Shown here one piece after another: positions 1 to 64,000 of a stretch of 64,000 bases of DNA. Both the position numbers and the translations under genes were made by a program. This DNA comes from Candidula unifasciata (Eukaryota > Mollusca > Gastropoda > Stylommatophora > Geomitridae). Location: NCBI GenBank assembly GCA_905116865.2, contig CAJHNH020003149.1, positions 17,264 to 81,263 of the forward strand, read 5' to 3'. Position 1 is the first letter of the stretch. Each line of letters starts with the position of its first letter. A model generated the notes under the pieces. The model had not been told where the DNA came from and did no database searches. It worked only from the letters and a program-made list of their open reading frames with translations.

Positions 1-117
1 AGCCTAACTATTTTATTACATACAGTTCATCCTATGTTCTATTCACCCTCTTCACATCATCAGCTATTAAAATTTTTTTTTTTAAATGAAGAACCTCTGG
101 CACAGCAACTGAAAGTG

Positions 118-560
118 GGTATTTTGAGATCACACATCCTTTCCGTGGCAGCGTATGGGTGTGAGTCGTGGACTCTCAGTCAGTCTTTGAAGAAGAAAAT
201 TTGAACTTTTTAACTGAAATGCTTTAAAAACATCCTTGGAATACCACTAACCAAGAAGAAAAAAACGGTGACGCCCTGCATGACATAGACATCAAGGAGA
301 ACTGGCTTGTAAACAGTGTCTTCTCCCGGAATCTGGTGTATTATGGACATGTCAATCGCTGTGGTAGTCTAGAAAGAATAGTGATGGAGGTTGCAGTTTC
401 TGGAAAACAATGCATAGGCCTATCTCCGCGAAAATGGATACATAATATTGAAGATGCACTGCCTGTGAAGGCATAGAGAACTGGAGACTTGGGTAGAGAA
501 AGAGGGACCTAAATACGTGCCGTAAAGAGAACAACGTTCTGTAAAGGAGATAGTGATTGA
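118..560 (+). pseudogene. LINE reverse transcriptase C-terminal remnant
   Basis: Forward translation of about 120-180 gives the tail motif after the LINE RT domain (leucine-rich stretch, then AYGCESWTLSQSLKKK). Downstream pieces in shifting frames resemble the usual C-terminal region of endonuclease-RT LINEs (YYGHVNRC-like, then RKWIHNIEDAL). Several frameshifts and stops separate these pieces, so it is dead. Neither 5' end nor endonuclease is in view. The clade is not resolved. Confidence 0.6.
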
Positions 561-647
561 TAACGATAAACAAACGAAAGTGTCGTTTCCTTTCACCTTG
601 ATTTATCGGACACTGTTTCATTCACACCTATAATTTTATATGATTTT

Positions 648-800
648 TTGATTTTTGTTATTATTATTCTTCTTGTTCTTTTTTCTTCTTCTTTCTACTT
701 CTTTTTTTCTTCTTTTTTTTCTGCTTCTTCTTCTCCTTCTCCTTCTACTTCTTTTTCTTCCTCTTCTTTTTTTTTTTTTTTTTCTTTTTTTTTTCTTTGC
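648..800 (+). repeat. Pyrimidine-rich CTT/T low-complexity tract
   Basis: Almost pure T and C with interrupted CTT triplets. Open frames here translate to runs of Phe, Leu and Ser and are not genes. It follows the LINE remnant upstream, and other LINEs in the window end in GAA/CTT-type tails. Confidence 0.75.
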
Positions 801-1104
801 GTTCACCACAAAAATGATGAATTCCCGGGAGTTTGGGCCTTACAAGGATCACGTAAATGTCTAAAATCTAAACCTGTGTGATTATCTGCATTAACAAGTA
901 TTGAAAGTGCTTAACACTTTGCATGTCTTCTCTCACAAATTATTATCCTATTGAATAAGTTTTTTTTTTAAAGCATCCATTTTATTTAGATCAGACAGAC
1001 GATAACGAAAATGGATGTGTCATTATCAAATTGGTAATTAATAATTTAACGGGTGTTATTATTGAACTTCTTTCTTCTTTTGTCAAAATCTGCTTGTGCC
1101 GCTA

Positions 1105-2166
1105 GGCGTCGCAGTCTATCAGATGATCGGCAACCGAGCCAGGGCGCGCTCAGTCGCTTCATATGCCGTGATGTTATGAAGTCTCAAGTTGTCCGTGACT
1201 CCTTCAATCCATCTTCTTCTTCTTGTCTTCCCCTGCCTTTTGGTGTTTCGATTTTCATGTTTGTATGCTCTTGATGCTGGCATCGTTGGTTCCATTCTCA
1301 TTAGGTGACCAAACCATTTCATTCTTTGCTTCTCAATAAATTTAACGATGGGTATGGTTCCAATAGTTCTTGTAATCACATCGTTTCTCACTCGATCTCT
1401 TCTGGTTTTATTCGCAGCCATTCTCAAACATCTTCATTTCACAGGTGGTTAGTCTTTCTTCTCTCGTGTTCTTTTGTTAATGTCCAAGTCTTGACATTGA
1501 TAACCTAATGTCGTATAAAGATTGTATTTATAATTTGTCTTTTTTATCTCAGCTGGGACAGCAGGGTGTTTTTAAAATTGGGGCAAGCTGGTATGCGACA
1601 TTGTTGGCTTGTTGGGATTCTTGCTTCGATCTCTCTGTCTATTTTTACCATTGGATGTAAAGATACTTCCCAAGTATTTAAATTCTCTTGCACTTTGTTT
1701 CAGGCTGTGATCTAGAATCTTTATGTCGATGGTCTGTTGCTCTCTACTTATGCTCATGACTTCTGTCTTTTTCAGTATTGATCTTCATATGATGCTTGAG
1801 GCAACTGTCGTGTAGTAGGTTTATGTGGTTCTTGCAGCTGTTTACTATCATTGTGAAATATGCATTGGTCGTCGGCAAAGAAGCAGCTCTTTGAAGTCCT
1901 CCTGTTTATCGACATCTGTTGGTGTTATGTCTATTTTATTAATATTGTCCATAAATATTATGAAAAGTAAAGGTGATAATACACACACCTTGTCTTACTC
2001 CTTGATGTTACTGGGAACCAGTCTGTGATGCCAGCTCTTGTTCTAAATGGCGCTTTCACTTTGTCTATAAATAGCCCTAACACAATCTAAAAATTGTTTT
2101 CCATTTATACCGTAATTTTCAAGAACTTTTCCATAATAAATTTCTGTTTACTCTATCGAACAGATT
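1105..2166 (-). pseudogene. LINE reverse transcriptase, palm to C-terminus
   Basis: Reading the minus strand from 2166 downward gives AFDRV-like palm sequence, then VLSPLLFIIFMDNINKI (RT motif B-like region), then a damaged active-site segment around 1880 where FADD is expected but the frame reads LLCRRP. It continues to EFKYLGSIF and the C-terminal KWFGHLMRMEPTMPASRAY and TRRRRWIEGV. The longest open piece covers 1119-1427. The RT N-terminus is missing because the copy abuts the (TA)n array at 2163. Multiple frameshifts make it a pseudogene. Confidence 0.75.
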
Positions 2167-2185
2167 ATTATATAATATATATATA

Positions 2186-2243
<58 letters not shown>

Positions 2244-2253
2244 ATATATATAA
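2163..2253. repeat. (TA)n microsatellite
   Basis: About 90 bp of nearly perfect TA dinucleotide with a few AAT interruptions. It forms the upstream edge of the minus-strand LINE fragment. Confidence 0.95.
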
Positions 2254-2561
2254 CAGATATTATTGAACAGATACGTATAATTAGCTTATCCAGTTGTTGA
2301 AATCACAGAAGCAATTATAATGTGCATCATACAAATTTAAAGAACCAATTTTTTTTTTAACAGCTAAATATACATCATTGACCGATAGATGAACGCATCA
2401 AAAATATATTATAATTGTTGACAAACTTAGAAAGATATAGAATATAATTATTAACAAGCATAGAAAGAAAATCACATGGAAAAAAAAAAAAAAAAAGTTG
2501 TTTGTGATTTGGAAGTTTCGTTTTTTTGCTAACGAATGTTATTATGCTTTTTGTTCACCAG

Positions 2562-2573
2562 GTGGCAACGCTT
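2562..2573 (+). other. Candidate 12-nt micro-exon 1
   Basis: Flanked by a pyrimidine-rich stretch ending TTGTTCACCAG and by donor GTAAGTT. The 12 nt GTGGCAACGCTT would encode V-A-T-L in phase 0. First member of the array described in the findings. The call rests on splice-site sequence and on its fit with the other members; there is no protein homology. Confidence 0.45.
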
Positions 2574-2729
2574 GTAAGTTTACACACTTACGTTCAACTG
2601 AGACCTAACTTTTAATGGATAATGTCCGCTTTTTTTTATTTTCACTAGATGTTAGCGCATCTTTGGCGTAAATGGTTTTATTCCCCTTGGTCTTTAAATG
2701 TATTTACTCAATTTTTTATTGAGCGCATT

Positions 2730-3430
2730 CTGTCTGAATGTTGAATTAGGAATCGGCATCACAGCAGTCGGAACACCCCCATAGGCGCTCCGTCCCCATC
2801 TTCAGCAACAAACGAAGAGTTAAAAAAATGTCGATAGTACCAGTAACTGTCTGATCGTATATCCGTCTCGCCTTTCCCCTGAGTGTGGAGCGTAAACCAT
2901 ATCTCCTTGCCATTCTCCTCAGACCGTAATGATCTATCTGTTCCTTGGCACTGTTCACTCGCTCCCAAAGGGCCCTTACAACATCAGCTTGTCATAAATC
3001 AGTTTACCACCAAGTGGTGCAGAACCGGACAGTATCTGTCTGCTCATGTCCCAACACACCAGCATAACCTGGAGAAAATATCAAAAGGATGCTAACTACC
3101 CGGGACCTCTAAAGTGATGCTTGCCACTTCGCACGAAGCATGCCTGCCTCCACCTTTCTCAGCTTGAATTGTGAGTCAATTACAATCACACGTGAGTACA
3201 GCTAATTCTCAAGTCAAGGAAGGCAGCAGTGACTGCCTCCACCTCCATTTTGTTTAAAGACGTTGTGATAGCATATGCCAGGCTTTGATGCACCAAGCGA
3301 CGTCAATTCGCCTTCACTATGAACCCCCATGCACTTTGTCTGCCTCTCAACACAGAGCCATCTGTATATACAACCACATCACTTGGGCTATAATGGTCAT
3401 TAATCATTTGTTGAACTTCTGATTCTGCTT
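2730..3430 (-). pseudogene. LINE RNase H domain and 3' end (family J copy 1)
   Basis: On the minus strand, about 3372-3355 reads VYTDGSVLRG, the first catalytic aspartate motif of RNase HI as found at the C-terminus of jockey/I-group LINEs. EVEAVTAAF (catalytic Glu region) follows. The IFSPGYAGVLGHEQTD block (expected H-A-G-x-x-x-N-E-x-A-D) comes next with an asparagine replaced. The tail ends LLLKMGTERLWGC. Stops and frameshifts are present. Related copies lie at 9.1, 26.6, 33.7, 53.2 and 56.6 kb. Confidence 0.7.
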
Positions 3431-3435
3431 GTAGT

Positions 3436-4172
3436 TGCTCCTTCTACGACTTAAACTCAAAAAAGTTTACACGCAAGTTAAGACACAGACAGCACGCTAC
3501 AATGTTACCCATTTAAGAGAAAAATACATTGCCACTAAATTTATAGTAGAACTCAAGAATAGATTTCAAACCCTATCAAGTGAGCCAGACACACAAACTA
3601 CTATCAGCATTCAAGACAGAAGAAACCAGATCCAAAAACATACAAATCAACTAGCAATAACATATTAGGAACCAGTAAACAACAACACCACAAAGGATGG
3701 ATAAGTAGTCAAACCATTGACTATATTGCCATGCCTAAAAGAATAAAGAGCCTCATAAATCACACTGAACCAGAACATCAGAAAGACAAACTAATGTTAG
3801 AATATAGCGAACTAAATAAAATGACAATGAAAAGTGCCAGCGCTGACAAGAGAAGATTTAAAGGAAAGCTACCAGAAACAACAGAAAATGCTGCTAAAAC
3901 ACATGATCTACAAACCCTACACAAAATTACACAGCAAATTTGCGGAAACAGAAACAATTATCACAGCATACCTATCGGAGATAACGAAGGCAGACTGCTC
4001 ACCACAAAAACAAAAACAAAAGATATGCAGTGGACTAAACACTTTTCCGACCTCTTGAACAGACCCGATCCTGAAAATCCTACAGATATTCAACCAGCCT
4101 CTCAGGACATTGACATTATTACCGAACCACCAAGCAAACAAGAAATCCTTAAAGCTATCTGTAATAAACTAG
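3436..4172 (+). pseudogene. LINE ORF2, region before and into the RT (first half)
   Basis: The frame has the linker between endonuclease and RT of RTE-like LINEs: RYNVTHL, then ELKNRFQTLSSEPD, then WTKHFSDLLNRPDPENPTDI and EPPSKQEILKAICNKL. The last segment is the start of the RT fingers (consensus EEVxxAIxxLKNNKAPG). It stops abruptly at about 4172, and the rest of the same motif resumes at 5068. The nearby open frames 3435-3668 and 3731-4210 are pieces of this one decayed gene. Confidence 0.7.
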
Positions 4173-5067
4173 TTTGGCGGAATTTATCGTCGCCTGGAGA
4201 TCCCCTATAATCCTTCCCGAATAATTTACAGGGCTCGAATTAAGTAAGTCTAGGGGAATTTTAATGGTCCCTGATTTCTGAAAAAAAAGAAAGGAAGGAA
4301 ATTACAGTAAATCAAATCAATAGGGTGAATCCCCGGAATAGAATGGATTACATAATTATTTTCTCCAAAATTAAAAAAAAAAAAAAAAAACCCAAAGATC
4401 AATACTTTATAAATTTTAACTCAAATCAATTGCAATGAACAATCTTTAGTCTAAACAGAAAGTTAAATTTGATACTATGAATTCGATATTTGAGTTTTCT
4501 AAACAACAACTGTATTGATGAAATACTGTTTAAAAAATTCAACAATCTTCAAATTATAACAGAGAAAATAAATCACGGTTTCATCATTTACACCACATAA
4601 CTCTGAACAAACATCAAATGTCACTCAGCTTTCCGATAGTAGGAATGTGTCGATCTGTAGCTTCTTTGGGAGGTATGGACAAGGTTTTGGCTGCAACAGT
4701 TATAGTACTTGGCTATCTGCGACATTCATCCATGCATTCGGTTTACCCTTCTATACTGTGTGGTTCACGATCCACGGGGTAACAGGAACCTGAAATCGTA
4801 TGGTATTATTATTATTATTGTTTCTTGGGGTTAGGTCGATGGTATGGCTGGGGCTGTCGTTTGGTGTTGTGACGAATGACTAGCTCTAAGGGTTTCTCCT
4901 AGTAACACTACAAAAACGTCATAAGTTATGTGCGCCTTCGTACATTTTCTACTCTTCTCGCGTCTATGTTCCACTATGTTTATTTCAAGTGCGCAATTCT
5001 TTTAACTACAAAATGCAATTAACTCTTGCCGGACTGAAATATTCCGTTGTTTTGTCACACTATCCAC
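4173..5067. mobile_element. Unidentified ~0.9 kb insertion splitting the LINE
   Basis: The RT motif is interrupted between codons for Leu and Lys: left side ends AAACTA, right side resumes AAGAACAACAAAGC. The junction is compatible with a TA duplication. I could not match terminal inverted repeats: the left end begins GTTTGGCGGAATT and the right end finishes CTATCCACACTT. There is no coding potential. It could be a non-autonomous DNA element with decayed ends, or a foreign fragment captured during repair. Confidence 0.45.
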
Positions 5068-6480
5068 ACTTTAAAGAACAACAAAGCACCAGGCAAAGAC
5101 GAACTGCCAGCATAACTTCTCAAAGTAGATCCCAACACAACTGCTAGCATTCTAGAACCATTGTTCAAGGATATCTGGGAAAAATAAGTGTTGCCTGATG
5201 ACTGAACTGAATGAACAATAGTAAAAATCCCCAAAAAAGGAGACTTAACAGACTGCAATAATTAGAGGAAAATTACTCTAATCTCAGTACCAAGCAAAAT
5301 ATTTTGTAAAATCATCATATTGCGGCTTGAAAAGGAGTAGATAAATGCCTAAGAGTGGAACAAGCAGTATTCAGAAAGAGCAGTGGAACAACTGAGCACA
5401 TCTTCGCCATACGTAACATTTTAGAACAATGCAATGAATAGCAGAGAAGTATGTATATTTTTTTTGTGGACTTTGAGAAAGCTTTTGACGGCGTCCATAG
5501 AGACGGTCTATGGAAAATTTTACGACAGTATGGGATTCCAGAAAAAAATGTCAACATAATTGCTCTCTTCTATAAAGACTTTTCCTGCAGTTTAAAAAAA
5601 TTACAATACATCTTTCCCAGTAAAGACAGGTGTAAGACAGGGATGTGTTATGTCATCTCTACTCTTCAACCATGTGGTTGATTGGATACAAAAGAACACA
5701 GTAGTCAGGACATTGAGAGGCATACGATGGACTCAATTCACCATGCTTGAGAACCTTTTTTTTTTTTTTTTGCAGATGATATAGCACTCATATCACATAA
5801 ACATGGGACTGAGAATAAATACAAAGAACACTAAGATCATGACAAGCAGTCCAAACCAACAACCGGTGACCATAACTAACTAAACTCTTGAAAATGTAGA
5901 ACACGTCACATATCTTGGCAGTGTGGTGTCCCTACAGGGAGGGACCGAAAAGGACATACAGTCACGTGTGGACAAAGCTAGAGCTGCTTTTGGAAGGATG
6001 AGGCAAATCTGGAAATCCAACAGTTACTGCAGAGGAACGAAACTCCGACTCTATAAGAGCATCATTTTGCCAGTTCTTCTTTATGGAAGGGAATGCTGGA
6101 GAATGACCAAAAATGATGCACACAAGCTGTCTACCTGCCACCACACATGTCTACGTAGAATTATCAAAATTTTCTGGCCAGATACAATCTCAAACACTAA
6201 ACTACTTCAAGTCACATACGAAGAAACTTGAGTTAGAATGATTACCAAGAGAAAATGGAAATGGCTTCGCTACGTTATGAGAATGAATTCTGATATACCT
6301 GCCAAAACAGCTTTCACATGGACACCAGAAGGAAAGAAAAAGCAGGGGCGCCCACAAACAACATGGAGACGAACGATGGAAATTGAATGCGGTATCTTTG
6401 ACATGGAAAACTGCACTGAAGATTGCACAGGTCAGGAAAGCATGGAAAGTCCCCTTTGAAGCCTCATGTGCCACTAGGCA
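5068..6480 (+). pseudogene. LINE ORF2 RT palm to C-terminus (second half)
   Basis: It continues the 3.4-4.2 kb LINE: KNNKAPGKDELPA, then FFVDFEKAFDGVHRDGLWKIL (RT motif A with catalytic Asp), and FADDIALI near 5775 (motif C, active-site DD) after a T-rich slippage tract. The thumb and C-terminal tail read TEKDIQSRVDKARAAFGRM and KWKWLRYVMRM, and the end reads KKKQGRPQTTWRRT. At least five frame breaks are needed to follow the gene. The sequence past about 6480 looks like 3' UTR. Confidence 0.75.
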
Positions 6481-7459
6481 CAACGAGAACTTATGATGTT
6501 TCTGCTTTATCACCTCACCAGTCGTTGCACTCACCTCCCAAAGTTATTAGAACCCTACACAAATCTGAAACCTGAATGGACACTTTGACCCGCTCCTCTC
6601 CTCGCCTAATTTATCAAGCCTGAAAAATGTCCTATTGTGTCCTCAGCTAGCACTTATAGTGAAACAGTTACCATCATTGTATAGTTATTGCGAATTTGTT
6701 TTGGTCCGTTAGCATTTAGTCATTGATGAAAGTTTAGAAATACGCGATCCGTTGTCCCCTTGTTAGTTCGACGTTAGTCTCCCAGGCCCCGCCAATTAAC
6801 ACAATAACTCACTTCTAATTAGTAGTTTCTGAGCCCCGTAGCCTTCGCAGACGGTTGCGAAGGTGTTCCCTTAATGCCGTTGATATAGCGCGTTGTATAT
6901 TTCAGCACGCTAGAGCGTTTAACAGTCCATAACCTGACGATACTGGGTCTTACACAAACCCCTTAGGGAGTGTTTGCAACCTATGACTCAGTCATTATCT
7001 TGCTCGGAATGAAAACGTAAATGCAAGACATTGCAGAAACCAAATAACAGAGCGGGACACACCCGTAACCTACATGAAAGTCGACCAGCCCAACACACTT
7101 GTGAATGAAAAATGACCTAATATTTTTGTTGAGACTAATGTCGAACTAGCCGTTCCCTCTTCTAAATTGCTGCCAAATATCCAGAGATCAACAAGGCAAA
7201 TTCTCTATACCCACTTTAACCTAGTAAGAAATTACAGTGTGTACACCCGTAACGACTGCACTAGCCAGGTATAGACTGCAGGTCGAATACCGTAATTAAT
7301 TTGTTTGTTCTGTTGAGGACAATAACAACAGAATCCGAACCTGCATAGTTGGCTGAGACTGCTGTAGTATACTTTGTTTTTGTTTTTGTGGGCAAGTTTG
7401 TTAATTTAGGTTGTTTTTCATATATATATTTATTGTTTGGCCTTTTAACATAACATTAC
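6481..7459. other. No gene seen; possible LINE 3' UTR and intronic DNA
   Basis: No extended open frame and no recognisable repeat motif. The first part probably belongs to the preceding LINE's 3' UTR. The remainder would be intron if the micro-exon gene is real. Confidence 0.4.
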
Positions 7460-7830
7460 CCTTGACGCATTAGGGTCGTGAAGGTGTATTGATGGAAGCA
7501 CGAACACATAAAACCTGTCATCTTTCTCTGTCTTCTGCTTGATGAATAAGTGTATGATAACTTAGTCCTGTCTATTTCTTGATGTTGTCCTTCCAGATTC
7601 TTCTTTACCCTCCTCTTCTTCGACTAAATCTAAATGTTCCTGGAAGTTCAGTCTTTGCAATCGAATCATGTCTTACCAAGTGCCTAAACTGATGTCGCGC
7701 AAATTTGTGTATTTTGTCTCTGACATATTTATTAGTTTTGTATTCTAAATAAAGAATTCGAAAAACACGTCTGTAGCATTTACATTCGAAAGCCGTTTCA
7801 CCAATGCACAGTCAGTTGCACATTGGGTTC
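7460..7830 (-). pseudogene. LINE C-terminal tail
   Basis: The minus strand reads FECKCYRRVFRILYLEYKTNKYVRDKI, then RHDSIAKTELPGTF, WKDNIKK and TLIHQAEDRE. This is the typical post-RT tail of an endonuclease-RT LINE, broken by stops. The 5' part is absent. Confidence 0.65.
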
Positions 7831-8098
7831 GTTATTATCAAACACATCCTTAAGTGTTATCCACTTTTTCTGATGTCTTTCAAGTAACAATCGAAAGACT
7901 AGCTGGTGTTACAGTTTGTTGTTCAAACCTTAAATCCTAAACAGCAACCACGCTGAGAAGTACTATGAACTTGGGGCATTCGAAAGATCATACAAACAAT
8001 GAAGCGACGACTTCAGAAACATCATTGGAGGTATAAAGATACACAACGTATTAGAAAAAGCACAAAGAAGATCCTTACATCTCTGTCGAGATGTAGAG

Positions 8099-8654
8099 CA
8101 GTGGTCACCAATTTTCTTAGATCGCGTCTCCCTTGAATATATGGCAGGACACCATGTTCCCCTCTAGTATATTGCAAGACACTAACATCACCTTGAGTAT
8201 ATTGCAGTATCCCACTTCTCTCTCCACCCCTTTCAACCCCCCTCCCCTCATTGTTTTCCTCACCAAATCAAGTTATAAAATGTGACTTCAAAAATTACAA
8301 CATATTTCGCAAAATGGTAACAACCATGATGGAAATATAGATTTTAGTTTGAATGTTTTTATAATCTTTAAATAAATGTGGTTTTTATAAATTAGTTATT
8401 CTTTTACCAGTGAATGTACACACTGCTCATAAAAAAGAAATCCATGGAGTTTTGTTTTTTTAATAGTTAAAATAAATATTTTATTGATAATTAAAAATAT
8501 TAGTAATTTAAAGGATTTTAACGAATACATTTGCACTCAATTTCAAAAATTTTTTTATTTACCCCCCCCCCCCCCCCCCCCCCAACCACCCCCTTTTTTT
8601 TTAAACCAACTCACGCCCACTAGGCTGACGCGTGCCCTAGGCTGGAGACCACTG
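8099..8654. mobile_element. hAT-type MITE, family M copy 1
   Basis: The left end begins CAGTGGTCACCAATTTT and the right end is the imperfect complement, finishing GGCTGGAGACCACTG. Flanking octamers ATGTAGAG and ATGTCCAG agree at six of eight positions, as expected for an old hAT 8-bp target-site duplication. The interior is non-coding: three short degenerate repeats around a TATATTGCAAGAC motif near 8140-8210, then AT-rich sequence and a C20 tract. There is no transposase, so it is non-autonomous. A relative lies at about 59.0-60.0 kb. Confidence 0.7.
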
Positions 8655-8979
8655 ATGTCCAGGAATAACAGATTATTAATAAGAAAATCGATGCGACGCT
8701 AGCGCACAGGTTGCAAGATTCACCTCCCCAGTCCGATGTCCGTGGCTTTAATGTAGCAGTAAAGCGCATTTTTAATACTGACGTAGATTTACGGAAGTTT
8801 CGCTGTTTATTATTCATGTTAAGATCGTCTTCATCGTACATCGGACATAACCATAAGTGCTTCGAACTAAAGACTTCTGGACAGCTGTCGCTTTTTCACA
8901 GCGGCTTCCTATAGTCTGTAAATAAATAGGGAGACACCACTTGCTAGATGCCCCCCCTCTCCGCCCCTAACCTCTAAAG

Positions 8980-9118
8980 GTTGGTTGGCTAGTTAGTTAA
9001 TTAGCTAGTTAGTTAGTTAGTTACTTAGTTATTTAGTAAGTTAGCTAGTGCTAGTTAGTTAGTTAGTTAGTTAGATAGTTAGGTAATTAGTTAGTTAGTT
9101 AGTTATTTTGTTAGTTGG
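8980..9118. repeat. (TTAG)n imperfect tetranucleotide repeat
   Basis: About 140 bp of TTAG units with scattered substitutions. The unit differs from TTAGGG and TTAGG telomere repeats and the array is interstitial, so a telomeric origin is unlikely. Confidence 0.85.
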
Positions 9119-9262
9119 GAAATGATTATTGCACTCCAGACATGTCCATAGGTGCTCAGATCCTTTCCTCAATTTGAACCCCAGCTTCCTGTGACTCATA
9201 GTGCCAGTTCTTTGTTGATTACGTTTTTTTTTTTTATGTCCGGTGTGTCTTTCGCTTTTGGC
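9115..9262 (-). pseudogene. LINE family J 3' fragment (copy 2)
   Basis: The minus strand reads NQQRTGTMSHRKLG followed by LRKGSEHLWTC. This aligns with the last ~40 residues of the family J RNase H tail (for example LLLKMGTERLWGC at 2.75 kb). It is truncated to the extreme 3' end. Confidence 0.5.
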
Positions 9263-9396
9263 TATGCCTATCATAAGTCTAGAGTCTTTCATTTATGTGA
9301 GCGATTTTGAATCGCTGTCTCGAAAGCTCCCTCCTTCCTTTTGAGGTTACTATAATATTATCAGCATGGCCTCTAAAGGTGATAAAGTTCATTTAG

Positions 9397-9640
9397 TGAT
9401 GTGCGGCTGGCCGAACGGTTAAGAACACCTAGCTATAATGCGGAAGACCCATGTTGGAATCTTCAGTAAGGTTGTGTATAAATTATGTTTCTTACAGCGG
9501 CTAAAATAAACTCCTCGACTGCACAGTCCGTGCCCACCGCACTAGCCATGGGACCCTAGACGGGCACAAAGACCATCCCACCTACACTGCAAAGGCGGTA
9601 AATACAAGTAGTAATGACAGTTGGCAGTATATTTAGTCAC
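9397..9640 (+). mobile_element. tRNA-derived SINE (family S5)
   Basis: The head contains TGGCCGAACGGTTAAGA, a good polymerase III A-box, and a decayed B-box near 9452 (GTTGGAATC). The non-tRNA body contains a CCTAGACGGGCACAAAG block. I see no second copy in this window. Confidence 0.5.
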
Positions 9641-9802
9641 ACACATCTGATAAAATTCATTTAGCACACACACACGGCGTTCTTTGCTGGCATTACTTCA
9701 CACTTTATAAGGTAGGAAAGCAAAGAATGTATAGCCTTGCGAGAATAGACTTAAAGCACACGAAAACTAATCAATGTTATAAATGTTTTCAACATTTCCC
9801 AG

Positions 9803-9811
9803 TTTGAAAAT
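9803..9811 (+). other. Candidate 9-nt micro-exon 2
   Basis: Acceptor context TTTTCAACATTTCCCAG, exon TTTGAAAAT (F-E-N), donor GTAAGTTG. Phase 0 is the only phase compatible with all array members, because the other two phases create stops in several of them. Confidence 0.45.
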
Positions 9812-9894
9812 GTAAGTTGTGTGTTTTCACTACTTCAAGCTGGTACCTTTAAAGAAGTGCTTACCACTAGAGTTTCTGTGACGTTAACCTTGTT

Positions 9895-10165
9895 GCCCCC
9901 CCCCCCCCCCCCGCCTGTGCCCCTCTGAATTATTGTAGCTAATTGTTTATATCTTTGATCGCTATTGTCTTCTTTTATTATTTGTTGAAAGTATTTTATT
10001 TTCTAACTATTTCCACCTCCCCCCCCCCCCCCCCGTGTTATATCTCTAGGGTTAGTGAGGTATCTCTTATATTCTCAATGCCGCCATTTAAATTTGTCTA
10101 CTTTGGTATTACAGCCAACTTTCTCGAGCATTTAACTCAGTTCCCCCCCCCACCCCCCCCCCCCC
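9895..10165. repeat. Three homopolymer C tracts
   Basis: C runs of about 17-23 bases lie near 9895, 10018 and 10143. They are potential i-motif/G-quadruplex sequence. Nothing else recognisable lies between them. Confidence 0.8.
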
Positions 10166-10389
10166 AAATCAGCGTTTACTATTTATAAACTCCTGCGGGA
10201 AGTTTTGGTTGTTTTTCCACTTCTGGACTTAAGTCTTGTTCCAGAACTCGTATTCTGTGCAAATTCGTTTTACAGATGTTTTTATTGTTGACGCACATTT
10301 TTAGTTTTCTGCCGCCTTTACACTGATGCACTTTAAATTCGAAGGAAACATCGCTAATTGCCGCGTTTTACCACACACCAGAGTTGCTT

Positions 10390-10610
10390 GTTAGCTAACA
10401 GATAGTCTGTTCTTGTTTACACGAATAAAAGTCCCCGAGAATGTTACCCAACACGTGAGTGATTGTCCTTTTTGGATGTTGAAGGTGACCATCTCTGTAA
10501 CTGTTGATAAACGTTGAACGAAAAATCCATGAATTACTTTCATATATCAGGATTGGATTTACAAAGCTCTTGAGCATGTTATCGGTGCTATATTTTCACC
10601 AAACGAATCG
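10390..10610 (-). pseudogene. Possible LINE C-terminal scrap
   Basis: The minus strand reads NMLKSFVNPILIYESNSWIF, which resembles the LINE post-RT motif VVRPILTYGSETWTL. Evidence is limited to this one block. Confidence 0.3.
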
Positions 10611-11029
10611 TTTTATAATGTATTATGGTTATTTGGTTACAAACTAGAGATAGTGGAATTTTGCCTTAGAATGATACCAGGTTACAGGGATTGATGCTGA
10701 TGTATAATCTGTACCAATAAAAGACCGAACTGAAGTTTTGAAATATTTGTGTATGTTGAATTAAAAATCGCCGTCACACTAGATTCCCTTGTAGCTCCTC
10801 TCAGCGCAGACCTCAATGACCTATATCTGCTTCCGCATTGTTTACTATATCCCAAGTGCCCTCACAGCATCTAGTTATATATATTTTTTTTATTTATTTA
10901 TTTATTTATGTTATCCTAAGCTATCATTGTGGAAGACTGTTCTTGAAACAAGCGGGTCTTGCTACTCACACTCGCCATCGCATGTGAGTTTATAGCGCAA
11001 TCTAACACTTTCGTCTGGAAAGACGGAAA

Positions 11030-11264
11030 CGTGCCAATCTTCTTTTTCTCCTTCTTCTTCTTTTCCTCTTTTACCGCTGTGTGTGTCAAGGGAGATATAA
11101 GGTTCTGTTTCTAGCTCTTCTGGCTGCCTCGACCATAGGCACATCGTGCTGTTGTAGAGTTTCTCTGATGTTATCCTTCCATGATGTTCTTGGTCTACCT
11201 CTTGATCTATGTTCTTCTTCTCTTTCCATGTATGCTTTGTATAGTATGGTGTCACAAGGCATTC
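11030..11264 (-). pseudogene. Host LINE, 3' part (interrupted gene)
   Basis: The minus strand, in a frame shifted from the longest ORF, reads YKAYMEREEEHRSRGRPRTS then WKDNIRETLQQHDVP and ARRARNRTLYLP. This is the C-terminus of an endonuclease-RT LINE, followed by a GAA-rich tail (about 11075-11030). It is the downstream continuation of the fragment at 14251-14490. The gene was split by insertion of the plus-strand LINE at 11265-14250. Confidence 0.7.
11254..11264 (+). repeat. 11-bp target-site duplication, left
   Basis: ACAAGGCATTC occurs here and again at 14251-14261, immediately bordering the LINE and its GAA tail. The host LINE reads continuously when one copy and the insert are removed. 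Confidence 0.8.
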
Positions 11265-14250
11265 ACTCGATAAATGTAAACGGCTAATCAAGTCAGGTTG
11301 CTAAATCAGTAAAAGAGATTACAGAAGCTATATTAAAAGCAGCCAAAGTAACAATACCTCGGGGTTCAAGGAAAGATTACATCCCATTTTGGTCCCAACA
11401 AATTCAAGACCTCCACCAAACTCTCTCAGAAGCAAGAGATAGAGTAGAAAGCAACCTAACGGTAGAAAACAACATTGCTTACAAAGCAGCAGAAGCTAAG
11501 CTAAAAAAAGAAACACTTCAAGCAACTAGGAAGAGCTGGCAAGACAAAACCAAGAGCCTAAGTTTTGAAAAAGATGGGTCCAAACTCTGGAAACTAGTCA
11601 AGGGTCTAAATGGAGAAGCCCAACAAGCCAATCCAATAGTAATAAATGAGGGCAATGAGATCAGATCTGGAAACGATGCTGCAAATATCCTTTTAAATCA
11701 GTTTAAATCTGTTAGTGATAATAATATAGAAAAGTCCAGAGAAGATGAGGTAGTACAAAGAATAAAAGAACTCGAGGAGGCCAGCAAGAGTAAACCAGCA
11801 GAGAGCATCATGACAGATAAATTTTCAATGAGTGAACTTAACACAGGACTCAACAAGCTGAAATCCAACCAAGCCCCTGGCCCCGATAAAATCACAAATG
11901 ATATGTTACTACACATGGGTCTAAGTGCCAAAAAGAAATTATTAAACATCTTTAATGCAAGCTGGATTTTTAGTATAGTTCCTCCAGCCTGGAGAAAGTC
12001 TGAAATCTTCGTAATCCTGAAACAAGGAAAGCCGAAGAACAACGCAGACAGCTACAGACCCATCAGCCTCACTAGCTGTCTGTGCAAACTATTTGAAAGA
12101 TTATTGAACAACCGACTGACCTGGTTCCTAGAGAAAAACTTCAAACTAATTGAGGAACAGGCAGGTTTTCGACGTTGCAGACCAACAGAAGACCAAATTA
12201 CATTTATTGCTCAACACATTGAAGATGCATTCCAGGAAAAAAAGCACACTATTGCAGTCTGGGTGGATATGGGAAAGGCCTTCGACAAAGTGTGGAAAAA
12301 ATGGGCTGAAACTAAAGCTACTTGAAGGTGGAATATCCCATCACATGCTTGGGTGGATCGTAAAATATCTTGAAAATCGATCTGCAAGAGTCAAGATACA
12401 GGGTTCAAGGAGCAGATCAGTCTCAATGACACATGGAGTTCCACAAGGCGGAGTTCTGTCCCAAATTCTTTTCCTAGTTTACATTAACGACATAAAATCA
12501 ACCCTCTGTAATGGAGTTTAAGCCGTTATGTATGCCGATGATCTGGCGCTACTGAGTTCAGAGGAGGTCACTGAAAAAGCACAGACAAGGCTTCAAGAAT
12601 CCCTCGGAACTCTAGAGAGGTGGTCCAATAGCTGGTACATGCCTGTAAATGGGGCCAAAACCACACAAACCATTTTCAGTCTCTCTACCAAACCCCAGGA
12701 AGTTTCACTTAGATATAGCAGCCAGGCACTGATACATGATGACTCACCGTCATACTTAGGAGTAACCTTTGACTCAAGACTCACATGGAGAAAACAGATA
12801 GAAAAGACACAGAGCAAGGGACTCAAGAGAACACAACTGATGAGGAAGTTAGCTGGAACAGACTGGGGGGCAAACCTCAATGTCCTTAAGAGGACCTATA
12901 CAGGCTATGTGAGGCCAACACTAGAATATGGAATAGCTGCTTGGGGCACAGCAGCTAATTCAAATTTTCAAAAAGTCTCAAAGATCCAAAACCATGCTCT
13001 CCGTATTATGACAGGGGCAATGCGCTCCACGCCCATATCAGATATGGAAACAATTACTGGTCTCCATAATCTGGAAGATAGGAGAGACACAAAGATCCTC
13101 ACCCAGCTCTCCAAATAAAACCACTTTCAAGAACAACCCATGTACAGCCGACTGCAGAAACCCCAGAAGGCTAGACTAAAGAGAACTTGCTTTATTAAGA
13201 ACGCAAATGTCAAGCTCGCTGTCCTTAAACTCCCTCCCATAATACCAAATGTTCCACTTAAACCTTACAACGACTGCCCCACTTGGCTTAGGGATAGCCT
13301 ACCAACAGTCAGAACCACTGTAACAGGGGTCTCCTCCAAATCATCAATGAGCAGCACTGATATGAAATCAACTACAGAAGGAGAGATCAATAGAATTTAC
13401 CCACACCAGAGTTGGATTCGAGTGTATACAGATGGTTCAGCCAAGAGAGCAGTAAGAGACGGAGGAGGAGGAATATACATAGAATGCCCAAATGGTTTAA
13501 AAATCAACCAGGCTGTACCAACAGGTTCATATTCCTCCAATTACAGAGCAGAGGCAGAAGCACTTCTAGCGGCATGTTCTTTTCCTGAATGGACAACAGC
13601 ACAGCAAATATAGCAGAGTGGTCTTTCTGACTGATGCTATGTCAGTTCTACAAGCAATTGTTAACCCAAAAGACACTCAGTTTGTAGACTTGACGCAACA
13701 GCTGATTTACTTAGGCTCTTCAGTAGAACAATCTGTACTGTAGTGGATTCCAGGTCACTGTGGCTTGGAAGGCAATGAAATAGAGGACAGATTGGCCAGA
13801 AGCGGCAGTGACATGGTACAACCAAATAGCGACTTAACCCACCAAGAGATGAAAACACTAATACAATCTAGTATCCAAGAAAGGTGGCTGGATACCCACA
13901 CCAGATTTTCTCCCCAAGACTCACCTAATCGCCTCTCTAGAGAGGGACAGTCTATTATATTCAGACTAAGGACAGGGCACAACAGATTTCGTCAACATAT
14001 GTTCAAATTTTTCGGTGTAGGAAATACGGAGACGTGTCCCTGCAGCGTGGCACCCGAAAATGCTGAGCATGTGCTCCAACACTGTCAACTGTATGCTGAC
14101 AACAGAGACGCAATCTGGCCTGTTCCAACCACAATAAAGACAAAACTGTATGGTACACAAGAGGATATGGATTGCACGATAGCTTTCATAAAGGCTACCG
14201 GCCTCCTGATATAAGTTTTCTGACAGAAGGATCGAAGAAGAAGAAGAAGA
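11265..14250 (+). pseudogene. Jockey/I-like LINE with RT, RNase H and CCHC
   Basis: About 3.0 kb, 5'-truncated. In order it has an RT entry block (SNQAPGPDKITNDML), YRPISLTSCLCKLFERLL, AGFRRCRPTEDQ, motif A (AVWVDMGKAFDKVW), PQGGVLSQILFLVYIND, motif C (MYADDLALL near 12528) and the thumb. RNase H follows (YTDGSAKRA near 13425, AEAEALLAA, FLTDAMSVL, WIPGHCGLEGNEIEDRLA), then a C-terminal CPC...EHVLQHC knuckle. Damage is light: one extra A near 12296-12301, one extra A near 13606, and in-frame stops at 12519, 13116 and 13741. It ends in (GAA)n and is bounded by ACAAGGCATTC duplications. Confidence 0.9.
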
Positions 14251-14490
14251 ACAAGGCATTCTCTCTAAGTGGGCAAACCATTTCGCTTGCTGACTTTGTA
14301 TGTAATTTAGAATTGGTTCTGTGCCGACTTTTTCTCTTATGATCTCATTTCTGATCTTATCTCTTATGGTCACTCCTACAGCCCTTCTCAGACATCTCAT
14401 TTCCATGGTTACTAATTTATTTTTATGGTTTGTTGTGAGTGACCATGTCTGGCACTGGAAGCATAGAGTTGAAATAAACATGCTTTGAAA
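14251..14490 (-). pseudogene. Host LINE, upstream part (interrupted gene)
   Basis: The minus strand reads FISTLCFQCQTWSLTTNHKN, then LVTMEMRCLRRAVGV and KWFAHLERMP. The sentence is completed at 11264 downward. The insertion of the plus-strand LINE fell just after the ERMP codons. The duplication copy at 14251-14261 belongs to this host sequence. Confidence 0.7.
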
Positions 14491-14572
14491 AGATATCTCT
14501 TTGTGCTGATTGGGATTGTCTTATGCTGTAAGAGGGGGGCTAGCTGTCCCAATACTAACGTTCCAATCAATC

Positions 14573-14573
14573 A

Positions 14574-14645
<72 letters not shown>
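14573..14645. repeat. (CT)n(TA)n compound microsatellite
   Basis: About 10 CT units run directly into about 27 TA units. The ORF across it encodes alternating Tyr/Ile and is not real. Confidence 0.95.
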
Positions 14646-14647
<2 letters not shown>

Positions 14648-14959
14648 CTAGATCAGCAAAAAAGTATTTCTGAATGTAACCTCACGTCTGAAAACACTAT
14701 ATGTAGCCACTTTAATAGCGATCCAAGATAATGTCTTCTCCGATGATTTAATAAATCTATTGATTGTAATTAAATTAGCACAGATCAGATAAGCAAAATA
14801 AGTAATGCATTCGTATTAAAAACAATTAGGTATATAATTTTAAGTCAAATATGTTTCACTAATTGTACTAATACGTGATAGTGTCGTAATTTCTTTTCTA
14901 CCATAAAAGGGCTACGTAAGCTGCATTATGTTTTGGTTTTTAAAATAGTATTTGTTATT

Positions 14960-15245
14960 CCTGGCGGCGTCCGTGGCTTAGGCGTTGCGAGTCCAACTTG
15001 TAATTCCAAATTACAGCCATCGAAACCCACTGCTGGCTGCGTGAATTTGTATCATGGTGTGGGGCGTCGCAGGTCGACCCAGCCTAAAATGGGTACCAGG
15101 ATGTAGGTATTGGAGAAGTAAAGACGGAACGCGTAATGCTGACTACATTACCCACCTATTGCCGATTGGTCTGTAAAAATATGGGTGCTTTTCCCAAATG
15201 TGTGATGCGCCTAAGCCGTAAAAAGGGATCTTCACCATTACTTTA
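14960..15245 (+). mobile_element. tRNA-derived SINE, family S1 copy 1
   Basis: The tRNA-like head is followed by a conserved body: GTCGACCCAGCCTAAAATGG, then ACCAGGATG, AGTAAAGAC, GTAATGCTGAC, CATTACCCAC, TGCCGAT and GTCTGTAAAAATATGGG. It ends near GATCTTCACC. The same ordered blocks recur at 27.6, 30.3 (minus), 51.1, 52.1 and 60.5 kb (minus). Confidence 0.75.
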
Positions 15246-16080
15246 TTTTTTATTTCCTAATCGGTCTACATTGTATGCACATATATGGATGATATCCATT
15301 TTCTAATCCACATTCGCTTTATATCTTGATATAGCTGTGGACGAGACTTATGTTTATAACGGCTATGGGTATAAATTATTCATTTCTTTGATGTCTCAGT
15401 GGATGGAAGATTTCTTTGAAACATATTTTAAGTTTAAGCCACAAGTGAGAAGTTGTCCTGTTGTTTTACGTGCCCTAATTCGCATTATGTGTTCGTTTTT
15501 AGCCTCTTTGTATTTTTTTTCCACCAGCTATTGCTTTAGCAGCTCAGGTATTGCTATTGTTTAGGTATGACATTTTTTTTTTTTTTTTTTTACTTTTACT
15601 TTCTTGGATTTTTTAAAGGATTTAAAGCATTGTCTCATGTCACTTTTATTAAGGACTTGTTTCCAATGATTTTGCAGACTTCAACGCTAACCTCCTCAGA
15701 TAACTGTTTGAGCACCATGTACTTATGTGAGACTGTAACTGAAAATTATTCCTTCACTTCCTTATTCGTGAGATATTTTTCTGTTTTTTTTTTTTTTTTT
15801 TCTACGATTATAACATATTATATATGTCCACAGTTTCAACTTCATTTACTTTCTAACACATAATTGTTTGTAAATGAATAGGGAAATCTATTCACATAAA
15901 TGAAATCTAGCACTGGTAGGATAAAACGATAACAAGATGATCATATATTCGAATTAAAGTAATTAACAAATGCCACTTTGCAGAAATCTAAGTCAGACGG
16001 CACGCAATTAATGTTGATACGCGACGTCATAATATTTTTCATTCTAGCCATCGACTGTAGTTGCATGTTTTGCTAGTTAG
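15246..16080. other. AT-rich non-coding stretch
   Basis: It has poly-T tracts near 15570 and 15785 and short Phe-rich ORFs without recognisable domains. No repeat family was identified. Confidence 0.4.
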
Positions 16081-16092
16081 TGTCTCATTAGT
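16081..16092 (+). other. Candidate 12-nt micro-exon 3 (weak sites)
   Basis: Acceptor TTTTGCTAGTTAG, exon TGTCTCATTAGT (C-L-I-S), donor GTACGT. It was found by looking for a 12-nt exon after the 9-nt one at 9.8 kb. The polypyrimidine tract is short, so this is one of the weaker members. Confidence 0.28.
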
Positions 16093-17668
<1,576 letters not shown>

Positions 17669-17929
17669 ATTAAATTAAATATAACACGAAACAACTCCCA
17701 CAACACATACGCCACTCCGAGTAAATTTAGTTGCCATTCCAGACTCCGGATATGACCACTAGGGCTGTACCGAATACTGATTTTCACTATTCGGCCGAAT
17801 ACGAATAACGGGACCAAATATTCGGCCAAATACGAATACGAATAGTGAATAGTGTATGAAATATATCCACATACAAAAAGCACACATCCATAATGTCAAA
17901 TGCACCTGAGCTTTTACTTCACATAAAGT

Positions 17930-18300
17930 AGCACAGAAAAGTCATCTTCCTTTTTAGCATTTTGAGCCCTTGATGTTTACTGCTGCAGACTGTTTTTGAA
18001 AACCTGTAATAAGGCCTCATCTTTTTCATTTATGCCTCAAGTTTCAGAGCTATATAGCACTACTGGTCTTATCGGTGTTTTATATATTTTGATCTTGGTG
18101 TTGACAATTGGACTTTAGCAGATGCCGTAGGGCATAGTATACTTTGTTTCCAGATAGTATTCTAGATTGTTTTTCTTCTCTCAGCATGTTGGAGCAGTTG
18201 AAGTTTGCACCCAAGTACTTATATGTTTCCGTTTGTTTGGTTTTAACATTATCGACTTGGATGCGGCCGGAGTTTATATTATTTCAATGTCTAGTTAGCA
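17930..18300 (-). pseudogene. LINE fragment inside hAT-like element
   Basis: The minus strand reads RIQVDNVKTKQTETYKYLGA, then SGNKVYYALRHLLKS and YKTPIRPVVLYSSET. These are the region after the RT active site and the start of the C-terminal tail. Stops are present. Confidence 0.6.
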
Positions 18301-18479
18301 TTCGTACAGAATAGTAAACATTTAAAAAACATTTTGTGTTTTGCATCCTTCAGTCAGTCTGTGGTAACTAATAACTAGGAATGAAAGAATTCTTAGTATA
18401 ATAACAAGTAACTAAACTTGGAAATTGTCACTGACAGCTTAGTTAATGCATGAAATTAGCTTTAAACAAAAGCAGACTT

Positions 18480-18925
18480 TCCATCTTGTCAGCATTAAGG
18501 CTGTGTATAACATATGGCTGTGAATCCTGGACAATCGTTTTTCAGGCCAAACAATTTGTAGAGGCCTCGGAGTTGTGGTTTTACAGAAGAATGCTTATAA
18601 TACCTTGGACAGCCAAATAAGAAACCAAGAGGTTTTGAAAGAGCCGGGAGCCCGAAGACAACTTATCACAGACATCAGAAGGAGACAGTCATCATTTTTC
18701 GGCCATGTTATGAGAAGAGGGAACATAGAACATGTTGTGACCACTGGAAATATATGTGGAAGGAGAGATAGAGGAAGACAACGAGAGAAGATGCTTGACA
18801 GTCTTGTTGCATGGCATGGAGGTTTGTCGGCACACGAACTGATACATGCTGCAGGAGATCGCAGATTGTGGAGAGGCATGATCGCCCACGCCAGTCGGCA
18901 AGGCACCTGATGATGATGATGATGC
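18480..18925 (+). pseudogene. LINE C-terminal tail with (GAT)n end
   Basis: It starts with RLCITYGCESWTIVFQAKQF and WFYRRMLIIPW, then one frame (18575-18910) reads RRRQSSFFGHVMRRGNIEHV, GRRDRGRQREKMLDSL and a final ASRQGT-stop, followed by five GAT triplets. The sequence then passes directly into hAT subterminal sequence. A close copy with the same junction is at 49.3-50.0 kb. Confidence 0.75.
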
Positions 18926-19060
18926 AGATGCGGGTGTAAAACTACTATTCGTATTCTGTCCGACTGCAACTATTCAGCCAAATACCGAATAGTCAATAGG
19001 TCCACTATTCGGTCCCGAAGCGAATACGAAGCGAATATTCGATACAGCCCTAATGACAAC

Positions 19061-19957
19061 TAACCTTACTAAAATTAGCCTGACCTCGGCATAAACCGAT
19101 CGATAGGGCTTTTGTGTTGACCCAAATAACTCCTAGTTTGAAGATTAATATATTTAACAATGCGACAATCAGGTTGTAATGGGGATATCTAATGTTTAAC
19201 ATTGCTAGAACCCAGTTCCAGGAGACAATAACCTCGGCTATTTAAGGGGATGCATAGCTTTGGCGTCCTCCTACAGTTACAATGGTTTATCGGTACAGTC
19301 CTATTACTTTACATGGGCACCTCTGTCCTACCTTCAGCAGCATGGCTACATATATGATGCTCATAAACTATAATGTACTTACCCATGCTCAGTGATATTC
19401 TTGTATGCATCGGTGATTCAAATATAGATAGATAAACAGAACAAAAGCAGCAAGCCGTGTGTCTTCACGGAAAGCTCACTCAAGAATACGTTCAAACCAA
19501 ACGTCGCTCCCGATAGAGGCAGGAGGGGATTCATTTGCGTCCAAAGCGGTAGTTACGCCATTTAAATGTTGGCTTCACTTTTGAATTCAAAGTTGCAGCA
19601 GAGTAGCGATATTTTCTAGCAACAATTTGTTACCAATAATGAGCTTGCGAAAAAAAAAGGTCCTGCACATGTCCTGTTATATTCTCCAGAAAGACTTCTT
19701 AGATTTTAGAAAGATACAAAGTAAGAATAGCACACAAATAATTATTGGGTGTGTGTGTGTGTGTTTTTTTTTTTTTTAAATCTAGTACGTGTTCACTGGG
19801 AATTTTAAAATATCACTGTGTAATGTAAGCATGCAATGCAGATTTATCAGTTCAAGGATTATTTATAACGCATTGTAGATAAACATTTTAGCTGAATTTT
19901 CATTTAGATTGTTGTGAAATAGTTTTGCCAATATTGTAAATTGTGATTATTTTCTAG
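19061..19957. other. No gene recognised
   Basis: It contains a (GT)n/T tract near 19750 but no LINE or SINE motif. It lies between the hAT-like element and candidate micro-exon 4. Confidence 0.4.
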
Positions 19958-19972
19958 CCGAAACCAGAAGTT
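19958..19972 (+). other. Candidate 15-nt micro-exon 4
   Basis: Acceptor TGTGATTATTTTCTAG, exon CCGAAACCAGAAGTT (P-K-P-E-V), donor GTAAGTAG. It is one of two 15-nt members. An internal AG would give a 5-nt alternative that breaks frame. Confidence 0.4.
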
Positions 19973-20296
19973 GTAAGTAGTAAAGTTTTGTAGTTGATTT
20001 TTATGTTTCGACAGCCCTTGTTCTTGTCTTATGATTGTATTATCTGCCTCTTTAATTCTATACGGGATTACCTTGGCAAAAGTTACATAACAGATAGCAA
20101 GATAATTCATTTCAAATTATTGTATTCGTTAAGATTACCGGTTTTTGTTGATGGGGGAGGGGGAAAAGGGGAGGGGTGGTGGGGGAGGGGGGGGTGGTTG
20201 CGGCTGGATATTCACAATTATTCATTTCTTCCACTGATCTGGGACTGTTTCCTATTTCTATATATTGTTAAATAGCTCTAGTTTTATTTTTGTTTA

Positions 20297-20315
20297 CCCC
20301 CCCCCCCCCCCCCCC
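20297..20315. repeat. Poly-C tract
   Basis: About 18 consecutive C bases. A mixed G-rich tract lies about 130 bp upstream (near 20150-20200), so the two could pair. Confidence 0.8.
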
Positions 20316-20344
20316 TCCCTTACCATCCACCCTTTTGCAACGAG

Positions 20345-20545
20345 TATTTGCTAGTAAATGTATTGTCTTTCTGATTTCCGTAGCACGAATCTGCTCCTCT
20401 ATAATGGGGAGTGTGGTTCTATTTGTTCTTCAACCTTTATTAAGTCTTGTGGATCTTGCTTGTTTAAGGTCTCCTTCAAATATTCTGCCCATCTTTTTCT
20501 CTGCTCAGCATCAGATGTGAGCATTGTACTATATTTGCTTTTCGT
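20345..20545 (-). pseudogene. LINE fragment upstream of RT
   Basis: The minus strand reads MLTSDAEQRKRWAEYLKETL then NKQDPQDLIKVEEQIEPHSP, and in another frame EEQIRATEIRKTI. This matches the linker of RTE-like LINEs just before the RT and is homologous to 4.0-4.15 kb (WTKHFSDLLNRPDP). Confidence 0.55.
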
Positions 20546-20779
20546 TGGACCACACAGTGGTTTGAATGATCAAGCTAGTTGATGATTACGTATTGTAAAG
20601 TATTGTATTACTATAAACTCGACTGTTGCCCTTCTTCAGCCAGTTTATCATCATTTTCTCTTTTATGTTTTATTCTTTTTTTTTTTTTTTTTTTGCAGCA
20701 TTTCTTTTACTTGTTTGTCTCTTTCCCTATAATTGTTTCAGCAGTTCATTTATAATTATTTCTTTTCATACACACACAC

Positions 20780-20785
<6 letters not shown>

Positions 20786-20823
<38 letters not shown>
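20786..20823. repeat. (TA)n microsatellite
   Basis: It immediately precedes the fold-back hairpin and is preceded by a short (CA)n run. Confidence 0.9.
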
Positions 20824-20828
<5 letters not shown>

Positions 20829-20857
20829 CTCTTTGGACTATCAGTATAAATACACAG

Positions 20858-20929
<72 letters not shown>

Positions 20930-20965
20930 TGTGTATTTATACTGATAGTCCAAAGAGTTTTAATC
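20822..20965. mobile_element. Fold-back (snap-back) inverted repeat
   Basis: The left arm (about 20822-20865) begins ATTAAAACTCTTTGGACT. The right arm (about 20921-20965) is its exact complement apart from two extra T bases. A pure (TA)n spacer of about 55 bp separates them. The ~40-bp arms are unrelated to simple repeat, suggesting a small fold-back transposon rather than microsatellite drift. Confidence 0.7.
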
Positions 20966-21444
20966 TCATCAGTTGTCTAAGCCCCATTATGCGGTCTGTC
21001 TTTTTCATCTTAAAATATATTTCGGGGCGGGAGTGGGAGGGGGGGGGTGAATTTAACTGTTTTGCATTTTAACTATTAAAAAGTCTAATTATTATTTCCT
21101 ATGCAGCATTTTGCCACCTTAGGTGACGTATTTCAAGCTGAGAAGAGTAGAAATCGGCAATGCAACACAATTCAGAAACGTTTTGGGAGTAAATTATGTT
21201 TATTTGGTTAATTTAAATGTTAATTTAGAACTGAGCATCTGATGGCAGCCTATAATCGAGAGAGTGAATTTTGACAAACAGTCTATCTCTCAGTCACCCT
21301 TTCACTCTGTAAAAGTGTTAACATTATGTGAACGGGCATTACGCATTTAGGACAAGACAAATTGTGAAACTCGTCAAACTGTCGTAGCGTTTTCCCCTAT
21401 TTCAGTGTAAAAACATAAATGGTTGGTTACATACATGGTACATT

Positions 21445-21670
21445 TTCCTGTCAGCGTCTGTGGTCTATGCATCGGGAACGCGTTTCGTAATGCCAAGAGC
21501 TGGGTACGATTCCAGCTTAAACAGTTTGTCTCACGATGGTTTCAGCATTCGTGTCGAGAGCTGACCGTTTAGTAAGCAGTGGCGAACTACTGAACGTAAA
21601 ATCTGCCTAGAAAAACCACCACATCCAAAAAAATGTTAGGGTTGGTTCTCTGACGTCCTGTAAAGGAAAA
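21445..21670 (+). mobile_element. tRNA-derived SINE, family S2 copy 1
   Basis: The head resembles a tRNA with B-box-like GGTACGATTCC near 21507. The body contains GAGAGCTGACCGTTTAGTAA then GCAGTGG, CTACTG and GCCTAGAAAAACCAC. The same blocks occur at 30.5 and 36.4 kb. Confidence 0.7.
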
Positions 21671-21722
21671 AAACAAACTTTAAATTTTCCTAAGTGTTTA
21701 TCATTATGTTTGTATCTGTGTG

Positions 21723-21751
21723 TGTATATATATATATATATATATAAATAA

Positions 21752-21849
<98 letters not shown>

Positions 21850-21852
21850 CTG
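21723..21852. repeat. (TA)n with (TG)n end
   Basis: About 105 bp of TA with three interruptions, then about 12 TG units. Confidence 0.95.
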
Positions 21853-21959
21853 TGAAAGAGAGACTGCGAGATGTGTTTGTATAAAGAACAGTCAGCCGTA
21901 ACCTCTGGCTCTTACTCTATCTTTCTCTCGCACACACAATATGTATGTTTGTATGTATA

Positions 21960-21976
21960 TTTATATATTATATATA

Positions 21977-22047
<71 letters not shown>

Positions 22048-22048
22048 C
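21960..22048. repeat. (TA)n microsatellite
   Basis: Nearly pure TA with a few TTA/CTA interruptions. The 132-codon frame over it is translated repeat. Confidence 0.95.
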
Positions 22049-22463
22049 GTTATATACATACACACAAACACAATGTTTTAGATATGTCACATATGGCTCA
22101 TAGATTCTTCCACCTCTCTGTTCTATCACACCCAATACTTTTGATATCGCGAATGAATCCAGTCGAGCATACTTTTGATATTTCAACGAAAAGTGAAACG
22201 TATACAATAATTTACAGTTTACTGTTGAACTTCAATTTAATTATGAATAATTATGGGAAGCAAATTTAGTAATCTGTATGCTAATAGTCCATTTTACACA
22301 AACGCAAATTACTCTTGTTAACTCATTTAAGCATAAACTATATAGAAAGAAAAAAAAAAAAACATTTTAATTGTATTACAGCAGGAAGAAAAAAAAAACA
22401 TTGTTAATTTAGATAGTTTGACATATTGTTAGTAAAGTCATGTTGATATTTTCTTTCTAACAG

Positions 22464-22475
22464 TTTAAAACATAT
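22464..22475 (+). other. Candidate 12-nt micro-exon 5
   Basis: Acceptor TATTTTCTTTCTAACAG, exon TTTAAAACATAT (F-K-T-Y), donor GTAAGTTG. Sits 209 bp upstream of the (CTT)n tract. Confidence 0.5.
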
Positions 22476-22683
22476 GTAAGTTGTATGTTATATAATTTCT
22501 TCCAATCCTCATCCTTCTTCGTCGTCATCTTCTTCTTTTTCTTCTTCTTCTGCCTTCTACTTCTTTTTGATAACATTCAGCTGCAGTGTGAAAAGCGGGT
22601 GTTTGGAAGGGCCGAATGTAAGGCGGGCCTGCGTGCCCAATTTGAGACCCTTTGAAAACAGAGTTCGTTCCTTCGTTCGTTAG

Positions 22684-23279
22684 TTCTTCTTCTTCTTCTT
22701 CTTCTTCTTCTTCTTCTTCTTCTTCTTCTTCTTCTTCTTCTTCTTCTATTTCTTCTTCTTCTTCTTCTTCTTCTTCTTCTTCTTCTTCTTCTTCTTCTTC
22801 TTCTTCTTCTTCTTCTTCTTTTTCTTTTTTTTTTCCCCTTTTTCTTCTTCTTTTTCTTCTTCTTCTTCTACTTCTTCTTCTTCTTCTTCTTCTTTTTTTT
22901 CTTCTTCTTCTTCTTCTTCTTCTTCTTCTTCTTCTTCTTCTTCTTCTTCTTCTTCTTCTTCTTCTTCTTCTTCTTCTTCTTCTTCTCTTCTTCTTCTTCT
23001 TCTTCTTTTCTAGTTCTTTTTTTTCTTCTTCTTCTTTCTTCTTCTTCTCTTCTTCTTCTTCTTCTTCTTCTTCTTCTTCTTCTTCTTCTTCTTCTTCTTC
23101 TTCTTCTTCTTCTTCTTCTTCTTCTTCTTCTTCTTCTTCTTCCTCTTCCCCTTTTTCTTTCTTCTTTTTCTTCTTTTTCTTCTACTTCTTCTTCTTCTTC
23201 TTCTTCTTTTTCTTCTTCTTCTTCTTCTTCTTCTTCTTCTTCTTCTTCTTCTTCTTCTTCTTCTTCTTCTTCTTCTTCG
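22684..23279 (+). repeat. (CTT)n expansion, ~0.6 kb
   Basis: Almost pure CTT triplets with interruptions (T-rich blocks near 22815 and 23010, CCTCTTCCCC near 23140). All three frames are open, giving Ser, Leu and Phe runs on + and Glu, Arg and Lys runs on -. These are not proteins. It is a homopurine-homopyrimidine mirror repeat able to form H-DNA. Confidence 0.97.
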
Positions 23280-23343
23280 TTTTTCATCTCACGACTGCAG
23301 ATACTTTTGCTAAATAGAATAATTTTACTGTTGTTTCCATCAG

Positions 23344-23352
23344 TTTGAAAAA
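23344..23352 (+). other. Candidate 9-nt micro-exon 6
   Basis: Acceptor TTTTACTGTTGTTTCCATCAG, exon TTTGAAAAA (F-E-K), donor GTAAGTTA. It differs from micro-exon 2 (F-E-N) by one base, the best case for duplication within the array. It sits 65 bp after the (CTT)n tract. Confidence 0.5.
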
Positions 23353-23504
23353 GTAAGTTATATTTTCAAAATGATTCTGTGTTAGTCGCCAAGCTCAGAT
23401 TGATATATATCTGCCGTTTAATTTCATTAAATATTACCTATATGGGATCTCGAGCTAAAATTTATGTAATACCAGATGATGTGTTAGTGTAACTTAGAAA
23501 ACAC

Positions 23505-23650
23505 CACTGTGTTTGCTCGCTGCTACAGAGCCTGTGCACTGTGCTGAGCTTTTTCGTACTTGAGTTAGAAGAACAACGGAGCAGTTATGGGTTACTACCC
23601 GTGTATTATGATGCTGATCCGTTGTTTAAACTTCAAACTTCACTGTGTTT
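23505..23650 (+). repeat. Dispersed repeat, family D copy 1
   Basis: The segment contains CTACAGAGCCTGTGCACTGT, GAGCTTTTTCGTACTTGAGTT, CAACGGAGCAGTTATG and GATCCGTTGTTTAAACTT. The reverse complement of each block, in order, is present at 54790-54932. Confidence 0.65.
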
Positions 23651-25380
23651 GCCTAAGGAAGCCGCGATGTCCCCACACATCGCTTGCTTTGCTTAAATTT
23701 AGTGTGTCTGTCCTGATTAATTAATAACTGTATGGTCTTGTAGGTAACACAAAATTAAATCTTTAAACCACTTTGTATCATCAGTGTTGAAAAATTTATA
23801 CTTAGATTTGTTTCTTCTTTTTTTTTTTCATTTCACAATGTGTTCATGGCTTTGCATTGTACCCTTTCTATATTCCCAGCAGAATTTAGAGAGAATTTGA
23901 AACACAAACGTTAAAAAAGCATGAAATTAAAAATTGAAATTCCCGTAATGAATTTTTGACTACTGTGACTACGATAAGCTTCCGGCAGTTGAATGATTTC
24001 TTTTTTATTTTATTTTTATGTAACTCTGTAGTAACGCACATGATGCGATACAACGAAATATGCCTGGCAATAAATTGTGCAATATATTGTTTGTATCTGC
24101 ATTATTTAAATTGAGAAATTTTTTTTTTTTTTTTAATAGGGTTTTTTTTTTTCTTTTAGTCATTGTGATTGACAAGACAACGCCGTTCTTTTACCTCCCG
24201 GAACATTTCAATGTGACTGTTCAGAATATGTTTACCCTGAAGCTAATGTCACGATTATAGAACTTTTTTCCAGATTTGGATCCGAGCCCAGTACTTTCGG
24301 CAGGCATGTATGTGTCTAGCCACTGCGCAACTTCACTTTATTTCACCTTGACTGTCATTTGAAAATCTTTGATAGTTGATGAATATGTGATACATATGTA
24401 ATAAAGTATAGCACAATTTTTGATTGAACTTTATCTTCTTTATAATATTTCATTCTTTTGTACGCTTAAGAACACATGGCTATCATGGATGAAACCCGTC
24501 ATTGAGTCCACCCTATGGTTGGGTTTTTTTTTTTTTTTTTTTTGTCTTTTCTCTGTCAAAAGAAAAAAAAAACATAAAATAAAAATCGCAACCTGCACAG
24601 TGCGTGGCTAGCCAAGTGGTCTTATATCAGAAGTCTCATAACACCCCCCCACCCCCCCCCCACCCCCCACGCGTTATCACCCATCCCCTATATTGCAACA
24701 GTCGTAAATACAGGAAGGAAAGGCTTTTTTGCACAGATAATCGACTGATTATCTCTTTCGACAAGACATTTATGCCGCCTTATCTTGCAAGTCACCGTGT
24801 GCTGCTCTATTCAGAGCATAGAGAACCTCAGTACGGTCTTTACTTTCCTTTGCCAGTTAGCCAGTCCGTTCATTGATTCTATATTACCCCCGAGTGTCCT
24901 GGTACACAATAGGCACACGTTTCTGTCAGACGAGACTCTTTCAGAGACTCCTACAATTGTGAAACCCACCTACTCACGACCGTCTTAAGCAAGTTAATGA
25001 TGTCAGTTGAAATGATGAATTAGGATGACAGAGTAATAGTTTGTAGCCAGTACACTAGCACCTGGCCTTTGACATATGGTTTCTATTTCTCAGTCGATTC
25101 TTCCTTCCTCTGAAAATAGTCCTTCCCAGCTTTTTATATTTCAAGGTTTCTCATACCTTAGCGTTTAGGTTGAACTGACATACTGACTAGAGGATTTCTG
25201 TGTTTTGATTTGCTTATTTTGCGTACAACACTAAAGATGCACCTTGACCCATTCGCACCCTTATTATTTCTGTTGGTTAAAATCAATTAATTTTTTTTTA
25301 ATTTTACCTTTATTCTTTTTGATATTGTTCTCATTTCTTCAATTTAAGTATTATAAATACTTAATTAACCATTCGATTGG
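23651..25380. other. Mostly unrecognised AT-rich DNA
   Basis: It holds poly-T tracts near 24118 and 24525, a poly-C tract at 24644-24668 and a possible tRNA-like SINE head on the minus strand near 24265-24335 (B-box-like GGCTCGGATCC). No coding region recognised. Confidence 0.4.
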
Positions 25381-25382
25381 GG

Positions 25383-25612
25383 TGAACAGGAGGGGAGGTG
25401 GAGAATATAGTGACGACTGGGAAGTGAACGGTAGAAGCAGGAGAGGCAGACCAAGAGAGGCGATGACGGACGGAATGCGTCGGTGTCACGGAGAGATATT
25501 ATCGATGAAAATTATAAAAGGAGTGGGGGCCGAGATCTACAGAGATGAATTAACGCCTAAGCTAGTCGGCACGGCACACGATACTGATGATGAATTATTC
25601 ATGAACAAATAG
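25383..25612 (+). pseudogene. LINE C-terminal tail with GATGAT end
   Basis: The forward frame reads GGEYSDDWEVNGRSRRGRPR, EAMTDGMRRCHGE, IIKGVGAEIYRDEL, then DTDDE. The order matches the 18.5-18.9 kb tail (GRRDRGRQREKMLDSL, then WHGG, LIHAAGDRRLWR, then GAT repeats). Confidence 0.65.
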
Positions 25613-25624
25613 AAAGATTATTGG

Positions 25625-25925
25625 AGATGTCTTGAAAAAAAAAAGTGACTAGCCAAGAGAACTGTTGAAGGTTACAGTCTGCCTTCTTTGATTACGTCGG
25701 AGAAAGTGAGAACTAGAAAGCATCCTGACATCCAGAAAATTGGAGTCTAAAAGATGCTGAGGGAGACCAAGAAGATTCTGGACTCTCTGACATCACAACA
25801 TAGACGATCATCTGTGACATAACTGATGGAAATTACACTAGTCAGAAGGTTGTGTATAGACATGAATATCATCGCCAGGCGGCATGGACTAAAAGAACAA
25901 AAGTTCTCAGGTTGTTTATACAGTT
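25625..25925 (+). pseudogene. Second LINE C-terminal tail in tandem
   Basis: In shifting frames it reads DYVGESEN-like sequence, REDQEDSGLSDI, TSQKVVYRHEYHRQAAWTKR. This is another copy of the C-terminal tail lying head-to-tail with the copy before it. Heavily decayed. Confidence 0.5.
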
Positions 25926-26372
25926 CAGATACATTACAAATATGTGTCTCAGAGTAGCGAATGGCACGTATTGTGCTTAAAACAAAACAAAAAGATACTG
26001 CAATCTCCAGAAGTCAGAAATATTACTAATTCTTCATTACACACAATTAAGAAGAACATGATTTTAAACAAAAATTAAGAAATTACAGCTCTGACAGATT
26101 TACACAATACATTTAAAAAAAAATTAAAAAATAACATGATATACTTCGCTTTAGTAATAAACATGTCATGTAGCATTCTGTTATAATTTTGTACATGCCT
26201 ATTTTATTAACGAAAATCAGCATAAAAGAGATGTCAAAGTGGAAAACCTACTAAATCTATTAAGGCAGTTTTCTGTACTTTTAAATGGTGTAGTATGGTA
26301 TAGTTTAACTTGTGTGTGTCCATTTCTGTTCTGTTATTACATATAATTTTAAATTTTTTTTCTTTCCACCAG

Positions 26373-26384
26373 TTTTTGACACTA
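26373..26384 (+). other. Candidate 12-nt micro-exon 7
   Basis: Strong acceptor TTTTTTTTCTTTCCACCAG, exon TTTTTGACACTA (F-L-T-L), donor GTAAGTTG. The TTTCCACCAG acceptor is shared with micro-exon 14 and nearly so with 13. Confidence 0.5.
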
Positions 26385-26594
26385 GTAAGTTGTATATTAT
26401 ATATAATTATTATTACATCAGATGTATGAGATAAACGTCATTTTGTTTAGATAGAGAGGGGTGACAAACGCAAATTTTTTTATTGGGGGTGGTGGTGGTG
26501 AGGGGGGAAAGGGTGTGGCTAATGGAATAACAATCATGTTTGCTTGCATGAGGAATATAAATATACTATGATCCTTGCTTGAATGCCTCATAAG

Positions 26595-27050
26595 AGTTAT
26601 ACTGCAGGCAAGTTTGAAGACAGGCCTGCTTGGTACAGAGTGGCAAGCATCACCTCAGAGGTCCCGGGTAGTTAACATCCTTTGGATATTTTCTTCAGCC
26701 TATGCCGGTGTGTTGGAAAATGAGCAGGCAGATAGACTGGCCTGCTCTGCACCACTTGATGGTGAACTGATGTATGACAAGCTAGATACTGAGAGGGCTC
26801 TCTGGGTGCCGGTTAACAGTGTATAGGCACAAATAGATCATTACTGTCTGAAGAGATTAGCACTGCGAGGAGTTACCAGGGCATCTGTCCAATCCTCAAC
26901 ACTCAGGGGAAGAATGAAACGAATATACAATCAGGCGGTAACGGAACCATCGGAATTGGAACTCTTCGCTTGCTACTGAAAATGGGGACAGAGCACATAT
27001 GGGAGTGTCCGAGTGCTGTGAAGTCGATTCATAATTCAATATTCAACTGC
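26595..27050 (+). pseudogene. LINE family J RNase H end (copy 3)
   Basis: The frame reads VNILWIFSSAYAGVLENEQA then DRLACSAPLDGEL, and after a stop LKRLALRGVTRASVQSSTLR, GRMKRIYNQAV and a LKMGTEHIWEC-type terminus. This is the final RNase H motif (N-E-x-A-D intact here) plus tail of the family at 2.75 kb. Confidence 0.7.
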
Positions 27051-27587
27051 AGAAAGTGAAAATGTAACCAAAAGTGTTTTTTTTTTAGGGAGGCGGGGAT
27101 GGGTGGGGCTGTGGGTGGGGATGGGTAACAAAATCACTTGTTTTGTGTGTTTCACCTAAATTCTGAAAAAGAACACAACTGCCGTGGTAAAAGTCTTGAC
27201 TTTGCGAGAAAAATAATTGTCACGTTCAACTAGCATTCCCCAAAATGGGGAGCTTTTAGTTATAATTGTGATTAGGGTATGTGTGCCATATAAAATGACC
27301 TAACGCAGCGTGCCACCAAGACGTCATGGCAACAAAACAAAAAAACACTCGTGCAGTGCTGTTACTCTCAGATGAGACAGACCCCAATCCTTATTACTGT
27401 GATTACTGACGACGAAGCCGTCTACCACCCAGCCAATTGGATACCCGGTCGCGGATGGAGCTGAAAGTCTCGCAACACGCTATAAAATGTGTGTGCTGAA
27501 TCGTTTCCCAAGTTTTCGTCACAAGTTGTAAAAGCGTAACTTACGTTTTGAGGCATAGGGTAACTCACGTCTTTACTGTAAAATTAG

Positions 27588-27835
27588 GAACCAAAATGGT
27601 GTAGCGACTAGACTCTCGCCTGTGGATCGGATAGACGTGGTTTCAGGTCCTGAATACCTGATCTTGAAAAAAAATTACGTTGTTTCCTAGGTCACCCAGC
27701 CTTGAATGAGTATCAGGTAATGTCCTGGTAAGTAAAGGCGGCCGGTGTGATGCTAACCACATCACCCAAATAATGCCGATCAGTCTATAAAAAAAAATAA
27801 GTGTAACTCTACAAGCCAAATATGCCTTTTAGGCG
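27588..27835 (+). mobile_element. SINE family S1 copy 2
   Basis: The tRNA-like head includes GTGTAGCGACTAGACTC and GGTTTCAGGTCCTG. The body keeps CACCCAGCCTTGAATGAG, AAGTAAAGGCGGCCGG, GTGATGCTAACCACATCACC and TGCCGATCAGTCTATAAA. Internal GTAAGT is part of the SINE and is not a splice donor candidate. Confidence 0.7.
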
Positions 27836-28305
27836 GGAAAACAAAATGTTCATTTAAATTACTGATAAGAACAAAATTGTTACCTAACTAAAGTTTTACA
27901 AGTGATGAAAACAGCAAAGAAAACGTCGGTTTTGATACAGCAAAGTATTAAAAGAAAAATTAAGTTTAATGTGAACATAGAAACCAATCGAAAAATGCAA
28001 GTTACTGGGATAAATAATTGCCGAGTTATTGCAAATACAATGTCATGAATTTCTAAACTTACTATTGTATCCTGTGTTCGATGCCTAATAGACGTGTAAA
28101 GGGTCTTTCGTATTTCTGTTTGTTTTGACGTGTTACTTATTGTGCTACATTCTGATTTTGATTAGCATCATTCCAGATAACATAAGCTAAAAAAAACATC
28201 GTTGTTTATGTTAGAAAATTACAAGATGTATTAGTGAACACAGTTTGCTTCAAAGCACATCATAGGTATGCTCAGTAGTGATAATTTGTGTCTCTTTTTC
28301 GACAG

Positions 28306-28314
28306 TTGTTTGAA
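28306..28314 (+). other. Candidate 9-nt micro-exon 8
   Basis: Acceptor TTTGTGTCTCTTTTTCGACAG, exon TTGTTTGAA (L-F-E), donor GTAAGTTC. Sits about 150 bp upstream of the (GAA)n expansion. Confidence 0.5.
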
Positions 28315-28454
28315 GTAAGTTCAATACACTGATATTCTGCCTAACTTTTGATTTGTCTACATTTAGTTTTAGATACATGAGTTACATGTTATGTTTACTT
28401 CTGGAGCTCGGAGCTAGATAAATGTCAATGAGTGGAAGCTATGGCTTTGCTTTA

Positions 28455-28913
28455 ATCTTCTTCTTCTTCTTCTTCTTCTTAAATGAAGAAGAAGAAGAAG
28501 AAGAAGAAGAAGAAGAAGAAGAAGAAGAAGAAGAAGAAGAAGAAGAAGAAGAAGAAGAAGAAGAAGAAGAAGAAGAAGAAAGAAGAAGAAGAAGAAGAAG
28601 AAGAAGAAGAAGAAGAAGAAGAAGAAGAAGAAGAAAGAAGAAGAAGAAGAAGAAGAAGAAGAAGAAAGAAGAAGAAAAAGAAGAAGAAGAAGAAGAAGAA
28701 GAAGATGAACAAGAAGAAGATGAAGAACAAAAAGAAGAAGAGGAGAAGAAGAAGAAGAAGAAGAAGAAGAAGAAGAAGAAGAAGAAGAAGAAGAAGAAGA
28801 AGAAGAAGAAGAAGAAGAAGAAGAAGAAGAAGAAGAAGGAAGAAGAAGAAGAAGAAGAAGAAGAAGAAGAAGAAGAAGAAGAAGAAGAAGAAGAAGAAGA
28901 AGAAGAAGAAGAA

Positions 28914-28960
<47 letters not shown>

Positions 28961-29160
28961 AGAAGAAGCAGAAGAAAAAGAAGAAGAAGAAGAAGAAGAA
29001 GAAGAAGAAGAAGAAGAAGAAGAAGAAGAAGAAGAAGAAGAAGAAGAAGAAGAAGAAGAAGAAGAAGAAGAAGAAGAAGAAGAAGAAGAAGAAGCAAAAG
29101 AAGAAGAAGAAGAGGAAGAAGAAACAGATAAAGAAGAAGAAACAGATAAAGAAGAAGAAG
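28455..29160 (+). repeat. (CTT)9-AAAT-(GAA)n expansion, ~0.7 kb
   Basis: It begins with about nine CTT units, an AAAT spacer, then about 620 bp of GAA units with rare interruptions (for example GATGAACAAG near 28705). The start is a ready-made hairpin. Overlapping Glu/Lys/Arg and Ser/Phe/Leu frames on both strands are translated repeat. Orientation is opposite to the 22.7 kb tract. Confidence 0.97.
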
Positions 29161-29264
29161 AAATTAGGAATAAGAACACCAGAAAATGAAATAGTTTGGA
29201 CATGAAATAAAATGTTATGGCCTTAAAAAAAAAAAAAAAACACTTACACTACAGGGTTCAGTAA

Positions 29265-29402
29265 AGAAGAAGAGAAGAGCCAGACCAAGAAGACTTGCAT
29301 TCAGCATCTTGGTAACCAGACAGGTATCAAACCGGCAATAGCAGCGGGTGGTCCAGCGATGCCGTGTGGTATGGGTCGATGATGGTGATGATGATGATAT
29401 GG
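29265..29402 (+). pseudogene. LINE 3' end with GAT-rich tail
   Basis: The frame reads SVKKKRRARPRRLAFSILV (compare the GRPR motif before LINE C-termini) and ends in GATGATGGTGATGATGATGAT, the same GAT tail seen on other LINE copies. Confidence 0.45.
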
Positions 29403-29799
29403 CGGACTAAAAGTAATAATAGTTTGAGGCATAACCATTAAAATAAATGGCAGAGTGGGCTTGCACAACAACTGGGTGGAGCACAAAGAGAGGAGACCGT
29501 TGTTATCATATATATAAAAACAAAAGCGGCATTTTCAGTTGTTCATAGTGAACAATTCAAGAATGGCTTCTCATCATGTTGCAGACGTGTGGTAATCAGG
29601 AACACCTCGAGCAGTGTCATAAAGTGAAACCTCATAGACACGAACTTGCACAAGAAGAACATTGGGTAAACATGACGATTGTGGCGGCAGCAAGGGTGCA
29701 CGACTATAAATCTTGATTAGCATCAACTTCTAACATGAACTCTGGATTTTTTCAGGCTATTGGAATTATGTTAACAAGATTTTACTGTATATAGCTGGA

Positions 29800-29990
29800 A
29801 AGGGCACCTCAGAGAGCAGTGTTGCAAAGATACAACGGCAACAGAGACAGAGGTCGGCCACGCAGAATATGGACCGCAGAAATTTCAGACAATGAAAAGT
29901 ACTTAATACAAAGCCAACAAAAGGACCTGGTCTAGAGATATCTTCCTGTCCTGACATCACGAGTCATTTAACAATTTGAATCCGAAAGAA
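29800..29990 (+). pseudogene. Possible LINE C-terminal scrap
   Basis: The frame reads AVLQRYNGNRDRGRPRRIWT then AEISDNEKYL. The RGRPRRIW motif is typical of LINE tails. No other supporting domain. Confidence 0.4.
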
Positions 29991-30179
29991 CGTACCATAC
30001 GTTCATAGGTTCCTACCTATAGGCCCAATAAACGCAAGATGTGCCAAGTTTACGTCTCTCTTGACTACCACTTGGGCCTCTAATGCTAAACCCCCTGGGA
30101 CTCAAAGAGTTAAGGAATAGAGAAAAAAAAAGGAAGCTAAAAAGTTTTAAAAGTTTTTTTTTTAATATAGCCTTGCAGT

Positions 30180-30420
30180 GTATTTTGCAATTTGTCTAGA
30201 CTTATATTTTAAAGACCAATCGGCACTATGTTGTTGATGTGGCTGGCATCATACCAGCTGGCTTTACTTCCCAAGACGTTACCTAATACCCATTTGAGGT
30301 TGGGTCGACCTGGAAGCCATGATCATTTTAGAAAATAATTCGGCTTCGTCAGGACGACAACCTACGGTTTTTGGATCTGGAAGCGAATGTCTAGCTGCAA
30401 CAACATAGTGGCGTCCAAAA
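30180..30420 (-). mobile_element. SINE family S1 copy 3
   Basis: On the minus strand the body reads GGTCGACCCAACCTCAAATG, GAAGTAAAGCCAGCTGG, GATGCCAGCCACATCA, GTGCCGATTGGTCTTT. The head is decayed. Confidence 0.65.
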
Positions 30421-30464
30421 AAGGCAGTTTAATGTAGTTAAATGTAAGCAGTCATAATGTTTTT

Positions 30465-30645
30465 CAATGTAATTGCGTCTGTGGCTTTTGCGTTGCGAAC
30501 GCGCTTCGTAATGCTGGGGTGCAGGGTTTTATCCAAGCTACAGACGATTTGTCTTGCATTAGTTTCGACAGTGGTACCGAGAGCTGACCGTTTAGTAAGC
30601 AATGGCAGACTACTGCACACAAAATTTGCCTAGAAAAACCACAAC
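30465..30645 (+). mobile_element. SINE family S2 copy 2
   Basis: Shares GTCTGTGG, GCGAACGCGCTTCGTAATG, CGAGAGCTGACCGTTTAGTA and GCCTAGAAAAACCAC with the 21.4 kb copy. The tail beyond GCCTAGAAAAACCACAACC is missing. Confidence 0.65.
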
Positions 30646-30732
30646 CATGACTAACTTATTTGTTTTAAAATGTAGTATCATTCTTTTAACATGTTTGATC
30701 AGTAACGTATGGCAATATCGCTGTTACCCCAG

Positions 30733-30744
30733 GCGTTCAAGGCG
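30733..30744 (+). other. Candidate 12-nt micro-exon 9
   Basis: Acceptor ATATCGCTGTTACCCCAG, exon GCGTTCAAGGCG (A-F-K-A), donor GTAAGTTT. About 1.6 kb downstream of the (GAA)n tract. Confidence 0.5.
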
Positions 30745-31059
30745 GTAAGTTTTTGTGTGTGTATATATCATGTCAGTCTAATCACTGTCGTTAGTCTTGA
30801 TGTAGATGAATTGTGTCTGTTTGTTGCATACATTAGCAGGTAAGGAAAGTCGTTGCTCATTCTCTGCGGAATGATATTCTGTAACAGCTAATGTTAAATA
30901 TTTAGAATTAATCGTTAGTTCTCTATATTCGGCGTTAAAATGAAACCAACTCCTTTATGTGTGACAATCTTTTATAAGGAAGACTAACGTTTGCAACCTG
31001 ATCTCTGTCCCAGCATTATACGGCTGTCTTAAACAATGACATAATATAAAAACATCTGC

Positions 31060-31590
31060 ATGTCAGAAAGACTTGAGCACATTATGCAGATCCTGCCGAC
31101 TGTACTTAAGACTGTGAGGAGTAACCGGACTTCAGAAGCAAAGTATGCAGAGCAATGTTTGGGGAACCATGAATGACCAGCAACTGACATGAGCATTTAA
31201 AGAGGCAGCCCGCCTGACGATCTAACCTGTGCATAAGAAATTGAACGGCAAAATCACCACCTGCGAGATGAGATGCCTAAGAAAAGACGCCAATCTAACC
31301 AGCCGAGACCGAGTAAATAATGTCACTCCTCAGACAAATTGCTAGAGCGACAGCCGGTACTAGATTCATCGAAATACAGCAGATCAAGTGTTTTGGCTAA
31401 CTCGTCAGAATTCAGCAAGACCAAGTACAGTCACAGGTACAACATCTCAGATCAGCTAAAAAAGGACAGCAGCGAAAATGTGGATGGACAACGTTGAAGA
31501 AACCTTGCGCCTTTACGGCATGAAAAAAGCCAGTTGCAGCCAGAATGCAAATTAGCACTCAAAGCCATGGGGAAATGGAATGAACAATAC
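31060..31590 (+). pseudogene. LINE C-terminal tail
   Basis: Frames read TTCEMRCLRKDANLTSRDRV, then, shifted, FIEIQQIKCFG-like sequence and WMDNVEETLRLYGMKKASCS. This is the standard tail order (CLRR, KWFG, DNVEETL). Multiple indels. Confidence 0.6.
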
Positions 31591-31639
31591 AACCCAACAT
31601 AAATTATAAATGATGGAGATTGTTAACCTTAAATAGAAC

Positions 31640-32398
31640 CTAACACAATTTTAGCAAGGTGGAATAAATACTTTAAATCATTACTTATTTGCAATAAAAT
31701 AGATGAAAGCAGGGAAGAACATAAAAACAAATCAGAATTGACGGCAGAGGAACTAAAGCCAAGTATCTTATTAGATGAAGTGGAATATGTCATTCATACC
31801 GCCGCTAGACTAAAGGCAACAGGTATCGATGATGTACCAGCTAAGGCCATCAAGCATCAAGGCAGCAGGAGAAGCGGGAGCAATAAGGTTCAAGATAATA
31901 TTTAAGGTGGCATGGGACAATCAAGAAACACCATCAGATTGGCAAACTGCTGTCATCGTCCCACTGTGGAAAAAAAGGAAGCTAGAGGGACTGTACTAGT
32001 TACAGAGGAATATCGCTTGTCAGTCACACTATGAAAATGTATGCTAAGATCATCGAAATAAGGCTAAGATAATTGATAGAGTATCAACTATCAGACCAAT
32101 TGTGGGAACAACAACTTGAACTAAATTAATCGAGAAACAGCAGATCAAGGGGTTTGGCTATCTTGTTATAATGCCGCAAGATCAAATACCATCACAAGCG
32201 CTACATCTCAGAAGATCAGCTACAACAGCAAAAGGACGGCCGCGGAAAACATGGTCGACAACATTATAGACACTATACGCCTTCGCGGCATCACAAAAGC
32301 CAGTGGCAGCCAACCTGTACTGAATCGCTAATTATTTCTCCCCACGCTGCTTAACGGCAGAAGTGGTTTATGGTGATGATGATGATGATGATGATGAC
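31640..32398 (+). pseudogene. LINE with internal RT deletion and GAT tail
   Basis: RARWNKYFKSLL-like linker, then ELKPSILLDEVEYVIHTAAR, LKATGIDDVPAKAIK, SDWQTAVIVPLWKK, YRGISLVSHTMKMYAKIIEI (RT fingers). At about 32115 it jumps straight to the C-terminal tail (EKQQIKGFGYLVIMPQDQIP, KGRPRKTW). The whole palm with the catalytic DD is missing. It ends in nine GAT triplets near 32375. One internal deletion of more than 1 kb relative to a full ORF is implied. Confidence 0.65.
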
Positions 32399-32668
32399 AA
32401 ATGGTGAGTGTCAAAATATATGACCAACTTTTGCTTCGTTCAGTAGCTATATTTTGTGGGGTTTTTTTTAGGAAAGGGGATGAGGGCAGTGGAGAGCAGT
32501 AAGAGGAAAGGGGATGTGGAAGCAAGAGTGTTTATTTGTATGGTTTGAATAGTTTATGAAAAGAAGTAGAATAAACACAAAAATTATAACAGCTTTTTAA
32601 CGTTTATTATTACCATCTATTCAACTATTTATCTTCGTACGAGCATTCTATTGTTTTCATTTCAACAG

Positions 32669-32677
32669 GGCGACAAG
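32669..32677 (+). other. Candidate 9-nt micro-exon 10
   Basis: Acceptor CTATTGTTTTCATTTCAACAG, exon GGCGACAAG (G-D-K), donor GTACGTTT. The intron start (TGTCTATATGATGTC near 32703) resembles that after micro-exon 14 (TGTCTATTTGATGTC). Confidence 0.45.
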
Positions 32678-33486
32678 GTACGTTTTTGGTTGAATCACTT
32701 GTGTCTATATGATGTCTAGTCATTCTTTAATGGGGATGACGTTTAAATGTTAAAAACATTACCCGTTAAACGTAGGATATGCGCAGCCTTTTCCTAGTAT
32801 CTCAGCTGGAGTCTACCTAACTATAATTTTTTTTTTCTACGGATTTCATAAACGTCAGTCCCAAGTATTCTGGAGCCTCGGTGTGGTAGATAACAGGTCG
32901 ATTGCTTGCCATTCCGACACTCGTTTCTAATTCTCATTGAAGCATATTTTTAACATGAATCTGATCGACTTAGTCTACGAAAGATATAGAAATGTGTTCT
33001 GCCTAATCAGAGCAAAATTTAAATATAAGATAAACAAGCGAATCTAAGGGCCTCGCGAACTGGAGTGGCCTCAAAATTAAATAATTGTGGATTAGGGAAA
33101 TCGAGGCGAAAATACCTATAGGTATAGCTTGGTGTATTTTAAATGATTAGGTAATATATTTTACGTGATTTTGCAAACATATTTAGTATTATTTCTTTCA
33201 TTAAAAGTTGAAAGACTAAATATTCCGATTATCCATAGATTTAAATGTGTAATACTGAGATTAGCTAATGAAAAGAAAACGGTAAGAGCCAAGTGACCCT
33301 TAACAGCTTAGGGTCTTATGGTGTGGTATTCTGGCCCCTCTCAGAAAGCTATGCAACTGGCGAGATGTTCCACACCCGTTGTGTGAGAGAACGAAGTTTA
33401 ACCCCACTAAAACCGCACATGGAACTTGTAACATTAGGTTACACAAAGTGCCACTATTCGAATGGGATTCCCCCAAGCGAAAGTTC

Positions 33487-33517
<31 letters not shown>

Positions 33518-33670
33518 AAAAAAACTTCAACAGTCAAGTTATGTCAGAGGCCCCGAAAGTACAAAGTAACCTGAAGTCAATTCGCGGTGGGGCTGTAATA
33601 TCAACACCTTTATGTGTCATGTCTGGACAGGCTGACCTGTTGAGTTGGGATGCGGTGGGCTCAAAACTGA
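32678..33670. other. No gene recognised
   Basis: It contains a C21-A17 tract at 33487-33524. ORFs across that tract read Pro/Lys runs. Otherwise unassigned and probably intronic. Confidence 0.4.
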
Positions 33671-33674
33671 CCTC

Positions 33675-34035
33675 ACAGAACTCGGGTAATACCCATAAGC
33701 GCTCGGTCCCCATCCTCAGGAGCCAGCACAGAGTTTATATAATAATGTTGCCAGTCGTAGTCTGGTTGTATGTCTGTTTTGCCTTTCTTTTGAACGTAGT
33801 TTGCTGGCCGAAATCTCTGGTCACACCCTGGTGCATCATTCTCTCCAGCCCATAATAATCTAGTTTCTCTTTTGACTTCGTCACTCGTTCCCAAAGGGCT
33901 CTGACCACGTCTGCTTTGGCATGCATCAATTCACCACCCATCGGTGCAGATCCAGCCAGTCTGTCTGTCTGTTCATTTCCAAACTCGCCGGCATGACCTG
34001 GAGAAAAGATCCAAAGTATGGTCACTACCTAAGTA
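33675..34035 (-). pseudogene. LINE family J RNase H end (copy 4)
   Basis: The minus frame 34025-33735 reads ILWIFSPGHAGEFGNEQTDR then LAGSAPMGGELMHAKADVVR, ALWERV, GVTRDFGQQTTFKRKAKQTY. The terminus EDGDRALMG is in a second frame. The HAG and NEQTD motif is intact. Confidence 0.7.
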
Positions 34036-34375
34036 AAGCTTGCCACTCTGCTCGTAGCAATTATGTCTTTGGAGCCCTTTAAAATTACGACCTATGAATG
34101 TATCTTATGCTACCGCTACGACTTCTTATCTCACAGTACCTTCTGCAAAATCCCCAATTCGTCTTGTCCCTATCCGAACAACATCCGGTAATTTCGTGCA
34201 GCAGGGAAACCAACCCTGAGCTTCATGAACTCAGGTGGGCCCACTCTCTCAAAACGTCTCGGAGCTCGTGGGCCGAAACGTTTGTCGACGAGAGATTACT
34301 TCTACTGACGATTGGTAGATCCCCGCTGTACATGCTCCCCTGTGGAGTTTCTTCTTACTTAGTGTAGCCACCGAC
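34035..34375 (+). mobile_element. LINE family P 3' UTR (copy 1)
   Basis: Shares GCTTGCCACTCTG, TATGCTACCGCTACGAC, TCACAGTACCTTCTGCAAAA, CGTCTTGTCCCTATCCGA, GGCCGAAACGTTTGTCGACG and CATGCTCCCCTGTGGAGTT with 37.4-37.7 kb and 54.5-54.7 kb. It is a 3' UTR only, abutting the antisense family J fragment. Confidence 0.7.
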
Positions 34376-34687
34376 AAGCTGCAGTGAACGCCTCCACCTC
34401 CATTTTCAAGGCTGACCCTTAGTGTTGTAATTGGTCTCTATACACAGGGTATATAATTATATGATTACTGAATGCCTCTCGGGGTGCGTTAAAGGTCTTT
34501 TAAATTATTATTATTATCATCATCATCACCTAGTTCACCTGTGTTCTGATTTCCTTTACCCTCTGAAATCTTGCTTCTTTAATTCAGTTGACTGATATTT
34601 TGCATATTGTTTCCCAACACTATTTGATTGTTTTGAAAGTGATCATAATCAGGCAGCATTACATATATAGGATGTCAGCCGAGGTAA

Positions 34688-34689
34688 CA

Positions 34690-34743
<54 letters not shown>

Positions 34744-34751
34744 CACACACA
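34688..34751. repeat. (CA)n microsatellite
   Basis: About 32 CA units with one AAC interruption. Confidence 0.95.
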
Positions 34752-35094
34752 TAAAGTAGATATTACATTCTCACATCGACAGTTTTTCACTTTCTTGAGT
34801 CAAGTAATTGTCAACTCTCCGACATTTTTAAATGTATAACATATTTAATGTATCTTATAAAATCAGCTAATCGTCAAATTTAGCAAGGTAGCAATCGCTT
34901 GTCGAAATTTAAAAAAAAATGAAATAAATAAAAGTCCTTCATACCAAATATCATCTAAACTAAAAGTCGCCTATAGGGAATACACGAGAATGTAAGGAAG
35001 AAAAGGACAAATAAAAAAGTACTATGAAATTAATCTTAGAAAGTGTGACATAGTTTTTCTTAATACTTAGTATTTTAACGCTCTGTTTCCCCAG

Positions 35095-35106
35095 AATCCC
35101 CAACTG
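35095..35106 (+). other. Candidate 12-nt micro-exon 11
   Basis: Acceptor TTTTAACGCTCTGTTTCCCCAG, exon AATCCCCAACTG (N-P-Q-L), donor GTGAGTGA. The next intron contains the gypsy element and several LINE pieces. Confidence 0.5.
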
Positions 35107-35934
35107 GTGAGTGATGTATTCTAACGTTCCGAATAATTAGGTTTTATATAACTGATATCTGAGTAATGATATCTTATTGTTATCTACGTACATTAGCCTT
35201 GTAAAATATTGCATATTGTAATATTGCATCTGGCGTCGCATGAATCATTTAAACAGGGGTGTTGACGAGTCGAGGTGTAGTAGACTCTCGCTTATCCCCG
35301 ATCGCGATTGTGGCGACTCCATATTATCCGGTCCAGTTTTCTGGGGAAAAATTATTCTTAGTTGTAAAACAGGAAATAATATAATGTGCAAAGTTTGTTG
35401 CAACGGGTGTCACTTGTGCATAAACAAGTGAAGAGGAAAGATATCAAACCAAACGAAAAGTTTATTAGAAAGCTTCACATTATAAAAAATACAAACAACA
35501 AGTGAACGTTGCGGCTATGGAGCCTTCATCATCACATGCACAAATCGAACGAATTGCCCCTCACCCTGCTAACTCTCGAACAATCGAGACGAACTTCGTC
35601 TTCTTCGTCTTTACTGGCCTTTCAAAAGTTCGAACACTTGTGGGCTCTAATTATGTTCCTGAACCGAACTCTTATGTGCACATCCGTTTTACAGATCATA
35701 CCCACTTGAATGCAGGCTGTTAAATGATAAATTAACTATAAACTGTGGACGACGCGAAGAGATAATTCTGGAGGCTGAAAAGTTACATAATTATTGTAAC
35801 ATGACAGATCACTGTGTGGTATATAATTTATCTTATCGCAAGTAGTGATGTCTAGTCAAATAAGTCATGAATTCTCAAGATGGCAACAATAAGCAGAAGG
35901 CATTTCATTATTGTTGGTGTGCCAAGAAAGGTGG
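35107..35934. other. No gene recognised
   Basis: Two short overlapping frames at about 35502-35723 have no identifiable domain. No simple repeat or transposon hallmark. Confidence 0.35.
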
Positions 35935-36290
35935 CCGTCGTTGCCTAGTGGCTAGGCGCTCGAATACGGTCGGAAGGACTTTGGTTCAAAACTACAATTT
36001 AGGAATTGAAAAAAAAAAAAAAAAAAAAAAAGAAAAGTGAGTCAAGCATTCTATGTGGGATGCGTCACTGGCTTGTTCAAAGTTGAGAGGATCCTCTTCA
36101 TTGCAAAGGGTTTTATCCTCAGTAGATAGGCCTTTCTGTCCAGCGGCCAGCCACCTGCCGAGAGAGTCGCACAAACTATGTAGCTCCGTCAAGAACCTCA
36201 AGAGATTTCTGTAAAGGTTCTATTCGACGCATCTGTGAAACAAGGAAACGACTTTCAGAGCGACTTCGCCACGGACACCACATCTTTTTA
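35935..36290 (+). mobile_element. tRNA-derived SINE (family S3)
   Basis: The head GTCGTTGCCTAGTGGCTAGGC serves as a polymerase III A-box region and GGTTCAAAACT near 35983 as a degenerate B-box. An A24 tract follows near 36009, and then an unrelated body of about 250 bp. Single copy in this window. Confidence 0.5.
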
Positions 36291-36344
36291 ATTTTTTTTT
36301 TTTAAACAGCGAAAGAACGAATACAGACAATTCTATAACAACTG

Positions 36345-36540
36345 GTCAGCATCTGGAGCTCAGGCGTTGCTAAGTAGCGTCGTAATGCCAGGGTGCCTGA
36401 TTCAAGCCAGCTGCGGACTGTTTGTCTTGCGATGGTTTCTACAGTGGTACCTGGAGTCGACCGCAACAAAAAACACCAGCCACATACACACAAATGGTGG
36501 GATTGGTTCTGCAATGTTCTGTAAAGCATACGCAAGTAAT
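36345..36540 (+). mobile_element. SINE family S2 copy 3
   Basis: Shares GTCGTAATGCCAGGGTG, TTTGTCTTGCGATGGTTTC, TACAGTGGTACC and GGGATTGGTTCTG with family S2. The GAGAGCTGACC block is changed. Confidence 0.6.
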
Positions 36541-36649
36541 AATTTTACCAGTTGTAATCGATGTTTGAAGGTAGACATTTTTATTTTAAGTCTGCGATGC
36601 TAGATTAGTAATATATGCACCTAGGGTGTTCTTTTCTAACTTTATTATT

Positions 36650-37735
36650 GTGAGATTTGGCGAATGTCCCCGCTGCGACTGAGCTTCATCGTTTGTTCTG
36701 CCTATGATGTATTACCGTCTGGTGTTAACATGGTAAAGTGGAGTTCGGCTAACGACCCGTCATGCCCGCTATGCAGAGCTAAGTAAACGCTCGAGCATGT
36801 TCTGTCTGCGTGCCGAAAAGCCCTAGGTCAAAGCAAATATACTTGGCGCCACAACAAGGTGCTAAAAGAGTTAGCAGCCGTTGTGGACCAAGATAGGATG
36901 AGGGCCAATGCGAGGGCCAGTCCGACCGTCGTTCCCATACGTTTCCTTCAGGCTGGACAGATTCAGATAGGTACATTTAACACAGTCGCATACGCTCCAT
37001 CGATGTTAGACTGTGCGAGGGACTGGTCACTGGCGGTTGACCTGTCTAGCTATGAAAAGTACCCTGAGTTAATCCGGAAGACTGGTCTGTGACCTGACAT
37101 AGTTCTCCACTCTGCGGAGAAACGTCAGCTCATCCTGACTGAGCTGACCATGCCGTATGAGTCGAGAATGAACGAAAGCCACATGTATAAGCTCGAGAAA
37201 TACAGTGACGTAGCAGCGGGTCTGAGGAGAGACTAAGCGTACACAGTAAGAATCTTCGCCGTAGAGGTGGGGGCAAGAGGTCCCGTTTCCAGTGTCTAGT
37301 GGAAAAGAGTTTAGTATCCCTCAAAAGACCATCGTGTTCGAATAGTCTGCCAGTGTCCCTCTGCCACCAGCCAACAAAGTCAAACATGTGTCCGGTAAAC
37401 CAAACGTAAGCTTGCCACTCGGTCGTCCAGGTATGCAGACTGCTTTAATTATGCTACCGCAACGACTATTTATTTACAGTACCTTTTTTGCAAAAGTCAC
37501 CAATTCGTCTTGTCCCTGTCCGATAACATCCGGTAATACGCGCAGCAGGAGAAACCAACCCTGAGCATCATGAAATCAGGTGGGCCTAGTCTCTGAAGAT
37601 GTCTAGGAGCGTGGGCCGAAACATTTGTTTCGAGATTGAGATTGAGATTACTTCTACTGATGATTGGTAGACTCCTGCTGCCAATGCTCCCCTGTGGAGT
37701 TACTTCTTCTTGTTCGTTGCTAGCCCACAAAACAA
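36650..37735 (+). pseudogene. LINE family P C-terminus and 3' UTR (copy 2)
   Basis: The frame reads SFIVCSAYDVLPSGVNMVKW then NDPSCPLCRAK (stop) TLEHVLSACRKAL, KYTWRHNKVLKELAAVVD, and after 37090 PDIVLHSAEKRQLILTELT, ESHMYKLEKYSDVAAGLRRD and IFAVEVGARG. C-P-L-C...H...C is the C-terminal zinc knuckle of this LINE type. Several stops. The 3' UTR (37400-37710) is shared with other copies. Confidence 0.75.
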
Positions 37736-38136
37736 CCAGGCAAGGCTGGTGATTTTCGGGAAAGACCTTTTGACACCGATGGAAAGACTGGTCCCCCGGT
37801 ATCGCTGGATGGATAAACTGACATCTGGAGACAGATGTCGACTGTGAACCGGGTTGATCACTCCTAACTCATTATAATACCTCTGATTTCGCGAACCGAT
37901 AAAGAAATATGCCCCCAGGGTTCAACGAAAGAAGAGGAGAATCATGGACCCAATCAATTATATACCAACGGTGACCACCTTGCTAGCCCCCGGACTCCGA
38001 TTCTTGCCTAACGGCCGGGTTCTCTCTAAGCATGTGGAAAGAGCTTCACGGGGTTGCATGGTTTGAGAACTAATGCCGGAAGAATGAAATGCTATAGTGC
38101 TCCACGCAGTAAACGCCGTCAAAAACTACTACTCCT
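37736..38136 (+). other. Probable 5' region of the next family P LINE
   Basis: About 400 bp between the 3' UTR of one family P copy and the coding start of the next. GC-richer than neighbouring intronic DNA. No motif recognised. Confidence 0.35.
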
Positions 38137-39044
38137 GTGGTAGTTTTTGAGTCGTTAGTGAACGACTGGCAGGGTATACCCCACTCGCTCGGAGAGGCCT
38201 TCGACGTCGACTACGGAGGCGCACGTTTGATGATTCCTGAAGAAGGGCGTTCGAAAATCAGGTTTCTACCTGCGAGCGACAAGGTGGTCTGTTGTAAGCT
38301 GGAAGGTACACTATGTGAGAAACTAAATCATAATTTAAAGAAGAAGTCGTTAGGTTATAAACTTACAAGGTTTGGTAATGTTATATACGAGCACTGTTCC
38401 CACGAGTTTGGGACAGTCGAAAAAGCGCCGCCGGGCGTCAAGCAGAATACAAGCAGGAGACAGAGGGACATTTTGAAGTGCAGGGCAGACAAGAGCGCAC
38501 TCAGAAAACGGTTCAAAGCCGCTACATGCAGCGAACGAGAGGGGCTGCATGAAGTCTGGTTGCATCTAAGAAACAGACACAGTGCCCTCTGTCGTGCTGA
38601 GCGTTTCTGTAACAATAGACGGAAAAACAAAAGAGAGCGAGATAAATTCTTTAGGGACGAGTTCCAGTTTGCCCGTGGTCTTTTCGAGCAACTTAAGCCC
38701 GGGACTCTTGTGGTGAGTAGAGGAGCTCCAGTCACATTTATGCAAACTGTACTCTGACAAAAAGAGGAATGAGCCTCTCTATAACAATCCAGAGATCCTT
38801 AGTGGCTTTAAGCAGCCTGAATTGCAAGTCCGCCCCAGGTCCGAATTGTGTTCAGTACGTCCTGTAAAAGCGTTGTCTGAAAGTCCTACGAATGCATCAC
38901 CGCTTGTTGAGACAAGCATGGCGTCAAAAACACATTTGCCTGGAGTGGCAACAGGCCAACGGGGTCTACATTCTCAAAGAGCAAGACTCGAAAAGTCTTT
39001 CCCAATTCAGGCCCATTTCGCTGTTGAACGTTGGGGGTAAAATA
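38137..39044 (+). pseudogene. LINE family P ORF, N-terminal half, cut by LTR element
   Basis: The open frame 38137-38757 contains SKIRFLPASDKVVC and GVKQNTSRRQRDIL, then CRAERFCNNRRKNKRERDKF, FARGLFEQLKPGTL. These are the pre-RT region of this LINE type. After a frameshift, 38892-39044 reads LLRQAWRQKHICLEWQQANG then VYILKEQDSKSLSQFRPISL and LNVGGKI, the RT fingers and motif 1. The ORF stops where the 5' LTR begins. The gene resumes at 46436, without the RT palm. Confidence 0.8.
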
Positions 39045-40155
39045 ATGATAGTCATTACACATCGGTTTAATAGGCTGATAACCTGTCTTACCTGTAATCT
39101 GCACAAAATTCAAACTTGGACTCGCCCAGAAATATATAGTCCCTTATATCTATATATATAGGCCTGTATTGGACAACATTATTATGTCTGCCTTTTCTGG
39201 TTACTTTAACTAAACTCCACTTTTAAATGTATATCTTTTGGGGATATATTTAGGGAGTTAATTGAGGTTTCTTGGAAACCGATTTACTCCTTGCCCCAGT
39301 ATACAAGGAACTTCTTTTGTACCAACGCCTGAAATGTCTAACTGACGCCATTCTCCTTGCCAGCTTCTCAAGCCTCCAGATGTGTTAATCTGTGCCTGTA
39401 TACTTTAAATTTTCAAGGCAATCTGGAAAGGTCTCAGTTTTACATATGCTTGGGATGTATATTTTCTGAAGAGCTGGCAGAAGATTCACAGTCTCAACAA
39501 CATCCACTCACCAACATCCAACCACCAGAAACAACTTGTTACCAACCAGCTAACACCTGTGAAGGTTCCTGATATCTCCAAAAATGGGGGAGATTGTGCC
39601 TCAAACAGCTACCAGTGCCAGAGCTTAATGTGGCTCAAAGACATTGTGTGTCCTTACTGGTGATAAAGACTTGCTAGATACCGGTACAGTTGCTGTATAG
39701 TGAAGTACTCTTGCTACTTGATCCAGTGGAGCAGAATTCCCAGAGTCAAAGACAGTCAAATCATCCGGAGCTGAGGGAGGCATCATAGACAGAGATAAGA
39801 GAAGATAAGTCTAATGCTTCGCATGATGTTGTGTTCCTCACAGCTCCCTGTGTCCAGTGATGAAAAGATGTCATCTCCAAGGCCTTCTGTCTGTGTAGAT
39901 CCTAGTGATTTGGACATGATTTCCTGAGATCTGGCAATTTGTCTCACTTTTATATATCTAATTTATATTGATTATATACATTCATTTTCATGGCTGACTT
40001 AGGTGTCTCTATTTCACCGTTTTTTAAGTGTTTCGCAGTTGTGTATGTATGTGTATCTTCTTTATATGTGTTAACATGGTTATGATAATGAACTATCATA
40101 ACCTGGGGGCTTTCTTTAGTAAGTAGTGGGGGTGTCCAGCCAAGTGTGCCTAGAA

Positions 40156-40193
<38 letters not shown>

Positions 40194-40375
40194 ACATATT
40201 TTGTAGTGCCAATACTTGAGTTGCCCTACTCCAGAGATAAGTTGATCGTATATTGGCCACGGGGAATCCCTTAGACCAATACGAGCCAAACGACTCAACA
40301 AAATTATCTCTGAGTGCTGCTGGTTCTGAAGGAGAAATCCTTACATTAGGCACGCGACAGGAGTGATATGTGACA
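39044..40375 (+). repeat. 5' LTR of gypsy element
   Basis: About 1,330 bp, matching 45136-46435 with about nine substitutions, one ~30-bp insertion (near 39661-39690) and small TA/T length changes. It ends GATATGTGACA. It lacks the first eight bases of the 3' LTR (TGTCGTGA). Contains a (TA)n run near 40160. Confidence 0.92.
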
Positions 40376-40399
40376 GAACAACATATCCCCAAAAATCTG

Positions 40400-40418
40400 T
40401 GGTCTCGTCGTGGGATTG
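40400..40418 (+). promoter_or_regulatory. Candidate tRNA primer-binding site
   Basis: TGGTCTCGTCGTGGGATT has the expected shape of a tRNA 3'-end complement (TGG, then seven acceptor bases, then T-arm-like GTGGGATT). It starts 25 nt after the LTR end, further than usual, so it is tentative. The tRNA identity is not assigned. Confidence 0.35.
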
Positions 40419-40693
40419 TTTTGTACACTGTTCAATTTTTAAATTTGCTGGTGATCTTGGCCAGGAGTTGTTCAGTGTTTGTTTTTTTGTTAACACAGTT
40501 GTGACCATTCTGGGTCAGTTCTTAGAGTATACTCCTAGGAGTGATTTGTAATCATTGTGGTGTTTTGTGGTGTTCAAGTACATTGGGTTAGGTACATCCT
40601 TGGTTGGTGGAGATAATTTAATCTATTGTTGATTATATTTACATTGTTGGTGACAATATATTTTGTTGTGGACTGTTAGATTGACAAGACAGC

Positions 40694-43600
40694 ATGTCGC
40701 AGTCAAAAATTTCCATACAGGAATTGAAGGACATGGCTGTCCAGATGGGATTGGAGGGTAAAGAAATGACCGAGTGGATTAAAACCACGGAACGTGAGAT
40801 GAGGATGGAAGCCCGTGAGGCTGAGAGACTCAGAATTGAGGCAGAGAAGGAAAGCGAAAGACTCAGAATTGAATCTGAGAGGATTCGAGAAACTGAAAGA
40901 CTCCGAATTGAGTCTGAGAGGGAGTCAGAAAGAATGAAGTTGGAACAGGAGGTGAGGTTAAGAGAATTGGAACTTCAGGCTCAGAGAGAGGGTAATAGAC
41001 CCAGATCTCCAACACCTGATATTGATGGTGCATCAACGCACAGTAGCTCAGCTCAAGCGATGAACTTTCCTATGCCAGTCTTCGACCCGAAGGCTGAAAA
41101 TATTGAACAGTACCTAGACCGATTTGGCAAATTGGCATCTTTGTACAACTTGGAAAGGAATATGTACACGCTGAAGTTGGCTCAAGGTTTGAGGGGTGAG
41201 GCATACGAGATTTATCAACGGATGCCCACCGGTACTGAGACTGATTATGATGCATTGTGTCAGGCTTTGCTGAAACGTTTCGAACTTAATGCTGCGACAT
41301 ACAGACAGAAGTTCAGAAATGAGAGAAAGATGACAGGGGAGAACTATCCTCAGTTCGCCAGTCGCCTTCAGGGATATTTGACAAGGTGGAGGGAAATGTC
41401 TGGATACTCCTCTTCTTTTGAAGATTTACAGGAGATGATCCTAACGGAACAACTCCGAGAGACATTACCTCGGCCTATGCAAACCTTCCTGACGGAGAAT
41501 GGTGCTGACAGACTGAGTGAGATGTTGATGTATGCTGAGAGGTATGAGATGGCACATAAAGAAGTGGGTATAGGTGGGAAACCCAAGGCCCAGGGCCAAG
41601 GGAAAAATAATGGTAATGGTCATAAAACCCATCCAAATGAATCCCCTAAAAAGAATTCATCCCAAGCACAACCCCAGAACCCCTCAAAAGTTCAGGGAAC
41701 ACAACATAGACAACCCTTTAATGGCCCTAAAAAGCCTTACTGCCATATTTGTAAGAATAATAACCACTGGACTAAGGAATGTAAATCCAAACAGTCAGGG
41801 AATTTACAAGTATCAGCTTTGTTGTCTACTGTAGTACCTTCTACCCAGGAACAATTGTACAATGGTTCCAATAGGCCTCCTGTGGTAGAGAGGGTTTGGG
41901 CTAATGGATATTCTCTAAATTGTCTGTATGATAGTGGTTTGTCATACGGCTGTGTGGTGAGGCCAGAGTTTGTAAAACCTGATCAGTATACTGGCAGATT
42001 CATAGAGCTCCAATGTGCCACATTGGATGCTAAACCTTTAAACTTGCCTATTGCTAAGATTAAGGTCCGTTCAAAGTATGTCTCGGGGGTAATTGAGGCT
42101 GCAGTGCTCGAACACTGTACCTTTGATTTAATTCTTGGCGCTACTTATGTATTTTTAGCAGAGCCGAAGAAACCTTCAGAGCATCTTGCTGCGGTGACCA
42201 CCCGAGCACAACATAAAAGTGCCTTAGAGGATTCTCCTCATGTAAATCCTCTTCCTGAGGAAATTAAGGTGGCCCAAAGTAGTGACCCAACCCTTAAGGC
42301 ATGTTTTAAAAAGTTAACTGCAAGTCACAATCCTCCTTTGAAGAAAGAATTCTTCATGAAAGGTAAGTTGCTTTACAGATGGGCAAGTGACAAGTATACA
42401 GAGCACAGTCAACTTGTAGTACCCAAAACATATAGACAGCAGATTCTCCAGATGGGGCACACTATAGCCTATAGTGCCCATATGGGAATACATGCAACGA
42501 CACAACGCATTGCCTGCCATTACTTTTGGCCAGGTATGTCAGCAGATATCATGCGTTATGTCAAATCCTGTCCGGAGTGCCAGAAGGTAGCTCCCAAAGG
42601 CAGGAATGCACCAGTCGGACTGGGGGAAACCCCTGTCACCTCCACACCTTTTGAAAGGGTGGCGGTCGATTTGGTTGGACCACTTCCTCTCACAAAGAAG
42701 AAGAATGCTTACATATTGACCTTGGTCGACTGTTGTTCAGGGTATCCGGAGGCTGTTGCACTTCGGAGGATTGACAGTAAGACGGTGGCAGAGGCATTGA
42801 TGAGCATTTTCACCAGAGTGGGATTCCCTTCGCAGATACTGACAGACAATGGATCTCAGTTTAAAGGGAAACTAATGGAGGAAGTGTTTCAGATAATCAA
42901 GTCTCAACACATTTGCACCAGTCCATACCGACCCCAAGCGAACGGCCAGAATGAGCGGTTCAATGGAACGTTGGTATCGCTTCTGAGAAGATTAACACAG
43001 GAAAAGCCAGAGAGGTGGGACGAGTATCTGTCTGCAGCACTATTCGCCTACCGGGAAGTACCCAATGCCTCTACTGGATTTCCACCTGCGACCTTGGTGT
43101 TCGGAAGACCCATTTCTGGACCCTTGGCCATTCTCAGGAAGACATGGACAGACGAAGGGGCAGATGATTCCTTGAAAACCATATCACAGTATGTGCAGGA
43201 ACTCAAGGAACGGTTAAAGCTAGGGTGGGACCTGGCTAAAGAGAACTTGATTCGTGCACGTAAGAGGTACGCTGCACATTTCAACCGGAAGACGAAGGAA
43301 CGATGTCTTGAGGTTGGAGATAGGGTGCTTTTGCTGCTACCATCAGGGAAGTCTAAGTTAGAGTTAGCTTGGGGAGGCCCTTATACGGTGGTAGAGAAGA
43401 TATCCAGGATCCATTATAAGATCAACATCAAAGGTAAAGGTAAGTCAAAGGTCTATCACATTAATCTCCTCCGGAAATACAACGAGAGAGAGGTAAGTGA
43501 CACACCGACCCTCTTGACACTTTCTGTAGCTATGGAGGTGGAAGGTGGAGAAGCCACAGCTGTGGAATATCCTCTTCACCCCAGGGAGACCTATAAAGAT

Positions 43601-45070
43601 GTAGAGGTTAACCCAACTCTCTCTGTCTCTCAGAAACAAGCTATAGGGCAACTCTTGTCAGAGTACGATTCTGTCCTGACAGAGAAGCCAGGGCGCACTT
43701 CATTAATGGAGTATGATATGACATTGGTTACTGATGAGCCTATTCGTCAACGCCCTTTTCAGATCCCTTTCTCTAAAGAGGAAGCAGTAAGAAAGGAGAT
43801 CGAATATCTACTTAAGGAAGGTGTGATTTCACCCTCAGAGTCCCCTTACAGTGCTAATGTGGTTCTCTTGAGGAAACCTTCAGGTGAGCATCGTCTGTGC
43901 ATAGACTACAGACAACTGAACAGGGTAACGGAATTTCTTCCGGAGCCCCTTCCTGATCAGAGTCATCTGTTTGCCCGGCTCAATAAGGCCAAGTTTTTTT
44001 CCAAAATTGACCTGAGCAAAGGGTACTATCAGATCCCTGTCAGGAAAGAGGTGCGTAAATATTTAGCTTTTAGCACTTCAGATGCCCATTATGAATTTAA
44101 CGTCCTTCCTTTTGGAACTTGCAATGCTCCGGGGGCCTTCACCAGAATGATGAGACTGCTTTTAAACCCCTTGGGGGACCCCTCTATCTCCAATTTTATG
44201 GACGATATTCTGGTGGCTTCCGAGACCTTCGAGGAGCACTTAGTTTCGTTGCAAAAACTCTTACAGAGGTTGAAAGAGACAGGTCTGACTGCCCGACCTA
44301 CCAAATGCAAATTGGCTTGGCGGGACTTGGAGTTTCTGGGGCACACGGTTTCTGAAGGAACCATTAGCCCAGAACCCAAGAACATTGAGAAGCTTAAGAA
44401 AGCTCCTAGACCTACAACGAAAAAGGAAGTCCGTTCCTTTGTATCCCTGTGCGGATATTATCAAAAGTTCATTCAGAACTTCAATTCTATAGCGGCACCT
44501 TTAACAGATGCCACCAAAAAAGATCGTCCTGAGAAGGTATGTTGGACCCCTGAGTGTGAAGACGCTTACCGCACTCTGAAAGAGAAATTGACTTCATCCC
44601 CAGTGCTACAACTTCCGGACTTATCTAAGCCCTTTGTTTTGCGCACTGATGCGAGTGGGGTGGGAATTGGGGCCACAATCCTTCAGACAGGTTTACATGA
44701 TTCTGAGACTCTCTTTCCTGTGGCATATGCCAGCAGAAAGCTCAACCAGGCTGAACGACGTTACTCCTGTATTGAGCGAGAGTGTCTTGCTTTGGTTTGG
44801 AGCGTACAGCGGTTCCAACCTTATTTATATGGTGTACAATTCACGGTACAAACTGACCACCAACCCCTCGTATTCTTGGCATCTTCTACCCATTTGAATC
44901 CAAGATTGATGAGGTGGTCTTTGCTACTGCAACCCTATTCGTTTACTGTGGAATATATTCCTGGTAATCAGAATGTGGGAGCAGATTTCTTGAGCCGCCA
45001 TCCCTTGTCTGATAATTCACAGACTGAAGGTGATGAGCAAGCTGAAAGTAGTGTGTCCATAGATGTGTAA
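40694..45070 (+). CDS. Gag-Pol polyprotein (gag-PR-IN-RT-RH)
   Basis: An intact frame of 1,458 codons; the ATG at 40694 is the first in frame. It has an N-terminal charged coiled coil (about residues 30-100) and a SCAN-like capsid segment (about 184-286, TDYDALCQALLKRFE to YAERYEMAH). The CCHC knuckle is C350, C353, H358, C363. The protease has D413-S-G, but the second motif reads LILGATY. The integrase zinc domain is H589/H596/C626/C629, with the catalytic triad D659, D718, E754 (35-residue spacing) and a GPY module near 894. RT has D1106 (KIDLSKGY) and FMDD 1168-1171. RNase H has D1319, E1363 and D1388. It would encode particle assembly, processing, reverse transcription and integration. 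No frameshift separates gag and pol. Confidence 0.95.
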   Translation: MSQSKISIQELKDMAVQMGLEGKEMTEWIKTTEREMRMEAREAERLRIEAEKESERLRIESERIRETERLRIESERESERMKLEQEVRLRELELQAQREGNRPRSPTPDIDGASTHSSSAQAMNFPMPVFDPKAENIEQYLDRFGKLASLYNLERNMYTLKLAQGLRGEAYEIYQRMPTGTETDYDALCQALLKRFELNAATYRQKFRNERKMTGENYPQFASRLQGYLTRWREMSGYSSSFEDLQEMILTEQLRETLPRPMQTFLTENGADRLSEMLMYAERYEMAHKEVGIGGKPKAQGQGKNNGNGHKTHPNESPKKNSSQAQPQNPSKVQGTQHRQPFNGPKKPYCHICKNNNHWTKECKSKQSGNLQVSALLSTVVPSTQEQLYNGSNRPPVVERVWANGYSLNCLYDSGLSYGCVVRPEFVKPDQYTGRFIELQCATLDAKPLNLPIAKIKVRSKYVSGVIEAAVLEHCTFDLILGATYVFLAEPKKPSEHLAAVTTRAQHKSALEDSPHVNPLPEEIKVAQSSDPTLKACFKKLTASHNPPLKKEFFMKGKLLYRWASDKYTEHSQLVVPKTYRQQILQMGHTIAYSAHMGIHATTQRIACHYFWPGMSADIMRYVKSCPECQKVAPKGRNAPVGLGETPVTSTPFERVAVDLVGPLPLTKKKNAYILTLVDCCSGYPEAVALRRIDSKTVAEALMSIFTRVGFPSQILTDNGSQFKGKLMEEVFQIIKSQHICTSPYRPQANGQNERFNGTLVSLLRRLTQEKPERWDEYLSAALFAYREVPNASTGFPPATLVFGRPISGPLAILRKTWTDEGADDSLKTISQYVQELKERLKLGWDLAKENLIRARKRYAAHFNRKTKERCLEVGDRVLLLLPSGKSKLELAWGGPYTVVEKISRIHYKINIKGKGKSKVYHINLLRKYNEREVSDTPTLLTLSVAMEVEGGEATAVEYPLHPRETYKDVEVNPTLSVSQKQAIGQLLSEYDSVLTEKPGRTSLMEYDMTLVTDEPIRQRPFQIPFSKEEAVRKEIEYLLKEGVISPSESPYSANVVLLRKPSGEHRLCIDYRQLNRVTEFLPEPLPDQSHLFARLNKAKFFSKIDLSKGYYQIPVRKEVRKYLAFSTSDAHYEFNVLPFGTCNAPGAFTRMMRLLLNPLGDPSISNFMDDILVASETFEEHLVSLQKLLQRLKETGLTARPTKCKLAWRDLEFLGHTVSEGTISPEPKNIEKLKKAPRPTTKKEVRSFVSLCGYYQKFIQNFNSIAAPLTDATKKDRPEKVCWTPECEDAYRTLKEKLTSSPVLQLPDLSKPFVLRTDASGVGIGATILQTGLHDSETLFPVAYASRKLNQAERRYSCIERECLALVWSVQRFQPYLYGVQFTVQTDHQPLVFLASSTHLNPRLMRWSLLLQPYSFTVEYIPGNQNVGADFLSRHPLSDNSQTEGDEQAESSVSIDV

Positions 45071-45111
45071 ATGGCTGATCATTTTTCATTCGCGTAGTAC
45101 GCTCTTCCCTT

Positions 45112-45127
45112 GGGGGGGGGGGGGTAC
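45112..45127 (+). promoter_or_regulatory. Polypurine tract
   Basis: A G13 run followed by TAC, immediately before the 3' LTR start TGTCGTGA. Position and purine content suit the plus-strand primer. Confidence 0.7.
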
Positions 45128-46215
45128 TGTCGTGAAATGATAGTCATTACACATCGGTTTAATAGGCTGATAACCTGTCTTACCTGTAATCTGCACAAAA
45201 TTCAAACTTGGACTCGCCCAGAAATATATAGTCCCATATATCTATATATATAGGCCTGTATTGGACAACATTATTATGTATGCCTTTTCTGGTTACTTTA
45301 ACTAAACTCCACTTTTAAATGTATATCTTTTGGGGATATATTTAGGGAGTTAATTGAGGTTTCTTGGAAACCGATTTACTCCTTGCCCCAGTATACAAGG
45401 AACTTCTTTTGTACCAACGCCTGAAATGTCTAACTGACGCCATTCTCCTTGCCAGCTTCTCAAGCCTCCAGATGTGTTAATCTGTGCCTGTATACTTTAA
45501 ATTTTCAAGGCAATCTGAAAAGGTCTCAGTTTTACATATGCTTGGGATGTATATTTTCTGAAGAGCTGGCAGAAGATTCACAGTCTCAACAACATCCACT
45601 CACCAACATCCAACCACCAGAAACAACTTGTTACCCACCAGCTAACACCTGTGAAGGTTCCTGACATCTCCAAAACTGGGGGAGATTGTGCCTCAAACAG
45701 CTACCAGTGCCAGAGCTTAATGTGGCTCAAAGACATTGTGTGTCCTTACAGTTGCTGTATAGTGAAGTACTCTTGCTACTTGATCCAGTGGAACAGAATT
45801 CCCAGAGTCAAAGACAGTCAAATCATCCGGAGCTGAGGGAGGCATCATAGACAGAGATAAGAGAAGATAAGTCTAATGCTTCACATGATGTTGTGTTCCT
45901 CACAGCTCCCTGTGTCCAGTGATGAAAAGATGTCATCTCCAAGGCCTTCTGTCTGTGTAGATCCTAGTGATTTGGACATGATTTCCTGAGATCTGGCAAT
46001 TTGTCTCACTTTTATATATCTAATTTATATTGATTATATACATTCATTTTCATGGCTGACTTAGGTGTCTCTATTTCACCGTTTTTAAGTGTTTCGCAGT
46101 TGTGTATGTATGTGTATCTTCTTTATATGTGTTAACATGGTTATGATAATGAACTATCATAACCTGGGGGCTTTCTTTAGTAAGTAGTGGGGGTGTCCAG
46201 CCAAGTGTGCCTAGA

Positions 46216-46253
<38 letters not shown>

Positions 46254-46435
46254 ACATATTTTGTAGTGCCAATACTTGAGTTGCCCTATTCCAGAGATAA
46301 GTTGATCGTATATTGGCCACGGGGAATCCCTTAGACCAATACGAGCCAAACGACTCAACAAAATTATCTCTGAGTGCTGCTGGTTCTGAAGGAGAAATCC
46401 TTACATTAGGCACGCGACAGGAGTGATATGTGACA
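45128..46435 (+). repeat. 3' LTR of gypsy element
   Basis: About 1,308 bp starting TGTCGTGAAATGATAG and ending GTGACA. TGTC and GACA form the short terminal inverted repeat typical of LTRs. Homologous to 39044-40375 from its ninth base onward. Confidence 0.92.
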
Positions 46436-47181
46436 CCCCGCACGATTTTGAAAAGATTGGATGAGGTGGTCCAATAGAGCTGTCTGCAATTCAAACCACA
46501 TAAGTAGAGAAGTCTCTCAATCCTTAAGGGTAAGGTAGCGGCAACCAGTTTTACAGTGGCAAGGAATCAGATCCCCACGGTTCTAGAGTAACCAGCGAAG
46601 AGCCTTGGTCGCGTCCTCAATTCGAAGTTATCTGACAGAGCGGAGGCTCGGCGCATACACGAGTCACTGGCTACAGGCCTGCTCGCAATCGAGCGAAGCA
46701 GGCTGGTCAGGAAGTTCAAGGTCTTGTGTCTATAATTTATGTTGATTCCAAAGCTCATCTGTTCGCTGCTAGTCTACAAAGTGTCGATGACTGCAGTGGA
46801 GACGAGGGGGCGAAAAATCAACACATCCATGAGGAAGTGGATTGATTCAACGCCTTATCTGACTGACGTGGTTCTGTATTGTTAACAGGCCAAGCTGATA
46901 CTCTTGTTCAAATCAATAACCGAAGAGTTTAAAGTAGGCGAAGTAAGGCTCGCTATGCTCTTGCGCGAGTCTTTAGACCCAACCGTCACTGCTGTCCAGT
47001 CCGCTCTAAAGACCGGCCTGAAGTGGAAGGTCCTAGATGCGCTAGAATCTGCCAAGAATGCACTAAAACTTAAGGAAGTCATGGGTTACACTAAAACCGA
47101 GCGTCGAGACATAGGGCACAGGAAAGTCAATTGGTGGTCCAATGCTACAGCCAAAGAGCACCGAGAATGTGAGTCGTGAAC
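46436..47181 (+). pseudogene. LINE family P, post-palm region after the LTR element
   Basis: It begins RTILKRLDEVVQ, then RSLSILKG-like sequence, IPTVLE, AKSLGRVLNSKLSDRAEARR and LLAIERSRLVRKFK. The open piece 46904-47179 then reads SITEEFKVGEVRLAMLLRES, TGLKWKVLDALESAKNAL and HRKVNWWSNATAKEH. These follow the RT active site in family P. About 200 residues, including the catalytic palm, are missing relative to the left half at 39044. It is cut off by an antisense LINE at about 47182. Confidence 0.75.
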
Positions 47182-47535
47182 TATTTTTTGAGGTCACTGA
47201 TGAAAAGATTAAGCAGGGTAGGAGATATAACACTTCCCTTAGGGACACCTTCTTGTAACCTGACCAGCTTGCTCTTGTAATCTTCCAGTCTGACTCACGC
47301 ACAGCGTCTGTAAAGGAAGTCTTTAATCCAGGCAAACATATGCCCTTTTATCCCAGCGTGTGCTAGTTTTAGCAAGAGTCCTTTCTCCCAGACCTGATCG
47401 AAGGCTTTGGTCAGGTCGAAGAAAGTAGCTAACAGTTTGTATTTTTTAATGGAAAGCGTCTTCAGTTTCCTGTGCGAGATAAGAGGTTTAGTCATTAGTG
47501 CTTCTGTATCTCCTGAAGCCTGATTAGCTGCCATC
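47182..47535 (-). pseudogene. Jockey-like LINE RT palm fragment
   Basis: The minus strand reads YKLLATFFDLTKAFDQVWEK (motif A), GLLLKLAHAGIKGHMFAWIK, DFLYRRCA, and in a second frame VRLQEGVPKGSVISPTLFNL (motif B). It ends before the YADD motif. Truncated on both sides. Distinct from family P. Confidence 0.75.
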
Positions 47536-47539
47536 CAAG

Positions 47540-48008
47540 ACTTTCTATTTGTTGGATTTGTTGTTTCTATCTTTTCAAAGTTTGTTTTCCTGTTTGGAAT
47601 CTTGAAAGTTAATGGGGTTCAATCCCATGGGATATTTAGTCAATTACTTGGTATATCTCTTAGTTAATGCAGTGCATGCTGCTGTTCTCGCCTCATGTTC
47701 TGTGTGGTCGTAAACATTATGTCTTTTTAAGATTTCGAGCAGCTTCTTTCAACCATTTCAGAATACAAGTCATCTATTTCCTGGTTTCTACTTATCACAT
47801 TCAGCTAACGATATGATATTTATCCCCGTGAATTTTATCTGTTATCACTTGACTCCTATCCGATTTTTAGAATTATGAACGTTTAACGAATGCTAAACTC
47901 TATGTGAGCTTTTTGGGATCTTTTTTTTTCTATTTATCACTCGATGTTTAAATCCTAGGACAACAAAATAATCCTGAGATGCTTGATGATATTTTCATAA
48001 TTTGGCAT
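47540..48008. other. No gene recognised
   Basis: AT-rich, without domain or repeat motifs. Confidence 0.35.
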
Positions 48009-48055
48009 GGTGCGTGTGTGTGTGCGCGTGCGTGTTTGCGTGCGCGCGTGCGTAT
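48009..48055. repeat. (GT/GC)n alternating purine-pyrimidine tract
   Basis: GTGTGTGTGCGCGTGCG-type sequence of about 47 bp with little interruption. Strong Z-DNA-forming potential. Confidence 0.85.
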
Positions 48056-48065
48056 TTAATGGATA

Positions 48066-48419
48066 TTGTGCAAAACTGTTTTAATTAGTTATATTCGTGT
48101 GTTTATAATTTTAATGACCTTACTTCACCATTTCATTCCAGAAAACATTAATACGACATATGCATTCACATACTTTGTTTTCAGTGGAAAGACGTTTAAT
48201 AAAAAAACACTGAGGAATTGGAAAGAGCAGGCATTACAGTCACATTTTCTTTGCTCAGTGTCCGAAGACTCAAATGTTTTGGGTCAACTGGAGAATGGAA
48301 TCGGGTCTCTTTACATGAATTATGGTGATATTCCTATGTGTACAAGATGGAAAGATAAGTCTCTATTGCGTTGCCAAGATTTGTTCGAGCGGGACTTGAA
48401 AAAGTATAGAATGCCTTGA
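48066..48419 (+). CDS. Hypothetical ORF, possible exon
   Basis: 117 codons, no recognised family. Residues from about 40 onward (FSGKTFNKKTLRNWKEQALQ, then FLCSVSEDSNVLGQLENGIG, CTRWKDKSLLRCQDLFERDL) have normal amino-acid composition, unlike the low-complexity ORFs. A good acceptor-like TTTGTTTTCAG lies at about 48183-48193, but the frame open after it is phase 1, not the phase 0 of the micro-exon array. It may be an exon of another gene or a pseudogene remnant. Confidence 0.25.
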   Translation: MCKTVLISYIRVFIILMTLLHHFIPENINTTYAFTYFVFSGKTFNKKTLRNWKEQALQSHFLCSVSEDSNVLGQLENGIGSLYMNYGDIPMCTRWKDKSLLRCQDLFERDLKKYRMP

Positions 48420-48439
48420 AAAGTGCTGAATAGAGGGAA

Positions 48440-48662
48440 CACAGATTTTTTGTTTTTTGTTTGTGTTTCGAGAAGCCATGAGTTGTTAACCCTTAGGCTC
48501 GGTATAATGGAAATCGCAACCACTCGGCCTTGATTCCATGATGGATACTGTAAATCTAGGAGAAATGTGACTTTTCTGCCTCCGCCGGACGTGAAACCGG
48601 ACAAGGAGTTCGTCACCCGATCGTCGCGAAGTGAGGTTTAGCTAACTACGCTAGCGAGCCGG
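48440..48662 (-). mobile_element. tRNA-derived SINE, family S4 copy 1
   Basis: The minus strand starts with CGCTAGCGTAGTTAGCTAAA, an A-box region, and continues through a decayed B-box. The body shares ACTCCTTGTCCGG, CCTAAGGGTTAACAACTCATGG and related blocks with the 49.1 kb copy. Confidence 0.65.
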
Positions 48663-48922
48663 ACAGGGGATACGGAAAAAGGACACCACTTTTCTTGAAA
48701 TCAGTTTGTGGACAACATGTCTTAACGCGAGTGACTCTTTATGAAACCACTGAAATCCCATGCTTCTATTATGAATTGCTTTCCCTCTAAATGCAGCATG
48801 GTCTTGATGGTCACACTCGCCCACCTTAGATTAAAAAGCAATATTCACTTTTAGTAACAGTCTATTGTATAGACACTAAATGTACTAATAAATGTTATTT
48901 AAATACTTTTTTTGTTTGTTAG

Positions 48923-48931
48923 AGGACCCCG
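48923..48931 (+). other. Candidate 9-nt micro-exon 12
   Basis: Strong acceptor AAATACTTTTTTTGTTTGTTAG, exon AGGACCCCG (R-T-P), donor GTAAAT. It was found after noting that the 12/9 alternation predicted a 9-nt exon between 35.1 and 51.5 kb. It lies between the two family S4 SINEs. Confidence 0.42.
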
Positions 48932-49094
48932 GTAAATACTATTGCATATCAATTCTCTGTCAAATGATTGTGTGCTATGGATGTGTATAAATCGATACGA
49001 GAAACAGAACTAAAAATATTTAAATTTGTGATACTGATTATTTTGTTCCATGCGCATAGAGTGTTTTTATCATCTATGTTAGACAATATTGTTG

Positions 49095-49308
49095 TTTGTT
49101 GTTTTAGTATCCAGAAGCCATGAGTTGTTACCCTTAGGCTCGGTATTATGGATATCACTACCTTCCGGCCTTGTTTCCATTGTAAATACCGTAAATCTTT
49201 GAGAAAATGTAGCTTTCCTGCCTACCCCGGATTGAACCCGGACCACAAGGAGTTCGTCACCCGGTCTCCGCGCAATCAGGTTTACCAACTACGCTAGAGA
49301 GATGGGCC
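49095..49308 (-). mobile_element. tRNA-derived SINE, family S4 copy 2
   Basis: Better preserved than copy 1: minus strand CTAGCGTAGTTGGTAAACC (A-box) and CCGGGTTCAATCC (B-box) at normal tRNA spacing, then the shared body ending TAACAACTCATGGCTTCTGG. Same orientation as copy 1, about 430 bp away. Confidence 0.75.
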
Positions 49309-49329
49309 TAAATGTGTAATAAAAGTCAA

Positions 49330-49935
49330 TGGTGTTATTTTGCTGTTATTTTGGGACAAGTACATAAATTTAGGTATCTGGGCACATGGGTAACATCAGA
49401 TGGAGGATGCATTACTGAAATAAGAAACAGAACAGGACAGACAAAAACTGCATTTTATAAAATCAAGAACATCTCATGCAATATATCTGTGTCATTGAAG
49501 GTTGGAAAAATAATTCTTGCCTGCTACATACATCCAGTTTTAACATACGGCTGTAGGTTCTGGACAATCAGTAGGCAGGCCAAACAATTTCTTGAGGCCT
49601 CAAAGATGTGGTTTTACAGAAAAATGCTTAAAATACCTTGGAAGGTCACACACACAAAAAAGCAACCAAGAAGTTTTGATAAAGGCGGGAGCAGGAAAAC
49701 AACTTCTCACAGACATCAGAAGGAGACAGTCATCATTTTTTGGCCATGTTATAAGATGAGGGAAAATGGAACATGTGGTGACCACTGGAAAGATATGTGG
49801 AAGAGAGAAGATTCTTGACAGTCTTGTTGAAAGGCATGGAGGTGTGTCAGCACATAAACTAATACATGCTGCAGGAGATCGCAGATTGTGGAGAGGCATA
49901 ATCGGCGGGACCGTCGGCAAAGCACCTGATGATGA
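49330..49935 (+). pseudogene. LINE post-RT and C-terminus with GAT tail
   Basis: The frame 49312-49818 reads FRYLGTWVTSDGGCITEIRN, GQTKTAFYKIKNI, HPVLTYGCRFWTISRQAKQF, WFYRKMLKIPW. The C-terminus continues in another frame (ILDSLVERHGGVSAHKLIHA, GDRRLWRGII) and ends in GAT repeats. It is closely related to 18480-18925 and reaches further 5'. Confidence 0.75.
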
Positions 49936-50022
49936 TGATTCACTATTCGTATTCGGCCGAATAGTTGGTCCAGCTATTCGTATTCGGCCGAATAGTGAAA
50001 ATCACTATTCGGTACAGCCCTA
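49936..50022. mobile_element. hAT-like terminus, family H copy 2
   Basis: CACTATTCGTATTCGGCCGA repeats and the end CTATTCGGTACAGCCCTA match the termini at 17760 and 19052. No left terminus found upstream. Attached directly to the LINE GAT tail, as in copy 1. Confidence 0.65.
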
Positions 50023-50284
50023 ATATATATATTTATATATTTAAACTAGCCCCTTTCCGTCTTTCCGAACGATAGGGATATATTGTGCTGCAAGGAGCCA
50101 TCGGTCTCACAGTCCATGTCAGGTTTAAAAAAGAAACCCAAGCGCGTTTAAAAAAAAAATGTTGGCCACAGGTATAAGCACGAGATTTCAAGACTATTGT
50201 TGTTAACATTTGTGTTTTGTCTTTTTCTTCTCAGACGCTCAGTTCTCATCCTTTTTGTAATCTGTTATTCTCTTTTTCTCGTTC

Positions 50285-50945
50285 CCTTCCTTAAGTGCCC
50301 CCTCCCCAAAACTCGATCTATGGCATTTTTTCTCACGTGTCTACCTTAATAGCTGTTACGTTTATGTCCTGTTTCAACACATCTTTATATTGTAGCAGAA
50401 GTCGGCGTCAACATCTTCTATCCATCTTTTATTCACTATTGAGAATGTCCTTAGTAACTCGGCTATCCTCCATTCCCTAGGTGTGAACCTGCCTCCTGTA
50501 CCTTCGTGGACTTAGCATTGAGAAAATATTTTAATACCTGCTCATTCCTATACCTGCTTTTATCCTGGCCTGTCACACAATGCCAAGTATTCTTTTTAGG
50601 CATGGCATGTGAAGGCTGTTTAGCGGTTTCTCCTGTGGCGAATACGATGACCAAGTTCACTTCCATAAAGCAGAGTGCTGAAAACAGAAGCCTGTTAGAA
50701 AATTATTTTTGTATTAATCTTGAGCTTTCTGTTCTAACAACTCTTTTGTTCATCTGTTCATTGTTGTTGCTGATGATGATTACTTGGTCCAGCGATAGTT
50801 TCTTATCCACTGTGGATCTCAAATAGGTAAAATGGTCAACTGTCTCCAGCTCTTCACAATCATTGTAGATTGCAGGTCGATCATTAACACCTTGCGCATA
50901 AACTGTTGTGTTCTTTCTGTCCTCATAATAAATCCGAAAAAAAAA
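50285..50945 (-). pseudogene. LINE post-RT and tail
   Basis: The minus strand reads NDRPAIYNDCEELETVDHFT YLRSTVDKKLSLDQVII, then in other frames FMEVNLVIVFATG- and HAMPKKNTWHCV-like remnants and LQYKDVLKQDINV. The order fits the ITINGxxLxxVDxFxYLGS to RYKDxLKxNL region of endonuclease-RT LINEs. Heavily decayed. Confidence 0.6.
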
Positions 50946-51074
50946 AAAAACACTGACTGGCAACCTCTAGTCGATAACTCTCTAAAACTTTAATAAAGAA
51001 TGAGAGATTAGTAAATACAAAATATGTTCATTGCGTCTTCTAATACCAACATACGTGTCACCATAGTTAATGTG

Positions 51075-51330
51075 AGAGCTGCCTGATGTAGCAGCTAGAC
51101 GGCAGCCTGCAGGTCAAAAGGTTGTGGGTTCACGTCCTGAGCGATCCGGACTTTTTTGTTTGTTTGATTGAGTACCTTGGCTCAGCCTTGAATGGATACC
51201 AGGTGTAGTCATGAAAAGTAAAGGCAGCCGGCGTGATGCTGACCACAGAGTGCCAATTTAGAATATAGGTCTAGCCCTGTGTGCCCAATACTCATGATGG
51301 CATGGAAAGGGTGCTTTACTTTACCTTCAC
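51075..51330 (+). mobile_element. SINE family S1 copy 4
   Basis: The head includes GGTTGTGGGTTCACGTCCTG (B-box). The body has CTCAGCCTTGAATGGATACC, AAGTAAAGGCAGCCGG, GTGATGCTGACCACA and the 3' end GGGTGCTTTACTTTACC. Confidence 0.75.
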
Positions 51331-51546
51331 TAACAAGTTCGTGCTGCTTTTAGTTGTTGTTGTTGCTCAGAAGGTAAAGATTAATTATTCATTTAAAAAA
51401 AAAATATATACGGATTCAAATTCAAGACTGTCGGGCCGACGGGCTTAGGACTGGCCGCGCTCCTAAGAGTACATATAATGTTAACGAATATTAACGTTTG
51501 ACGCAAAATTGCAAATAATCTCCATTTTACTGGTTCCATCCACCAG

Positions 51547-51558
51547 GTGGTCGTAATT
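51547..51558 (+). other. Candidate 12-nt micro-exon 13
   Basis: Acceptor ACTGGTTCCATCCACCAG, exon GTGGTCGTAATT (V-V-V-I), donor GTGAGTTA. Micro-exon 1 has the same CACCAG|GTGG junction. Confidence 0.48.
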
Positions 51559-52024
51559 GTGAGTTATAGTTGTGTTCAAAACAATGTTTTCCCGTTGTTA
51601 ATGTTAAGCGTCAGGTGTGTTACTACAGACCATATTCCAACAATGATACAATTAAAATGTTTAAAGATTATCATTATGATTCTCTGTGCTATTGTTGTTC
51701 TTTCTTCTTGGTAGAGAATCATTATGATTCTCTGTGCTATTGTTGTTCCCTCTTCTTGGTAGAGACCACAACTTATGTTTTCCTACATTGTATCTCGAAG
51801 CCTAGTTGCTCTCTGTAAACTACTTTTACATTTACTAAAACTAATATATATTTAATCATGATTATCACCGCATTTTGACAAATCCTACTTTTCATCACAG
51901 CCATATTTGTGCTGGTCGATGTACAACATATTGCATCAAATGTCATCACTTTTTCCAGACAGCAGTACCATTTAAGTTTCTTGAGAATTTAGCCAATCAT
52001 TAAATTTCTTCTATTAGCTTTGGG
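51559..52024. other. No gene; short local duplication
   Basis: A 49-bp direct repeat of TTCTCTGTGCTATTGTTGTT-containing sequence lies at about 51663-51760. No coding motif. Confidence 0.5.
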
Positions 52025-52290
52025 AGTATGCGCTGCCGTAGTTAAGCGGCTAGAAGCTCGCCGTCGGATCAGAAGATCATGGGTTTCCGTCCCGACGGAG
52101 CCGGATTAATTTTCAGAAATCAACTTGTCACCCAACATGAAATGGTACTAGCTACAGTCATAGGAAGTGATAGTGGCCGGTGCGATGTTGACTATATAAT
52201 CCACTATGTGCCGATTGATCTGTAAGATTTAGGTCAAGCCCTATATGCCCAATACACCTAAAGGCGTGGAAACCGTCCTTAACTTATCAG
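52025..52290 (+). mobile_element. SINE family S1 copy 5
   Basis: The head has GCGCTGCCGTAGTTAAGCGG (A-box) and CATGGGTTTCCGTCCCGACG (B-box region). The body has CACCCAACATGAAATGG, GGCCGGTGCGATGTTGAC, TGTGCCGATTGATCTGTAAG and GCCCTATATGCCCAATACAC. Confidence 0.75.
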
Positions 52291-53090
52291 TGTTTGCACT
52301 CTTTAAAATTAGCACCTGCCAAACTTTTAAAGCATAGCTTTATTTCAACACTTATATCATTTTTTTTATGTAACACTTAGTTGTATATCATTTATGTGAC
52401 GTTGCAACCCATCCGCTAGCATTTTTTGGGTGTTTGTGTGAGTGTGTGTGTGTGTGTGTGTTTTTTTTTTTTTCTAAACAACATTTAGGTTCAGAAGTCT
52501 GACATTACTTACTAAGGAGTTGGCTCTCCATAATCAACGCAAAGAGGGCTTCTCTTAGATTGTCCTCAGCAGAATAAAAGCCGGGCATTTCAGATTTGAA
52601 AACTGCGTTCATAAGCCCCATGTCGCACCTCATAATACCTAAGTAATACAAACATATTGTATGTTAATTTTTGTGTGTGTAAAAGCAATAGTTGGATATT
52701 CATAATATCAAGAGGAAAAAAAAGTTCAAAAGATGTCGATCTCAGAGCCCAGACAAGGAGACAATGGTCATTTTCAACGGCTAGCAAAACAAGGTCACAA
52801 TAATAAAACTGCGAATTAAACAGAGCTCACAAAGTCAATAGAATCTCTAATACGCTATTTAGTGTTGAATGATATTTTATTTGTAGTAAGTTAAGGAATG
52901 TAAATCTCTATGATGCATTCTCTCATAGTATGGAGGAGTGAATCAGAAAATCGAAACAAGAAGACAACGGACACTTGAGCATGTGCCCACTAAAACTGTC
53001 AGTAAGACATCAGCCATGCGCAAGTTCATCACGAAAGTCAAAAAACCAAAAATGATTACAGCGTGACAATTCCAAAACTGTGTTTCGAAA
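52291..53090. other. No gene recognised
   Basis: (GT)n-T tract near 52435-52475. Otherwise AT-rich and unassigned. Confidence 0.35.
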
Positions 53091-53335
53091 AATTAGCACC
53101 TGCATGTTAAGAAGTCTGAGAAAAACGGCTAACGCAACCATCCAAGACCGATATTATGAGACTGGTTATTGGAAGAAACCTGGTGTTGTTTGTATTCATT
53201 GAGTGTTCAGTGGTAATCTGAGAACTGACAACAAATTACTCCAGTACATCCACACGTGCTCTCCGTCCCCACCTTTAGCAGCACGGAAAGAATTGCAATA
53301 TCAATTGTGCAAATAGTAGATCAATTACTTTTGTC
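53091..53335. pseudogene. LINE scraps, including family J 3' end (copy 5)
   Basis: Plus-strand residues near 53095-53200 weakly resemble a LINE tail (CEMRCLRR-like). From 53250 to 53335 the minus strand matches the last bases of family J: GTGCTCTCCGTCCCCACCTT plus AGCAGCACGGAAAG here, against GCGCTCCGTCCCCATCTTC at 2784. Confidence 0.4.
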
Positions 53336-54034
53336 AACATATTTTCAAAAGTTTGTTTTTTTAATCAGAATTTAAATACATCTTTTCTTTTTGATATTGG
53401 CATGATGATTTTAACTTTCATAATAAAATTTAACAACTAGCTCTAGTATTCTTTTAAATAAGGAATTTACATTACTGTTATTCAAACAGTTTAGCTTTTT
53501 TTTTTTTAAATCCCTGGAGGGAAAAGTGCGTGTTTTTCTTTCTATTTTAGCATAACTATTTTCATTGCACACTCAGTTAATATATAATTTAATATAAAAT
53601 GACAGAAGCAAAACAAAACAAAAAAATTATATAAAGTTCACATATAATAATTTTAAAGCCACATTTGAACCTTTTGCGTCATTATTTAGGCGTTTTCAGG
53701 GTTGCTTTTTTGTTGTTGCTTTATCGTAGTTAATCGATGAGGTTTCTCTTGTCACAGCCCAGCAGTAATCAGCAAGCATTGAAGGGCTCTAATAATCTTA
53801 ATTATCTGTCTCTATAGCAAAAATGTCATGATAACTCGTTCAACATGTTCATCACTGACAGCTTCACAGTTTGACGTTAATAAATCTCAAAAATCTTCCG
53901 AATGATCCACAAGAGATCCTATGTAACTGAATTTTTAATTTCAATATCCTAACTAACTTTATGTGCTATGAATCTCTGCAAAATATATACTCTTTCACTG
54001 TATCTGTTGTAAGGATCCAACAATCTTCTTCTGT
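53336..54034. other. No gene recognised
   Basis: AT-rich with poly-T and A-rich segments. No repeat family identified. Confidence 0.35.
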
Positions 54035-54738
54035 ATCGTGTTCCGTGTAGTATGAGTCGCAAAAAGACGAAAATCACATGCATGAGCTGGAAGATTACAG
54101 TGACCTCGCGGTCGGTCTGAGAAGAGATGAGGAGTACGCAGTAAAACTCTTCGCCGTCAAGGTAGGCGCAATAGGTCTCATCTCCACTTCCATGTTCAAT
54201 GTGCTAAAGCAGTTGGATTTGTGAGGAAACGAGTGCAAACGATCACTAAAACAACTGGGTGAAGCTGCTCAACGGGCTTCGAGCTGGCTTTGGATGCAAC
54301 GGAACGTCGTGGGGGACAGACTTTGATAGTCTGGTCCGGGTCTCTAGTGGAAAACAAGGTCTTATCCTTTTAAAGCCAACGTGTCCTGAATGTCTTCCAG
54401 TGTCCCTCTGCCAACTGCAAAGTCTAACATGTGTCTGATGAACCAACCGTGAGCTTGACACTTGGTCGTTCAGATAGCCGGCTGATCTAATGGGCTACCG
54501 CAGCGACAGTACATACATCTAACTTCGAATCTCACAGTACCCGTTGCATAGTCACAATATGTGTCTTGTCCTTGTCTGAGAACACCCGGTAAAGTGCAGC
54601 AGAAGAAGATCAAGCCCAGGTCGGTTTATCCTCTGAAGCTGTCTAGGAAGTAACAGGTCGAAACAATTGTTGACGAGGGATCTTCTACGGGTGATTGGTA
54701 GACTCCTGTTGTACATGCTCCCCTGTGGAATTATTTAT
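54035..54738 (+). pseudogene. LINE family P C-terminus and 3' UTR (copy 3)
   Basis: The frame reads ENHMHELEDYSDLAVGLRRD then EEYAVKLFAVKVGAIGLIST, SMFNVLKQLDL, and after a stop KRSLKQLGEAAQRASSWLWM. It aligns with 37140-37260. The 3' UTR has GCTACCGCAGCGACAG, TCACAGTACCCGTTGCATAG, GATTGGTAGACTCCTG and CATGCTCCCCTGTGGAATT. Confidence 0.75.
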
Positions 54739-54741
54739 ATT

Positions 54742-54795
54742 ATTGTTCTTCTTCAATCTTTCTGCCAGAAGACATATAACAGGAGGCCAGTATGG
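54742..54795 (-). mobile_element. 3' end of the RT/RNase H LINE
   Basis: The minus strand reads GGCCTCCTGTTATATGTC, CTGGCAGAAAGATTGAAGAA. This matches GGCCTCCTGATATAAGTT and CTGACAGAAGGATCGAAGAA at 14200-14240. Only about 50 bp remain, with the GAA tail pointing left. Confidence 0.5.
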
Positions 54796-54932
54796 AAGGT
54801 TTGAGGTTTGAACAACGGATCAACATAATGGCACAAGAGTAGTAAAACATAAGTGCTCCGTTCTTCTTCTAACTCAAGTCTGAGTCCAAAGAAGCTCATC
54901 ACAGTGCACAGGCTCTGTAGCAGAAGCGAGGA
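54790..54932 (-). repeat. Dispersed repeat, family D copy 2
   Basis: Inverted copy of 23505-23650: TTGAACAACGGATCA, AGTGCTCCGTTCTTCTTCTAA, CTCAAGT and CAGTGCACAGGCTCTGTAGC in order. Confidence 0.65.
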
Positions 54933-54959
54933 TCGTGAAATATTTTATGTAGATTATTA

Positions 54960-55205
54960 ACTCCTAATGTTTGCCCGGGCAGCGCCCCTAGGCTACTCTG
55001 ATTTCCAGCTGCCAGGGATTTTTCACCAGCGCAGCAATACACACGGGTGTCAGATCTCACTATCCAGAGACAGGGGGAAATTACTAGAGGTCCAAGTCCA
55101 CGTGACAAAATCCCAGCCCTTGCCAGGAATTGAGACCGGAACCTTTAGCACTCGAGGAAATCAAGTAATACACACTTCAGACCCCTTTTCACCTGCAGAC
55201 CTTAC
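54960..55205 (-). mobile_element. Possible tRNA-derived SINE (unassigned)
   Basis: The minus strand has GGTTCCGGTCTCAATTCCTGG, a B-box-like block, preceded by GTATTACTTGATTTCCTCGAG. Single copy here. It could equally be an old LINE UTR. Confidence 0.3.
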
Positions 55206-55985
55206 AATGTCTCCCCTGTGGGGTATGACTATATGTATCTGACATACTCGAGACATTCATATTTATCTATATTTGACTGTTGAAGAAAGATTATATCAAA
55301 CTCATAAATCAGTATTTTCAGTGCATGCCCTCTTTGTCTGGCACTTAGACAATTTCAGGAACCGATTCAAACATTCTTTAATCCCAAAGGCTTAAATGTT
55401 TCGTTTAACTCTTGTAGCTTCGGATCTTCCTTTTCTATGCCGTCTTTTCCCTCTATTTCCCTCTCTTTTCCTTCTCACAAAATAACCATAATGTTAGGAG
55501 CTTAAAACAGAACATCTGACTAATATTTTTAGTTGAAAACGGGACATATATTTTCAGCTGAAAATGGGACTTTGTACAAATATGTTCAGCCGAAATCGGG
55601 TCATTGTACACATATTGTCTGCTAAAAACATTGTTTGCTTATTTAAAAGAAAAAAAAAACGAGCATGCTAACTTAACCCTCTCGCATCAGCAACCCTTCT
55701 CATTTCCCTTAACCCCTTTTTCCGAGGTCACCAGATAGACAGTGGTATTAATATACAAATCAATGCCGTCATAAATAAACGAACAAATATGCCCTTTAAC
55801 AGCAATGAAAAAAATAAGCCACAGTAAAAATGCTCATCAATACATTTCAGCATTAAAAGTATCTAATACTATGATATCAAGAAAAGTCTACTTAGTATAT
55901 TTTTTTATTCCCGAGCTGATCTTAAATTTTTTATAAAACGGGATATTTGAGGATCTTTTACTGTACCGATGGGACGGTTATGTAT
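55206..55985. other. No gene recognised
   Basis: It contains three short repeats of a GTTGAAAACGGGAC/GCTGAAAATGGGAC/GCCGAAATCGGGTC type between 55535 and 55610, each followed by ATAT-containing sequence. Otherwise unassigned. Confidence 0.4.
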
Positions 55986-56070
55986 ACACACACACACATA
56001 CACACACACACACACACACGAACAGACGTATATATATATATATATATTTATACACACATACACACACACA
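55986..56070. repeat. (CA)n/(TA)n compound microsatellite
   Basis: CA, TA and CA blocks in succession with interruptions. The ORF across it is translated repeat. Confidence 0.9.
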
Positions 56071-56594
56071 ATAGTGTACCGTGCCGATCTTCGCAGCTCC
56101 GGTGATAATTTGTTTATTAGTTACAAAATTCATATGACATTTTCTTTCATTGCAGGAAGAATACGGTTACCCTAGTAGTGTCTGCATGGTAGGGTAGATG
56201 CAATAGATGGCCTAGAAAAGTCCATAGCCCTGGCGAGGCCCCTCCCCGCTTGCGACTGCATGACGCACAACCATTCAGGCCACAGACCTGGCGTTTTTTG
56301 TTTTTGTCTTTAAATTATTAGTTGAGGTTGCCACTTCTAGATCTGATGCAGTTTGTGCCTCTATGATCAAGCACAGTGGTCTTGACGGTAGAATATGTTG
56401 CCACAACGGAGGTGTCCCCATAGGTGCATGTTCTAAAAAGCTATTCATTGAGAAGGATAAAATGTGTCTGAAAAAGTATGACCATCAAATTTAGTAAATA
56501 GTCTGTACATTGGAAGATACAATAGGAAAAGGCACCTCTTAGCTGCTGATTGATGCATTATGAGAGAGACGTATCAATGCTTTTTGGAATCAGA

Positions 56595-56790
56595 TGAACA
56601 ATATAAAACATACTATAGATCATCCTGGTCTAGTGAGATAAGTACAGGAAAATGACAAGAAGATCTGACTCTTGACACTCAGAAGAAAGGCAAGACAAAC
56701 ATTTAGTCAGACTGCATTTTGGCATATTCAGTATCTCAATTCTCTGCTGACTATTAAAGATGGTGACTGAAAGCTTATGAGAGTATTACA
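56595..56790 (+). pseudogene. LINE family J 3' end (copy 6)
   Basis: Frames read LTLRRKARQTFSQTAFWHIQ then LLTIKDGD, aligning with TFKRKAKQTYNQTTTGNIII and EDGDRALMG at 33.7 kb. Confidence 0.5.
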
Positions 56791-56934
56791 TGAATTCCTT
56801 GCTCACAACCACTGACACTAAACTAATTTACTAATTTACTCTGTTATTTCATAAATTCCATACTAATCGAAGTGAGTAAGCAGCTAATACATAACAGAGG
56901 GTGAGACGTTTAAAGTAATGGCGTTATCGTGGAT

Positions 56935-56969
56935 GGGGGGGGGGGGGGGGGGGGGGGGGAAGGGGGGGG
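56935..56969. repeat. Poly-G tract (G25 then G8)
   Basis: 25 consecutive G bases, AA, then 8 more. Very strong quadruplex potential. A sequencing-length artefact is possible. Confidence 0.85.
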
Positions 56970-57058
56970 TGTCGGAGAGAAATAATGTCTTCTCACTTTA
57001 AAGAACACGTGAACAATACGGTATAATAAGTGCCTTTTTACTATTGTCTTTCCACCAG

Positions 57059-57067
57059 ATTAACCTA
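57059..57067 (+). other. Candidate 9-nt micro-exon 14
   Basis: Acceptor TTTTTACTATTGTCTTTCCACCAG trimmed to TTGTCTTTCCACCAG, exon ATTAACCTA (I-N-L), donor GTAAGTTG. The acceptor is nearly identical to that of micro-exon 7. Confidence 0.5.
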
Positions 57068-57755
57068 GTAAGTTGATTGTTGTACTATTTATGTCTATTT
57101 GATGTCGTCTTGCTTTTTGCTGATGCTGTCTGTTCAATTTCAGTGAAGCAGTGTATTTAAGAATAGAGAATTTGCTTTTACACGAAATGAGAGTTTTTTT
57201 AATGATTTTATTAAACTATCATTTTTGTTTACAATTCTTTGCTTTTGCATACCTTCTATAGCTGTATCGCTGGAGCGTCTATAGTTGTTCGATTCTTATC
57301 TGCAGTTTTATGTTTCAAGTTCATGTGTCAAAACCGTTGAGGCTAAATTCATTGCACCATGTTATATTATTTACACGAATTTGTTATTTTTTTCTTTCTT
57401 TTTTAACATTCACACTATGTATTTTCTGACAGCAATTTTTTCTAATCTCTTGTATTTGATGTGGCAAATACTGTATGTTCCAATATTTTGTTTTGTTAGT
57501 TAGAATACATAATGTGTAACAGTGCGTTACCAGATAAAGGATGCATATCCTTTTATTTAACATGATTGAGCGAATGTTTGCACGTATTAGGCTACAGTGT
57601 GCATGAGCTTTGACACTATATCTCCCAGTTTCTGTCAAATACTATTTACCTAACAAAATCATTGTGCTGCTATAGGCATTTGATTAGGAAGATTTGTTAG
57701 AATTAGTAATTAACATAAATTGGACATTAACATTTGCGGAATGAATTTGTTTGCA

Positions 57756-57757
<2 letters not shown>

Positions 57758-57831
<74 letters not shown>
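57758..57831. repeat. (TA)n microsatellite
   Basis: About 36 perfect TA units. Confidence 0.97.
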
Positions 57832-57833
<2 letters not shown>

Positions 57834-57949
57834 TTTTTTCCTCAATCAACAACACAGTTACAGCAATAAGTGCACAGATGCTTGTAATTGCAAAAAAACC
57901 ACTGGTTTACTTGTATGATCTTTAGCTTTTTTTTTTTGTCAACTGATTC

Positions 57950-58570
57950 ACTGACACAGCTTTGAGTATTCCCAGAACGCAGTTTCTACTAAGAGATGTT
58001 CGACTACGACCGGCTCTAGCTGACGTGCTATGCTGCTGACGTCACGGGGTCGGGCTAACGATGCGTAGAAACAGCTGGTTGTCCGAATGATCTCAGTTGT
58101 AAAACTGAAATCGTCACTTAGCTCTGCCTTCTCACACAACTCTGAAAGTGTCGACTTAACTCCCACTATGGCTGTCTCGTCTTTCTGGTCAGTCTGTTCG
58201 TTTTTGTTCAGTCTGTTCGATTTAGCTTTGAAGGTTGGCAGGTCCTTTATCTGCATCAGATTTCTTCCTTGTCAGATATGTGCTTTGAAAGTCTAGGATA
58301 ACACGACGTTGTGTAGTGCCGTTCGTTGCCTCATAAAGTCCCCATAATGTGACAAGAGACCCTTCGGGGCACATGTTCTTACAGAAATCAGCCCATGTCT
58401 AATTATTGACTTGCCTTGCGCAACAGCTTGAAATCCTTCGTTGTCTTACTGGCTTTATCTTTCAGGTCAATCAGGAGTTGAGACTGCGACGTGCTGCTCT
58501 TCCTGGCCTTCTGGCACACCTTGACGGCTTGCCTCTTTTTGAACAATAACCTTTAAGCCTCTTCATCCCA
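57950..58570 (-). pseudogene. Probable LINE pre-RT fragment
   Basis: The minus strand reads LFKKRQAVKVCQKARKSSTS, then KTTKDFKLLRKASQ and, shifted, FCKNMCPEGSLVTLWGLYEA; the open piece 58256-57948 reads STLSELCEKAELSDDFSFTT. Layout resembles the region between endonuclease and RT of LINEs, but no RT motif is present. Family uncertain. Confidence 0.4.
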
Positions 58571-58994
58571 CCATGGTGGCGGAGTCAATTTTTGTTCTCT
58601 GTGGGAGGTATTTCATTTTGCCGCGTCCAACTTTGCTGGTGGCATTCTGCTCTGTTTTACATACTAGAAAGTATTCCTTCTGTTTATCTGACTGCTTTTT
58701 CTTCCCTTCCCAACCAAGACAACACAAAGCAGGTAGTCGCTGTCATGGTATCAGTGTGTGCTTCATCTACATACACACAGGAGCGATTGGGGGGGGGGGG
58801 GGAGGAAAGTCAGTCACACTGTCAGTTTACTGGTGGAGCGGCTAATCTAGTGACTTGTCCGTATAGTAAGTCTAGTAGGCAGGCTTGCAGAATATGCTCA
58901 AATGTTTCTGGTTCCCTCTGACATGTACACTGTGGAGACGGTGCCGTCTTTTATGTGTGCTAAAGAATTCCCACAATACAAAAATAAACGAAAT
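58571..58994. other. No gene recognised
   Basis: Short ORFs only. Contains a G14 tract at about 58789. Confidence 0.35.
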
Positions 58995-60021
58995 GTATTT
59001 TTAAACCCTCCCCTACCCACGGCCCCTTGATTATATTGCAAGTCTCCCCTTCCCCACGACCCCTTGTTTATATGCAAGACCCACCTCCCCACGGCCCCTT
59101 GTTTATATGCAAGATCCACCTCCCCACGACCCCTTGTTTATATGCAAGACCCACCTTCCCACGACTCCTTGTTTATATGCAAGACTCCCCTCCCCACGTC
59201 TCCTTTTATATATGCATGACCCACCTCCCAACGACTCCTTGTTTATATGCAAGACCCACCTCCCCACGACTCCTTGTTTATATGCAAGACCCACCTCCCC
59301 ACGACTCCTTGTTTATATGCAAGACCCACCTCCAAACGACTCCTTGTTTATATGCAAGACCCACCTCCCCACGACTCCTTGTTTATATGCAAGACTCCCC
59401 CTCCCCACGACTCCTTGTTTATATGTAAGACCCACCTCCCCACGACCCCTTGTTTATATGCAAGACCCACCTCCCCACGACTCCTTGTTTATATGCAAGA
59501 CCCACCTCTCCAACAACTCCTTGTTTATATGCAAGACCCACCTTTCCACGGGCCCTTAAGTATATGGCAAAATCTTCATGATCACCCCTCCCCCTTCCCC
59601 CGTTCTCTAAAATAACAAAATGTGTTTAAAAAGAAAAGGACAATAAATTTAGAAACTAAGAAAACAGACAGTATTTAGATAAATGTTTTGTCGTAATCTG
59701 TTCCCAGTCTATAATTAAATGGCTGTGAAATCATAGTATTCATATTTTTAACTGTAGCTATACAAATTGTTTAAGAAAACTAACAATGTTCTTAGCTTTT
59801 CGTTTCATAAAAATGTAAAACATGATTTTATTTTTTTTATTTATCATTAAACTCAAAAAAAAAAATGATATAACGGAATATTTTAAATACATTTGAATGT
59901 ACTTTTAAAATCACTTCCGCCCCCCCCCCCCCCACACATCACCTTTTTATTCCACAAACACATGTTCAAACCTTCACGCATTCCCCTATGGGGACGCGTG
60001 CCCTTAATTTTGAGACCTCTG
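58995..60021. mobile_element. hAT-type MITE family M copy 2, minisatellite-expanded
   Basis: The right end GACGCGTGCCCTTAATTTTG then AGACCTCTG resembles the right end at 8622-8654 (GACGCGTGCCCTAGGCTGGA then GACCACTG). Both carry AATACATTTG blocks and a poly-C tract before the right end, and TATATTGCAAG motifs in the left half. The left terminus is not recognisable, so no target-site duplication can be tested. Confidence 0.55.
59025..59562 (+). repeat. 35-bp minisatellite, ~15 copies
   Basis: The unit is CCTTGTTTATATGCAAGACC followed by CACCTCCCCACGACT. Because 35 is not a multiple of three, each copy shifts frame, so all three forward frames stay open across the array (ORFs of 122-150 codons). 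These ORFs are repeat artefacts. Units differ by a few substitutions. Confidence 0.92.
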
Positions 60022-60233
60022 ACTTGAATGAAGCTTGTTTAGAAGCAAACATTGTGATCGTATTCTCTGTTAATTAATTTGATGCCACACTAGTTAAAGT
60101 CAGCTTACAGGAACCAGATGGCACAGATGAAAACATGTAAACAGTACTAGATGAATCATAATTCCGGAATTGAAATGTAAATAGTCTTACACATATTAGT
60201 TAACACGTACCATATTAATATTGCCTTCTACAG

Positions 60234-60245
60234 ACTCAGAAAAAT
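60234..60245 (+). other. Candidate 12-nt micro-exon 15
   Basis: Acceptor CATATTAATATTGCCTTCTACAG trimmed to TTGCCTTCTACAG, exon ACTCAGAAAAAT (T-Q-K-N), donor GTAAGTTG. Confidence 0.5.
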
Positions 60246-60379
60246 GTAAGTTGTTTCATGTACCTATTCCGTGTAATCACTACCTATTGTTTGTCTGCAG
60301 GTGAATGATTATATAATAGTGCATTCCTGTGTTAGTTCTAGTGACTCGTTGTTGGCGAAAAACAAGAACAGACATAGAA

Positions 60380-60585
60380 AAGTAAAGTAAAGATCCCTTT
60401 TCACGCCTTTGGCGCATCGGGCATATGGGCAGAGCGTCCCATATTTTTACAGACCATCAGCACTCTGTGGGTAATGTGGTCAGCATTACGCCTGCTGTCT
60501 TTACTTTCCCAGGACAGCCCATCCTGGTACCCATTTTAGGCTGGGTCGACCTGACTGCCTCTAAAACAAGTAGAAGTGGACGAAC
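60380..60585 (-). mobile_element. SINE family S1 copy 6
   Basis: The minus strand reads GTCGACCCAGCCTAAAATGG, GTACCAGGATGGGC, AAGTAAAGACAGCAGGCG, GCTGACCACATTACCCAC and GGTCTGTAAAAATATGGGA. Closest to the 14.96 kb copy. The tRNA head is missing. Confidence 0.75.
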
Positions 60586-61099
60586 GACTAGAACATCCCA
60601 CTGCTTACCTTACTTACAGCAGATGAGCCCAAGAAGAAGGAGATAATGGTATCTACAAAAGCCATAAAGGGTAGAAGTAACTGCCACTCAGTTTAATTTA
60701 AAGCTTCATAACCTGTTTTTGAGGTCTTGGATACAGTTTCTTTCGTGTAGAAAAATGCTCCGCATAATTCTGGATGGCTGTATTCGGCCAAAGAAGAAGA
60801 AGAATATTTGCGATAGCTATGAGGTGTACGATTTCTCCGTTGCTGTTTGTTATGGCCATGCAGGTCACGCTAGATAGAGCCACCGGATGCCATCACTGAG
60901 AGTAATAATGACCGCCACGACAACATTACCAGTATGTCAAAATGAGGCACATGTTATTCTGCAGATGCTTAATAGCGTATTCGAATAGTGCAGCATGCAA
61001 TTCAAGATATGGAATGAAAAAAAAGTGTGTCGATCCGTAAAGGTAAATTTATGGCGACCACATTTAAGGTGGCAAGCAAAACTATTCCCACGGTTTAAG
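60586..61099. other. No gene recognised
   Basis: Short GAAGAAGAAGAA run near 60793 on the plus strand. No domain seen. Confidence 0.35.
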
Positions 61100-61318
61100 A
61101 GGAACGAGTAAAGATTTCTTGGCCGTGTCAGCAATTTGCAGCTATCAGATAGGAAGGAAGTCAGGTGAATATATGCGTTGTGGCTACAAGTCTGACTGCT
61201 TTCGAACAGAGAAGGCTGATCGAGAAGTTCAAAGTCTGATGTCTCTAATTTATGTTGATTCTAAAGCTCCCCTGGCCGCTGCTGGTGTACGAGCTGAGCA
61301 TGAACGTAAGTAATGGAA
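61100..61318 (+). pseudogene. LINE family P, post-palm region (copy 4, part 1)
   Basis: Contains SCYQIGRK-like sequence, then EKADREVQSLMSLIYVDSKA and PLAAAGVRAEHE, homologous to 46590-46790 (LVSIIYVDSKAHLFAA). The GTAAGT at 61307 falls in this LINE and was not counted as a splice site. Confidence 0.6.
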
Positions 61319-61439
61319 ATGAAAATTAACATAACCATGAGAATTTGGCTTGGAGTGTCGCTGTGTCTGACCGACCTGGCTCATTGTTGTAAAAAGGCGT
61401 ATCTGGTACTTTCTTTTAAGTCGAAGTTATTTTAGCTGC

Positions 61440-61880
61440 ATACGATGTGCCACTCTCAGGCGCTAACTTGATCATTATGGCGTGAGACAAACGACCTGAC
61501 ATGTTCCTTGTACAAAGCAAAGCAAAGGCTCGATCACGTTTTGTCTGTTGTGCAGGAAAGCTTTGTGTCAGGGGTGGTACACACATTGTCAAAACAAAGT
61601 CTTGAAAGAGTTGGCAGACATTTTAGACAGAGCCAAGATGAGAGCCAATGCAAGGGCCAGCCCTTGTAACCTCCCATCCCCCTCCCTTGTTTGTTTTTTC
61701 TCCACCCTTGAGTTTCCTCACGGCTGGGCAGATTTCTTCATCCATCCCTCCTCTGAGCTGAGCATGAAGTACGAGAGTGTCTAGGAGGTAAACGGGCTCA
61801 ACCATGTGTCGACAGGGACTCCTACTGAAGATCGGTAGGCTCCCTTTATGCATGCTCCAGTGGTGGAGTTGTACATCTAA
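61440..61880 (+). pseudogene. LINE family P knuckle and 3' UTR (copy 4, part 2)
   Basis: In two frames it reads CRKALCQGWYTHCQNKVLKE then LADILDRAKMRANARASP, homologous to 36790-36920. It then jumps to the shared 3' UTR end (CGACAGGGACTCCTACTGAA, GATCGGTAGGCTCC, CATGCTCCAGTGGTGGAGTT). About 0.7 kb of the copy is deleted between these. Confidence 0.65.
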
Positions 61881-61995
61881 AGTAAGAAACATTTTAGAAG
61901 AGGGAAAACAGAGTGTATCTTATTTTTTTTTTTTATTCAGATAGCTTCATTTTTGTGGCTGATATGTGTCATGTTCATATATTTTTTTCACGCAG

Positions 61996-62004
61996 ATTCA
62001 GAAC
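61996..62004 (+). other. Candidate 9-nt micro-exon 16
   Basis: Acceptor ATATATTTTTTTCACGCAG, exon ATTCAGAAC (I-Q-N), donor GTAAGTTG. Confidence 0.5.
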
Positions 62005-63192
62005 GTAAGTTGCAAATTATACACTTTCCTTCTGATTCTTGTTCCTTGTCTGTCTGAAACTGGATGCTGTATCTATTTTTTTTCCCCCTAATCTATAAAG
62101 GAACTGTCATGTGACCTCAGATTGTTTGCTATGAGCGCAATTGATTCAGTACACGGATGTCTAAATTACTGCCTGTCTATGCCCAGCATTCATTATGTTC
62201 TTATTAATTCTTGGACAAGGTTCTCATAACATTAAAATCCCTATTATTTGCCTCTCCCTACCCCCCCCCCCCTCTCGATTTACCAGTACGTGGTTATGCA
62301 TATCACATTGTTGATGTTTCAAACAGCTATCAAAATGTCTAACTAATCGGAACGCTTTGGAATAAACATATCAAGAAAATATATACAGCCCATGAAATAA
62401 AAATAGTTTCTTTTTTATTGTTTCCCTTCCAATCAACCTTATTGGTTACGAAAATCGTGATAACATCTGATAAGCAATAAATTGGAGATTTTAGCCTATC
62501 TCTTAGTGACATTTCCCATCGTCTATTAAATTATGTTTTATATATTTTGCTGTTTATATATGTGTGACTTTTTGGTGTTGCCTTTTCATCATTTTCATTG
62601 TTTCTATCTTTCGCTCTCTGTATGTTTGAGAGAGTGTGTGTGTCGTATGGCAGTTTTGTCGCGCACCTTTACTTATGGATTATTTTCCCAAATCCCTCAG
62701 GTTCTCTGAGACAGGGATGTTTTGAATGGTGGTTCTCGTTCGTCTAGAGGCCTAACCCTCGGTTCAAACTTCCCATTCAATCTGTCTCAGGAATGAGGTG
62801 ACTCGAGCTCTGATTCCACAGGGTTACTATGAACTCTTGGGTACCTCTCGGCCAGACATCCCCATTACTAAATTTGCCCCCAGACTGGTAAACAACGTAA
62901 CACAGTCAAATATATAGACAACAGTGAATATGACAAGACATGAATACCTTTCTGACTACGACAATTGATGCACTAACACCAAACCTTTCGAAGAACAGAA
63001 AGTCTTATGAACTAAAACTTCAATGTATTCAATACTTCAATACGAGAAAGATTAAAAGTAGCACGAAGAACTAGAATGATCGTTCAAGTCTTTGAAGAAT
63101 AAAGGATAGAGAAAAAGTATTTCTACACTTTTGGAAAGCAAAAGACAGATCTCTATCATTTCCCCCCCCCCTTAATTAACCCTTTTCACTAG
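62005..63192. other. No gene; possible tRNA-like piece
   Basis: It contains poly-C at 62260-62274 and 63161-63171 and a tRNA-like block near 62735-62770 (TCGTCTAGAGG then CTCGGTTCAAACTTCC). The latter may be a SINE head but has no second copy here. Confidence 0.3.
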
Positions 63193-63207
63193 TTTGGAAA
63201 AATAAAG
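63193..63207 (+). other. Candidate 15-nt micro-exon 17 or terminal exon
   Basis: Acceptor TTAACCCTTTTCACTAG, then TTTGGAAAAATAAAG (F-G-K-I-K) and GTATAG. If not spliced, the phase-0 frame reads one more codon and stops at the TAG, so this could be the terminal exon. Weak donor. Confidence 0.25.
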
Positions 63208-63216
63208 GTATAGGAG

Positions 63217-63724
63217 ATGAAAACAAAAAAAAATGAAGGGAAAAATGCTCCAAACATTCCCAGAGTAAGTTGTTGTGGGTTCGTAGCTCCTACAAAAGCG
63301 GGTTGCGTCATGCCCCGACCCAAAACTTCTTGCCTTTCCAACGGCCAGCGATCAACAAGTTCAGAGCCCAAAAAAAATAAAACTGATCAACAAGTTAACA
63401 AACCATAAATACCTCCAGATAGGTGGATTGATTTATCCCAAAGGTTTAGAAAGCCGCTCGAAAAATTTTACAGAGAAAAATTTAGCCGAAAATTATTTCC
63501 CAAACCGGTTTCTTCGTCGTCTTTCAACGCAGGCGTGTTTAGACCAAACCAATTCCTTATCAATCACGGAAGGTGGAAACAAAAATGCATTTCGTTCGCT
63601 CACGAACGGCTCAAAGAAGGGGGTACAAAATTATAGTCCCTATTACACAGTTGGTGTGAGAATTGGTCGGTATACTGTGAACGGTCACAAAATTTATCTT
63701 AAATACGTAGAAAAAGTGTCCTAA
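63217..63724 (+). CDS. Two overlapping orphan ORFs
   Basis: 63217-63408 (63 codons) and 63428-63724 (98 codons) are in different frames. The second has non-repetitive composition (for example NKNAFRSLTNGSKKGVQNYS then YTVGVRIGRYTVNGHKIYLK). No domain recognised. Could be a decayed transposon gene, a 3' UTR chance ORF or a real small gene. Confidence 0.2.
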
Positions 63725-63779
63725 CATTAAAAATTTACACTAAAAACCAAAAGAAACAATTAAAGTGTTTATATAGTTT

Positions 63780-63935
63780 TTCCCGCTGGACCCCCACAAC
63801 AAAAAAACTATATAACACGGTCGGACCCCCCGATATCATAGTTCAATGCGTTTCGGGTGTCCAGGCTGGGGCCAGCCCCAGTGGAGGGGGTTAGCCCCTA
63901 AGGGCAGTGTGATGGGTTTGGGTTTTTAAAAGTCA
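63780..63935. other. GC-rich segment with dyads
   Basis: CTGGGGCCAGCCCCAG near 63868 is a near-perfect palindrome, followed by GGGGGTTAGCCCCTA. Base composition differs from the AT-rich surroundings. Confidence 0.4.
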
Positions 63936-64000
63936 TTTTGCTTTCACAAATGATAAGTGAGTAAAAAACATTTTGGAAAATATATATATATATTAAAATA

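Follow-up and report, generated by a model that had tools for sequence, protein, structure and literature searches.

The window, which comprises 64,000 nucleotides of the contig C3146, carries on its plus strand 13 predicted micro-exons of 12 or 9 nt whose starts lie 0.88-16.5 kb apart, and it would cover an internal portion of what is likely a micro-exon gene. The first of them, VATL (2562..2573, 12 nt), has an AG acceptor and a GTAAGT donor, and its flank is homologous to that of LAGL on a second contig, C1061 (E 1.5e-64). It is followed by FEN (9803..9811, 9 nt; GTAAGTTG donor, leave-one-out score 13.3), which has weak signals and is without a counterpart in the C1061 stretches examined. 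Splice signals also delimit FKTY (22464..22475, 12 nt; C1061 counterpart FQQA, E 2.8e-48), whose pattern matches one segment on C4218 as well, and FEK (23344..23352, 9 nt; LKN on C1061, 81% over 517 columns, E 3.5e-135). FLTL (26373..26384, 12 nt; YLTK on C1061, E 1.2e-10) is the top-scoring site of the window, and the next two predicted exons, LFE (28306..28314, 9 nt) and AFKA (30733..30744, 12 nt), combine splice signals with homologous flanks on both C1061 (LNE and ARNV, respectively) and C2803 (LLT and TIKE). GDK (32669..32677, 9 nt; AKK on C1061, E 2.9e-114) uses a GTACGT donor and NPQL (35095..35106, 12 nt; YPQQ on C1061, E 3.4e-69) a GTGAGT donor. After the longest interval (35107..51546), which contains an LTR retrotransposon, the series continues with VVVI (51547..51558, 12 nt; GTGAGT donor), INL (57059..57067, 9 nt; splice signals; YVL on C1061, E 2.8e-81), TQKN (60234..60245, 12 nt; splice signals; TKND on C1061, E 1.9e-85) and IQN (61996..62004, 9 nt; GTAAGTTG donor).

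These 13 core sites were chosen by eye from a scan list before any alternation in their lengths was noticed. A strict rule, requiring a GTAAGT, GTGAGT or GTACGT donor and at least 14 pyrimidines among the 20 positions before the AG, was applied to lengths of 6-27 nt on both strands. The plus strand of the window yielded six sites of 9 nt, five of 12 nt and one each of 8 and 24 nt, with zero sites at the remaining 18 lengths between 6 and 27 nt, 15 nt included. On the minus strand only three sites were found (7, 17 and 25 nt) and none of 9 or 12 nt. The 11 sites of 9 or 12 nt compare with a mean of 0.305 and a maximum of 3 in 200 dinucleotide shuffles in 1-kb blocks. Ten of the 11 belong to the core; the match at 152 (9 nt, RMG) was excluded because its acceptor scores poorly (-2.8), and it would also disrupt the alternation after FYE, the last exon upstream of the window. 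Core sites 9803, 30733 and 60234, with 12-13 of 20 pyrimidines, fail the strict rule.

A preliminary description of this DNA had listed about 17 plus-strand micro-exons of 9, 12 or 15 nt, all multiples of three, with no comparable set on the minus strand, and had proposed a comparison with shuffled and minus-strand sequence. That comparison favours the set, and the strand asymmetry holds. The multiple-of-three lengths had been built into the original search, yet 9 and 12 nt stand out across 6-27 nt without that restriction. The core supported here comprises 13 sites with acceptor and donor signals, and the 15-nt class and the last listed site are unsupported: the latter (63193, 15 nt, ending at 63207) has a donor score of -2.7, the best 15-nt site by matrix (40499, score 18.9) contains a stop in phase 0, and two 15-nt sites pass only if the rule is relaxed to 12 of 20 pyrimidines.

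Scoring by a matrix trained on the core points in the same direction. When each core site was left out in turn and compared with 25,957 AG..GT pairs of 3-60 nt from both strands, excluding pairs that share a core acceptor, seven of the 13 outscored all other pairs and 12 outscored all other pairs of 9 or 12 nt. The weakest, 9803, is equalled or exceeded by 42 pairs, two of them of 9 or 12 nt. With generic splice frequencies in place of the trained matrix (threshold 9), six sites of 9 or 12 nt were obtained versus 0.095 in shuffles, together with five sites of other lengths. The trained matrix responds to other lengths as well: across the C1061 tiles, 27 plus-strand and six minus-strand pairs (3-60 nt) reach 12, and the array accounts for six of these. 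Separately, a branch-point-like motif precedes 10 of the 13 core sites versus a fraction of 0.45 of random 34-mers, which is suggestive only. One alternative would be that chance matches to the splice consensus in AT-rich intergenic DNA were picked by eye. Lone sites of this type do arise randomly, as 152 and 40499 illustrate and as the preliminary description had allowed, and phase-0 stops occur in several of the single matches found genome-wide. The set as a whole exceeds the shuffles, however, and out-of-sample segments together with a collinear paralogue (see below) already refute chance, which retains next to no probability.

Core exon lengths alternate 12, 9, 12, 9 in 11 of 12 steps. Alternation this good is reached by 13 of 1716 possible orderings, and zero breaks or a single break at the longest interval by 2 of 1716. 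Phase 0 is free of stops in all 13 core exons, as the preliminary description had stated, and the other two offsets stop in two and five exons, although for the window set alone such openness is weak (chance 0.086). Over 36 exons on three contigs, stops occur in 0/36 in phase 0 versus 6/36 and 12/36 in the other offsets (chance of none 0.0013); the 16 exons of C3146 contain no phase-0 stop in 56 codons. Alternatively, the exons could be spliced into a long non-coding RNA, since neither a start nor a stop codon was seen for the array; the most upstream segment seen is WTD at C3146:2809, and the 5' end of the gene was not found. Multiple-of-three lengths, the exclusive openness of phase 0 and the heptad signal described below make such an RNA very unlikely.

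The alternation extends beyond the window. In C3146:1-17263, the only sites of 9 or 12 nt scoring at least 7 are WTD (2809, 9 nt), LEKA (8332, 12 nt) and FYE (13780, 9 nt), all in register with the window series, and the minus strand has none. The strict rule, which is independent of the trained matrix, gave two sites of 9 nt and one of 12 nt in this stretch and nothing else between 6 and 27 nt. In C1061:85601-105600 it gave two of 9 nt, three of 12 nt and zero of other lengths, and in C2803:65001-85000 two of 9 nt, three of 12 nt and one of 6 nt; on the minus strand of all three stretches it gave zero. C1061 contains eight consecutive segments (12, 9, 12, 9, 12, 9, 12, 9) and is collinear with the window, the 10 paired flanks being 72-82% identical, while the more distant C2803 array reads 12, 9, 12, 9, 12, 9 with one more 12 by pattern.

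One pattern search of the whole genome returned 30 matches, 19 of them on seven contigs with at least two matches, one strand each, and 11 single; a further search returned 26, mostly single. The GDK pattern with three mismatches allowed gave six matches versus eight for controls, and only the best two (C3146 and C1061) lie in arrays. A DNA search with the FEK flank, among the best 40 of 1711 candidates, gave at least 41 matches, of which the first was the window and the second C1061; the others among the matches listed are one short self-match and matches that cover only a repeat at query positions 419-509.

The one break in the window's alternation falls in the 16.4-kb interval 35107..51546, where the expected 9-nt exon is unrecognised and the best 9-nt site scores just 6.8. 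At the corresponding point, C1061 has a 9-nt exon, IKL (C1061:103330). Its flank has no match better than E 0.9 in the interval and its best match in the window (E 0.07) lies at the FEN acceptor; C1061:102968-103029 does match window positions 36590-36651. The helix moment fails to separate a missing exon from none (1.262 vs 1.198). An insertion of the retrotransposon combined with loss of IKL would be one way in which the window copy of a real micro-exon gene could have died, as IKL was not found in the very interval that holds the LTR element.

Comparison of the window with C1061 argues against such a dead copy. Exons are 65% identical (70/108) versus 78.5% (2113/2691) for the flanking introns (Fisher p 0.0013), and loss of constraint alone would not yield exon change above the intron rate. 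Splice sites, identical at 231 of 280 positions, are kept slightly better than introns, and the uninterrupted phase 0 of the C3146 exons also speaks for an intact copy, so that a dead window copy appears decidedly unlikely. Among the paired exon codons, 10 are the same, three differ synonymously and 23 non-synonymously, with pN 0.38 vs pS 0.26 (point estimates from few sites). Gaps open about three times per 100 intron columns and not once in 10 exon pairs, although the pairing itself favours equal lengths. An origin of the array by duplication of 12+9 units was not evident in ungapped flank identity, which was 0.353 within a length class vs 0.370 between classes (p 0.926). By contrast, local likeness was seen within the window for 22464/26373 (E 2.5e-6) and 9803/23344 (E 0.005). 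Between contigs, flanks matched off the diagonal in seven cases (E 8.8e-9 to 4e-4), and five of these joined exons of the same length class.

In phase 0, a 12+9 pair encodes seven residues, and the exons tend to open with a hydrophobic residue. Exons of four and three residues that begin in this way fit a predicted amphipathic or coiled-coil helix with about one turn per exon. The hydrophobic moment at the heptad angle gives p 0.00085 for the 13 window exons and p 0.0002 for the 16 of C3146, and on two scales p 0.022/0.005 for C1061 and p 0.026/0.015 for C2803; the angle of its maximum falls within 98-103 degrees for each of the three arrays. In the window alone, first residues are hydrophobic in 9/13 exons vs 11/33 other residues, a modest difference (p 0.03). 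In the out-of-sample exons (C3146 upstream and C2803), the proportions are 10/12 vs 4/29 (p 5e-5).

It could be instead that the gene is real, its peptide is not helical and the alternation is an accident of shared descent. C3146, C1061 and partly C2803 are related, and the alternation is therefore inherited and does not amount to three independent observations. Moreover, the p values for C1061 and C2803 are modest when taken singly, the proline in NPQL/YPQQ would interrupt a helix there, and paired first residues are identical in just 4/10 cases vs 9/26 for other positions. As first residues are thus not clearly more conserved, only a hydrophobic class is supported, not a slower inner face. 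Yet with 23 of 36 codons changed non-synonymously, out-of-sample first residues stay hydrophobic, and each of the three arrays has its moment maximum in the same range, which leaves a non-helical peptide as an improbable reading with some claim to attention.

Micro-exons are common in conserved genes of the muscle or neuronal type, and the segments might accordingly be short exons from inside a gene that is already known. A few open segments with the length of ordinary exons were found, for example window 57306 (189 nt, score 13.6) and C3146:13556 (48 nt, 14.3). Their number is small and their scores stay under those of the core. Among segments of 18-300 nt in the window, 21 are open on the plus strand and 19 on the minus, none convincing, and those symmetric and open in phase 0 number three (two being longer readings of the AFKA exon) vs two. 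The joined peptide had zero matches in Pfam; in PDB, one search with it gave no match and another a de novo protein as the best (E 0.9), while padded alignment A2 gave six rows there (best E 0.65), five of which pair with calmodulin over 12 residues (E 0.94-1.8) and were put down to chance. In a protein database search that requires shared 5-residue words and applies a length filter, the X-padded joined peptide and A2 each had one candidate and none at E 10. Together with the rapid divergence of the exons, these results make a known conserved gene extremely improbable.

From its sequence features, the locus is likely a micro-exon gene in which 13 mostly alternating 12/9-nt segments would be spliced in phase 0, with a predicted amphipathic helix of about one turn per exon. 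The original proposal of such a gene in a mollusc-like genome is well supported by the use of one strand and one open phase, by the segments found out of sample and by a paralogue that shares order and lengths, and a neighbouring transposon piece had 37 protein matches, of which the six with an organism name are gastropods. Beyond the preliminary description, the analysis adds the alternating 12/9 lengths, a predicted register of helix turns and a gene family. The segments would be spliced together and translated so that successive units of 4+3 residues make up heptads in which every exon opens with a residue on a buried or membrane face, and the exons may be under diversifying selection. The product may be a small helical peptide that evolves fast, is possibly secreted and targets membranes or partner proteins, by analogy with the micro-exon genes (MEGs) of schistosomes and the bicycle genes of aphids. 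The earlier expectation that any exon could be skipped without a frameshift holds as far as the frame goes, but if the helix interpretation is right, omission of a single exon would rotate the remaining helix, whereas omission of a 12+9 pair would take out one heptad cleanly.

More tentatively, and with somewhat less than even confidence, we propose a gastropod gene family whose exon boundaries track the helix, every exon of 9 or 12 nt being a turn that starts from a core position, so that splicing acts as a helix-building code while exons diversify under selection faster than introns. If so, exon pairs would insert or remove entire heptads, a single exon would turn the helix face, and the system would have been invented apart from that of schistosomes. 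It would also make it possible to test directly if exon borders can track protein secondary structure down to a single turn of helix. Exons of 9 nt often escape gene prediction and alignment programs, so micro-exon families may be widely overlooked.

According to the accessible sections of the published accounts, genes made mostly of micro-exons are best known in blood flukes, and aphids provide a comparable case among insects (PMC10526429, PMC5825161, PMC9168663). In the open-access literature (titles and starts of abstracts, with partial coverage that excludes preprints and most subscription papers), no report of a mollusc micro-exon gene was found. Schistosome MEGs (MEG-26, MEG-9 and MEG-12 families) contain many tiny exons of 6-81 bp, mostly multiples of three and in the majority 15 bp, between kilobase introns; they form gene families, some diversifying fast, and several have predicted amphipathic helices (PMC10526429, PMC5825161). 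The array described here shares the many very short multiple-of-three predicted exons between long introns. It differs in a likely gastropod host, in core exons that are all 9 or 12 nt and in their alternation, which those sections do not mention for MEGs. A signal peptide, which like isoforms from exon skipping is a feature of MEGs, was not seen in the array, whose 5' end was not found, and the protein database search, with its need for shared 5-residue words and its length filter, gave no match at E 10, to schistosome MEG proteins or to others. Aphid bicycle genes have many small internal exons, nearly all of phase 2; this structure is kept although the encoded sequence changes, and there are signs of positive selection. 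The large 'megacycle' gene has more than 100 micro-exons (PMC9168663). The helix-turn register of the present array is not mentioned for them in the sections accessible, and the phase here is 0, the sole stop-free phase in 36 exons. As in bicycle genes, however, there are many small predicted exons of one phase whose lengths are kept despite coding divergence. A case in a likely gastropod, with exon sizes tied to the repeat of the alpha helix, would suggest that micro-exon genes have originated repeatedly.

Sites of 9 and 12 nt are strongly overrepresented on the plus strand of the window. Under a strict rule that requires a donor from a set of three and 14 or more pyrimidines in the 20 positions before the AG, and that admits lengths of 6-27 nt, this strand holds six sites of 9 nt, five of 12 nt, one each of 8 and 24 nt, and none at the remaining 18 lengths. 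The same rule finds three sites in total on the minus strand, none of them of 9, 12 or 15 nt, in agreement with the earlier impression that this strand lacks a comparable set. The 11 sites of 9 or 12 nt compare with a mean of 0.305 and a maximum of 3 in 200 dinucleotide-keeping shuffles, a density well above that of shuffled sequence. The preliminary description had proposed a set of roughly 17 sites, 9, 12 or 15 nt long, on the plus strand; this count, made independently of its list, upholds the 9- and 12-nt sites but not those of 15 nt, none of which pass the strict rule, and the last site proposed, which ends at 63207, is followed by a poor donor. The 13 core sites (starts 2562 to 61996) were picked by eye from a longer, looser list and include 10 of the 11 strict matches; site 152, also a strict match, was left out because of its acceptor score, and core sites 9803, 30733 and 60234 lie slightly below the pyrimidine cut. 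In leave-one-out scoring, 12 of the 13 outscore all other 9/12-nt pairs without a core acceptor, and FEN (9803) is a weak core site by this score.

The core lengths follow the order 12, 9, 12, 9, 12, 9, 12, 9, 12, 12, 9, 12, 9, changing at 11 of 12 steps, which is equalled in 13 of 1716 orderings. The single break coincides with the longest interval (16.45 kb) and separates VATL, FEN, FKTY, FEK, FLTL, LFE, AFKA, GDK and NPQL from VVVI, INL, TQKN and IQN in the phase-0 reading. As had been claimed, this phase is free of stops in the core exons and both other offsets contain them. A 12+9 nt pair corresponds to 4+3 residues, i.e. the seven of a helical heptad. For the 13 window exons the hydrophobic moment peaks at 102-103 degrees, and at the heptad angle it gives p 0.00085 against reshuffled residues and p 0.0007-0.001 with control peptides taken elsewhere in the window, at pyrimidine-rich AG sites (p 0.0002 for 16 exons, the 13 and three upstream). 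The exon-initial residue also tends to be hydrophobic in the window (p 0.003 on a hydropathy scale; by class, 9/13 against 11/33, p 0.03). In exons upstream on the same contig and on C2803, a contig with a more distant array, 10 of 12 first residues are hydrophobic against 4 of 29 others, and with C1061, a contig carrying a collinear paralogous array, the counts become 18/23 and 10/57. Spliced in phase 0, the predicted segments would encode one helical protein, with each exon perhaps contributing about one helix turn.

The window reaches the end of its contig, and the unseen 17.3 kb on its upstream side were scored with a signal matrix trained on window sequence. The only 9/12-nt sites scoring at least 7 there are WTD (2809, 9 nt), LEKA (8332, 12 nt) and FYE (13780, 9 nt), all on the plus strand, with scores of 18.3 to 28.2, and they extend the 12/9 alternation into VATL. 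Other upstream pairs of 3-60 nt reaching 14 number four on the plus and two on the minus strand (14.3 to 16.8). By the strict rule, which needs no training, the upstream stretch holds two sites of 9 nt and one of 12 nt and otherwise none on either strand.

Across the 1.34-Gb genome, a 12-nt pattern (acceptor plus GTAAGTTG donor) has 30 matches against 18 with a reversed control, and 19 of the 30 fall on seven contigs with at least two each, on a single strand per contig; a 9-nt pattern has 26 matches against 14, mostly single. The predicted micro-exons of C1061 are LAGL, FQQA, LKN, YLTK, LNE, ARNV, AKK, YPQQ, IKL, YVL and TKND, with lengths of 12, 9, 12, 9, 12, 9, 12 and 9 from FQQA to IKL. 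As C1061 and C2803 were selected through pattern hits, the exons hit there are not independent evidence; the C1061 tiles 85601-105600 contained none of these hits, and all six plus-strand 9/12-nt pairs scoring at least 7 in them belong to the FQQA-IKL series. Homologous, collinear C1061 flanks exist for 10 of the 13 window exons (72-82% identity, E 1e-10 to 1e-135). The C1061 stretches compared are those matching the window exons other than VVVI and IQN; no FEN counterpart was found in them, in a comparison that covered all but 367 bases separating two loci. At the very point where the alternation of the window breaks, C1061 has the predicted 9-nt exon IKL. It has no recognisable counterpart in the longest interval of the window, within which positions 36590-36651 have sequence in common with C1061.

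C2803 carries predicted IPEF, LDD, FESS, LLT, TIKE and FEK (12, 9, 12, 9, 12, 9), and pattern searches gave NEQN, LND and FRR in addition; two further weak 9/12-nt pairs contain stops. The flanks of LLT and TIKE match those of LFE and AFKA in the window, the remaining exons being paired by order alone. Since these arrays are related, their shared alternation is a matter of descent and does not reflect three independent events. C132, C6616 and C4218, each of which has one or two 12-nt sites resembling those of the window (SSNV, LEVI; FQHF, FNLL; and LEQL, the one matching segment of C4218), are candidate further members of the family.

In the 36 exons of the three arrays phase 0 has no stop, against 6 and 12 exons with a stop in the other offsets, and random segments would avoid stops with a probability of 0.0013. 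For the 10 window/C1061 pairs, identity is 70/108 in exons, 2113/2691 in flanking introns and 231/280 in splice signals (exon versus intron p 0.0013, for sites that are not independent). The 36 codons compared comprise 10 that are the same, 3 silent differences and 23 residue changes, with pN 0.38 and pS 0.26 as point estimates. Intron gaps open about 3 times per 100 columns and no exon pair differs in length, although the pairing itself favours equal length. The identity of first residues is no higher than that of others in these pairs (4/10 against 9/26). Layout and first-residue hydrophobic class are thus held while residues change, and the evidence for selection on the exons is modest. The identity counts give no sign of a slower-changing inner helix face; a proposal that outward positions evolve fastest was dropped, and the main interpretation does not depend on it. 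Some exon flanks resemble one another, within the window and between contigs, and one test of exon origin by duplication, on flank identity, was negative.

Elsewhere in the genome, C1837:40000-137500 has a second kind of predicted micro-exon array on the plus strand, in which segments of 12 and 18 nt are numerous (e.g. TNDP, GRGI, DRVP, PANKTT, AANARK, AANATK, LNEKLA, MKDFLK). The strict rule finds nine sites of 12 nt and 11 of other lengths on its plus strand and five on its minus strand, none of 12 nt; the 18-nt segments at 100579 and 110650 resemble duplicates. The minus strand of C89 carries two copies of one 12-nt segment, IDEI, each within its splice frame, at 572859 and 573229, 370 bases apart, a possible recent micro-exon duplication.

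The window also contains mobile and repetitive DNA. An LTR retrotransposon (39044-46435; LTRs 39044-40375 and 45136-46435, 96.9% identical) sits within the interval without the expected 9-nt exon. It has a single open gag-pol-like frame (40694-45070), and of this frame two pieces were searched against Pfam, with matches to a SCAN domain and to an integrase; judged by eye, the integrase lies ahead of the reverse transcriptase, as in Gmr1-like elements. Remains of a LINE-type element (11288-14214) include a reverse transcriptase, recognised by Pfam, and a weak match to RNase H that stays below its cut-off. Its reverse transcriptase piece 12522-13115 has 37 database matches, and the six with an organism name come from the gastropods Elysia marginata (3), Pomacea canaliculata (2) and Plakobranchus ocellatus (1), which makes a gastropod host likely. 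Two long TTC/GAA arrays of about 200 copies each (22684-23278 and 28485-29162) lie within about 0.2 kb of predicted micro-exons (23344 and 28306), and a 35-bp minisatellite occupies 59012-59550 (about 15 copies, 90% matches).

Database searches with the window peptides found no sequence relation to known proteins. Schistosome micro-exon genes (MEGs) are described as having exons of 6-81 bp, mostly 15 bp, and several are predicted to form amphipathic helices (PMC10526429, PMC5825161), and aphid bicycle genes have many small exons, nearly all of phase 2, and show signs of positive selection (PMC9168663). The window array differs from the former by its 9- and 12-nt exons and from the latter by its phase 0; given these differences, and with no sequence relation found in the searches, we do not assign it to either. 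In its predicted mode of working the array would nonetheless be similar to both schistosome MEGs and aphid bicycle genes.
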